A stretch of DNA of 39,930 nt from positions 1 through 39,930 of IMG/VR virus record IMGVR_UViG_3300046680_000106. One strand, 5' to 3'. The notes beneath the pieces were generated by a model. That model was given only the letters and a program-made list of their open reading frames with translations. It ran no database searches and had not been told where the DNA came from. Made by a program: the position numbers and the translations under genes. Of this stretch, positions 1 through 39,930 are shown one piece after another; the stretch's first letter is position 1, and every line of letters begins with the position of its first letter. The DNA is from a virus.

Positions 1-13
1 GGAGAGTTGTGCC

Positions 14-205
14 GTGACCCCGTTCAGGCCCGAACCCATCAAGACGACCAAGCTATGGACCGGCGTCTGCCGCGACGGCCCGTGGAAAGGCCTGCCATTG
101 ACGGCGGGATCGCGCTTCGTCTGCGCCCCCGACGGCAATGAATACTGCAATGACGGGACCGGACACTGGAACTGGGTCGAGCTACACCACGAGGGCAAGA
201 AATGA
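14..205 (+). CDS. small phage protein, paralogue of next gene's N-terminus
   Basis: A 63-residue soluble protein with a GTG start; GGAGAG at positions 1-6 is a plausible ribosome site. Its stop overlaps the next start (ATGA at 202-205), so the two are probably translationally coupled. The sequence follows a pattern of G-V-C-x-x-G-P, then L-T, Y-x-x-D, W-x-W and E-G-K. The first 55 or so residues of the next gene product repeat this pattern, so this looks like a stand-alone copy of that domain. The aromatic/Gly spacing suggests a small beta-rich fold, but I recognise no named family and assign no function. The upstream flank is cut by the window edge, so an earlier start cannot be fully excluded. 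Confidence 0.7.
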   Translation: MTPFRPEPIKTTKLWTGVCRDGPWKGLPLTAGSRFVCAPDGNEYCNDGTGHWNWVELHHEGKK

Positions 206-660
206 GCAAAATCCTCAATGGCGTTTGCGTCGGCGGTCCCCTGAATGACCGGGGCCTGACCTGGGACAAGGACGTGAAAGTGCTGCTGGCGTCGAACAAC
301 GACGGCCACGCCGGCGAATACCACTATGACCACGCAGCCACCAACAAGTGGATCTGGCTTGACGAAGGCAAGGAACAAACCATGAGCAGAGCAGCCGAAG
401 AGCAGACCATACCCCGAATTACGCCCGAAATCATCGATAAGCGCATCGTGCGGGTGAAATACTATCAATTTCCCGACTCCACCGTCATGATCTGCGCCAT
501 CGAACTGACCAATGGCTACCATGTCATTGGCGAGGCCGGCTGCTCTTCTCCGCTCACTTTTGACGAAACCATCGCCAGGCGGATCTCCTTCGACGACGCC
601 CGCCGCAAGATCTGGCCGCTGGAGGGCTACGTCCTCCGCAACGAACTGAAGGGGCTATGA
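202..660 (+). CDS. N4 gp49/Sf6 gp66 family protein with extra N-terminal domain
   Basis: 152 residues in two parts. Residues 1-57 resemble the whole preceding small protein (GVCxGGP, LTWDK, YHYD, WIWLDEGK). Residues 72-150 match the N4 gp49/phage Sf6 gene 66 family (Phage_gp49_66). The signs are ITPEIIDKRI at the start, the central NGYHVIGEAGCSSP block, FDxxIARRISFDDARRKIWPLEGY and a closing helix. The family is widespread in tailed phages as a small early or accessory protein of unknown biochemical role. The start is set by the 4-nt overlap with the upstream gene. The stop overlaps the start of a tiny membrane ORF at 657. The family call is firm; the meaning of the N-terminal extension is unknown. 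Confidence 0.82.
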   Translation: MSKILNGVCVGGPLNDRGLTWDKDVKVLLASNNDGHAGEYHYDHAATNKWIWLDEGKEQTMSRAAEEQTIPRITPEIIDKRIVRVKYYQFPDSTVMICAIELTNGYHVIGEAGCSSPLTFDETIARRISFDDARRKIWPLEGYVLRNELKGL

Positions 661-800
661 CGCCGCTCGATATCGCCATTTCGGTTTTCATCCTGCTGCT
701 TGTCAGCCGCCTCTCCTACAACAAGGGGCGGCGCGACGAGCGCGCCGCTCATTTCGAGGATTACGAAAATGAGTTTCATGATGAAGGCCACTGTCGATAA
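657..800 (+). CDS. tiny single-pass membrane protein
   Basis: A 47-residue ORF reading ATG ACG CCG CTC from 657, with a 4-nt overlap with the preceding stop. Residues 4-20 (LDIAISVFILLLVSRLS) form one hydrophobic membrane segment. A charged tail rich in Arg, Asp and Glu follows and ends in H-C-R. The last 32 nt overlap the next gene in another frame. The start/stop overlap and clear transmembrane segment argue for a real gene, but there is no family match to cite. A small membrane-anchored accessory protein is the most that can be said. Confidence 0.55.
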   Translation: MTPLDIAISVFILLLVSRLSYNKGRRDERAAHFEDYENEFHDEGHCR

Positions 801-984
801 TCACCCGCTGCCTGGCGGGCGACCCTCACACCTGTTTGACGTCCATGTCGAGGGCGGCGATCCGCCGGCCAAGGCCGAATACACCATCATCGCCAACGAT
901 GAGGATGAAGCGGCCCGCGAGGGCATGAAACGGTTCCAAAAGGCCCATGACAAGACGCCGATGCCCGACATTGGCGATATTTGA
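769..984 (+). CDS. small acidic hypothetical protein
   Basis: 71 residues starting MSFMMKATVD. This frame is open from 700, but ATG 769 is preferred because GAGGA at 755-759 sits about 9 nt upstream; an earlier start would extend back deep into the tiny membrane ORF. The central part (FDVHVEGGDPPAKAEYTIIA) looks like a two-strand beta unit. A helix rich in Glu, Arg and Lys follows (DEDEAAREGMKRFQKAH). No named family recognised. It is the last gene before the portal; a 44-nt gap with an AGAGAGGA ribosome site follows. Confidence 0.65.
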   Translation: MSFMMKATVDNHPLPGGRPSHLFDVHVEGGDPPAKAEYTIIANDEDEAAREGMKRFQKAHDKTPMPDIGDI

Positions 985-1028
985 AATAGGCGTTATAGTC
1001 CCTTCTGCTTTTCCAGAGAGGATGCGCC

Positions 1029-3563
1029 ATGCCATTGGTGCCGGGCTTGCCCCTGAACATCCGCCAGACCAATGGCGGCGCCCCGCCGGCCATTTCTCCG
1101 GGCGTCTCCATCCAGCATGACGTTCACGAGCCTCCCGGCGTCCCCGAAATGGACGACGCCGGCGCTGTCATCAAGATCGAGCATGCCGACGGCAGCGTCA
1201 CTGTCTCGCTTGATGGCAAATCGCTGGTCGATAAGCCAGAGCAGAACACAGGCTGGTTCGCCAACCTGGCCGAAAAGCTTCCGGAAGACGATCTGAGCGG
1301 CATTGCCGACGATTTGCTGCGCGGGATCGACGAGGATCTGACCAGCCGCAACGACTGGATCGAAGAGCGCGCCCAGGGCATCAAGCTGCTCGGCCTCAAG
1401 ATCGAGATCCCCAATTTGCAGTCGGCGGCGGACGGCGCCCCGGTGGACGGCATGTCAAAAGTGCGGCATCCGCTGCTGCAGGAGGCGGTGCTCCGCTTTC
1501 AAGCCAACTGCCGCTCCGAAATGCTGCCCACCGACGGGCCGATCAAGATCCGCGATGACGGCAGCAACTCCAATCTCCCTCGTGACGCACTGGCGACCGC
1601 CCTTGAAAAAGACCTCAATCATTATCTCACTGTCACTGCGACCGAATACTATCCCGACACCGACAAGATGTTCCTTCTGCTGGGCTTTGGCGGCACGGCA
1701 TTCAAGAAAGTGTACAACTGCCCGCTGCGTAATCGGCCAGTTTCTGAATCGGTTGACGCCAACGACCTCATCGTCAACGACGCCGCCACCGACCTCGCCA
1801 ACGCCAAGCGTGTTACCCATCGATCTATGATGCGGCCCTCGACGGTCAGGCGCATGCAGATAATCGGCGCCTATCGCGACATCGACCTCGATACGCCCAA
1901 GCCGCAGACGCTCGACGCTGCGCAGGAGGCGGCTAAAAACCAGCAAGGGATCCAGACCAACACCACGAGGCCCGACGACCGTGACCGCGAGATCTACGAG
2001 TGCTATTGCGAACTCGATCTCAAAGGCTACGAGCACAAGTACAAAGGCAAGATTTCGGGCCTTGAGATCCCGTACCGGGTCACCATCGACCTCTCCAGCC
2101 GCAAAATCCTCTCGGTCGTCAGAAACTACGATGAGGACACGAAGGAGCTTCCTGAAGCTAGAGAGACATTCGTCAAATATACCTACGTACCGGGCCTCGG
2201 CTTCTACGATATCGGACTCCTTCATATATTGGGCAATACCACCAACGCTGTTACTGCTGCTTGGCGCGAGTTGCTGGACGCTGGAATGTTTAACAACTTT
2301 CCCGGCTTTCTCATGGCTGATACGGGAGCCAGACAGAACACGAATATCTTCCGCGTACCGCCGGGCGGCGGCGTCCTCGTCAAGACGGGCGGTCTTCCCA
2401 TCAATCAGGCGATTATGCCACTTCCTTACCAGCCGCCGTCTCAAGCTCTGATGGCCCTGGTCGATAACATGGTGCAGACCGGCCAGCGCAGCGGCGGCAC
2501 CGCCGAACTGCCGGCCAACGAAGGCAAGGCCGAAATCCCCGTCGGCACCATCCTGGCGATGATCGAGCAGGCCCAGAAGGTGCTGAACAACGTCCACAAG
2601 CGCATGCACTCGGCGCAATCGCAGGAATTTCGCCTGCTGATACGCTGCTTCAAGGAGAACCCCAAGGCGTTCTGGCAGCGCAACAAGAAGCCGTCCGCGC
2701 CGTGGGACGAGCAGAACTTCCGCGCCGCGCTCGATCAGGCCGACCTGACCCCGCAGGCCGATCCGAATACGTCGAGCCATGGCCAGCGCGTGATGAAGAT
2801 CATGGCGCTCAAGCAGTTGCAGCAGCAAAACCCCAGTCTCTACGACCCCATCGCCATCGATACGGCGGCGCTGCAGGCGCTGGGCTGGAACAATCCGCAG
2901 CAATTCATGGCGCCGCCGAGCGCCCAGGCCGCGCCTCCCCCGCAACTCATCCAGCAGCAGGCTGAGACGGCGGCGAAGACCCTCACCTCGCAGGCGGCGA
3001 TGGTCACCGCCCAGGCGCGGGCCAAGGAGGCCGGCGCCCGCGCCATGAACCTGATGGCGGAAGCCCAGACCATGGGCATGGACGAAACCGGCCAGATCCA
3101 GCAGGACACGCCGGTCGATCAGCACCGCGCCGAATCGGAGCGCATCAAGGCCAACGCGCATGCGCAGCAGGCCGACACTCACCAATCCGTCATGCAGGCC
3201 AAGTCCCAGGCCGACCTGCTGAACGCCCAGACGCGGGCCAAGGAAATCCAATTGAAGCTGGGCGAACTGTCGATGAAGGATTCGCACCACGACGACGAGC
3301 AGCGCCTCAAGGCGAGGCAGAGCGCCGTCGATATGGCCAAGCAGGTCATGGACACCCGTGCCGAAGACCAGCGCACCGCCGCCGAGATCCATCACGATCA
3401 CACCATACTGAGCCGCGAGCAGGAGCACGATCACGCGATCACCGAAAAGACCCACGCGCATGAGAAGGAATTGGAGGGCGTGAAGAAAGCGGCGGCTATC
3501 GCGGTCGCTAAAGCCAAACCGAAACCCAAGCCTGCAGCCGCCAAGCCAAAGGCCAAGAAATGA
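1029..3563 (+). CDS. portal protein (head-tail connector)
   Basis: 844 residues. The portal is the dodecameric ring at the unique capsid vertex through which DNA is packaged and ejected. The match is to large podovirus-type portals. After a variable 75-residue leader, residues 76-165 carry DDLxxRxDWIEERAQGIKLLGL, then the MSKVRHPLLQEAVLRFQAN block and EMLPTDGPIKI, all typical of this portal group. Residues about 630-820 are Gln/Ala/Glu-rich and strongly helical, like the barrel or coiled extension of P22-type portals. The extreme C-terminus is a Lys/Pro/Ala tail ending KPKAKK. The length is in the usual range for this group. Ribosome site AGAGAGGA lies at 1015-1022. The stop overlaps the next start (ATGA at 3560). 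No terminase is visible upstream, so it must lie outside the window. Confidence 0.88.
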   Translation: MPLVPGLPLNIRQTNGGAPPAISPGVSIQHDVHEPPGVPEMDDAGAVIKIEHADGSVTVSLDGKSLVDKPEQNTGWFANLAEKLPEDDLSGIADDLLRGIDEDLTSRNDWIEERAQGIKLLGLKIEIPNLQSAADGAPVDGMSKVRHPLLQEAVLRFQANCRSEMLPTDGPIKIRDDGSNSNLPRDALATALEKDLNHYLTVTATEYYPDTDKMFLLLGFGGTAFKKVYNCPLRNRPVSESVDANDLIVNDAATDLANAKRVTHRSMMRPSTVRRMQIIGAYRDIDLDTPKPQTLDAAQEAAKNQQGIQTNTTRPDDRDREIYECYCELDLKGYEHKYKGKISGLEIPYRVTIDLSSRKILSVVRNYDEDTKELPEARETFVKYTYVPGLGFYDIGLLHILGNTTNAVTAAWRELLDAGMFNNFPGFLMADTGARQNTNIFRVPPGGGVLVKTGGLPINQAIMPLPYQPPSQALMALVDNMVQTGQRSGGTAELPANEGKAEIPVGTILAMIEQAQKVLNNVHKRMHSAQSQEFRLLIRCFKENPKAFWQRNKKPSAPWDEQNFRAALDQADLTPQADPNTSSHGQRVMKIMALKQLQQQNPSLYDPIAIDTAALQALGWNNPQQFMAPPSAQAAPPPQLIQQQAETAAKTLTSQAAMVTAQARAKEAGARAMNLMAEAQTMGMDETGQIQQDTPVDQHRAESERIKANAHAQQADTHQSVMQAKSQADLLNAQTRAKEIQLKLGELSMKDSHHDDEQRLKARQSAVDMAKQVMDTRAEDQRTAAEIHHDHTILSREQEHDHAITEKTHAHEKELEGVKKAAAIAVAKAKPKPKPAAAKPKAKK

Positions 3564-5776
3564 ACGAGCGCGCGAAAGCCCTTGGCTTCGATCCGTCGCA
3601 GACGTGGTTTCACGGCTCAACTAAGGATCTGCCGGCTTTCGCCGCCAAGCGCGCTCCGCGCAGCGAGCAAATGGGCCTGGAAGGCGTTCACCTTGCGCAA
3701 AATCCGGATTTTGCCTCCCATTACGCCGAAGGGCCTGGCGGCAACGTCACGCCAGTTCATGTGCGCGGCAATATTCTCGACGCCACCCAGCTTATCCCCG
3801 AAGGCGGCGAGCATCACGCCATTCTCGATAAGCTGCTGAAGGGAACAGGCCGCAAGCCATACTGGAACTCTGATGAGCAGGGGCGTCGATTCGCCCCGCC
3901 GCTTCAGGGTCATATCGACGCCGTCAGCCCGCAAAAGGCCAAGCGCGTCATCCAGGAACACGGCTACGACGGCGTCAAATACGATGCTCGATACGGATCA
4001 TTGCAGCCTGGAGGCCGCAGCGCGAGCATTTCAAACAAAAGCCCCGCAGTGGTGATGTTCGACCCATCGAATATCCGGGCCAGGACTGCACAATTCGACC
4101 CCCAGCAAGCAGGGAGCGCGGAACTAATGGCATCGAGAGGCGGTAAGGCGATCCACTCTGCGCTCCTGACGGCCAAGAGCCTTTATGACAAGCTGCCGCA
4201 TGTCGTCGGCGGCGGGGCGCCGATGGCCAAGGGCGGCGCTGCGCTGGCGCCGATTCCCCAGATCATCATGCCGGGCGATCACCCGGCCCGCATCGACACC
4301 CGGCTGGCGACCGGGGCCAAGCCGCTCGATCTGGGGCCAGGGCCGCGCACCGTCAACATGGCTGCGTTGCGGGCGACGCCGGCGCTGTTCGACAAGAACG
4401 TCGATATCCTGCGGCACTACCCGAATGTTTCGAAAAGGGCGGCGAAGCTGTCGAACCCGGATATGGCCGAGCATTTCATCAATCACGTCAAGGACAACCT
4501 GCTGTGGCTGCACGATCAGGTGCCCAACGAAACCCGGCAGCGGTCCAAATTGTGGTACGACGGCGCCAACAAGCTGGCCAAGGAGTGGGCGCAAAAATAC
4601 GGCGTCTCGGAGGCGTCCGCCGCCGGCGCGCTGGCCGCGCTGTCGCCGCAGAAGGACTGGTTTCAGAACGTGTCGCTGGCCGAGCGCGTCCTGCATGCGA
4701 TGAAGGGGCGCGGCAATAACGCATATCATGGTGAAACCTTTTCGCCTGAAATGGAGGGCACCTATCGCGGCCTGGACAAGCTGGCCACCGAGAAGAACGA
4801 GCCAATCTTCCAGGCGATCAGGGGCAAGTCGCTGGGCGACATCGACGACATGAAGCACATTCCCGGCGACGAGCGCGCGGTCATGAAGGCGCTGTGGATC
4901 CGGATGCACGATCAGACCCACGGCGATCCCGGCTACAAGATCGCCACGCCGGAAGGTCATTTTGGCGAGGTCGCCCGGAACGCCGACGGATCGCCATCGA
5001 GGGCGGGCTGGGGTTCGCTGGGCGAAATCGGCAAGGCGGTGCAGGCCATCGAGAGCAATGGCGATCCGACCTTCATGAACCGCCTGATGGGCGAGCGCCA
5101 CAAGGTTCGCAATTTCTACAATAACATCCTCGATCCCAACTCCCAGCACGGCGACGTCACCATCGACACCCATGCGGTCGCCGCCGGCCTGCTGCGCGCG
5201 CTGTCGGGCAATTCGCTTGAGGTGGCGCACAATTTCAGCAACTACGCCGGCAAGGGCGTTCCCGGCGCCGGCGGCTCCAACGCCACCGGCGTGAACGGAA
5301 CCTATCCGCTCTACGCCGACGCCTATCGCCAAGCCGCCAAAGAGCGCGGTATACTGCCGCGCGAAATGCAATCGATTACGTGGGAGGCGATCAGAGGATT
5401 GTTCCCCGACACCTTCAAAACTGATAAAAACAACGCCCATATCGACAGCATCTGGAACGACTACAAGAACGGAAAGAAGGGAATCGACGATGTCCGCAAA
5501 GAAATCCACGACTTCGCGGGGGGCATCCGGCCACCGGAGTGGCACGACACCTCTGGAACGCCTGATGCACCGGTTCGGGGTGCCAGTGGACCGGGACTCG
5601 TACCTGGCCCTGGATCACGCGGGCCAGCCCCCCAAGGAATTATCGGCGGAACAGGAAATGGACCTCCCGGAGCACCTGCGCCGCAAGCACCCCGGCAGTC
5701 GGGGCTGATCCTGCCGCCAGGTTATGCCTGCGGCGGCATGATCGACAAAGCATTGGCCGCGACACGGCCCCGGTAA
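3560..5776 (+). CDS. polyvalent protein: ART-like N-terminus plus conserved phage domain
   Basis: 738 residues. Residues 10-175 look like an ADP-ribosyltransferase-type domain of phage polyvalent proteins: WFHGSTKDLPAF near the start (His18), GVHLAQNPDFASHYA (Tyr55), VHVRGNILD, HGYDGVKYDA and a final VVMFDPSNIR strand. The Glu normally found just before that last strand is not evident (the stretch reads NKSPAVVMF), so activity is doubtful. Residues about 275-650 form a second helical conserved domain (VDILRHYPNVSKRA, WYDGANKLAKEWAQKYGVS, ALAALSPQKDW) that I recall, unchecked, as DUF7178. A Gly/Pro linker leads to the C-terminal tail YACGGMIDKALAATRPR. That tail resembles the end of the 34170-36278 product. 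It follows the portal with a 4-nt overlap. Polyvalent proteins are often carried in virions and injected; that is inference here. Confidence 0.72.
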   Translation: MNERAKALGFDPSQTWFHGSTKDLPAFAAKRAPRSEQMGLEGVHLAQNPDFASHYAEGPGGNVTPVHVRGNILDATQLIPEGGEHHAILDKLLKGTGRKPYWNSDEQGRRFAPPLQGHIDAVSPQKAKRVIQEHGYDGVKYDARYGSLQPGGRSASISNKSPAVVMFDPSNIRARTAQFDPQQAGSAELMASRGGKAIHSALLTAKSLYDKLPHVVGGGAPMAKGGAALAPIPQIIMPGDHPARIDTRLATGAKPLDLGPGPRTVNMAALRATPALFDKNVDILRHYPNVSKRAAKLSNPDMAEHFINHVKDNLLWLHDQVPNETRQRSKLWYDGANKLAKEWAQKYGVSEASAAGALAALSPQKDWFQNVSLAERVLHAMKGRGNNAYHGETFSPEMEGTYRGLDKLATEKNEPIFQAIRGKSLGDIDDMKHIPGDERAVMKALWIRMHDQTHGDPGYKIATPEGHFGEVARNADGSPSRAGWGSLGEIGKAVQAIESNGDPTFMNRLMGERHKVRNFYNNILDPNSQHGDVTIDTHAVAAGLLRALSGNSLEVAHNFSNYAGKGVPGAGGSNATGVNGTYPLYADAYRQAAKERGILPREMQSITWEAIRGLFPDTFKTDKNNAHIDSIWNDYKNGKKGIDDVRKEIHDFAGGIRPPEWHDTSGTPDAPVRGASGPGLVPGPGSRGPAPQGIIGGTGNGPPGAPAPQAPRQSGLILPPGYACGGMIDKALAATRPR

Positions 5777-5811
5777 CCTGATACGGTGATTTAGCTAGAA
5801 GGATGACGCCG

Positions 5812-6066
5812 ATGTGTTTCTCGCTCGCCTGGCTTGAGAATTTGCTCATTTGGGTTGTCATCGTCGGCGCCCTGATCGCCATCCTCCAGCTTTTCGTGCC
5901 TTGGGTGCTGGCCCAAGTCGGGGATCTGGGCGGCGCCGTCGGCGTCATCCTGCAAATCGTCAAAATTATCGTCTGGGCGGTGATCGTGATCTTCGTGATC
6001 TATGTTGTGTTCGATCTGATTCAGTGCCTGATTGGCTCCGGTGGCTTGAAGCTACCCAAGTCATAA
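5812..6066 (+). CDS. small two-pass membrane protein
   Basis: 84 residues (MCFSLAWLENLLIW onward), almost entirely hydrophobic. One membrane helix spans about residues 8-35 and a second about 44-72, with an IGSGG turn and short KLPKS tail. ATG 5803 in the same frame directly abuts AGAAGG (5797-5802), leaving no spacer. ATG 5812 leaves 9 nt and is preferred. I recall similar small integral membrane proteins from rhizobial (pro)phages, without known function. A holin-like role is possible from size and topology, but its place among structural genes, far from the endolysin, does not support that strongly. Confidence 0.75.
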   Translation: MCFSLAWLENLLIWVVIVGALIAILQLFVPWVLAQVGDLGGAVGVILQIVKIIVWAVIVIFVIYVVFDLIQCLIGSGGLKLPKS

Positions 6067-6108
6067 CCCCACGGCTCCGGTAAGCCGTAAACCGAGAGGA
6101 CCATATCG

Positions 6109-7389
6109 ATGTCCGAACAAGCCAAAACATACCGCGCCGCGATGCGGGCTAAGGCCGAGCGTTTGGGGACGGCCACGTCCGCAGGCAAAGTCGATTGCAG
6201 CGATTTCGGCCCTGTCGAGCAGGATCCAATTCACGCCGATAAGCAGGAGGGCCTGCGACCCGTCTCCAGGCGAGCGTATAAGAGCGGCGGCGCCGTCATG
6301 GGCGCGGCGGCTTTCAAGCATGGCGGGCGCGTTGCGCGCAAGGGCGGGGGCGCGGCCAACGCCAGTTCCATGTTCGGCAACGCCATCTACAATAGCGACG
6401 TCAAGGAAGCCAACGAGAAGCGCGACGGCTACGTCAAGCGTGAAGGCGGCATGAAGAAAGGCGGCAGGACCGGCAGATTTGGCGGCGGCGGCAATGGCCC
6501 GATTGGCGGCCAGACTGCTGTCAACAATCAGGCGGCTGCGAACGCCATGCAGGCCATCGACGCCAACAATAGAGTCGGCGGCAACGTGCCGACCAACGCC
6601 TTGGGCGTTTCGGCGGGCAGTGGCAGCGGCCATATGTTCGGCATGGCGAAGGGCGGTCACCCGCACAAGGCCGAAGACGAGAAATGCGCCAAGAAGCTGG
6701 TCGCACACCACAAGGCCGACGGCGGACCGATCCCGTCGCCGGCGGACGCCGGTCCGCCTCCCGGCCCGCCCGAAGCTTCACCTTCCGGAACGGACCAGGA
6801 TTCGGGCAAGCTGGATGCGCTGATCAGCGCGCTGGAGCACCAGCATAAAAAGTCGAAGAAGCACAAGGCGCCGCCGATGCCGCCTCCGGGTGCTGATGAT
6901 GAGGCCGGCCCGCCCCCCGATGAGCAGGCCGGCCCGCCTCCAGGCCTCGGCGCCAAGCGCGGCGGCAAGGCCCGCAAGGAAGGCGGCGGCGTCTACGCCC
7001 CCAACATCAAGCTCGGCCCGCGCGACGGTTACGCCAAGGGCGGCAAGACCAAGGGCAGGACGAACATCAATATTGTCATTGGGCAACCTGGCGGCGCCTC
7101 TCCTCCCGATGCTGGCGGACCTCCTCCCCTGGCCGGGCCGCCGCCGGGGCCGGGGGCGGTTCCTGTGCCGCCTCCCGCGCCCCCGCCCCCGCCGATGGCT
7201 GGACCTCCAGGCATGCAGGGACCGCCGGGCGCGCCCCCGCCGATGCCGATGCCGCCTCCGGGCGGGCCGATGGGCCGCAAGCATGGCGGTCGAGCCTATC
7301 CGATTGACGATGGATCGGGCGGCGGCAAAGGCCGTCTGCAGAAGATCAGGTCTTATGGCCTGGTTCCAGCCAAAGGAGGTGGGAAGTGA
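6109..7389 (+). CDS. low-complexity Gly/Lys/Pro-rich virion-associated protein
   Basis: 426 residues of strongly biased composition. The N-terminal 45 residues look ordered (MSEQAKTYRAAMRAKAERLG). The rest is built from glycine-pair motifs next to basic residues: AYKSGGAVMG, FKHGGRVARKGGGA, GMKKGGRTGRF, MAKGGHPHKA, GYAKGGKTKGRTNINIVIG and RKHGGRAYP. Two long Pro/Gly stretches (about residues 225-290 and 345-410) resemble disordered linkers. HGGRVARKGGGA closely matches HGGRAARKSGGA in the 12758-13000 product. Such basic, disordered proteins occur among virion genes of related phages; DNA or capsid interaction is a reasonable guess but not shown. GAGAGGA lies about 9 nt before ATG. A 6-bp hairpin (6071-6076/6083-6088) lies just upstream. 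Confidence 0.7.
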   Translation: MSEQAKTYRAAMRAKAERLGTATSAGKVDCSDFGPVEQDPIHADKQEGLRPVSRRAYKSGGAVMGAAAFKHGGRVARKGGGAANASSMFGNAIYNSDVKEANEKRDGYVKREGGMKKGGRTGRFGGGGNGPIGGQTAVNNQAAANAMQAIDANNRVGGNVPTNALGVSAGSGSGHMFGMAKGGHPHKAEDEKCAKKLVAHHKADGGPIPSPADAGPPPGPPEASPSGTDQDSGKLDALISALEHQHKKSKKHKAPPMPPPGADDEAGPPPDEQAGPPPGLGAKRGGKARKEGGGVYAPNIKLGPRDGYAKGGKTKGRTNINIVIGQPGGASPPDAGGPPPLAGPPPGPGAVPVPPPAPPPPPMAGPPGMQGPPGAPPPMPMPPPGGPMGRKHGGRAYPIDDGSGGGKGRLQKIRSYGLVPAKGGGK

Positions 7390-7655
7390 GCTTCGAAAAG
7401 TCTGTTGTCGATCACGCGCTTGTTGTCGCTTTGGGGATCCTCCTCCTGCTGTTCGCTTTTGCCGGCTTTGTCATTTCGGCTCGTGCTCAGTCTATCGAGA
7501 TTGGGCCAGGCGGCGTTGCGGTAAGTCCTGGCCGCGAGCGCGGCTGGGGCGGGCAGTGCGAGGAACTGCGGCGCGCTTGCGAATACAAGGAAGAGCGCGG
7601 CGAGGAAGGTTACGGCAACTGCCGTCGCTATCGCCGCTTCTGCCAAGGCAGGTAA
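7386..7655 (+). CDS. small exported cysteine-containing protein
   Basis: 89 residues from a GTG start preceded by the strong ribosome site AAAGGAGGT (7373-7381). The GTGA overlaps the upstream stop. Residues 11-32 form a signal or anchor helix followed by SARAQS, a plausible signal-peptidase site after Ala34. The mature part has IEIGPGGVAVSPGR, then four cysteines (about residues 58, 65, 79 and 86) in a CEELRRACEYKEE...NCRRYRRFC arrangement. That suggests two disulfides in the periplasm. I recall similar small secreted proteins from Bradyrhizobium-type genomes. Function unknown. Confidence 0.72.
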   Translation: MSFEKSVVDHALVVALGILLLLFAFAGFVISARAQSIEIGPGGVAVSPGRERGWGGQCEELRRACEYKEERGEEGYGNCRRYRRFCQGR

Positions 7656-7673
7656 TCAAATAGGAGAAAGTTG

Positions 7674-8363
7674 ATGGTGCTTCGTCATGTTGTAATTCGT
7701 GGAGTGGCCGAGATCGGTGACGTGGCCGGCTCGGTCGATCCCGGCTTTGGGCGCCCTGGCTTTGGCGGTCATCCCGATCAGGGCCTTCCCGGCTACGGCC
7801 ATCCCGATCAGGATTTGCCTGGCTACGGACATCCCGATCAGGGTTTGCCTGGTCACGGTCATCCCGATCACGATCTTCCCGGCAGGCGCCCGCGTCCCGA
7901 TCAGGGCCTGCCCGGCTACGGTCATCCGGATCAAGGATTGCCTGGCTACGGTCATCCCGACAACAGCCTGCCCGGCTTGCCGGTTTATCCCTCACAGGGT
8001 CCAATTCTTCCGGCCCCTCCCGGCCATCCTATTCCCGTGCCGCGCATTCCCGTGGTGCAAGCCATCGCGCTGCCTGAAGGCGAAACGCTGCCGACTGGCG
8101 CGCCCCATCGCCCCGGCAGGATTTGCGTGGTGGTTGACGGCGAAACCAAGGCGGTTGGCTGGCTGCAGGGTTCGGATGATCTTCCGGTCGCAGAGCCGAA
8201 AGGCGATGCGCCTGTGCCTGGCGGTCATTGGGTCGCGGTCGAAGCCTTCCCGCAGGCGCGACCGAAAAAGTGCCCCGATGGCGGCGAAGGCGTCGGCAAG
8301 ACTGGTTTTGCCTGGGTGTTTGAGGTGAAGGCCGACTGGGGAACCCAGCCGACGCCGGTCTGA
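7674..8363 (+). CDS. protein with GHPDQGLPGY tandem repeats
   Basis: 229 residues from ATG 7674, with AGGAGA at 7662-7667. Residues 32-105 are about seven tandem copies of a 10-residue unit, consensus GHPDQGLPGY; one copy carries an extra residue and Arg substitutions (RRPRPDQGLPGY). A Pro-rich hinge follows (residues 108-130). A more complex C-terminal domain of about 95 residues starts near AIALPEGETLP and includes RICVVVDGETKAVGWLQG and GHWVAVEAFP, likely a small beta domain. The repeats would give a Pro/Gly-rich extended stalk holding that domain away from its anchor. No signal peptide. A virion or surface role is inferred from context only. A strong hairpin follows the stop. Confidence 0.72.
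   Translation: MVLRHVVIRGVAEIGDVAGSVDPGFGRPGFGGHPDQGLPGYGHPDQDLPGYGHPDQGLPGHGHPDHDLPGRRPRPDQGLPGYGHPDQGLPGYGHPDNSLPGLPVYPSQGPILPAPPGHPIPVPRIPVVQAIALPEGETLPTGAPHRPGRICVVVDGETKAVGWLQGSDDLPVAEPKGDAPVPGGHWVAVEAFPQARPKKCPDGGEGVGKTGFAWVFEVKADWGTQPTPV
7767..7976 (+). repeat. 30-bp in-frame tandem repeat array
   Basis: About seven tandem copies of a 30-bp unit (typical copy GGT CAT CCC GAT CAG GGC CTT CCC GGC TAC) lie inside the 7674-8363 gene. Copies begin at 7767, 7797, 7827, 7857, about 7887 (one codon longer), 7920 and 7950. They have drifted mostly at third positions while the GHPDQ-LPG frame is kept, so selection on the protein repeat is likely. Such arrays change copy number readily by slippage or recombination. 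Confidence 0.85.
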
Positions 8364-8370
8364 AAACACA

Positions 8371-8407
8371 GAGGGCCGCTTCCAGTACATCCGTGGAAGC
8401 GGCCCTC
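8371..8407 (+). terminator. perfect 14-bp hairpin, probable transcription terminator
   Basis: Arms 8371-8384 (GAGGGCCGCTTCCA) and 8394-8407 (TGGAAGCGGCCCTC) pair perfectly around a 9-nt loop, 8 nt after the stop of the repeat gene. No T-tract follows on the + strand, so it is not a textbook intrinsic terminator. It may act as an RNA-end stabiliser, a partial terminator or a processing site at an operon boundary. Confidence 0.6.
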
Positions 8408-8468
8408 ATACCCTCGGTCGTCACCTTGAGCTTGTCTTACATCAGGAACAAATCAGGTTCAAGCCCTA

Positions 8469-8681
8469 ATGCAGACTTTCAAAAGCGTTTTTGCCGAAGA
8501 ACTGAAGAAGCTCCTGCGCGAGCAGATCGAAGCTCAAAAGAACGACCTCGCATACGGCGCCAGCATGACGACCTTCGAAGCCTATCGCGAGGCGGTTGGC
8601 GTCATACGCGGCCTCAACAACGCCATCGACACCGTCGATGAGGCCGAGCAGAAGGCCAACGACCGCGAGCGCGGCCTCTAA
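8469..8681 (+). CDS. small helical hypothetical protein
   Basis: 70 residues, highly charged and predicted helical throughout. MQTFKSVFAEELKKLLREQIEAQKND is one amphipathic helix; a second runs through residues 35-68. No membrane segment, cysteines or recognisable family. The ribosome site is weak (AGG in CAGGTTCAAG, about 12 nt upstream). Placed between the 8371 hairpin and the 8689 palindromes, it may begin a new transcription unit that includes the co-chaperonin and scaffold genes. Confidence 0.55.
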   Translation: MQTFKSVFAEELKKLLREQIEAQKNDLAYGASMTTFEAYREAVGVIRGLNNAIDTVDEAEQKANDRERGL

Positions 8682-8687
8682 ATCCTA

Positions 8688-8718
8688 TTGTCAGCGCACT
8701 GACAGTGTGCGAGTAATT
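8688..8718 (+). promoter_or_regulatory. overlapping palindromes and possible promoter before groES-like gene
   Basis: Two mutually exclusive inverted repeats share bases: TGTCAG-CGCA-CTGACA (8689-8704) and CACTG-A-CAGTG (8697-8707). TTGTCA at 8688-8693 could be a -35 element, but the A/T-rich stretch about 17-19 bp downstream (GAGTAATT) is a poor -10. A dyad operator or a small RNA switch upstream of the 8739 start is possible. Only the symmetry is certain. Confidence 0.35.
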
Positions 8719-8738
8719 GCGTGTCACAGGAGACGCGC

Positions 8739-9125
8739 ATGGCCTTTGCCGAAATGCAACATGAACTGGAACCTCGCCTGAAGCTTCTGGATGAGCTTGG
8801 TGATCTGTCAGGGGTCGAACTTTTCCACAATCAGTTGCTGGTCGCGGTCTACATCAGGCCCGAAAAGACCAAGAGCGGCCTGTTCCTGGCCCAGCAGACC
8901 CTCAACGAGGATCGTTTCCAGTCCAAACTGGGCCTCGTCGTCAAGAAAGGCCCCCAGGCTTTCATCAGCGGCGGCGAATGGCAGTTCCCTGACATCGAAC
9001 TGCATGACTGGATCCTGTTTCGCCCCTCGGATGGCTGGAACATCACCGTCAGCGGCGTTCTGTGCCGCATCCTGACCGATACGGCTGTCAAGGGGCGCAT
9101 CAGCAGCCCCGATCTCATTTGGTGA
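8739..9125 (+). CDS. GroES-like (Cpn10) phage co-chaperonin
   Basis: 128 residues from ATG 8739, with AGGAGA at 8728-8733 and 5-nt spacing; an in-frame GTG at 8721 is a less likely start. It resembles divergent GroES/Cpn10. A beta strand (VELFHNQLLVAVYIRP, about residues 26-41) is followed by SGLFLAQQTL (46-55) in the position of the GroEL-binding mobile loop, whose usual Ile-Val-Leu triad is here Leu-Phe-Leu. Then come KLGLVVKKGP and a WILFRPSDGW barrel strand. The C-terminus (DTAVKGRISSPDLIW) is unlike host GroES. Cpn10 caps the GroEL chamber. A phage version beside scaffold and capsid genes suggests folding of the major capsid protein, as T4 gp31 does for gp23. Family call by motif only. 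Confidence 0.72.
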   Translation: MAFAEMQHELEPRLKLLDELGDLSGVELFHNQLLVAVYIRPEKTKSGLFLAQQTLNEDRFQSKLGLVVKKGPQAFISGGEWQFPDIELHDWILFRPSDGWNITVSGVLCRILTDTAVKGRISSPDLIW

Positions 9126-9130
9126 GCGAC

Positions 9131-9976
9131 ATGGCGAAAGATCCGAATAGCATCCCGGCCTTCGATCCGAACACCGATTGGGAGCATGGCGGCAAGGAAG
9201 AGCGCGATCCGCTGGTCGAACTGCGGGCGCAACTCGACCGCGAGCGCGCCGCGCGCATCGAGGCGGAACGCCGCGCCAACGAATACGCGACCACCGCACA
9301 CGGCGCGCAGGTCGAAGTGGCCGACAACGAGCTTAAACTGGTGATCAGCGCCATCGAGCGGGTCAAGGAGCACACCAACGCCCTGAAGGCCGCTTACGCT
9401 GAAGCGATGCGCAATGGCGATTTTGACAACGCCGCTGAATTTCAGTCGCAGCTTGGCGACAATTCGGCCCGCCTGCTGCAGCTTGAAAACGGCAAGGCGT
9501 CAATGGAGGCGCAGCCGGCGCCGGCGCCGCCGCAGCCGATCAAGACGATCATCGATCCCGTCGAGGAATTGGCGAGCCAGTTGACGGCGAAATCCGCCGC
9601 CTGGGTCCGCGCGCATCCGGAATGCGCCCGCGACAAGAAGCTTTACGCCAAGATGGTCGCCGCCCACAACATCACGGTCGCTCGCGACATCGATCCCGAC
9701 ACGGACGATTATTTTCGCTCGGTCGAGGCGCTCGTCTACGACAGGCCCGCAGGCCAAGATTTGGACACCGGCGCCGACGATCCGCAGGCCATGTCCGCCA
9801 AGGCGGCGCCGCAGCGTGAATCGGCCCCGCCGGCTGCGCCTGTCAGCCGTGGGTCGAGCGGCAGGAGCGCCGTGCTGACGCCGCTTGAGCGCGAATACGC
9901 CGAGATCTCTGGCATGTCCGAGCAGGAATACGCCAAGGCCAAAGAGGAAATGCGCAAAGCTGGGCGCATGCATTGA
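9131..9976 (+). CDS. probable capsid scaffolding protein
   Basis: 281 residues from ATG 9131, with GGTGAG about 4 nt upstream; GTG 9122, overlapping the previous stop, is the alternative. It is charged and mostly helical. Residues 25-125 form a coiled-coil-like region (LRAQLDRERAARIEAERRAN, then AIERVKEHTNALKAAYAEA). A Pro/Ala linker follows, then a folded-looking middle (residues 140-210: AWVRAHPECARDKKLYAKM), a second low-complexity linker, and a short C-terminal helix with a basic end (YAKAKEEMRKAGRMH). This layout fits scaffolds, which line the procapsid and bind coat protein through a basic C-terminal helix. Its place two genes before the decoration and capsid genes supports this. There is no direct family match. 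Confidence 0.65.
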   Translation: MAKDPNSIPAFDPNTDWEHGGKEERDPLVELRAQLDRERAARIEAERRANEYATTAHGAQVEVADNELKLVISAIERVKEHTNALKAAYAEAMRNGDFDNAAEFQSQLGDNSARLLQLENGKASMEAQPAPAPPQPIKTIIDPVEELASQLTAKSAAWVRAHPECARDKKLYAKMVAAHNITVARDIDPDTDDYFRSVEALVYDRPAGQDLDTGADDPQAMSAKAAPQRESAPPAAPVSRGSSGRSAVLTPLEREYAEISGMSEQEYAKAKEEMRKAGRMH

Positions 9977-9986
9977 GGAAAAGATA

Positions 9987-10568
9987 ATGGTCAACCGTCC
10001 GCCTCCGCAGCGTTTCACCACCCAAGAGCCGAGAGTTGAAGAGGCCATGCAGGCGCCTTCTTTCATTGAGCGCCCGCCGCTTCGCCAGCCGGTCGAAACC
10101 TCGATGGACCGCGCCGCCCGGCGCACCTTGGAATTGCGCGGCCACTTCACTAACGGCGTTCTCGACGAGGGCGCCGATGAATTTTACATCAACCCCGCGA
10201 TCATTCCGGAAGGGTGGTCATACGAGTGGAAGCTGTTCTCGATCCTCAACGAAGAGCAGTCGTCCTATCAGGTCACTCTGGCCCGCACGGGCTGGGAGCC
10301 GGTGCCGTCGGATCGACATCCCGAATTGATGCCTCGCGGCACTAAGGAAAAGACTGTAATGCGGCGCGGCATGCAGCTTATGGAGCGCCCGCTCGAAATC
10401 ACGCTGGAGGCCAAGCAGCTTGAGCGCGACAAGGCCCGCCGCCAGGTTCGCATCAAGGAAGAGCAGCTTACTGCGGCGCCTCCGGGCCAGTTTGGGCGCG
10501 ACAACAAGGGTGAACCCTTGACCCGTCTCGGCAAGACTTACGAGGCCATGCCGGTGCCAAATAATTGA
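9987..10568 (+). CDS. conserved phage head-region protein
   Basis: 193 residues from ATG 9987, with ribosome site GAGGAAAAG at 9975-9983. The centre reads IIPEGWSYEWKL, then YQVTLARTGWEPVPSDRHPELMP. The W-x-P-V-P-x-x-x-H/Y-P signature is, from memory, common in small phage proteins encoded next to capsid genes; their function is generally not assigned. The C-terminal third is a charged helix (EAKQLERDKARRQVRIKEEQL). A terminator hairpin begins at its stop codon, so it closes the operon that starts near 8469 or 8739. Confidence 0.65.
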   Translation: MVNRPPPQRFTTQEPRVEEAMQAPSFIERPPLRQPVETSMDRAARRTLELRGHFTNGVLDEGADEFYINPAIIPEGWSYEWKLFSILNEEQSSYQVTLARTGWEPVPSDRHPELMPRGTKEKTVMRRGMQLMERPLEITLEAKQLERDKARRQVRIKEEQLTAAPPGQFGRDNKGEPLTRLGKTYEAMPVPNN

Positions 10569-10593
10569 CGGCGCTTGACGGCGCCGTATTTTT
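10568..10593 (+). terminator. intrinsic terminator T1
   Basis: Arms ACGGCGC (10568-10574) and GCGCCGT (10581-10587) around a 6-nt loop are followed by ATTTTT. It starts at the last base of the preceding stop codon. It is the first of two tandem terminators whose 3' portions share the string CCGTATTTTT. Confidence 0.82.
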
Positions 10594-10597
10594 GGAT

Positions 10598-10612
10598 GTA
10601 CAAAACGTGTAC
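10598..10612. promoter_or_regulatory. 15-bp palindrome between tandem terminators
   Basis: GTACA (10598-10602) and TGTAC (10608-10612) form a perfect inverted repeat with a 5-bp centre. It sits between the two terminators upstream of the capsid operon. It could be a dimeric repressor site or an RNA hairpin. Function unknown. Confidence 0.3.
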
Positions 10613-10614
10613 TC

Positions 10615-10645
10615 GCTTCTCCCCGCTGTGAGAAGCCGTATTTTT
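10615..10645 (+). terminator. intrinsic terminator T2
   Basis: Arms GCTTCTC (10615-10621) and GAGAAGC (10630-10636) around an 8-nt loop are followed by CGTATTTTT. This second terminator lies about 60 nt before the decoration-protein start. The capsid operon therefore probably has its own promoter in 10646-10690, or relies on antitermination; I see no clear -35/-10 there. Confidence 0.82.
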
Positions 10646-10706
10646 CGGACCTCCCCTAGCCCCCGGTGTGGCATAGCAGGTCTTCCTTGAAAGAGGAGGG
10701 TGAGCT

Positions 10707-11315
10707 ATGGCCAATATCAATGCGCCTTTCGGGTTCCGGCAGGTCCAGGGTCTGGGCAGCGCCCCGACTTATGAGCACGTCGAAGTCGTCGTCAACTACA
10801 ACACCGGCGCCATCTACGAAGGCGACCCCGTGGTTCCGCTTGCTGACGGCACCGTCGGCCCCGCCACGCAGACCCTGGCCGTGCTGGCTTCCGGCATCGC
10901 CGGCATCTTCAAGGGCTGCAAATATCTTTCCGTTTCGCAGAAGCGCACCGTCTGGTCAAACTACTGGCCCGGCAGCGATGTCGCGTCTGGCAATTCGGTC
11001 ACCGCTCAGATCATCAATGATCCGAACGCCCATTTCATTGCGCAGTCCGACGCCACCGGCCTCGGTCTGGCCGATGTCAATGCGCTGATCGGCATCAACA
11101 TGGGCGTCCCGAATCCGGCCAACGGCTTCTCCGGAGCCTTCCTCGACACCACGACGCTCGGCACCGCGCTCGATCCGTTTATCATTGTGAGGATCCACCA
11201 GCAGCCCGCTGGCTCCCCCGGCACCTTCGTGCCGAGCGATGCGACGACCAAGCCCTATGACTGGGCCATCGTTCGCTTCAATAACGTCGTCACCCGTGGC
11301 CTCACCGGCATCTGA
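10707..11315 (+). CDS. head decoration-type structural protein
   Basis: 202 residues beginning MANINAPFGFRQVQGLGSAP, with the strong ribosome site GAGGAGGG. The pattern is APFGF at the start, YNTGAIYEGDPVVPLADGTV, GIFKGCKYLS, then TVWSNYWPGSD. It matches a protein commonly encoded directly before the major capsid protein in podovirus-like phages and usually described as a capsid decoration or minor head protein. It is beta-rich, without transmembrane segments or signal peptide. It would bind the outer capsid surface. The two upstream terminators make it the first gene of the capsid operon. The structural role is well supported by context; the exact role is not proven. Confidence 0.75.
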   Translation: MANINAPFGFRQVQGLGSAPTYEHVEVVVNYNTGAIYEGDPVVPLADGTVGPATQTLAVLASGIAGIFKGCKYLSVSQKRTVWSNYWPGSDVASGNSVTAQIINDPNAHFIAQSDATGLGLADVNALIGINMGVPNPANGFSGAFLDTTTLGTALDPFIIVRIHQQPAGSPGTFVPSDATTKPYDWAIVRFNNVVTRGLTGI

Positions 11316-11343
11316 TCCGGCCATCACAAAGGAGTAACCCGTC

Positions 11344-12258
11344 ATGGCCGTCAATCTTAGCGCCATCAAAGACCTTCTGCTCCCCGGCCTCCGTGGGATC
11401 GAGGGCAAGTACGAGATGATCCCGTCTCAGTACGACAAGATCTTTACCAAGCACAACTCAAAGATGGCGCTGGAGCGCACGGCTGAGATGCGCTACCTGG
11501 GCCTCGCCGCCCTCAAGACTGAAGGCGGGCAGACCCAGTTCGACAACGGCGCCGGCGAGCGTTACGTCTACAACCAGGAGCACGTCGAGATTGGCCTGGG
11601 ATATGCGATGACCCGCAAGGCCATCGACGACAACCTCTACAAGACCCAGTTCCATCCCTCCAACCTCGGCCTGATCGAATCCTTCCAGCAAACGAAGGAA
11701 ATCTACGGCGCCAACGTCCTGAATACGGCCCAGGCCTATAATCAGACAATCGGCGGCGACGGCAAGGCGCTCTGCGCGGTCGATCATCCCATCGACAGCG
11801 GCCTCGTCGGCAACACGCCGGCGGTGCAAGTCGATCTCGGTGAATCGACCCTGCTCAACGCCATGATCGGCGTCCGGACCAACTTCAAGGACCAGGCGGG
11901 TTTGAAAGTTTTCGCTCGCGCGCGGAAGCTTATCATCCCGCCGCAATTGGAACCGGTAGCAATTCGTCTTCTCAAGACAGAATTGCGGCCAGGCACGGCA
12001 GACAACGACGTCAATGCCATCCTCTCGACTTCGGGTGGACTGTCTGAAAGCTTCATGGTCAATGACTTCTTGACCTCGCCCTTCGCCTGGTTCCTTCTCA
12101 CAAATATCGATGGTCTTTCCTTCATGGAAAGAATAAAGTTCGAAACGGATATGCAAGTCGATTTTGTGACCGATAACCTGCTCGTGAAAGGTTACGAGCG
12201 GTATTCGTTCGGTTACTACAACTGGCGAGCAGTCTACGGCAACTTCCCGACCTCGTAA
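11344..12258 (+). CDS. major capsid protein
   Basis: 304 residues, ribosome site AAAGGAG. It resembles the Mu gpT-like/HK97-fold major head subunit group. Features are an N-terminal helix (IKDLLLPGLRGIEGKYE), then YDKIFTKHNSKMALERTAEMRYLGLAALK, and HVEIGLGYAMTRKAIDDNLY. The middle reads GKALCAVDHPIDSG, typical of gpT-like heads. Later come FARARKLIIPPQLEPVAIRLLK (the A-domain strand) and a C-terminal ESFMVNDFLTSPFAWFLLTNIDG with KGYERYSFGYYNWRAVYG. It forms the hexamers and pentamers of the capsid. Length is normal for the group and no protease gene is visible next to it. Gene order scaffold-decoration-capsid is as expected. Confidence 0.85.
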   Translation: MAVNLSAIKDLLLPGLRGIEGKYEMIPSQYDKIFTKHNSKMALERTAEMRYLGLAALKTEGGQTQFDNGAGERYVYNQEHVEIGLGYAMTRKAIDDNLYKTQFHPSNLGLIESFQQTKEIYGANVLNTAQAYNQTIGGDGKALCAVDHPIDSGLVGNTPAVQVDLGESTLLNAMIGVRTNFKDQAGLKVFARARKLIIPPQLEPVAIRLLKTELRPGTADNDVNAILSTSGGLSESFMVNDFLTSPFAWFLLTNIDGLSFMERIKFETDMQVDFVTDNLLVKGYERYSFGYYNWRAVYGNFPTS

Positions 12259-12282
12259 TACTGGCTCAGAAGGAGAAAGCAC

Positions 12283-12747
12283 ATGGGTGCGACACACTTC
12301 ACGGGGCCGGTTATCGTAGGCGACCCCGCTGTTTCTCAGGGTGAGCTTGAATTGTATCAAGACACCATGATTACGTTTGCGCAGACGCCTGCGTCTTCGA
12401 CGCTCAACTTCCCGCTCAACATTCCGGCTGGCTCCACCATCATGGGGTTTGAAGTCGCCTTGCTGACATCGTGGGTTGGCCCCGCCACGGCGGTGCTCAC
12501 TATCGGCACCGACACCACTACGAACAAGGCCTCGCTCGTCGGCGCGACCGATCTGAAGGCGGCGGCGCCGTTCCCGGCCATGACGCAGTCGGCGGCGAAC
12601 ATCGCCGCCCAGCGCGGATACACGCTGCTTGGCGTTCCCGCGCCAAATCCGTCGGCGCTCAACATCCAGATCGTCACGGGCGCGGGCGCTCCGAGTGCCG
12701 GCGCCGCGCTGGTGTCCGTCCACTACATCCAAAATCCGTCACCTTGA
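12283..12747 (+). CDS. small structural protein
   Basis: 154 residues, ribosome site AAGGAGA. Beta-rich and low in charge. Hydrophobic strands such as STIMGFEVALLTSW and TAVLTIGTDTTTNK alternate with Ala/Gly/Ser segments, and the end reads GAALVSVHYIQNP. This composition is usual for surface or head-tail-joining virion proteins. No specific family recognised. It lies directly between the major capsid gene and other small virion genes, so a head-associated role is likely. Confidence 0.7.
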   Translation: MGATHFTGPVIVGDPAVSQGELELYQDTMITFAQTPASSTLNFPLNIPAGSTIMGFEVALLTSWVGPATAVLTIGTDTTTNKASLVGATDLKAAAPFPAMTQSAANIAAQRGYTLLGVPAPNPSALNIQIVTGAGAPSAGAALVSVHYIQNPSP

Positions 12748-12757
12748 GGGGGCTTCG

Positions 12758-13000
12758 ATGGGCAAGTTTGAGAAGGGCAAGAAGCCTGCTTTCGGCGGCG
12801 GCAACGAGGATGTTAAGGAAGAGGCTGAAGAGAAGGGCGGCAAGAAAAAGCGTGTAGGCGGGCCGGTTGGCGCGTCTGCTCACTCGCACGGTGGTCGAGC
12901 GGCTCGCAAGAGCGGCGGCGCCTGCGAGAGCCACCTGTTCTCGTCAGCCGCTGCGGGTACGCATGCGCCTGGGCGGAAGCTGATGTCGAAGAAGGATTGA
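12758..13000 (+). CDS. small basic Gly/Lys-rich virion-type protein
   Basis: 80 residues from ATG 12758; upstream GAGGGGG is the ribosome site. The first half is very Lys/Glu/Gly-rich (MGKFEKGKKPAFGGGNEDV, then EEKGGKKKR). The second half has HSHGGRAARKSGGACESHLFS and ends in KKD. HGGRAARKSGGA nearly repeats HGGRVARKGGGA of the 6109-7389 protein, although the two share no other clear similarity. Probably disordered and cationic. Binding to DNA or to the capsid interior is a guess. An upstream in-frame extension overlaps the previous gene and is unlikely to be used. Confidence 0.68.
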   Translation: MGKFEKGKKPAFGGGNEDVKEEAEEKGGKKKRVGGPVGASAHSHGGRAARKSGGACESHLFSSAAAGTHAPGRKLMSKKD

Positions 13001-13004
13001 CGCC

Positions 13005-13670
13005 ATGCGGCCAGTCACCGTCTCCGCTGCGCCTCTGGCCGCCGCCAATACGACGGCTGTTTGCGCGTCACAAGTGCCGCCGGCGGCTCCCGGCGGCGCT
13101 CTGGTCCTGACTTCATATCCGGTCGTCCTTGACCAGGCGCGCCAGCTTGCTTTCACCTCGACCGGCAGCAATGTCGCCACCACATTCACGATCAACGGCA
13201 CCGACGCCTTTGGCGCCGCCCAGAGCGAAACTCTCGTCGGCGGCAATAACAGCACGGTCGTCACCACCAAAAACTACAAGACAGTCACCTCGATCACCAG
13301 TTCAGTGACGAGCGCGGGAAGTGTGATTGTCGGCACCAATTCCAGCCCGGCGATCACGTCCTCGGCGTGGGTGCGCTTCGACGATTCCGGCGATCCGGGG
13401 GTTGCGATCCAGATCAATTCGGCTGGGGCCACCAATATTTCGATCCAGCAGACCCTCGACGATCCCAACAGCCCGACCAATCCGGTTGCGCCCGCCAACG
13501 TGAGTTGGGCGCCGCATCCCGACGCCACTTTGGTCGCCGCCGCCATGGCCACTGGCGCGGTGTTGCAGGGCAACTACGCCTTCAAACCAGTCTTCGCGCG
13601 CCTCCTGCTCAACAGCGGCGCCGGAACGGCGACGGCAACTTTCTGTCAAGCTGGCGGGGCTGATTACTGA
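13005..13670 (+). CDS. virion structural protein
   Basis: 221 residues rich in Ala, Thr, Ser and Val, with almost no charge clusters. MRPVTVSAAPLAAANTT begins a run of strands such as LVLTSYPVVLDQARQLAFTS, TTFTINGTDAFG and VGGNNSTVVTTKNYKTVTS. The middle has AWVRFDDSGDPGVAIQINSA and ISIQQTLDDPN. The end is FARLLLNSGAGTATATFCQ. This all-beta, Thr/Ser-rich profile is that of a virion surface protein, and the family is a common unnamed phage structural one. Ribosome site AGGA lies 8 nt upstream. The stop shares one base with the next start (TGATG). Confidence 0.7.
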   Translation: MRPVTVSAAPLAAANTTAVCASQVPPAAPGGALVLTSYPVVLDQARQLAFTSTGSNVATTFTINGTDAFGAAQSETLVGGNNSTVVTTKNYKTVTSITSSVTSAGSVIVGTNSSPAITSSAWVRFDDSGDPGVAIQINSAGATNISIQQTLDDPNSPTNPVAPANVSWAPHPDATLVAAAMATGAVLQGNYAFKPVFARLLLNSGAGTATATFCQAGGADY

Positions 13671-14056
13671 TGCCTCCCCCCGGCCTATCAAACGGCCACA
13701 ACAAGCTGGCCTCCCATCCTGGACTAGCCAAGCCTGGAGGCCTCGGCGGCAGTATCGGTTTGGGGCCGCTCGACGCACCGCTGCTCCGCGATCAAACCCT
13801 GACCGTCAACCTTCCTGTTTCCATAGACGAGAAGATCGGCCAGGCGCGGAACTGGGGTGATATTGCCGACAAGTTCACCATCGTCTCGATTGAGCCGCCC
13901 GTCGCCGGCGGCTATTTCAGCATCAATAAAGCAGGCGAGCTTCACGTCACGCGCCTCGGCGTTTTGCACCTCCGCAGGCGCGAGTATCGCTTGACGGTCG
14001 AAGCTGATAATGTCGTCGGGTCAGGGCGCGCGGTCATCACGATCAAGGTGGTGTAG
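13670..14056 (+). CDS. small virion protein with Ig/cadherin-like C-terminus
   Basis: 128 residues. The first 45 are Gly/Pro/Leu-rich and probably extended. The rest looks like one immunoglobulin-like or cadherin-like beta sandwich: FTIVSIEPPVAGGYFSINK, AGELHVTRLGVL, EYRLTVEADNVVGSGRAVITI. The phrase Y-x-L-T-V-x-A-x-N before a final strand is typical of that fold. Ig-like domains are common decorations on phage capsids and tails, where they bind weakly to carbohydrates or stabilise the particle. The TGATG junction with the upstream gene suggests coupled expression. Fold call is by strand pattern only. Confidence 0.6.
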   Translation: MPPPGLSNGHNKLASHPGLAKPGGLGGSIGLGPLDAPLLRDQTLTVNLPVSIDEKIGQARNWGDIADKFTIVSIEPPVAGGYFSINKAGELHVTRLGVLHLRRREYRLTVEADNVVGSGRAVITIKVV

Positions 14057-14079
14057 CTGCCCCATCGTAGGGGGTTCGC

Positions 14080-14763
14080 ATGACTTACAGCGACAAGTTC
14101 AACTTCGCCCTGGGACTTAGCGACGTCACCCTCTATGCGTTCGGTCTGTGCGGCATCAGGCGCACCGCGATTCTCCAGGAGCATATGGCCGACGCCTATA
14201 TCGCGGCCAATCTCCTCCTGGCCGACTGGTCAACCAAGGGCGTTAATCTCTGGCAGGTTTCCCAGATCTCGATCATCCTGGGCCAGGATGTCGGGATCTA
14301 CGATGTGCCGAACGAGGCCATCGTCATGCTCGACACCTTCGTGACGGTCGATGGCAGGGATCGCATCATGATGCCGGTCAGCCGCACCGAATATGCGAGC
14401 TACCCCAACAAGAACCAGCAGGGCGTCCCAAGCGTGTTCTGGATGGACCGCCAGCTTCCAGGGCGCGGCGGCATTCACATCTGGCCGGTGCCGGATCGCG
14501 ACGGTTACGTCCTGACCTACCACTATCTGACGCAGTCGATGTCCTCGAATTTCACCAACGATCAGCAGCCTCCCGTCCCGCCAGAGTGGCTTTACGCCTT
14601 CGCTACCGGCCTGGCCGAGAAGCTGGCGATGTCCTGGGCGCCAGAGCGCCTGGCCTTTCTTTCGCCCATTGCCGAAAAGGCCTATGATACCGCCTCGCGC
14701 AGCGGCGTCGAAACCGCCCAGCAATACATCAGCCCGCAGATCGGCGGCTACTTCAGGAATTGA
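14080..14763 (+). CDS. head-tail connector/adaptor-like protein
   Basis: 227 residues, ribosome site AGGGGG. Residues 10-60 are helical (LGLSDVTLYAFGLCGIRRTA, then MADAYIAANLLLADWSTKGVNLW). Next come ILGQDVGIYDVPNEAIVMLD, RIMMPVSRTEYASYPNK and a beta section with GGIHIWPVPDRDGYVLTYHY. The C-terminal helices include WLYAFATGLAEKLAMSW. This is the layout of the short connector proteins that sit under the portal in podovirus-like particles (P22 gp4/T7 gp11 type). A second adaptor-type gene lies at 23368-24144, with which it shares general organisation, so one may be a ring at the portal and the other part of the tail. The precise role is inferred. Confidence 0.68.
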   Translation: MTYSDKFNFALGLSDVTLYAFGLCGIRRTAILQEHMADAYIAANLLLADWSTKGVNLWQVSQISIILGQDVGIYDVPNEAIVMLDTFVTVDGRDRIMMPVSRTEYASYPNKNQQGVPSVFWMDRQLPGRGGIHIWPVPDRDGYVLTYHYLTQSMSSNFTNDQQPPVPPEWLYAFATGLAEKLAMSWAPERLAFLSPIAEKAYDTASRSGVETAQQYISPQIGGYFRN

Positions 14764-14773
14764 GGAGTGAGCC

Positions 14774-15322
14774 GTGGGCTACGCATCGAAGCTCGGTCGA
14801 GCCAGGATCAATTCCCGCAATCCGCAGGCGGCGGCGATCTGCGACCGATGCGGCTTCGTCTATAATCACGTCGATCTTCAATTCCAGTTCGACTGGGCCG
14901 GCGCGACGACAGTCAACAAGCAGATCTTGGTCTGCAACAATTGCCTCGATACGCCACAGCAGCAGCTTCGCGCCATCGTCATTCCCGCCGATCCGATGCC
15001 GATCAGCAACCCGCGCCCGCAGGAATATCGCGTAGCGGAGGCGAACGTGCGCGTGACGACCAATCGCTACGTGCCAGACGGCAAGACCGGCATTCCGGTT
15101 CCGGATCTCAATCCGCCGCCCACGGCGAGCGGTCAGCCTACCCAGCCCGCAGGGACGACGCGCACCACGCAAGTTAACGACACCCGCGTCACCCAGCAAA
15201 CCGGCGCACCCAACGGCACTCTGAACCAGCAGCCCGGCACCGATCCGAATGCGCCTGGCAACGATGATCCGGGTCTGCCTTACCGCAACGTGGATGTTCC
15301 AAACACGGGGCCGCTCAAATAA
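14774..15322 (+). CDS. zinc-ribbon phage protein
   Basis: 182 residues from GTG 14774; GAGGAG just upstream supports this start. MGYASKLGRARINSRNPQAA is followed by CDRCGFVYNH and, about 30 residues on, CNNCLDTPQQQL. The two C-x-x-C knuckles should form a single zinc ribbon. A conserved-looking IVIPADPMPISNPRPQEYRV segment follows. The last 80 residues are Thr/Pro/Gln/Gly-rich, disordered and without repeats. From memory, proteins of this kind are common in phages of Rhizobiales, next to tail-fibre genes; their function is unknown. Zinc could stabilise a virion part rather than bind nucleic acid. Confidence 0.72.
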   Translation: MGYASKLGRARINSRNPQAAAICDRCGFVYNHVDLQFQFDWAGATTVNKQILVCNNCLDTPQQQLRAIVIPADPMPISNPRPQEYRVAEANVRVTTNRYVPDGKTGIPVPDLNPPPTASGQPTQPAGTTRTTQVNDTRVTQQTGAPNGTLNQQPGTDPNAPGNDDPGLPYRNVDVPNTGPLK

Positions 15323-17619
15323 TGGCAAACATCCAGATCCCCAATCTCCCCGTCGCCGTTGCGCTGTCAGGCGACGAATCGCTCGAAATCGTGCAGGCCG
15401 GCGTTTCGGTGCGCGCCACCACCAAGCAGATGGCGCAACTGGCTGCGGTGGGAGAAGAAGGCCCGCCTGGGCCTCCTGGGCCTGTCGGCCCTCCTGGGCC
15501 AGCCAGCACGGTTCCAGGTCCGCAAGGCCCGCCAGGCACTGCCGGCAATCCTGGCGGCGCCGCCAATCAGATCCAGTACAACAACGGCGCGGGCGGCTTC
15601 GCCGGCTTCACGATGAGCGGCGATGGCACTCTGGTCGCCTCGACCGGCGCCATCACGATCACCAAGACCAATGGCGTGAATTTCGGCCCCTACGCCACGG
15701 CGACGACGCTCCCCCAGTTCAGCAGCACTGTCGCGGGCATTGTTCCGGCGTCAGGCGGCGGATCGACCAAATTCTTGTGCGCGGATCAGACTTGGGCGAT
15801 TCCTCCAGGCACTGGCGGCGGGGGAACAGTCACGACCCCCGGCGGCCTCAACGGCCAGCTTCAGTATAACAATGCAGGCGCTTTCGGCGGCATATCCACG
15901 AACGGCACGGGCGTTCCGCTCGGCACGACTGGTTCAACCGGCGTCAGCCACATCACCGATGTCACCGTGACTGGAGTTGGATCTGGCACGGGAGCGAGCG
16001 TAACCCTCAATAAAACAGTGGGAAACACCAGCGCCATCTATGCCGAGACTGGCGGCGCCCTGCGCTGGCAATTGAGCCTTGGCGACAATGTGGCGGAAAG
16101 CGGCAGCAACGCAGGATCTAATTTTTCTCTTGCTCGCTTCACCGATGCGGGCGCGTGGGTGGACAACCCGATCAGCATCACTCGCTCCAATGGCGACACG
16201 ACGCTGGTTCACAATCTTACGCTAGGTGGGAATGTCTACAGCAACGGCGGGCAACTCTCGGCAAGCGGCGCGAACGCCAATGTGTGGTTGAATAAGCCAG
16301 CTAGTGGAAGCGTGTGCGCGTTATACGGGGCTATGAACGGCAAGGCGCGCTGGCAAGTGACGGTTGGCGACAGCGCCGCCGAAAGCGGCAGCAACGTCGG
16401 ATCTGATTTTGGCCTATACCGTTTCAACGATGCCGGGGCATACCTCGACACCTCACTCGCCATCAGTCGTTCCAGCGGCGTCGCTACATTCTCACAGCAA
16501 GTTTACGCTACTGGATTTAGGGTTGGCACAGGTACGGCTATCGCCGGCGATTCCATAGAACTCGGCAGGCCGGGGCAGAATGCGGCGGCTTTCATCGACT
16601 TTCACTCCGGTGCGAGCAGCACTGATTATGATTGCCGCATCATATCCGCTGGAGGCACGGCGTCGGCGGGTGCTGGCGCTCTTAGTCTGATTGGCGCCAC
16701 TACGGGCGTAAGTGGAAATTTTAGCGTAAATGGGGCGTCAAATATTAACGCTCTGAATTGCGGTACGATTAATTCTAACAGCAGCGATTACAGGTGGGTC
16801 ACTGGTGTTCAACCAAATACGCTTACGCTGTCTGATGCGTCATTCAATGGCGGTCAGTACCGTGATTTTCACATTCGTGGCGTTGATTCTGGCTACACGG
16901 TGGAAGTTCCGCTAAACGCCATATACCTCACTGCTCAAACTGTTCAGTGTGCTAATAACGTAAATGCCGCTGGCACCATCACTGGCGGAAATGTTACGGC
17001 AACCAGCACAGTTTCGGGAGCTTACGTAACTTCATCTGGAACTGTGAACGGGCAGACTGTTCAGGGAACTTATCTGTATTCGGCTGGAAATGTTAATTGC
17101 GCTGGAAACATGGGGGCCTCTGGCTCGGTTGATGGCGCTCAAGGCATCGTCGGTCGTCAAGGATCAGGCGGCGCGGCTGGACAGAATGTGTGCCAGTTCT
17201 GGGATGGCGCCCACATGAACCAGTATGTCGGCGGCACCTTCGTCGGCTACGTCCAATATATTTCCGACTACCGCGTCAAGGAGAACGTCGCGCCGCTGAT
17301 GTCGGTGTGGGACCGCGTCAAGAACCTGAACCCGATCAAATACAGCCTCAAGGATTTCTCGCCAGAAGGTTTCAGGAACACGGTGGACGAGGCCGTGCCG
17401 CTGGTCATAGGCGATGAAAAGGAACGCTGGGGCTTTCTTGCGCACGAGCTTCAGGCGGTGCTGATCGAAGATGCAGCGAGCGGCGTCAAGGACATCCCTA
17501 ATCACATTCAGACGCCCAACCCGTGGACAGTGATCGCGGCGTTGACCAAGACGCTGCAAGAGGCAATGGCGCGCATCGAAGACCAGGACGCCCGCATCAA
17601 AATCCTGGAGGGGGCATGA
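15322..17619 (+). CDS. tail fibre with collagen-like stem and S74 chaperone end
   Basis: 765 residues. Residues 1-40 (MANIQIPNLPVAVALSGDES then QAGVSVRATTKQM) are the attachment motif shared with the next two genes. Residues 47-83 are Gly-x-y triplets of a collagen-like triple-helical stem. Then come QIQYNNGAGGF-type fibre motifs, two copies of a module with RWQLSLGDNVAESGSN and a long Ser/Thr/Asn beta region. From Ser648-Asp649 (SDYRVKENVAPL) runs a Peptidase_S74 domain ending in a helix (LTKTLQEAMARIEDQDARI). S74 domains trimerise the fibre and then cut themselves off. The fibre would bind the host surface. Coding from about 16270 to 17160 is visibly richer in A/T than the flanks. The stop overlaps the next start. 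Confidence 0.88.
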   Translation: MANIQIPNLPVAVALSGDESLEIVQAGVSVRATTKQMAQLAAVGEEGPPGPPGPVGPPGPASTVPGPQGPPGTAGNPGGAANQIQYNNGAGGFAGFTMSGDGTLVASTGAITITKTNGVNFGPYATATTLPQFSSTVAGIVPASGGGSTKFLCADQTWAIPPGTGGGGTVTTPGGLNGQLQYNNAGAFGGISTNGTGVPLGTTGSTGVSHITDVTVTGVGSGTGASVTLNKTVGNTSAIYAETGGALRWQLSLGDNVAESGSNAGSNFSLARFTDAGAWVDNPISITRSNGDTTLVHNLTLGGNVYSNGGQLSASGANANVWLNKPASGSVCALYGAMNGKARWQVTVGDSAAESGSNVGSDFGLYRFNDAGAYLDTSLAISRSSGVATFSQQVYATGFRVGTGTAIAGDSIELGRPGQNAAAFIDFHSGASSTDYDCRIISAGGTASAGAGALSLIGATTGVSGNFSVNGASNINALNCGTINSNSSDYRWVTGVQPNTLTLSDASFNGGQYRDFHIRGVDSGYTVEVPLNAIYLTAQTVQCANNVNAAGTITGGNVTATSTVSGAYVTSSGTVNGQTVQGTYLYSAGNVNCAGNMGASGSVDGAQGIVGRQGSGGAAGQNVCQFWDGAHMNQYVGGTFVGYVQYISDYRVKENVAPLMSVWDRVKNLNPIKYSLKDFSPEGFRNTVDEAVPLVIGDEKERWGFLAHELQAVLIEDAASGVKDIPNHIQTPNPWTVIAALTKTLQEAMARIEDQDARIKILEGA

Positions 17620-18323
17620 GCGCCGCAGACATCCTCAACCTTCCTGTCGCCATTGGCCTTTCAGGCGAGGAGTATATCGAGGTCGTCCAGGGCGGCACTC
17701 TCCATCGCGCCACGGTGAAGCACTTCAGCAAGCGGCTGCTGGAGGGCGAGATCCCCAATGGCGTCCTCGTGCTGGATGGCAAGGAGGGGCCGCCGGGAGG
17801 CGCGGGTCCGCCTGGTCCGCCGGGGCCTGATGGTCCGCCTGGCCCGCCGGGGCCACGGGGAGGGCAGGGTGAGCCTGGCCCGTTCGGGCCGACCTTCACG
17901 CCGATGTCTGGCGCTGTCATCCGCTCGTGGTCCGTCTACGACAACAATACGCACTTGTTCAAGGAACGCTACATTCTGGGGGCCGACTTCCAGAAGAAGA
18001 ACTTCTACCCGCAACTGATGCTCGCGCCCGCCGTGTCGGCGCTCGGCAACCGGCTGCGGCTGCGGGCCAAGGTCTGGTGTGTGGGCGCCGCCCACGATTG
18101 CGCGATCAACGGCGGCATGTTCGTGAACGGCGAGAAGGCGGTGAGCGTCGCGCGCGCCTTTGCCGATTCGCCGCTGCTGTTCGACTATGAGTGCATCCCG
18201 ACTGTTCTGACGCCGCAGATGTTCTCCTTCTGTATCGGCCCGTCAGACGTCGGCGTCGATTGCATTGTCAACGTGGGCCGACTGGTTCAGAGTTGCCTCG
18301 TCATCGAGGAGATCCAGGCGTGA
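17616..18323 (+). CDS. short collagen-like tail fibre paralogue
   Basis: 235 residues from ATG 17616 (4-nt overlap upstream). Residues 1-38 repeat the fibre attachment motif in diverged form (ILNLPVAIGLSGEEYIEVVQ, then HRATVKHF). Residues 57-92 are an uninterrupted Gly-x-y run with many Gly-Pro-Pro triplets. The C-terminal domain (about 95-235) is a compact, charged, cysteine-containing unit (RSWSVYDNNTHLFKERYILG, ALGNRLRLRAKVWCVGAAHD, CIVNVGRLVQSCLVIEEIQA). It has no S74 domain, unlike its two neighbours. It may be a short fibre or spike with its own trimeric head, or a collar around the longer fibres. Its start is preferred over any upstream one because of the overlap and homology. Confidence 0.8.
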   Translation: MSAADILNLPVAIGLSGEEYIEVVQGGTLHRATVKHFSKRLLEGEIPNGVLVLDGKEGPPGGAGPPGPPGPDGPPGPPGPRGGQGEPGPFGPTFTPMSGAVIRSWSVYDNNTHLFKERYILGADFQKKNFYPQLMLAPAVSALGNRLRLRAKVWCVGAAHDCAINGGMFVNGEKAVSVARAFADSPLLFDYECIPTVLTPQMFSFCIGPSDVGVDCIVNVGRLVQSCLVIEEIQA

Positions 18324-21300
18324 GCAATGTCCAGATCCCGAACCTGCCCGCCGCCGGCGCCCTGACTGGCACAGAGCAATTGGAGCTTGTGCAGGCTGGC
18401 GTCTCGGTGCGCGCTACGATTGCGCAAATTGTCACTGACGCGCAAGTTCCGACAGCATCTGACACCCTGCCAGGGATGGACGGCGGGGCCTCGGCGGGCG
18501 TCGAGGTGACCTATTCGCGCGGCGATCACATCCACCCGACCGACACCTCGCGCTATGCGGCGTCGAATCCGGCGAATTATGTGACGGCGGCTGCGCTGGG
18601 GCCTTATGCCCTGATCGACAGCCAGGCGTTCACGGGGACGCCCTCGATGCCGACAGGCGCCACGGGCGTCACGCAGGCGGCGGCGGATAGTTCGACTAAG
18701 CTGGCGACCACCGCCTTCGTTAAGGCCCAGGGTTACCAGGTGGCGTCCGCGCTCGGCACGATGTCCACCCAGAACGCCAATAGTGTGGCGATCACCGGCG
18801 GCGCCATCAACGGGACGACCGTCGGGGCCACCACGCCTAGCACCGGCGCCTTCACTAATCTGTCGGCGTCGGGGACGGTGTCCGGAGCGGGGTTCACCGC
18901 GCTGCTCGCGCCCTATGCGCTGACGGCGAATGTTCCTGTTGCTTCCTCGACCAATCCCTCGATGGACGGGACGGTGGCGATTGGCGTAGGGACGACGTGG
19001 GCGCGCGCCGATCACGTCCACCCTTCCGATACTTCGCGCTATGCGGCGTCGAACCCAGCCGGCTATCAGACGGCGGCGCAAGTCACAGCTTCCCTGGGGC
19101 CTTACGCCCTGATCAATTCTCAGGTGTTCACGGGGACGCCCTCGCTGCCGACCGGCACGATTGGCGTGACGCAGGCGCCTGGCGATAGCTCGACCAAATT
19201 GGCGACCACGGCTTTCGTCGGGGCGGCGACCACCGCCTTGGGCCTCGGCACGATGGCGGCGCAGAACGCCAACAGTGTCGCGATCACGGGCGGCGCCATC
19301 AACAACACGGCGATTGGCGCGACGACGCGCAGCAGCGGCGCTTTCACCACGCTGGCGGCCAACGGCGCGGCGACCTTCACATCCTCGCTGACGGCCTCGC
19401 CAGCCAGCGCCAATGTCACTCTGTCGCCCACCGGCACCGGCACGGTCATCATCAACCCGGCGACGGCTGGCTCCATCGACAATACGGCGGTGGGCGCGAC
19501 GACGCCCAGCACCGGCAAGTTTACCACGCTGTCCGCGACGTCGATCAACAGCACCCCGATTGGCCCCACGACGCCCAGCACGGGCGCCTTCACCACTTTG
19601 AGCGCCAATGGCGCGGCGACGTTTACAGGCTCGCTGACGGCCTCGCCAGCCAGCGCCAACGTCACGTTTTCACCGACCGGCACCGGCACGGTCACCATCA
19701 ACCCGGCGACGCTCGGCCATGTCGATAACACGGCAGTGGGCGCGACCACGCCCAGCACGGGCGCCTTTACCAATTTGTCCGCGACCGGCACGGTGTCGGG
19801 CGCCGGCTTCACCACGCTGCTGAACCCCTATGCGCTGGTCAATTCTCAGGTGTTCACCGGGACGCCATCGTTGCCGACTGGCACCATTGGCGTGACGCAG
19901 GCGACGGCCACCAACAACACGACGTTGGCGACTACCGCCTTTGTCAAGGCGCAGGCTTATCTGACCGGCAATCAGACCATCACCCATACGGGCGACGCCA
20001 CCGGATCTGGCACCACCAGCATCCCGATGACGGTCGTCCAGCTTCAGGGCAGGCCGCTCGCCGCCACCGCGCCTGCCACCGGCAACCTGATGGGCTGGAA
20101 CGGCTCGACGTGGGGGCCGGTTGCGGCTGGCGCGGCGGCGGCTGGCGGCACCAACGGCCAGATCCAGTACAACAATGGCGGCGTCCTCGGCGGCTTGACG
20201 CTCAACGGCACCGGCAATCCAGTCGGCACGACCAGCCCCACCTTGGCAGGCTCGGTGGTCATCAACGGCACGGCGCTCGGCAGTGTCGCGGGCAACTCGC
20301 AGATCGTCTTCTCGCCGGGTTCAACCGACACCAATGGCGAGTCGCTGCGCACTGAAATCCAGCGCAAGTCGGCGGGATCGGATTGGAGCACCGCCGCTTG
20401 GCAGATCTACCGTCAGGTAGACAGCACCAAGATGGGCTATATCGAATTTAACAGCGGAAGCTCCAAGCCAATAGCTTTCGGTAATGGCGTCACTGAACAT
20501 GCCTATTTCGACAGCGGTAAAAACCTGACCATTTTCGGCAATGTGGCGGCGACTGAAGTTTCTTACACCAATGGTGTAAACCCAGCGGTTGTTCTGAGTA
20601 AAAGCGCGTCAGGTGGCACGTCTCGCATCGTCGGCTCGATGGCGGGTAGCCCCAGATGGCAGGAAATGCTTGGAGATGCATCAGCCGAAAGTGGCAGCAA
20701 TGCTGGATCAAATTATGGTCTGCAAAGATACACTGATGCTGGGGTTCTTATCGACGCGCCGTTTGCTATCAATCGCGCTTCTGGCATCGCCACGTTTTCG
20801 CAGGGGGTTGCTGCTGCGAGTTACACGGTAAATGCCTTAGCCGCTACCGATGCCGCTTTATACCTCAACAAGCCCGCATCTGGTCGAGCTTCAACTGTGT
20901 ACGGCCAGATGGCTGGCTCGACTCGTTGGGGCATGAATTTTGGCGATTCTGGGGCTGAAGCCACAGGCAACGTCGGTTCTGATTTTGGCCTCGCCAGATT
21001 TGACAACACGGGCGCGTTTATCGACAACCCGCTAACTATTAACCGTGCAACTGGCGCGGTGACGCTGAACCAGACCAACTCTAGCGGTGTGCTAAACCTC
21101 ACTGCAACAGCGGGCGTGTGGCCGCAGATTTCGCTCAATAAAGCGGCCAGCGGCGTGGGCGCTGTTGTAACTGGCACTAAGGCTGGCGTCGCTCGCTGGC
21201 AGGTGTCGCTGGGCGATCAGACCGCTGAAGGCACTGCCAATGCCGGGTCAAATTTCACAATATCCACTTTTTCCGATGCAGGCGCGTACGTAGGCAGTCC

Positions 21301-22564
21301 GTTTCTTATTGAGCGCGCCTCTGGTTACCTCCGGTTGAACGGCAACGGAGCCACTCCTACCACAGCATCCCCTGCGCCTTTTGGTCACAGTCAGGTTGTG
21401 CTCAACAAGGCTGGATCGACAAAAGCATGCAATATTGTTGGTCAAAACAATGCTTTGCCTAGATGGGAAATTGATATTGGAGACACCACCGCAGAGAGTG
21501 GCAGCAATGCCGGATCTAATTTTGGCATAGCAAGGTTCAATGATGCTGGTGCAGGCATAGACTATCCGTTCTCCATACTTCGTTCATCTGGGATTGCCAC
21601 TTTTTCTAAAGCCGTAGTCGTACAAAGCTTCGACAATCTAGGTCAGCTTCGCCTTGTTGGCGGCAACTATGGCGCTGGCATACGCAATGATGGCGCAAGC
21701 TGCTACCTCTTGCAGACTGCGGTGAGCGACCAGTATGGGGCGTTCAGCACTGCCCGTCCGTTCTCGTGGAACCTGTCCAACGGCGCTGTTAATATCGATG
21801 GCGGCGCTGCTGGAACTACATTTGGCGGCGCAATATCTACATCAGGTCAAATATACACTAGCGGAAGCATAATAGGCAGCGGTATTTATGCTTCTGGCGG
21901 TCAGATGACCGTACAAACTAGCGGCGCTAACGGGTACATCAATCAATGCGACGCTTCTGGCAATGGCGGGCAGTTCAGAAACCTTACCATACGCGGGTTG
22001 GACGCTGGCTATTCTGGGCAAGTCAACTTGAGCGCGATAACCCTCGCTACGGCTCTTGTTACGTCCAACGGGATTATTGACGCTACGAATGGTTTTCGGT
22101 GCCGCCTTGGCGCTCCCGGCGGCGCGCTGGGCGCAAACGTGTTCAGCTACTTCTGGAACACCGACAACCATCTCTACGGCTCTGTGGACGCCACCAATCT
22201 GGGCTGGATCGCGTGGTCTTCCGACTACCGCATCAAGCGGGACATTGCGCCGCTGCCGTCGATGTGGGACCGCGTCAAGGCGCTGAAGCCGATCAGCTAT
22301 TTCCATAAGGATTGGACGCCAGAATGGGAGGCGCCGAAAGAAAATGGCGATGCGCCCGATCCACTGTTCAGGGACGATGGCGTAGAGAACTGGGGCTTCG
22401 TCGCGCACGAGCTTCAAGAGACGCTGATCCAGAGCGCGGCGACCGGCGTCAAAGATGAAGCCGGTCTGGTGCAGGCGCCCAACCCGTGGACGGTGATCGC
22501 GACGCTGACCAAGGCGCTGCAAGAGGCAATGGCGCGCATCGAGGCGCTGGAGGCAAGGCCATGA
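18320..22564 (+). CDS. long tail fibre with repeats and S74 chaperone end
   Basis: 1414 residues from GTG 18320 (GTGA overlap). Residues 1-38 (SNVQIPNLPAAGALTGTEQ then VRATIAQIV) are the shared attachment motif. Residues 45-560 hold repeats such as GDHIHPTDTSRYAASNP, FTGTPSLPTGTIGVTQA and TTAFVKAQ, plus a 246-bp duplication. Residues about 750-1130 contain four copies of the module W-x(4)-G-D-x(2)-A-E-S/G. The same module occurs twice in the 15322 fibre. Ser1301-Asp1302 starts a Peptidase_S74 domain (SDYRIKRDIAPLPSMWDRV) ending in LTKALQEAMARIEALEARP. It is the main long fibre candidate. Coding from about 20400 to 22090 is A/T-richer than the rest. Confidence 0.87.
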   Translation: MSNVQIPNLPAAGALTGTEQLELVQAGVSVRATIAQIVTDAQVPTASDTLPGMDGGASAGVEVTYSRGDHIHPTDTSRYAASNPANYVTAAALGPYALIDSQAFTGTPSMPTGATGVTQAAADSSTKLATTAFVKAQGYQVASALGTMSTQNANSVAITGGAINGTTVGATTPSTGAFTNLSASGTVSGAGFTALLAPYALTANVPVASSTNPSMDGTVAIGVGTTWARADHVHPSDTSRYAASNPAGYQTAAQVTASLGPYALINSQVFTGTPSLPTGTIGVTQAPGDSSTKLATTAFVGAATTALGLGTMAAQNANSVAITGGAINNTAIGATTRSSGAFTTLAANGAATFTSSLTASPASANVTLSPTGTGTVIINPATAGSIDNTAVGATTPSTGKFTTLSATSINSTPIGPTTPSTGAFTTLSANGAATFTGSLTASPASANVTFSPTGTGTVTINPATLGHVDNTAVGATTPSTGAFTNLSATGTVSGAGFTTLLNPYALVNSQVFTGTPSLPTGTIGVTQATATNNTTLATTAFVKAQAYLTGNQTITHTGDATGSGTTSIPMTVVQLQGRPLAATAPATGNLMGWNGSTWGPVAAGAAAAGGTNGQIQYNNGGVLGGLTLNGTGNPVGTTSPTLAGSVVINGTALGSVAGNSQIVFSPGSTDTNGESLRTEIQRKSAGSDWSTAAWQIYRQVDSTKMGYIEFNSGSSKPIAFGNGVTEHAYFDSGKNLTIFGNVAATEVSYTNGVNPAVVLSKSASGGTSRIVGSMAGSPRWQEMLGDASAESGSNAGSNYGLQRYTDAGVLIDAPFAINRASGIATFSQGVAAASYTVNALAATDAALYLNKPASGRASTVYGQMAGSTRWGMNFGDSGAEATGNVGSDFGLARFDNTGAFIDNPLTINRATGAVTLNQTNSSGVLNLTATAGVWPQISLNKAASGVGAVVTGTKAGVARWQVSLGDQTAEGTANAGSNFTISTFSDAGAYVGSPFLIERASGYLRLNGNGATPTTASPAPFGHSQVVLNKAGSTKACNIVGQNNALPRWEIDIGDTTAESGSNAGSNFGIARFNDAGAGIDYPFSILRSSGIATFSKAVVVQSFDNLGQLRLVGGNYGAGIRNDGASCYLLQTAVSDQYGAFSTARPFSWNLSNGAVNIDGGAAGTTFGGAISTSGQIYTSGSIIGSGIYASGGQMTVQTSGANGYINQCDASGNGGQFRNLTIRGLDAGYSGQVNLSAITLATALVTSNGIIDATNGFRCRLGAPGGALGANVFSYFWNTDNHLYGSVDATNLGWIAWSSDYRIKRDIAPLPSMWDRVKALKPISYFHKDWTPEWEAPKENGDAPDPLFRDDGVENWGFVAHELQETLIQSAATGVKDEAGLVQAPNPWTVIATLTKALQEAMARIEALEARP
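19361..19762 (+). repeat. 246-bp spaced direct repeat in long fibre gene
   Basis: Two diverged copies of about 156 bp occupy 19361-19516 and 19607-19762, offset by exactly 246 bp (82 codons), so the reading frame is kept. Both encode the run NGAATFTxSLTASPASANVT followed by INPAT and TTPSTG. Shorter relatives of the TTPSTGAFT phrase also occur at about 18832, 19565 and 19745. Confidence 0.75.
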
Positions 22565-23166
22565 CAATCGACAGAGAGTTTTTCTTCGACGCCGTCCGCG
22601 ACGAACTGTTCAGCGGCGGGATGGCGCAGTCTCAGGTGGACGGCATGAACAATCTGCTCAACATCTGGGAAGCCGACTATGCCGCCGCCAACCCGCGCGA
22701 CGGCAAGATGTGGCTGTCCTACGGGCTGGCGACCGTGTACCACGAGAGCGCGCAGACCATGCAGCCCATCGAGGAGTATGGCAAGGGCGAGGGCCACAGC
22801 TACGCCGACCCGGACGGCCCCTACGGCCAGTCCTATTACGGGCGCGGCCACGTCCAGTTGACGTGGTTCGAAAACTACGAAAAGGGCGAGGCTGTCTTCA
22901 AGGAAAAATTCGACCGCAATGTGCCGATGGTCAAATACCCGCACCGCATGCTCGAGGAAGAGACGTCGGCGGTGATCCTGTTCGAAGGCATGATCGACGG
23001 CTGGTTTACCGGCGTCGGCCTGCCCGACTTCTTCAGCGCCGAAGAGGGCGAGGAAGATCCCTACAACGCCCGCAAGATCATCAACGGCCTCGACAAGGCC
23101 TCGACCATCGAGGGCTATTATTGGGTGTTCAAAGAGGCGATTCGAGATGCGGAAAGCAGTGTTTAA
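22561..23166 (+). CDS. GH19-type (chitinase-like) endolysin
   Basis: 201 residues from ATG 22561 (4-nt overlap with the fibre gene). The core matches phage glycoside hydrolase family 19: LATVYHESAQTMQPIEEYGK with Glu62 as the likely catalytic acid and Glu71 or Glu72 as the second, then YYGRGHVQLTWFENYEK and ILFEGMIDGWFTGVGL. It ends with YNARKIINGLDKASTIEGYY, as in this endolysin group. Phage GH19 enzymes cut the glycan strand of peptidoglycan at lysis. No signal peptide is present, so export needs a holin; a holin-like gene overlaps its end by 20 nt. Placement inside the tail cassette is unusual but known among phages. A second, virion-bound lysozyme-like domain is at 27949-32556. Confidence 0.85.
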   Translation: MTIDREFFFDAVRDELFSGGMAQSQVDGMNNLLNIWEADYAAANPRDGKMWLSYGLATVYHESAQTMQPIEEYGKGEGHSYADPDGPYGQSYYGRGHVQLTWFENYEKGEAVFKEKFDRNVPMVKYPHRMLEEETSAVILFEGMIDGWFTGVGLPDFFSAEEGEEDPYNARKIINGLDKASTIEGYYWVFKEAIRDAESSV

Positions 23167-23371
23167 TGGATCGGTCATCGTCGCCGTCCTGACTGCCGCA
23201 GCCAACGGCTCCATCGAGTGGCCGGGGGTTCTCGTCACGCCTGAACATATCGTGCAGATCCAGAAGGTGCTGTTCGCCGCGCTCAGTATTTGGGCGGTCG
23301 CATTGCCATTCATCTTGAAGGCGAGCAATGCTATTGATGATGCTGCCGTTAAAAAGGGACCGCCGTCATGA
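23147..23371 (+). CDS. holin-like small membrane protein
   Basis: 74 residues that start 20 nt before the endolysin gene ends. There are two hydrophobic segments, about residues 5-20 and 38-58 (IQKVLFAALSIWAVALPFIL), with a short polar loop carrying EWPGVLVTPEH between them. The tail ends in VKKGPPS. Size, two-helix topology and overlap with the endolysin fit a holin, which makes the inner-membrane pores that release the enzyme. No family can be named by eye. The stop overlaps the next start by 4 nt. The alternative is a minor membrane-associated accessory protein. Confidence 0.65.
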   Translation: MRKAVFNGSVIVAVLTAAANGSIEWPGVLVTPEHIVQIQKVLFAALSIWAVALPFILKASNAIDDAAVKKGPPS

Positions 23372-24144
23372 CGGGGATCAGCGAACCGCTCACCTATAAC
23401 AGCTACGTCTCTGCCATCGCGACCCTTGCTGTCGTCCCGACGCAGGGAGACAGCGGTGGCGTGATGCATTTCACCGAGCCGAATCTCGATGGCGTCGTCC
23501 CACAGATGCTGAATTACGCGGAGCTTCGCATCCAGCGCGACCTTAATCACCTGGCGTCGCAGAAAATGCGCTCCTACGCGCTGGCGGATGGCTCCTGGGA
23601 ATTGGACATCCCCTTCGATGATCTCGTCACCGTCCAAAACATCACTCTCGCGGGGGTGACCGACACCACTGTTTTCTCCGCATTGACGCCGGTGTCGAAA
23701 GAGTTTTGGCAAACCGTTTACATTGATCCCGACTATACCGCCGTCCCGAAATATTTCACGCCTGTCGGCGGCGAGTTAAATCCGGCGGGCGCCACATATC
23801 ACATTTACTCCATTATGCCGAAGCCAGATCAGCCGTATAAGGCTTATGTCACAGGCACCGCGCGCATGCCCTCGCTGTACATGAAAAAGAACTCTGAGCC
23901 TAACAGCGGAACAACCTTCATTTCGAGCCAGATGCCTGATCTTTTGCTGATGGCGAGCATGGTGTTTTTGAGCGCGTACCAGCGCAACTTTAGCTCGGCA
24001 GGCTCCGATCCGCAGATGCCGATCAATTACGAGACGCAATACCAGACCCTGCTGAAGGGCGCGATGGTGGAGGAAATGCGGCGCCGCTTCTTGATGGTGC
24101 CAGGGTCGAGCGATGCGCCGTCGCCGGCGAATATGAAGGGCTGA
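23368..24144 (+). CDS. SU10-type phage adaptor protein
   Basis: 258 residues. It matches the adaptor proteins that sit between portal and nozzle in podovirus-like particles such as SU10: MLNYAELRIQRDLNHLASQK, then LDIPFDDLVTVQNITLAGV, and SKEFWQTVYIDPDYTAVPKY. A beta section (AGATYHIYSIMPKPDQPYKA) is followed by C-terminal helices (MPDLLLMASMVFLSAYQRNF, YQTLLKGAMVEEMRRRF). The helix-beta-helix layout and Y-x-x-L-L-K-G-A near the end are typical. It is followed directly by the nozzle-like gene, as expected for interacting parts. Confidence 0.78.
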   Translation: MTGISEPLTYNSYVSAIATLAVVPTQGDSGGVMHFTEPNLDGVVPQMLNYAELRIQRDLNHLASQKMRSYALADGSWELDIPFDDLVTVQNITLAGVTDTTVFSALTPVSKEFWQTVYIDPDYTAVPKYFTPVGGELNPAGATYHIYSIMPKPDQPYKAYVTGTARMPSLYMKKNSEPNSGTTFISSQMPDLLLMASMVFLSAYQRNFSSAGSDPQMPINYETQYQTLLKGAMVEEMRRRFLMVPGSSDAPSPANMKG

Positions 24145-24147
24145 CCC

Positions 24148-26334
24148 ATGCCGCACCAGGTTCTCAAAGTCCAGCCCGGCGTCAACACCAACGAGACGCC
24201 TGTCCTGAACATGGCCGGCATTTCGGAATGCGACAAAATCCGCTTCAGGCAAGATCCAGCCGGCTTGGGCCTGGTCGAGAAGCTGGGCGGCTGGACGCGC
24301 TTCTACACCGGCGTTTTCGATTACGCCGTGCGCCATCTCTTCGTGTGGCAGGAAATCGACATCGACAAGTTCGTGGCTGTCGGGATGGCTGGCCTGGGCG
24401 GCGTCGAGCTTTTGCGGGCGCAGGATGAGCTTAATCCGATCACCGGTCTGCCCACGGGTTTCTCGACAGCGACGCCCAGCGGCGCCCTGCCTCTCACGCC
24501 GCTGTTCAGGAATACGGACGCTCCGAACACTACGATCCTGGTTTCGACCGTGGCCGGCAGTCCGTTCGTCTCCATAACCGATCCATCGCTCGACCAGATC
24601 CACACCACGGATTCGGTCTATTTCGCCACCCATGTCGCCGTCGGCGGCCTTGTCCTGTTCGGGCAATATGCGGTCTACGCGACGACGTCTTTCACCAGCT
24701 ATCAGATCGTCGCGCGCACGGTGCTCGGCGCGCCGCAGGCGGCATCTACGACTGCGGGTTCGACAACCGCTGTTCCGCCGCTCTTCACCACGGCGACCAA
24801 CAGTTATGAAATTACTGTCACGCTGCCGAAACACGGCTACGTGGTTGGTGATGTCTTCCCGCTGCTGATCGCCACCGCCGTCGCCAACATCACGCTCGCG
24901 CCGCGCGAGTACGAGATCCAGCGGATCACCGACGTGGATCACTTCGTCATCCTGGCGAACGAGATCGCGACGTCAGGCGCGTCGGCCTATCCGAACGGCG
25001 GCAACTTCCGCCTGATTTATAATATCGGCGGCGCCCCCAGCAACATCATCAGCGGCTACGGCGCCGGCATTTACGGCGGCACGGCTGGAGACGGCGGCTA
25101 TGGCCGAAACAGTGGCGGCGCGCCGACAGCGCCAGGAACGCCGGCCTCGGCCACGGATTGGAACTTCGACAACTGGGGCAGCATCCTGCTCGCCAGCCCC
25201 AGGAACGCCGTCGTCGATGGCATTCCGGTGTCTGGCATCTACCAGTGGGAGGATGAGACAGGCGCCAAGGTGCTCGCGGTGATCGCGGAGGCGCCGCCTT
25301 GCAATGATGGCTTTTTCGTCGGCATGCCGCAGCGCCAGATTATCACTTGGGGTTCCAGCTTCACCGGCATCCCAGACCCGCTGCTCGTCCGCTGGTGCGA
25401 CGTCAACGATTACACCGTTTGGGCGGCGACGATCACCAACCAGGCCGGATCTTACCGCATCCCGAAAGGCTCCAAGATCGTCGGCGCCCTCCAGGCCGCG
25501 CAGCAAGGCATCCTCTGGACCGATATCGGCGTCTGGTCGATGCAGTATATCGGCCAGCCCTACATCTACAGCTTCAATGAACTCGGCACTGGCTGCGGCA
25601 TGCTTGCGCAGAAGGGGGCGGGGGCGGTCAATGGCGTGGTCTACTGGATCAGCCACCGCCAGTTCTTCATGCTGTCGGGGGCCGGCGTTCAACCAGTCCC
25701 GTGCCCCGTCTGGGACATCGTCTTTCAGAGCATCGACCGCCGTTATTATGACAACGTCCGGGTCGCGCCCAATTCGATGTTCAATGAGATCTCCTGGTTC
25801 TTCACCTCGGTCAATTCCCCAAATCACGAGAACGATTCCTACGTCAAGTTCAACTACGTGCTGAACGCCTGGGACTACGGCACGATTGCCCGCTCGGCAT
25901 GGGTCAACCAAAGCGTCCTCGGCTCTCCGATGGGCGCGGGCGTCAGCCCGGAGGATGGTCAGATCCGCCTGTTCCAGCATGAGCGGACGCCCGACGCCGA
26001 CGGTCAGCCAATGCACTCGTGGTTTGCGACCGGCTATTTTGCGATGGCGGAAGGCGACAGCAAGATTTTCGTCGATGAGATCTGGCCCGACATGAAGTGG
26101 GGCGCCTATGGCGTCACCAAGAATGCGACGGTCGATCTGACGTTCACGGCCAAGGATTTTCCCGCTCAAGACCCGCTGATGACGAACAGTTTTTCCTTCA
26201 CGGTGGGATCGACTTACGTCACGCCGCGCCTTCGCGGGCGCTTGATGCAGGTGACCCTTGGGAGCAATGATCGCGGATCGTTCTGGCGCCTCGGCGGCAT
26301 GCGGTATCGCGCAGCGCCAGACGGGAAATACTGA
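24148..26334 (+). CDS. tail nozzle-like protein
   Basis: 728 residues, ribosome site GAAGGG. It is beta-rich throughout. VLKVQPGVNTNETPVLNMAG at the start and ECDKIRFRQDPAGLGLVEKLGGW are typical of large nozzle or tail tubular proteins that follow the adaptor gene in podovirus-like phages (P22 gp10/T7 gp12 role). Later regions show repeated short strands as in a beta-propeller (QRQIITWGSSFTGI, WTDIGVWSMQYIG, MLSGAGVQPVPCPVWDI). The protein would form the tube through which DNA leaves. Gene position after the adaptor supports the assignment. Homology to P22 gp10 is by architecture, not by residue identity that I can show. Confidence 0.75.
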   Translation: MPHQVLKVQPGVNTNETPVLNMAGISECDKIRFRQDPAGLGLVEKLGGWTRFYTGVFDYAVRHLFVWQEIDIDKFVAVGMAGLGGVELLRAQDELNPITGLPTGFSTATPSGALPLTPLFRNTDAPNTTILVSTVAGSPFVSITDPSLDQIHTTDSVYFATHVAVGGLVLFGQYAVYATTSFTSYQIVARTVLGAPQAASTTAGSTTAVPPLFTTATNSYEITVTLPKHGYVVGDVFPLLIATAVANITLAPREYEIQRITDVDHFVILANEIATSGASAYPNGGNFRLIYNIGGAPSNIISGYGAGIYGGTAGDGGYGRNSGGAPTAPGTPASATDWNFDNWGSILLASPRNAVVDGIPVSGIYQWEDETGAKVLAVIAEAPPCNDGFFVGMPQRQIITWGSSFTGIPDPLLVRWCDVNDYTVWAATITNQAGSYRIPKGSKIVGALQAAQQGILWTDIGVWSMQYIGQPYIYSFNELGTGCGMLAQKGAGAVNGVVYWISHRQFFMLSGAGVQPVPCPVWDIVFQSIDRRYYDNVRVAPNSMFNEISWFFTSVNSPNHENDSYVKFNYVLNAWDYGTIARSAWVNQSVLGSPMGAGVSPEDGQIRLFQHERTPDADGQPMHSWFATGYFAMAEGDSKIFVDEIWPDMKWGAYGVTKNATVDLTFTAKDFPAQDPLMTNSFSFTVGSTYVTPRLRGRLMQVTLGSNDRGSFWRLGGMRYRAAPDGKY

Positions 26335-26744
26335 TGACAGCTTCTCTTGGCGACCTCCTCTCCGCAGCCAAAAACATCGCGCAGGCGATCAATGACGCGG
26401 CGCGGGCCTATGTCGGCGTCCAGGGTTCCCAGGTGTCGCTCACGCTAACGGCTCCTACGCAGGTCGTTCATGGCGCGGGACGGGTCGCCATGCTCAATGT
26501 GCATGCGGCGGGATCGACTTCAGGCAACCTTTGCGACACTACCGATGTCGGCAACAGCAACAACCCCAAGCACATCATCGCCACGATTCCGATGAGCGTC
26601 GGCTTTTATTTTGTCAACACCACCTTCAACGATGGACTGCTCGTTTTGCCTGGGACGGGCCAGTCGGTCACCGTGACCTATTCGACCGGATCGGCGGCGG
26701 GCAACCAGTCGTCCTCCGCTGCCAACCAGGCGAGAGGACGCTGA
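26334..26744 (+). CDS. small virion structural protein
   Basis: 136 residues; its ATG shares one base with the nozzle stop (TGATG). A short helix (LGDLLSAAKNIAQAINDAAR) is followed by strands, including SQVSLTLTAPTQVV, RVAMLNVHAAG and KHIIATIPMSVGFYFVNTTF. The end is a flexible Ser/Ala/Asn run (AAGNQSSSAANQARGR). This helix-plus-beta-barrel form recurs in small phage tail proteins, with no named family that I recognise. Translation is probably coupled to the nozzle gene, so a tail role is likely. Confidence 0.68.
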   Translation: MTASLGDLLSAAKNIAQAINDAARAYVGVQGSQVSLTLTAPTQVVHGAGRVAMLNVHAAGSTSGNLCDTTDVGNSNNPKHIIATIPMSVGFYFVNTTFNDGLLVLPGTGQSVTVTYSTGSAAGNQSSSAANQARGR

Positions 26745-26745
26745 C

Positions 26746-27435
26746 ATGCCACTGATCAAATCCGGATCCAAGGAGGCCGTCAGCCAGAATATCAGGACGG
26801 AGATCGGCGCCGGCAAGCCGCAGAAACAGGCGGTCGCCATCGCCCTCGATGTCGCGAGGCGCGCACGGGACGCCGGCGGCGGCATGCCGACGCTCTCAAA
26901 ACTGGACACGCCGCCTGATGTTCCGAGCACGGTTCACGCGCACCTGTCGGCCAAGGTCCACACCGGCCCGATCCACAGCGCGGTCGCGGGCCGCACCGAT
27001 CACCTGCCCGTCCATGTTCCGAGCGGCAGCTATGTCATTCCCGCCGACGTCGTCAGCGGCATGGGCGAAGGAAACACTAATGCCGGATTCAAGAACATCA
27101 AGCGGATGTTTGGTGGCCTGCCTCGTGGGGCCGGCGAGCAACCCTATGATCATAAAGGCGGACCTTATGGCGCTGGGTCTGCTCCCTATAACATCGATCC
27201 CAGCAAGCCCTATGGCGAACCGCTACCTAGTGGGCATGCTGCTGGCGGGAAAACCGGTAAGGATGTCAAGGTCGTTGTGGCAGGCGGCGAATACACGCTG
27301 ACGCCTGAAGAGGTGATGGCGGCGGGCGACGGCGACCTGGATCGCGGCCACCGCGTTCTCGATGATTTTGTCAAACAAATGCGCGGCCACATCGTCAAGA
27401 CGATGTCAAAGCTGCCTGGACCGAAGCGAGACTAG
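26746..27435 (+). CDS. phage protein with duplicated VxVxxGxYxLxPxxV element
   Basis: 229 residues. The start (MPLIKSGSKEAVSQNIRTEI, then GKPQKQAVAIALDVAR) is a motif seen in many phage structural proteins; it forms one charged helix. Two related elements follow. Residues 88-122 read PVHVPSGSYVIPADVVSGMG and EGNTNAGFKNIKRM. Residues 174-212 read VKVVVAGGEYTLTPEEVMAA and GDGDLDRGHRVLDD. Both give a beta pair, a P-x-D/E-V turn, and a Gly-rich loop with a helix, so an internal duplication is likely. A linker with GHAAGGKTGKD separates them and carries the glycine-pair motif found in other virion genes. Role unknown; a virion part is likely from context. Confidence 0.68.
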   Translation: MPLIKSGSKEAVSQNIRTEIGAGKPQKQAVAIALDVARRARDAGGGMPTLSKLDTPPDVPSTVHAHLSAKVHTGPIHSAVAGRTDHLPVHVPSGSYVIPADVVSGMGEGNTNAGFKNIKRMFGGLPRGAGEQPYDHKGGPYGAGSAPYNIDPSKPYGEPLPSGHAAGGKTGKDVKVVVAGGEYTLTPEEVMAAGDGDLDRGHRVLDDFVKQMRGHIVKTMSKLPGPKRD

Positions 27436-27439
27436 AGCA

Positions 27440-27943
27440 ATGAGCGACATACGAGTGAGATACGGCGTTCCAGCCGACGTGCATAATTTCATGGACCTGA
27501 CATCCATGTGCGCGGAAGAGAACGGGCTGCTCGCGGTGAACACCAGGAAAGTGCTGGAAGAGGTGTGGGCCAGCCTGAACTGGGACCACGGCGTGATCGG
27601 CGTGATCGAGGGTGACGAAGGCATGCTGGAGGCCGGCATCCTGCTCCGCGTGGACACCACGCCTTATAGCGTCGAGGAAGTCCTGTGCGAACGCGCGATC
27701 TACGTGCGGCCAGAATTTCGCAAAGTGCAGCGCAGCCTTTATCAGGGCGGGCGCGCCAGCTATCTGTGCGAGTTCGCCAAGAACGCCGCCATGCGCCTCG
27801 AATTACCCCTCCTAATCAGTATTTTGTCAACGCACCGCGCTGCTGGTAAGGTGAGACTTTACGAGCGGCATTTCGGGACGCCGGCGGGCGCCTATTGGCT
27901 TTGGAACGCGAAGACGGGCCATAAGCAAGAAGCTGCGGAGTAG
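27440..27943 (+). CDS. GNAT-family N-acetyltransferase
   Basis: 167 residues from ATG 27440. The GNAT fold is suggested by IRVRYGVPADVHNFMDLTSM at the start (beta 1 and helix 1), GVIGVIEGDEGMLEAGILLR (strands), and the motif-A region ERAIYVRPEFRKVQRSLYQG, with VRPEFR before the acetyl-CoA loop. That loop (RKVQRSLYQGG) departs from the usual Q/R-x-x-G-x-G/A, so coenzyme binding is uncertain. The C-terminus has LLISILSTHRAAGKVRLYER and FGTPAGAYWLW. GNAT enzymes move an acetyl group from acetyl-CoA to an amine. Phage copies within virion gene blocks are known but their targets are not; a virion protein, host protein or small molecule are all possible. Confidence 0.72.
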   Translation: MSDIRVRYGVPADVHNFMDLTSMCAEENGLLAVNTRKVLEEVWASLNWDHGVIGVIEGDEGMLEAGILLRVDTTPYSVEEVLCERAIYVRPEFRKVQRSLYQGGRASYLCEFAKNAAMRLELPLLISILSTHRAAGKVRLYERHFGTPAGAYWLWNAKTGHKQEAAE

Positions 27944-27948
27944 GCGTC

Positions 27949-30900
27949 ATGGGCGGCAAGACACAGCAGGCTTCGTCTCAGGTCACGATACCGCCGGAAG
28001 TCCTGGCGCGCTATAACGCGGTCAACGCCAATGCGCAGCAAGTGGCGCAAACGCCCTTCCAGCAGTATTCGAGCGATCCGAACGCCTTCGTCGCGCCGAT
28101 GACCACGGCCCAGAACATGGGCCTCCAACAGACCGCGAACTATGCCAACGCCGCGCAGCCCGGCTTGCAGACGGCGATGGGCATGACGCAAGGCGCGATG
28201 GGGTCAGCGAATCCGTGGGATCTGAACTCCGATCAGATCAACAAATACATGAACCCGTACACTCAGAACGTCACCAATCAAATGGGCGCTCTGATGAACC
28301 AGCAGGCCCAGACGGCGCAGTCGGGCCAACTGGGCAACGCCATCAAGACCGGCGCCTTTGGCGGCGACCGCAGCGGCATTGTGGCGGCGAACCTTCAGCA
28401 GCAGAATGCGCTGGCCTATGGCAACGCCATGGCGCCGGTGCTCCAGCAGGGCTACAACACGGCGCTCCAGACCGCCACGGGGCAGCAGGCGCTCGATCTG
28501 CAAGCGCAGCAGGCCAACCTGGCGCGGCAGATGCAGGGTGCGGGCCAGTACGGCCAATTGGCCGGCGCGCAGCAGCAGGCGGGCCTCGCCGGCGCGCAGG
28601 CGATGATGGGCGCGGGCCAGGTGCAGCAGCAGACCCAGCAAGCGGGCCTCACTTCGCTCTACAATCAATTCCAGCAGCAGCAGTCTTATCCGTTCCAGAC
28701 GGCGCAATTCATGGCGAATATTGCGGAGGGCACCGGTTCGCTGTCGGGCCAGACGACGAACTCCACCCAGCAGGCGCCGTTCTTCTCCGACCGCAAGTTG
28801 AAGGAAAACATCAAGCGAATCGGCACCGCCAAGAACGGTCTGCCGATCCACAGCTTCAACTACAAGGATGATCCGGAAAAGCTCACCCGCCTCGGCTTCA
28901 TGGCCGACGAGGTCGAGAAGAAACATCCGGAGGCGGTGGGCCTGGCCGGCGGCTATAAGACCGTCGATCACGAGAAGGCGATGAAGAGCGCCGGCGGCAG
29001 CGTCACTGACTTCGACCAGGGTCGAGCCTATGATCGCGGCGGCTTCGACCTCGGCGGCGCTGCCAGCACCTATGACCCGTCCTGGCAGTCTGTCGCCCAG
29101 CGGCACATGGCGGGGTTGCAGGGTCAGCAGCAGGGCAGCGGCAGCACTTTGTACGGCGGCAAGAGCCGTCACGTTCCAACGACGTCTGGCGCTCGCTACA
29201 GCCTGCCGAATGCGCCTGGCATGCCGGCGGCAAAGCCGTCAGGTCTGAACCAGGCTGTCGGAACGGCGCAGGCGACCGTGGGCCTCGGCCAATCGCTTGG
29301 CGACGCCTATAATAAGTACACCGGCAAGGATCAGCCTGCCGCCACGACCACCGCGCCTGCTGCTGGCGGTGCGCCTGCCACGCCTGCCGCGCCTGTGGTG
29401 GCGAACAAAGCGCCTGGCACACCCGATCAACCCGACGTCACATATTTGCGCCGTGGCGGGTTGGCCACCGGCGGCAGCGAGCCTGTCGTCATCGCTGCGG
29501 CGCCGCCTGCCGCCGTCGCTTCATCTCAGGGCCTCGCGGCGCCTGGCGTTGCCGATGTCGTTACGCCGACGGCTCAGTACCAAGAAGGATTGGGCAAGGC
29601 CCAAGATGCGCAAGTGCGCGCGAACGACATTCAGCAGGCTGACCGCGACGCAGCAGCGAAGGCTGGCATGTCGTTCAAGCCCGACTGGGACAATGGTTTC
29701 CTGGCGCAAGCCGATCTGGCCCGTTCGATGGGCGTCTATGGATCGCTGAACGGCTATCACGACCCAACCCATGGCGGGTCGTATCTCGGTTTCGCGGATG
29801 GCGGCGCGGCCAGCACGGATGAATACAAAGCCCCCGATCCGAACGCCACTCAGGACACGACGAAGCAAAACATTCCGGACGTGCATTCAACCTACAAGTT
29901 GCCCGATCCGCCCAAGCCGCCAGGCGGCAGTGGAAAGAGCGGAGCCGGCCAGGCGCTGGGCGCCGCCAAATCGCTTATGGGCCTCGCTTCCCTCATTCCC
30001 GGCGTCGGCGCCGTCACTGCTCCCCTTGGCGCCGTAATGGGCGCGGGCGAGGCGTTGGCCGGCGCCAGCGGCGGTCTGATGGTCGCTGGCCGGCGCCGCA
30101 AGCGCAAGGGCCTGGCCGCTGGCGGTCAGGGCGAGGGCGTCGATTACATGAGCGAAGGTGCGCAGGGGCGTACATACGATGACCCAGAGCAGCAAACTGC
30201 CCTTAATCTGGATCGCATTAAGGATCTTGAGGGCGAGAACAGTCAAACCGGTCTGGGCGGTAAGGGCAATAGCGTAGACAACATGAGCGAGGCCAATCAA
30301 GGTCGCATGGCCCCGAATGATACAGAAGCGCAAGACGCATGGCGATTGGAGCATATTCCGCGCGAAGATTTGCACAAGGAAGTACCGCCGGAAAGGTTGG
30401 CAAAACTATTCCCGCCGACGCAGGAAACGCCGCCTCCAGGTGTGCTTGGCCCGTGGTCGAGCCAATCCGCGTCTGCTTCTGTTCCTAATTCGGGCGAGCG
30501 GCTGCTCAACACGCAGCCAACTACGCGCGATGCCCAGACTGGCGCGGCGCCGGTCGAAGGGTCTGGTTTCGACAAGCCGCTCAATCTCGGAAGCGGGCAG
30601 CTATATCAAAGGCCACCGGATGTTCCGGCCACGCCTGAACAGGCTGCGGCGGCGAATGCGTTGCGCAGATCTCCTGAAGCTGCCGCGCTTGCAGGCGCGG
30701 AGGAAGCGCGTCAAGGCAAGGCGGCGGATGCTGTAGCACGGGAGAAGGATTATCAGGCGCGTCATGCGCAATCGTGGACGGATTCGCTGACGGGCGTGAA
30801 GCCTGATCTGGCGCCTGAAACACCTGAAGAAGAGAAGGCCCGCTTCGCCCGCTACGATTCGACCACGCCGACGACACGCGAGGAAGCTACTGCTGGTCCG

Positions 30901-32556
30901 ATCACGCAGCCTGGTCTTAGGCCGTCAGACGTCGCCGCGCTCGCTGACAAGCCGGCAAATCTCGCGACCGCCACGGCTCCTGCTGCGGTTCAGGCTGAAG
31001 TCCCCGCAACTCACGAAGCGGGCCTGGTGCTTCCGCCCGAAGCCAGAGGCGCGCCGCCTCCAGGGGTGACCGACGCCCGCACGTTCCCGCTGTCGCCGGC
31101 GCCGCTTGGCGGCGATGTCGCGCAGCCTGCGGCTCCTGCCCCCGTTGTGAAGCCTGCGGCCCCTGCGGCTCCCGCAAGGGTGGCGCCGACGCCTGTGGCG
31201 CATCCCGCCGCCGGCGCTGGCGTTGCGCCTGCCGGCGCAGCGGCCAGGGCGCCGACCGACGCCAACGGCAATCCCATCGAGCAGTTCTTTGGGGGCCTCG
31301 GTCGCGGTGTGGGCGATTTCTTCCACGGCGTCGGCAACATCTTCACCGGCGGCGCCCAGCAAGTCGGCAACGTCGTCAACAGCGCGGGCCAGACGGTCAA
31401 CAGGGCCGGCCAGGCTGTCGGTAGCGCGGTCAGCAATACAGCCCAGGCTTTCGGCAATGAGATTGGCGGGCGCTACAACGAACTGATGAACGGTTCGCCA
31501 AAGATGATGTCGCCTGGTGGAAGATTTAACGCCCAAGGCGTCGATCCGCGCCTGCTCAATAACATCACGGAAGCTACGAGAGGTCTGCCACAAGGTTGGC
31601 ATGCGCAACTCGAATCCGGCTTCCGCAATAACGATCCGCGCCAGCACGGCAAGGGCGCGGCGGTCGATGTCGCGCTCTACAACGAGAAGGGCGAGAGGCT
31701 TGCTAATTACCAAGACCCGACCACCTTCCGCGCCTACGAGAAATTTGCACAGGATTTCAGGGCGGCGCAGCAGCACAACAATCCCGAACTGGACAAGGCT
31801 ACGCGCTGGGGCGGCTACTTCAGCGGCAAGGCGGTCCAGCCTGGTCAAAAATACGATGCCGAGCATCCCTACGGCGCCGTCGATCTGATGCACTTCGACC
31901 TCGGCGGGCGGGAAGGCCTCGGCATGCTTGGCGGCTCGTGGGAAGGCGGCATGACAGCGAAGCAGCATGCGCTGTTTCCCGGCGCCACGTCTGTCGGCAT
32001 GGGTCAGCGCCCGTCTGGCGGATATCCGACGGCAGTCGCTACCGGCGCCGATGGCTCCAGGACCAGCGCGACGGGGCAGATCCAGCCGGGCTATCACAAT
32101 GGCGTTCAGGGCATCCTCTCGCAGGAGGAATCCTTCCGCGACAAGCCGTACTGGGACAAATCTGCCGGCGGTGGGGGCGCGTGGGCTATTGGCTACGGCA
32201 CTCACCAGATCGCGGGCGCCGACGGCAAGATGCGCCCCGTGCAGCAGGGCGATACCATCACGCCACAAGGCGCCGCGCAGAATATGGTGCAGCGTCTGCA
32301 AACGGAGTTTCTGCCGAGAGCGGTGCAGAAAGTCGGGGGCCTCGATACCTGGCGCGCTCTGCCGCGCAATGTCCGCGACGGCCTCGGCTCGACCATTTGG
32401 AACTACGGCAACCTGCCTGATCGGGTCGCTTTCGTGATCCGGAATGGCGGCGGTCCCAACGAGATTGCGAACGCGGTGTTGCAACTCGGCGGCAGGACGG
32501 AGGCGGCCCGCGAGCGCCGCGCGCGTGAAGCGGCGCACATTCGTGGTGGAGGTTGA
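27949..32556 (+). CDS. giant virion protein: S74 + M15-like peptidase + GH24-like lysozyme
   Basis: 1535 residues; GGAGTAGG precedes ATG 27949. Residues 1-275 are Gln/Ala-rich helices as in ejection proteins. Residues 279-350 are an S74-like chaperone domain (SDRKLKENIKRIGTAKNGLP, Ser280-Asp281), in the middle rather than at the C-terminus. Residues 670-725 hold a hydrophobic segment ending in RRRKRKG. Near 1110-1180 are amphipathic repeats (VNSAGQTVNRAGQAVGSAV). Residues 1210-1325 look like an M15/VanY-type peptidase, with His1233 and Asp1240 in HGKGAAVD and His1315 in MHFDLGG as possible zinc ligands. Residues 1385-1530 look like a GH24 lysozyme (Glu1394, Asp1403, AIGYGT; the usual Thr position is Ala1413). 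It would cut peptidoglycan during DNA entry. The glycine-pair motif occurs four times. Confidence 0.8.
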   Translation: MGGKTQQASSQVTIPPEVLARYNAVNANAQQVAQTPFQQYSSDPNAFVAPMTTAQNMGLQQTANYANAAQPGLQTAMGMTQGAMGSANPWDLNSDQINKYMNPYTQNVTNQMGALMNQQAQTAQSGQLGNAIKTGAFGGDRSGIVAANLQQQNALAYGNAMAPVLQQGYNTALQTATGQQALDLQAQQANLARQMQGAGQYGQLAGAQQQAGLAGAQAMMGAGQVQQQTQQAGLTSLYNQFQQQQSYPFQTAQFMANIAEGTGSLSGQTTNSTQQAPFFSDRKLKENIKRIGTAKNGLPIHSFNYKDDPEKLTRLGFMADEVEKKHPEAVGLAGGYKTVDHEKAMKSAGGSVTDFDQGRAYDRGGFDLGGAASTYDPSWQSVAQRHMAGLQGQQQGSGSTLYGGKSRHVPTTSGARYSLPNAPGMPAAKPSGLNQAVGTAQATVGLGQSLGDAYNKYTGKDQPAATTTAPAAGGAPATPAAPVVANKAPGTPDQPDVTYLRRGGLATGGSEPVVIAAAPPAAVASSQGLAAPGVADVVTPTAQYQEGLGKAQDAQVRANDIQQADRDAAAKAGMSFKPDWDNGFLAQADLARSMGVYGSLNGYHDPTHGGSYLGFADGGAASTDEYKAPDPNATQDTTKQNIPDVHSTYKLPDPPKPPGGSGKSGAGQALGAAKSLMGLASLIPGVGAVTAPLGAVMGAGEALAGASGGLMVAGRRRKRKGLAAGGQGEGVDYMSEGAQGRTYDDPEQQTALNLDRIKDLEGENSQTGLGGKGNSVDNMSEANQGRMAPNDTEAQDAWRLEHIPREDLHKEVPPERLAKLFPPTQETPPPGVLGPWSSQSASASVPNSGERLLNTQPTTRDAQTGAAPVEGSGFDKPLNLGSGQLYQRPPDVPATPEQAAAANALRRSPEAAALAGAEEARQGKAADAVAREKDYQARHAQSWTDSLTGVKPDLAPETPEEEKARFARYDSTTPTTREEATAGPITQPGLRPSDVAALADKPANLATATAPAAVQAEVPATHEAGLVLPPEARGAPPPGVTDARTFPLSPAPLGGDVAQPAAPAPVVKPAAPAAPARVAPTPVAHPAAGAGVAPAGAAARAPTDANGNPIEQFFGGLGRGVGDFFHGVGNIFTGGAQQVGNVVNSAGQTVNRAGQAVGSAVSNTAQAFGNEIGGRYNELMNGSPKMMSPGGRFNAQGVDPRLLNNITEATRGLPQGWHAQLESGFRNNDPRQHGKGAAVDVALYNEKGERLANYQDPTTFRAYEKFAQDFRAAQQHNNPELDKATRWGGYFSGKAVQPGQKYDAEHPYGAVDLMHFDLGGREGLGMLGGSWEGGMTAKQHALFPGATSVGMGQRPSGGYPTAVATGADGSRTSATGQIQPGYHNGVQGILSQEESFRDKPYWDKSAGGGGAWAIGYGTHQIAGADGKMRPVQQGDTITPQGAAQNMVQRLQTEFLPRAVQKVGGLDTWRALPRNVRDGLGSTIWNYGNLPDRVAFVIRNGGGPNEIANAVLQLGGRTEAARERRAREAAHIRGGG

Positions 32557-32558
32557 CA

Positions 32559-34163
32559 ATGGCTGACCCAACGACTGACGACGTCATGCTGGGCACTAAT
32601 GCCGGCGCTCCTGCACCCGTGGCGCCGGCTAAGATCGATTCAGATCCTGTCGTCGCCAAGGCCTTGCCCGTGGCCAGGGACGCAGTGTCGCCGCCCTTGC
32701 TCGCGCGCAAGCCTGCTGATGCGGCGCCTGCGGACGATAAGGGCGGTGGCCAGAAGGGCGGCGATTGGTTCGGGCAGAACCGAAGCTGGCTGATCCCGCT
32801 GTTGAGCGGCGTTGGCGGCATGGCCTCTTCGAACAGTCCCTACCTCGGCACCGCCCTTCTGCAAGGACTGGGCAAGGGCGCGGAGGCTTATGCCGGCGAA
32901 CAGCAGGCGGAAGGCAACCTGGAGCACACCCAGGCCGGCAATCGCGGCATGAACATCGAAAACCAGCAGCGGGCTGTGGATCTCGGAAAGAGCGGCATTT
33001 GGACAGACAATGCCGGCTTTGATCGGGTCACCACGGCAGATGGCCGTTCCATGCTTTTTGCTACGTGGCTTCAGAAGGACAAAGCAGGAGAACATATCCC
33101 GCTTGTTGGCGAAGACGCGGTGCGCAGTTCACGGAAATACCTGGGCGAAACCAAGACGCCTGACGTATATGGCGGCGGCGCGAAAATCGCTGGCGCTCCT
33201 GATGCGCCGGTCGCCCCCAGCGCGCCGGTCGCCCCCAACGCGCCTGGCCCAGCAGGCGGCGCTGATAACGCCGGCGCTCCTGGCCCAGCAGGCGGCACTG
33301 ACGGTGGCGGCGGCAGTTTTCTTCCCACAGCCAAGCCCCTTCCGCCGAAGACGGAAGAGGAAGCCGCGACAGCCGTTGGCGACAAGGGCCGCGCGATCAT
33401 GGCCGATGCGCAAGATCGCTACATGAGCAACACCAAGGACTACAATACTGCAAAAGCAGGGTCGCAAAAACTTGCCGATCAGGTGTCCGCAGAAGCGGAT
33501 TTCGCCAAGGGCCAGCGCAGCAATGTGTACGCCCTGGGCGATAAGCTTCTTTCGCTGCCCGAAGAAGGCTTTTTGAAGCCTGACATTGCGGGCGATGTGA
33601 CCAACAGGGTTGGAAATTACTGGAACGCGGCGATGGACCGTTTCAGCAAATTGTATCCTGATTTGGCGCAATACAAATTTGATGAGCATGACTTGGGGAC
33701 TAAAATAGCGGCTGATAAATACTCGAAAGGGCTGGCGTTTCTCCAGGCCCATGGCATGGGTCAGCAGTCTCTCGGCGGTCTTCAGGAGGCTATCGGCATT
33801 GTCCCCAGCGGCGGCATGACCAGAGACGCTGCAATTCAAGTGCTCTCAGGAATGGCCAAGGGCCAGCAGCGAGCCATCGACCGCGATGCCTACCTCAATG
33901 ATTGGGAGAAGACGTCGCAGCATGATAATGCGGGGATGCCACGTTGGACCGCTAAAGACGCCATGCGCGCTTTCGAGGCCGAGCACGGAGATCGCTACGG
34001 CAAAGAGGGTGCGGCGTTTGAAAAAGTGCTCCGCATAAAGCACAACACCACGAAGAAGAGCATGTTCTCCGACATTTACAGTGGCGCGACGCCTGCGTCG
34101 GAAGCGGACAAGGCGACAGGCATCAAGGCCATGTCTCGTTGGTTCAAAAACTATTCGGGGTAA
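32559..34163 (+). CDS. internal virion/ejection-type protein
   Basis: 534 residues from ATG 32559, with GGTGGAGG at 32545-32552. An in-frame TTG at 32553 is less likely. Residues 1-70 and 215-255 are Pro/Ala/Gly-rich linkers. Residues 77-105 (WLIPLLSGVGGMASSNSPYL) form a hydrophobic segment that could enter a membrane. The rest is helical and charged (NRGMNIENQQRAVDLGKSG, YLNDWEKTSQHDN, WTAKDAMRAFEAEHGDRYG). No family recognised. Large helical proteins with one hydrophobic segment, encoded between a lysozyme-bearing protein and another big internal-type protein, fit the ejection proteins that build the trans-envelope channel. Confidence 0.65.
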   Translation: MADPTTDDVMLGTNAGAPAPVAPAKIDSDPVVAKALPVARDAVSPPLLARKPADAAPADDKGGGQKGGDWFGQNRSWLIPLLSGVGGMASSNSPYLGTALLQGLGKGAEAYAGEQQAEGNLEHTQAGNRGMNIENQQRAVDLGKSGIWTDNAGFDRVTTADGRSMLFATWLQKDKAGEHIPLVGEDAVRSSRKYLGETKTPDVYGGGAKIAGAPDAPVAPSAPVAPNAPGPAGGADNAGAPGPAGGTDGGGGSFLPTAKPLPPKTEEEAATAVGDKGRAIMADAQDRYMSNTKDYNTAKAGSQKLADQVSAEADFAKGQRSNVYALGDKLLSLPEEGFLKPDIAGDVTNRVGNYWNAAMDRFSKLYPDLAQYKFDEHDLGTKIAADKYSKGLAFLQAHGMGQQSLGGLQEAIGIVPSGGMTRDAAIQVLSGMAKGQQRAIDRDAYLNDWEKTSQHDNAGMPRWTAKDAMRAFEAEHGDRYGKEGAAFEKVLRIKHNTTKKSMFSDIYSGATPASEADKATGIKAMSRWFKNYSG

Positions 34164-34169
34164 AACACC

Positions 34170-36278
34170 ATGGCGCAGGCGTCAGAATACAGCATCGATC
34201 CTGTGGCGCCGGCTCCCGTTGACGCTCCTGCGAATGTGACTGCGACTGCTCCGAAACCTGGCGGCAACACTGCCGCTGACTACGGCGACGATCCTGTCGA
34301 TTCCTCGAAATCGGGCGCGAATGCAAAGGTTGCGACGCCCCAGCCGCCGCCCGATTACGCCAATATGTCTGGTTGGGATGTCGCCAAAGGCACCGCCAAA
34401 GCTCTTATTCCGTCAGCAGCCGCGAAAGTGGGCGACGTAGTTTCAGGCTTGGGCAGCGCGGCCAAGCATGTCTATGACACGCATGAGCTTCCCGGCAAAG
34501 ATCTGGTTCAAGGCGCCGATGCATGGGTTAACAGGAAGCTTTCGGACTATGCTCCCGAAACCATGAAGATGGTCAATAAGGCGATAGGCTACACGCCGCC
34601 TTCAGACGCGGAGTACGAGGCGAAGGTGAAGCCGGCGACCGAAGCCGCTTCTGCTGCTTACCACAGCACCGTGGACCCCTTCACATCGTGGCCTAAGTTT
34701 GCTGAAAAGATGACCACAGATCCTATAGATCCGCTGCTCAACGCCGCCAGCGTGGCGATGCCGGTTCTGCGCGTGGCCAGAACTGGAGCCGAAATGGCTG
34801 GCCTAGCCAAGGGCGCTGGAGCCGCCGCCGATCTCACCAAGGTGACGACCCCCGGCGAGCTAGGCCAGGCTGTCCACGGCGCCGCGTCTGAGGCGCTCGC
34901 CGCGAAAGATCTCGCTTATAAGAAAGCTTTCAGCCACACCGCTACGTTTGATCCTGCTGCGGCTCAACCCATCATGAGCGAAGTGCAGGCCAACCTTGCG
35001 AAGACGCCGAACTTCCCAGGCTTGAACCGTTTCGACAAGAACCCGCACCTCGCGGACGCCAAGGCGGCGTATGACCACCTGGACAACAGTCTCAAGACCA
35101 TAGATCCGAATGACTTCACCATGCCGAATATGGAGAACATCCGGCGTGACCTCCAGCAGAAGGCGATGGAGACAGAGAGCGGCCCCGCTCGATACATGAT
35201 CGGCCAGATGATCGACGGGATCGACAGCGGCATCAGCAAGGTGGCGACGAAGCCGGGAATGTACGCGGGCGACGGCGCTGCGGTGGCGAGCGATATGGCC
35301 AACGCCCGTAAGCTGAACGTCGATTGGATCAAGCAATTCGGCAATGAAGCGCCATCGAGCTTCAAGCCCACGATGAACACGCTCCCGAAAGACTTGGCGA
35401 CGGCTGATGACAGCCATTTCCACGCCGCCGGCACGGGCCTCGGCAATGCGCTGATGAACGAGGGCAAGGGCGGCGTTCTCTACAATCACCTCAAGCAATT
35501 TGTGCCGAAGGAAACGCTCGACAATTACCTGCGTCAGCCGATGCTGGCGGGCGATTCGGCAACCGTGATGAAGCGGCTGAACACGCCCATCGCGCAAAAC
35601 GTCTTTGGCTCCGATCTCGACAGGGCCAAGCGGCTGGCCGCTTCGCAGGACACCAAGACGCTCATGGGCAAGGTGGCCCCGGTCGCTAAGTGGGGATTGG
35701 AGGCAGCGGCGCCTTTCGTTGGCCACGCGCTGCTTCCGGGTGGCGGCGGCGCCTTGGCTGGAGCAGCAGTGAGTGCTGCCGGGGAGCTTGCGAGCAGGAA
35801 GTTTTTCCCGCACGGCGTCGGCAACAGAGCGCCGCTCTTTGAGCGTTACGCGGGCAAGCCGGCGCCTGCGGTGGCCCTGCCAGATAAAGGGTTGCGCGCT
35901 GCGCTCCCGCTGGTGAGGCCAAGCAGTTACACGCAATTCCTCAAGCCTTCGACCTACAAGGGCGGGAGGCTTCCCGTTGCAGCCATCGCCGGCCATCGCC
36001 CGCCTGTCGGCGCCACCGCCACGGCGCCAGGAGAACCGACCGCAGACACGGCGCCGAGCGTCAATCCGCTGGCGGGGATGTCCTATGGCTACGACCCCAC
36101 CGGGCAAAACCGATACGCCAGCGGCGGCGCTGTGAAAGGCCACCAGCATCTGGTAGATCGGCTATTCGCCGCGCATGAGCGCGCCAAGCGCGAGGAAAAG
36201 GCGCATACTGCGGGCATCCTGCACCAGCCTGACGAGGCGGTCGCAAAAGCCCTTCATGTCGCGCAGGCGGCTATCTGA
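34170..36278 (+). CDS. internal virion/ejection-type protein with GG tail
   Basis: 702 residues. A disordered, Pro/Ala-rich leader (1-60) precedes helical regions. Amphipathic or hydrophobic stretches lie near 60-95 (WDVAKGTAKALIPSAAAK), 188-220 (PLLNAASVAMPVLRVART) and 507-545 (KWGLEAAAPFVGHALLPGG). The centre (280-470) is helical and charged. The C-terminus after a Pro/Thr linker reads NRYASGGAVKGHQHLVDRLF and then EKAHTAGILHQPDEAVAKAL. This end resembles the tail of the ART-like protein at 3560-5776. No named family. It fits an ejection-complex or capsid-core protein. A 6-nt gap separates it from the previous gene. Confidence 0.65.
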   Translation: MAQASEYSIDPVAPAPVDAPANVTATAPKPGGNTAADYGDDPVDSSKSGANAKVATPQPPPDYANMSGWDVAKGTAKALIPSAAAKVGDVVSGLGSAAKHVYDTHELPGKDLVQGADAWVNRKLSDYAPETMKMVNKAIGYTPPSDAEYEAKVKPATEAASAAYHSTVDPFTSWPKFAEKMTTDPIDPLLNAASVAMPVLRVARTGAEMAGLAKGAGAAADLTKVTTPGELGQAVHGAASEALAAKDLAYKKAFSHTATFDPAAAQPIMSEVQANLAKTPNFPGLNRFDKNPHLADAKAAYDHLDNSLKTIDPNDFTMPNMENIRRDLQQKAMETESGPARYMIGQMIDGIDSGISKVATKPGMYAGDGAAVASDMANARKLNVDWIKQFGNEAPSSFKPTMNTLPKDLATADDSHFHAAGTGLGNALMNEGKGGVLYNHLKQFVPKETLDNYLRQPMLAGDSATVMKRLNTPIAQNVFGSDLDRAKRLAASQDTKTLMGKVAPVAKWGLEAAAPFVGHALLPGGGGALAGAAVSAAGELASRKFFPHGVGNRAPLFERYAGKPAPAVALPDKGLRAALPLVRPSSYTQFLKPSTYKGGRLPVAAIAGHRPPVGATATAPGEPTADTAPSVNPLAGMSYGYDPTGQNRYASGGAVKGHQHLVDRLFAAHERAKREEKAHTAGILHQPDEAVAKALHVAQAAI

Positions 36279-36288
36279 GGATCTGGCC

Positions 36289-37314
36289 ATGACTGAATTT
36301 ACACCAGGCAAAGGCCTTAACGTACCGGCTGCAGGGACGCCGAACTGGGACGTGCCGGTGAACACCGACTGGCGCTCCATCGATCAGGCCATTGCGGGAG
36401 TGCAATACGTTAATGCCGCTGGCTTCACCGGCAACGTCAACCTGTCCAATGCATATCCAACTGGTTCATCCGATCCCGCCACTACGCTGTCCTGCTTGCC
36501 CTCCACGATTGTCATTTACGGAGCTATTGCAGGGGCGGTCAATCTGGTGTTTCCAGACGGCCTTGTGGGCCACTGGATCATCAGAAACGCAACCGGCGGG
36601 AATTTTGCAGTAAACGTCGTCACGTCTACCGGTACATATAACTATATGTCTGTTCCGCAGGGTGTCTTATCTCACGTCCATAGCGACGGCCACACTTTTT
36701 ATTTTGTCGGCGCGAGCGGCACCACGTCGCAGCTTGCGATGATTGGTGAGATCAAAGCCTGGTCTGGCGGCTGGGTGCCGACGCAGTGGATGGCTTGCGA
36801 TGGCCGCTGGCTCGACAGGTTTGCCAACGGAGGGCAGTACGGGCCGCTCTATAACGTTTTTGGCTTCGCCTATGGCGGCAACGGCTCCAATGCATTCGCC
36901 ATTCCCGATTTGCGAGGGCGCGTGGTGGCGGGCGCAGACAACATGGGGACGCTAGGCAGCGCCAATCGCCTGAACGGGTGGGGGATGACGGCTGTCGGCG
37001 GCGTGGCGAATCTGGCCTTGACCACCGATCAGTTGCCGTCGCACACGCATTATGATTATGGCCACGGGCACAGCGTGGCCCAGAACCCGCATCACCACAC
37101 TATCACCATTCCTGACAATAGCGTCGGGGGACAGCCAGGCGTGGGCTACAGCGGCCAAGGCTGGCCATGGGCTGGAAAACCGACGACCGACGAGACTGTC
37201 CCCTTGGGGATCTATGCCGGCTACGCCAGCCTCACGAACACCGGCAACGGCAACGCCTTCTCGATCCTGCAGCCGACGCTCGTCCTGCAATACATCATTT
37301 ACACGGGCGTCTAG
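36289..37314 (+). CDS. tail collar-domain fibre protein with His-rich tip
   Basis: 341 residues from ATG 36289, with GAGGAT upstream. Residues 1-145 form a beta-rich shaft (MTEFTPGKGLNVPAAGTPNW, VIYGAIAGAVNLVFPDGLVG). Residues 151-215 match the Phage Tail Collar Domain: MIGEIKAWSGGWVPTQWMAC, then DGRWL, YNVFGFAYGG and FAIPDLRGRVVAG. Residues 249-275 hold LPSHTHYDYGHGHSVAQNPH and HHTITI, a His-x-His series like the iron-binding tips of other fibres. The end, LQPTLVLQYIIYTGV, is also typical. The product is probably a receptor-binding short fibre or spike. It is the last gene of the rightward operon; its TAG stop lies within a CTAG that also holds the stop of the leftward GcrA gene. Confidence 0.85.
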   Translation: MTEFTPGKGLNVPAAGTPNWDVPVNTDWRSIDQAIAGVQYVNAAGFTGNVNLSNAYPTGSSDPATTLSCLPSTIVIYGAIAGAVNLVFPDGLVGHWIIRNATGGNFAVNVVTSTGTYNYMSVPQGVLSHVHSDGHTFYFVGASGTTSQLAMIGEIKAWSGGWVPTQWMACDGRWLDRFANGGQYGPLYNVFGFAYGGNGSNAFAIPDLRGRVVAGADNMGTLGSANRLNGWGMTAVGGVANLALTTDQLPSHTHYDYGHGHSVAQNPHHHTITIPDNSVGGQPGVGYSGQGWPWAGKPTTDETVPLGIYAGYASLTNTGNGNAFSILQPTLVLQYIIYTGV

Positions 37315-37727
37315 GCGGCTCTCGTCTGGTAACAAGCGATCATGTGCTTGGGGCAGTAGATGGTCACGCCGGGTCTATCGACCGTCTCGCAGCAATAGGT
37401 GACGCCCGCCGGCGAGCGCGGATCTCCGAACGGATAACGGCAGGTGAAAGCCGTCAGGCCCATGATCGTCCGATCCTGGACAGGCGGCGCAATGGGCGCG
37501 GCGATTGTCTTCATCTTGGGCGTCCTCGGCGGTCTGGGTTTACGAGGCGCCAGAACGCTCGCGGCCCGACTGACGTCGAATCCGCGAGCGCGGAGCCTGG
37601 ATATGACACCGATGATCGCGTTCTTGGTTTTACCCAATTTTTCGCCAGCCTCCGTTCCACTGAAGCCGGCTTTCCACAGGGCCAGGATCGCGACTTCGTC
37701 GCTGTTCATTTCAGTTCGTTTGGTCAT
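37311..37727 (-). CDS. gcrA: GcrA-family cell-cycle regulator
   Basis: 138 residues. GcrA is an alphaproteobacterial transcription factor that binds sigma70-RNA polymerase and prefers CcrM-methylated GANTC sites. Residues 10-46 give the N-terminal DNA-binding helices: LWKAGFSGTEAGEKLGKTKN, then AIIGVISRLRARGF. The C-terminal metal-type motif reads CRYPFGDP, CC at 112-113 and YCPKHMIACYQ. A basic Pro-rich linker joins the two, as in the family. An in-frame ATG at 37709 (MNSDEVAILALW) fits the family start well and may be the true one. It overlaps the 37711-37938 gene, and its stop shares CTAG with the tail-collar stop. It probably redirects host transcription or cell-cycle genes. DNA-binding details are not checked. 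Confidence 0.85.
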   Translation of the reverse strand: MTKRTEMNSDEVAILALWKAGFSGTEAGEKLGKTKNAIIGVISRLRARGFDVSRAASVLAPRKPRPPRTPKMKTIAAPIAPPVQDRTIMGLTAFTCRYPFGDPRSPAGVTYCCETVDRPGVTIYCPKHMIACYQTRAA

Positions 37728-37938
37728 CTGCCTTTTTCTCGTATCTCACGCCGCAGAACGGGCAGTATGTCGGAACGATGAGCGGCATCTTGCTGCGCAT
37801 GCTGGTGATGATTTTTTCGCTCGCGATCAGCGTGGGGATCACGATCAGATGACCATCGATAACACGAAAGGCGGTCGTCAGCCTGGCGTTGTTGTCGGCA
37901 ATCATCTTGTTCATGTCGTCGGCGCAATTGCAGGTCAC
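37711..37938 (-). CDS. small zinc-ribbon protein
   Basis: 75 residues starting at a GTG (37938) that overlaps the upstream stop as GTGA; GGAGA 6 nt before it decides this start over earlier in-frame codons. TCNCADDMNKMIADNNARL at the start and TYCPFCGVRYEKKADDQTN at the end give a C-x-C and a C-x-x-C pair, probably one zinc site. The middle is a beta strand pair (GHLIVIPTLIA). I recall similar small proteins in rhizobial phages. A single-domain regulator or a structural part are both possible; no function assigned. It overlaps the 5' end of the GcrA gene by 17 nt. Confidence 0.62.
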   Translation of the reverse strand: MTCNCADDMNKMIADNNARLTTAFRVIDGHLIVIPTLIASEKIITSMRSKMPLIVPTYCPFCGVRYEKKADDQTN

Positions 37939-38096
37939 GGCGTTCTCCACGTCGCGAGGGGTTTCGGGTTGAAAAGCATCGAGGCCTCCACCGTGGCGTT
38001 GTGACGGGCCTTGACGCGATGCAGGACATAGGGTGCGGCGAGCGTCGAGGCGCTCCACATTGCTACAGCCAAGCTTAAGCTTAATTTCTTCACCAT
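37935..38096 (-). CDS. tiny exported protein
   Basis: 53 residues (MVKKLSLSLAVAMWSASTLA start). The N-terminal 20 residues look like a signal peptide, with a cleavable site near A-A-P. The mature part (YVLHRVKARHNATVEASMLF) is about 30 residues, basic and unmatched. It begins 7 nt before the upstream 27-residue ORF ends and shares a GTGA with the following gene. Two tiny exported/membrane ORFs in a row might be a spanin pair, but size and lack of a lipobox do not support this well. Confidence 0.5.
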   Translation of the reverse strand: MVKKLSLSLAVAMWSASTLAAPYVLHRVKARHNATVEASMLFNPKPLATWRTP

Positions 38097-38173
38097 AGCG
38101 CCACCAGCATCGCAAAGGCGCACACCCCTGATACGGCGCCGATCACATACCCTTTCCAAAAGTCACCGCTCAT
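38090..38173 (-). CDS. 27-residue membrane peptide
   Basis: A minimal ORF, M-S-G-D-F-W-K-G-Y-V then IGAVSGVCAFAMLVALW, with GGAGAT about 5 nt before the ATG. It is a polar head followed by one membrane helix. It overlaps the 38163 gene (its stop codon lies within the first codons) and the 38096 start. The chain of overlaps and the good ribosome site argue that it is translated. Function unknown. Confidence 0.45.
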   Translation of the reverse strand: MSGDFWKGYVIGAVSGVCAFAMLVALW

Positions 38174-38543
38174 CTTGATCTCCCAAATTGTCGATGTTGA
38201 ATACGGCGTTGTCGATTTTCCTGTCGAGGATCGCCAGAATCTCCGCGTATTCCTGCTGGAGCGCGAGGCGCAGCGCCCGATAGGCGTCCGCTTTGCTGGC
38301 GTACCAGGGACCGCCGGTGCCCTGGGCGTCGGTCCTGTCGGTCCTGCTGTAGCTGTGGGCGCCGGCCCTAAAGCAGCCTTGGTTGACTTTTCGGCTGTAT
38401 GCGTCGAAGTTCCAGCCGGTCTGATTTAGATCGCTGGGGACCAGCCTGTGCAGGACGAAATCGCGAAAGCGCATGGCGCGCGCTTCGTCCAATTGTTTGA
38501 CGATGAGGTCGAACGCCGCTTTTTCGGCCTTGGTCATGGCCAT
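38163..38543 (-). CDS. hypothetical phage protein
   Basis: 126 residues, helical. Residues 4-30 form a charged helix (TKAEKAAFDLIVKQLDEAR). The middle is polar (YSRKVNQGCFRAGAHSYSRT, GTGGPWYASKADAYRALRLA), and the end is another helix (YAEILAILDRKIDNAV). A single TGATG junction joins it to the MazG-like gene upstream. No family recognised. It lies between a nucleotide-metabolism-type gene and a set of tiny membrane/regulatory genes, so it belongs to the leftward accessory operon. Confidence 0.6.
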   Translation of the reverse strand: MAMTKAEKAAFDLIVKQLDEARAMRFRDFVLHRLVPSDLNQTGWNFDAYSRKVNQGCFRAGAHSYSRTDRTDAQGTGGPWYASKADAYRALRLALQQEYAEILAILDRKIDNAVFNIDNLGDQDER

Positions 38544-39001
38544 CAGCGCAGCCTCGCTCTGAACCCCAGCTTTTTGCTGGTGGCGTTGAACTTATCGACG
38601 GTCGCCCGCTTCAAATCGATGCCGGCTTTGATGGCGATCAGCGAAACGTAGACTTCCACGTCAGCCAATTCTGTCGCCAGATCGGCAACGGTGGCGCGCG
38701 AGCCATCGAGGCCCAGGCGTTCGCGCTCCAGCTTTTTGATCACGTTGCAGGCTTCGCCCATTTCGCCGGCGGCGGCGTTGCCGTAATAGGACAGATCGAG
38801 CTTGTCGCTGTTCGTCCACTCAAGCTGGCGGGCGATGTTGGCCTCTTCCAGCGTGTCATAATAGATGACAGGCTGGGCCTTTCTGGGTATGGGCTGCACC
38901 TTTTCGAGCACCCCGGTAATCAAGTTGTGGGCGACTGTTTGATCCATGCAAGCTTTATGAGCAAGCAACACGCTCATGGCTTCGATTTCTTCAGGGGTCA
39001 T
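38543..39001 (-). CDS. MazG-like nucleotide pyrophosphohydrolase
   Basis: 152 residues. The core (about residues 50-140) fits the all-alpha NTP-pyrophosphohydrolase (MazG) superfamily: ANIARQLEWTNS at the start, GEMGEACNVIKKLERE with Glu80 and Glu83, and LATELADVEVYVSLIAIKAG with Glu111 and Asp114 as the metal-binding set. MazG proteins hydrolyse nucleoside triphosphates to monophosphate and pyrophosphate; phage versions are thought to adjust nucleotide or alarmone pools during infection. An N-terminal 48-residue extension is unique here. Ribosome site GAGGAAC lies about 7 nt upstream. It is translationally coupled to the next gene (TGATG). Confidence 0.75.
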   Translation of the reverse strand: MTPEEIEAMSVLLAHKACMDQTVAHNLITGVLEKVQPIPRKAQPVIYYDTLEEANIARQLEWTNSDKLDLSYYGNAAAGEMGEACNVIKKLERERLGLDGSRATVADLATELADVEVYVSLIAIKAGIDLKRATVDKFNATSKKLGFRARLR

Positions 39002-39025
39002 GCTTGGGTTCCTCGTTTTTTGAGC

Positions 39026-39047
39026 GGGGGCGGATCTAGCCGCCCCC
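39026..39047. other. 8-bp GC hairpin in leader of MazG-like gene
   Basis: GGGGGCGG (39026-39033) and CCGCCCCC (39040-39047) pair around a 6-nt loop between the CHAP-like and MazG-like genes. On the minus strand it is followed by CAAAAAAC, not a T-tract, so it is not a standard intrinsic terminator. It lies about 25 nt before the MazG-like start, where it could affect expression. Confidence 0.45.
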
Positions 39048-39052
39048 TGGGG

Positions 39053-39712
39053 TCAGACGGGTTGACGAAAAGCGACGATGCGGCGGATCGACACCATGCC
39101 GTAGCCGACATTGTGCCGGTGGTTGCCCGACAGCAGCAGGATCGACGAGGGATAGACTTTGGCGACGATCCCGATGTGATGGGGCAGGACGGCGACGGCG
39201 CCGACCCTGGGTGCGCTAGGCCGGCCATAGTGGGCGTAGGAGACGGCGGCGAGCGATCCCAGGCGGGAATAGCCGGCCTCTTTGAGCCACAGGCCCACGG
39301 AGGCCGCGCACCAGGGGCCATTGAAGCCGGTGAAATTGCCGCCGCCGACATAACGCTCCGCAACGTGCAGGAGGCGTGTGTCGCCGCCCAGGGACGCCGT
39401 GGGCGTGTAGAAACGAAAGCCGAACAGGCTGAAGCCCTGATCGGGTTCAGGGGCCACCGCCATCGCCGTGCGCGCATAGACGCGGCGCTGATAGTGATGG
39501 TGGTGCGCAACAGGGCGCCAGCGATGATAGTAGCGGCGAGGTTCACGCCATCGAGGCTTCAGGCTTTCGAAGGATTTCTCCTGCGCCTCCATGCCAAAAA
39601 TGCGCCGGATGTTGAAATTTTGACTGGACGTTTGCGGCGGCGGGTCCACACTGGCAAATGCCGGCGAGGAACACGCCACGAGTAGAGCCGTGACGGCGAG
39701 CAGCTTTCGCAT
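39053..39712 (-). CDS. secreted CHAP-like hydrolase (TIGR02594 type)
   Basis: 219 residues with AAAGGA about 8 nt upstream. Residues 1-20 are a signal peptide (MRKLLAVTALLVACSSPAFA). A His/Arg/Tyr-rich linker (about 55-85) precedes a cysteine-peptidase-like domain: LLHVAERYVGGGNFTGFNGP, then WCAASVGLWLKEAG with Cys135 as likely nucleophile, VGAVAVLPHHIGIVAKV with His179, and GNHRHNVGYGMV. This fits the small TIGR02594-type family, related to CHAP/NlpC domains and frequent in Rhizobiales. It may cleave peptidoglycan in the periplasm at lysis or be a moron gene. A leftward terminator upstream separates it from the previous gene. The hydrolase activity is inferred from residues only. Confidence 0.78.
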   Translation of the reverse strand: MRKLLAVTALLVACSSPAFASVDPPPQTSSQNFNIRRIFGMEAQEKSFESLKPRWREPRRYYHRWRPVAHHHHYQRRVYARTAMAVAPEPDQGFSLFGFRFYTPTASLGGDTRLLHVAERYVGGGNFTGFNGPWCAASVGLWLKEAGYSRLGSLAAVSYAHYGRPSAPRVGAVAVLPHHIGIVAKVYPSSILLLSGNHRHNVGYGMVSIRRIVAFRQPV

Positions 39713-39737
39713 CTTGCATCCTTTCTGGACATAAAAA

Positions 39738-39767
39738 GAGCGCGCCCTGCGCGAACAGGGCGCGCTC
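39738..39767 (-). terminator. intrinsic terminator for leftward transcription
   Basis: Arms GAGCGCGCCCTG (39738-39749) and CAGGGCGCGCTC (39756-39767) pair perfectly (12 bp) around CGCGAA. Reading leftward, the stem is followed by TTTTTAT. It ends transcription coming from the Gly-rich gene at the window edge and lies 25 nt before the CHAP-like start. Confidence 0.88.
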
Positions 39768-39791
39768 GATTACTCAACTAGGACGTGACGA

Positions 39792-39930
39792 TCAGTGACC
39801 GGCGACGCCGCCGCCGACCGCAATCACGCTCGATCCGCCGCTGGAGGTGGCGCCGGCAAGGCCGTTGCCCGAAGATACGGCGCCCGTGGACGAAACGGAC
39901 GAAGCCGTGCCGGCTCCCCCGCCGCCAGCC
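39792..39930 (-). CDS. partial Gly/Ser-rich protein (C-terminal end)
   Basis: Only the last 45 codons of a leftward gene are visible; the start lies beyond the window. The residues are almost all Gly, Ala, Ser, Thr and Val (SSGGSSVIAVGGGVAGH at the end) with no charge. The TGA stop is followed by the strong leftward terminator at 39738-39767. Such tails occur in surface, adhesin or exported proteins. The frame is supported by open reading to the edge and by the terminator position. Confidence 0.55.
   Translation of the reverse strand, partial: AGGGGAGTASSVSSTGAVSSGNGLAGATSSGGSSVIAVGGGVAGH

Follow-up and report, generated by a model that had tools for sequence, protein, structure and literature searches.

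A terminal peptide tag and a glycine-pair core in virion genes of an uncultured phage group: a candidate cargo-loading signal

Injected phage proteins need a route into the head, and the available text of the literature that we searched describes a packaging signal for them only in the T4 internal proteins and in P1 DarB (PMC3012670, PMC9024508). Diverse injected anti-defence proteins of T4 are reported to have only a short targeting sequence in common (PMC3012670), and this capsid targeting sequence (CTS) is N-terminal (PMC9024508). P1 DarB, a large defence protein that is injected, is directed to the head by its N-terminal packaging signal, and 30 residues are enough for a reporter (PMC9024508). 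Head proteins of both phages undergo processing (PMC3012670, PMC9024508). The loading peptides of encapsulins are short, stand at the C- or N-terminus of different cargo enzymes encoded beside the compartment gene, and have partly been recognised by bioinformatics (PMC7355545).

The sequence analysed here, which we call the window, is a 39,930-base IMG/VR virus record with SU10-type portal, GroES and capsid genes and a tail and internal-protein cluster. The portal protein (1029..3563, +; PF23899 2.5e-17, phrog_1216 1.6e-25), a GroES-type co-chaperonin (8721..9125, +; Pfam Cpn10 8.5e-5) and the major capsid protein (11344..12258, +; phrog_371 1.4e-11) serve as landmarks; the capsid protein also shows a weak match to a 'major head and protease' PHROG. 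Upstream of the co-chaperonin, among virion genes, lie an ART-like protein (3560..5776, +), our candidate cargo protein, and the gene next after it, which belongs to a conserved family that we call the hub (6109..7389, +). Two sequence elements of these loci, a GG core and a terminal tag, are real, specific and widespread.

The GG core and the terminal tag

A first-pass annotation of the window had read one glycine-pair motif in six proteins, and every string that it quoted was found in the gene to which it had been assigned. YACGGMIDKALAATRPR ends the ART-like protein and NRYASGGAVKGHQHLVDRLF lies near the end of the ejection-type protein (34170..36278, +), while the hub contains AYKSGGAVMG and FKHGGRVARKGGGA. 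A small basic protein (12758..13000, +; K+R 17, D+E 9) carries GG core repeats (HGGRAARKSGGA); small proteins resembling it are present, as judged by eye, in G003 and L068. The virion-cluster protein at 26746..27435 (+) contains GHAAGGKTGKDVKVVV, its HAAGG being followed by a C-terminal part, LDxFVKxMR..KTLxxLPGPK, that is retained in relatives according to their gene lists. Finally, the large internal-virion-type protein at 27949..32556 (+), in which Pfam finds a Peptidase_S74 endosialidase-chaperone domain, has internal FADGGAAST and LAAGGQG cores and no terminal tag, an assignment based on sequence, Pfam and the gene lists of relatives. A GG core is present in all six families, but a terminal 'AL' tag occurs only in those of the cargo protein and the 34170 protein. 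What had been described as one motif is two merged elements.

The 40 genes of the window hold nine copies of the core [YF][AK]xGG and two of its mirror, GGx[AK][YF]. With all GG positions kept, shuffling gave a mean of 2.9 and reached nine or more in 4 of 500 rounds, so that the excess within the window is modestly above chance and suggestive only. Three of the nine cores are in genes not listed earlier (two in 36289..37314, one in 18320..22564). A set of 1309 distinct proteins from L001, L019-L081 and eight phage records holds 126 cores, with 30 for the mirror and a shuffle mean of 27.6; L002-L018, near copies of the window protein, were excluded from these counts and from the DUF7178 comparison given below. 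Eleven genomes, the window among them, were divided into a structural module and the remainder (G008 was excluded for missing landmarks, G010 was absent, and opposite-strand ORFs within the module were dropped). The module has 71 cores in 103,147 residues (mirror 18), whereas the rest has four in 66,046 residues (mirror four), which is the chance level. The motif is accordingly neither as rare as in shuffled proteins nor equally common in non-virion genes, the two checks proposed with the first-pass annotation. As read from the gene lists, 67 of the 71 module cores belong to the six families named earlier. Nearly all of these are in the cargo, hub, 27949 and 26746 families, and the small basic protein and the 34170 family have one each. 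Two stabilization-protein homologues, a tail-fibre-like gene and one further ORF hold the remaining four.

A second collection consisted of 86 loci encoding relatives of the N-terminal part of the hub, i.e. the best 80 of 558 relatives in IMG/VR viral contigs together with the six found in genome contigs. After removal of exact copies of earlier proteins and of near-duplicates among themselves, 824 complete proteins remained, with 162 [YF][AK]xGG cores (mirror 40). The longer form [YFM][AK]xGGx[VI] was found 113 times and its mirror never, although hub repeats contribute to this number and the query itself held one. The bare core is not confined to such loci. Lambda H, a tape measure protein of the ordinary kind, carries FATGGFTGTGG and YATGGYVGTPG, so that a core by itself is no signal reserved for cargo. 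T7 has one core and Mu none. In phiM5, whose record notes particle proteomics, cores are at the chance level (two, mirror two) and the ends of its three internal virion proteins are, by eye, without the tag, which makes the phiM5 proteomics irrelevant to the tag.

The terminal tag, exemplified by GGSIVDRALMLTS, was searched for with the strict pattern [IV][DVEIK][RK]ALx[LIVMA][TASVI]. Among the 1202 complete ones of the 1309 proteins all 16 occurrences, a number that includes near-duplicates such as L020/L021, are terminal (at most 30 residues from the N-terminus or 45 from the C-terminus), with none in 269,489 interior residues and one for the mirror. In the 824 proteins of the hub loci, from which near-duplicates had been removed, 25 of 32 occurrences are at ends (4 N, 21 C) and seven are interior, again with one for the mirror. 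A looser pattern gives a weaker excess there (N 23, C 41, inside 51; mirror 7, 17 and 15). A DNA pattern encoding GG-x-I-V-D-R-A-L was also scanned across 2.9 million viral contigs and returned 16 matches, at least five of them (L150, L115, L187, L194, L197) on contigs already in the locus sets. Fifteen begin 16-23 residues ahead of a stop codon; 13 of these share the stretch with a hub gene, and the other two are at contig ends, with 13 and 231 bases left. The sixteenth (L191) is apparently a chance match.

The domains that precede the tag vary. For 50 distinct tails, the roughly 155 residues before the tag form 16 clusters at E 1e-3, which is an upper bound on the number of kinds because the singletons L125, L138, L143, L153 and L173 group together when whole bodies are clustered. 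Whole-body clustering as such yielded only six single-linkage groups, made of multidomain chains that share pieces, and was replaced by clustering of the pre-tag domain. Of 19 tagged proteins scanned with Pfam, six matched ART, InPase, DUF7178 or M15 peptidase and 13 matched nothing; ART-PolyVal is clear in L172, L116 and L147. The tag had been described as an amphipathic helix, which a hydrophobic-moment test left unsupported: for seven tag peptides, the observed value was reached by a fraction of 0.05 to 0.48 of the shuffles.

The ART-like and ejection-type proteins

The ART-like protein (738 aa) is encoded immediately 3' of the portal gene, between portal and hub. Its match to DUF7178 is clear (Pfam, 1.3e-28), whereas that to ART-PolyVal (5.3e-6) scores 27.7 bits, under the cut-off of 31.2. 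Relatives in viral contigs number 449, and among the best 80, which we kept, L001-L018 are near copies (87-100% identity) and L019-L080 are diverged. Some of the diverged relatives have up to four cores, as in L036 and L038, whose tails read FKRGGRATNIVERALAITRRK and FAYGGDVISRALQLTQQ. In close relatives such as L012 and L014 residues 1-195, the ART part, are missing and the tail is retained. That the tail outlasts the ART part in these relatives and that up to 16 kinds of domain precede the tag would fit an exchangeable payload.

The AF2 model has a confident DUF7178 core (about residues 240-660), followed by a stretch with pLDDT under 50 (664-738) in which the lone helix, 727-733, is the tag. 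In the predicted layout, about 60 disordered residues link the folded core to the terminal helix. GG cores lie in low-confidence stretches flanking the folded domain on both sides. On the N-terminal side MAKGGAA (residues 222-228; 4223..4243, +) falls in the stretch 151-228, and on the C-terminal side is the tag itself, YACGG-MIDKALAATRPR (5723..5773, +), which is retained with changes in L012, L014 and L016. A Foldseek search with the model gave no match at E <= 0.001, and a DUF7178 sequence profile gave no usable match in the PDB.

The ejection-type protein (702 aa) owes its label to gene position alone, having no PHROG and no Pfam match. Its C-terminus is conserved in relatives. When 13 hub-bearing records were queried with the whole protein, six matched with distant homologues, each only within residues 624-702. 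That part contains the C-terminal module (36114..36275, +), in which YASGGAV is followed by helices that end in DEAVAKALHVAQAAI. The family ends in TExLLxxPDEAVAKALxVANxxI, with a mean pair identity of 0.58 in the last 12 residues versus 0.07-0.27 in blocks before residue 660. The GG pair at residues 652-653 is invariant in 11 of 11 aligned sequences. AF2 predicts coil before residue 659 and helices at 659-683 and 688-701 after the GG, at mostly low confidence (mean pLDDT 43.7). The first-pass annotation had proposed that this protein and the ART-like one share a tail in which GG is followed by (I/V)-D-(K/R). The GG near the end holds, but the VDR after it is not retained in relatives, and the conserved tag is the very end of the protein.

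The hub gene and the portal-hub interval

The window hub is basic and looks disordered. In the alignment its GG modules are numerous, and NINI, a Pro-rich part and the tail GGGKGRLQK can be recognised. In the family, the start KVDSSDWTPPEPLNADVKTGMRPISRRAFKxGGKV is followed by many [YFR][KA]xGG[KR] repeats, by KGKTNINI, by a part rich in Pro and, as the tail, by GAGGGxGRLEK. Nine full hub proteins proved too divergent to serve as an aligned query; an N-terminal alignment of five worked. No PHROG was matched by the window hub or by five of six scanned hubs, and the sixth matches one over a short stretch. Two hub queries against 50,697 phage records returned a single match, a metagenomic assembly; among these records we found neither a cultured hub-bearing phage nor particle proteomics of any hub-bearing phage.

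The position of the tag relative to the hub is uneven. We located the hub in 75 of the 86 loci and scored co-oriented ORFs for a terminal tag. It is present in 31 of 73 ORFs at position -1, 8 of 59 at -2 and 2 of 52 at -3, in none of 92 at -4 to -6, and in only 1 of 316 at +1 to +6. A portal accompanies the hub in 83 of 108 hub-containing loci (all loci, overlapping). Between portal and hub we collected complete ORFs with a minimum length of 100 residues; 100 remained when those with identical last 25 residues were counted once. The looser pattern, which was written after the tails had been viewed and is not a blind test, finds a C-terminal tag in 60 of them (mirror five), an N-terminal tag in 27 and either in 67; a loose GG core is present in 66. 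The corresponding numbers for 1820 other ORFs, which include the hubs and the tagged 34170 family, are 49 and 18 for C- and N-terminal tags and 212 for the loose core; all ORFs were called mechanically (longest non-overlapping), and the controls include spurious ones. Random interior windows of the interval proteins contain the looser tag at 3.1%. A GG occurs within the 40 residues before the tag in 52 of the 60 C-tagged ORFs, against an interior rate of 30%. Neither an N- nor a C-terminal tag is seen in 33 of the 100 ORFs; some of these have a variant tail (VDAALALTRR in L035, G008 and G012) and others no tail (L030 and L163). It is chiefly on the products of the portal-hub interval and on the ejection-type protein that the terminal tag is found. 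A second tail type, VHKALEIIHHLLTR, ends a separate interval gene in many loci. The gene with this second tail type begins at the portal gene end in G006.

Coupling between motif and hub is also seen among the 62 diverged DUF7178 proteins (L019-L080). Of these, 21 have both the hub in the locus and the motif (either a GG core or a terminal tag) and 37 have neither; the hub is found without the motif once (L042) and the motif without the hub three times (L019, L033, L041). The motif is thus present in 21 of 22 proteins with a hub in the locus versus 3 of 40 without, and the contigs of all three end within 1.7 kb of the gene. Since the hub-positive and hub-negative groups are apparently different phage lineages, this coupling is a lineage-level association and is confounded.

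Interpretation and comparison with known systems

The first-pass annotation had read the motif as a possible sorting or docking tag. Part of this reading is supported, as the motif is specific, is concentrated in structural-module genes, adjoins different domains, is placed at protein ends and is coupled to one neighbour gene; what does not stand is its unity, nor is the bare core exclusive, given lambda H. We see about an even chance that the terminal element targets interchangeable cargo to the capsid as a loading tag, for which the hub is a possible receptor. A large uncultured phage group would then probably carry tagged enzymes in its particles. According to this scheme, accessory enzymes from the portal-hub interval and the ejection-type protein would bear, at one end or at both, a short helix-like tag that in most cases follows the glycine pair closing a disordered linker. 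During head assembly the tag may dock the cargo on a fixed internal partner, so that the cargo becomes enclosed and would later be ejected together with the DNA. The likeliest partner would be the hub or something hub-bound (scaffold, portal or DNA), and the F/Y-K-x-G-G-K/R modules of the hub, together with the GG cores of the cargo and internal proteins, could provide multivalent contacts. As the hub itself is without a terminal tag, direct recognition by it is a guess. It is also conceivable, although we regard it as a tentative extension only, that cargo is freely exchanged in the portal-hub interval as a modular payload whose common address tag is read by the disordered hub, which in turn would link the ejection proteins via aromatic-GG stickers.

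Several other explanations have to be weighed. The GG cores might be hinges or linker caps in long multidomain virion proteins threaded through the portal, the terminal helix being a local folding cap, and neither would be recognised by a partner. The low model confidence around the ART-like cores, which flank the folded domain, and the cores of lambda H would suit a hinge. However, a hinge calls neither for an aromatic residue in a constant position nor for one tag recurring on different domains beside one gene, and the high specificity of the longer core form, much of it due to hub repeats, is also at odds with it, so that we hold this explanation to be rather unlikely. Another view starts from the composition of the hub, which in ten genomes has a net charge of +23 (the value of the window hub) to +53, 13-19% Gly, 8-14% Pro and few hydrophobic residues (10-14% ILVFWY). 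With its repeated YK/FK-x-GG-K/R, such a protein could be a protamine-like or condensate-forming polycation in the head, and the GG cores weak client stickers in a protein-DNA phase that involves no one-to-one docking. We consider this improbable, because it leaves the well-conserved and not highly charged terminal tag of the cargo unexplained.

A role of the tag after ejection, in which it would anchor injected proteins in the cell envelope, either to a host component or to one another, agrees with the domains or gene positions by which the tagged families are expected to be injected and with the role described for polyvalent proteins (PMC5512222). Yet the coupling is to a phage gene, the hub, and not to cargo function, which makes such an activity quite improbable. 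Still less probable is a GG pair cut by a protease, of head maturation or another kind, so as to part the cargo domains or take off the tag: the cores do flank a folded domain, and T4 and P1 provide a precedent in their processed head proteins, but Pfam found no head protease among 19 window proteins scanned and cleavage does not require a conserved terminal tag. Conservation of the tail as DNA, e.g. as a recombination site or a signal just 5' of the hub gene, would account for its usual place directly upstream of the hub start but is largely refuted, since the tag is also found at the N-terminus of proteins, in genes two or three positions upstream and in the distant 34170 family, and third codon positions are the most variable (identity 0.63 vs 0.85 and 0.98 among 12 different DNA sequences for one tag type), pointing to selection on the tag peptide.

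Returning to the proposed cargo-loading tag, neither it nor the hub is described in the open-licence full-text literature, as far as the available text goes. With a recognisable tag, sequence alone would indicate which proteins many uncultured phages are likely to inject, new anti-defence enzymes could be found by their tail, and loading could be tested by a simple fusion. Phage polyvalent proteins (Iyer et al. 2017) resemble the proteins analysed here in their ART-PolyVal, InPase and LPD23 domains and in their virion gene neighbourhood (PMC5512222), but they differ in that the available text of that paper, which has no occurrence of 'C-terminal motif' or 'terminal peptide', mentions no shared terminal tag. 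Similarly, tape measure proteins are alike in the GG core of lambda H and differ in that the end of lambda H is without an AL tag.

The nearest biology of the tag, by analogy, would be the T4 CTS, the P1 DarB signal and the encapsulin loading peptides. As in T4 and P1, a short terminal peptide is attached to different domains, although a location inside the head is suggested here by gene position only. Both the T4 CTS and the DarB signal are N-terminal, whereas the present tag is mostly C-terminal after GG and is coupled to a repeat-rich hub gene. By eye, the tag has no likeness to the ends of T4 IPII and IPIII or of five P1 Dar-system proteins and would not be a member of these signals by sequence; DarB, DdrB, DarA, Ulx and DdrA have no [YFM][AK]xGG core, and their ends appear free of the AL tag. 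With encapsulins the system has in common a short terminal peptide and gene adjacency, but the encapsulin peptide binds a lumenal pocket of an HK97-fold shell, and the adjacent gene here is the hub and not a shell gene. If the tagged proteins are indeed such a modular payload, adding the tail to a protein would lead to its packaging and delivery, and these phages would possess a counterpart of encapsulin loading and the T4 CTS that uses a separate class of receptor.

Terminal tails and loss of the ART part

Apart from the terminal tag already described, tails such as KPDSLHKALEIIHHLLTR close a distinct group of proteins, roughly 250-660 aa long, encoded in the portal-hub interval (loci L117, L118 and L127, genome G006 and others). 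GG frequently precedes these tails, which constitute a second form of that tag. A different tail, for example SSSVKRGRQARNSGAN, is common to many DUF7178 proteins from loci without a hub (L043-L080), and its sequence could represent a separate terminal tag belonging to another lineage.

Among the close relatives of the ART-like protein (3560-5776, plus strand), those from L009-L014 and L018 are 88-95% identical to it over the common part. Since their alignment begins only at residue 196, these proteins lack the ART part. The L012 and L014 proteins are complete at 544 aa, with both the DUF7178 core and the tail retained.

Neighboring genes and a contig with two gene copies

In the hub protein of locus L020 (11509-13083), residues 319-363 match phrog_16028, a PHROG family of unknown function with 50 profile positions. 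The gene at 8721-9125 in the window codes for a GroES-type co-chaperonin (Pfam Cpn10, 8.5e-5), and such a co-chaperonin is also encoded by annotated SU10-portal relatives.

The 138-kb contig IMGVR_UViG_3300046559_000446, the source of loci L005, L010, L083, L087, L201 and L207, carries two related copies of the phage's genes, at about 21.9-74.3 kb and 90.7-138.3 kb. Among the matches listed, one copy is identical to the window proteins and the other 64-94% identical. Prophages lying in tandem, a concatemer or a join made during assembly would each account for the two copies.

Possible fold of DUF7178

Foldseek returned no matches at E <= 0.001 for the model of the ART-like protein. In structure comparison of DUF7178 (residues 302-665), the top second-look matches were DUF2419 of queuosine salvage (7ugk; Z 8.5, rmsd 4.8, 232 aligned) and the archaeal 8-oxoguanine glycosylase AGOG (1xqo; Z 8.3, rmsd 5.1, 203 aligned), with Z values within the range attainable by chance between helical folds. 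Going by these matches, DUF7178 may adopt a helix-hairpin-helix DNA-glycosylase-type fold. K515 and D536 are near-invariant, and their distance in sequence resembles that between the catalytic Lys and Asp of endonuclease III.
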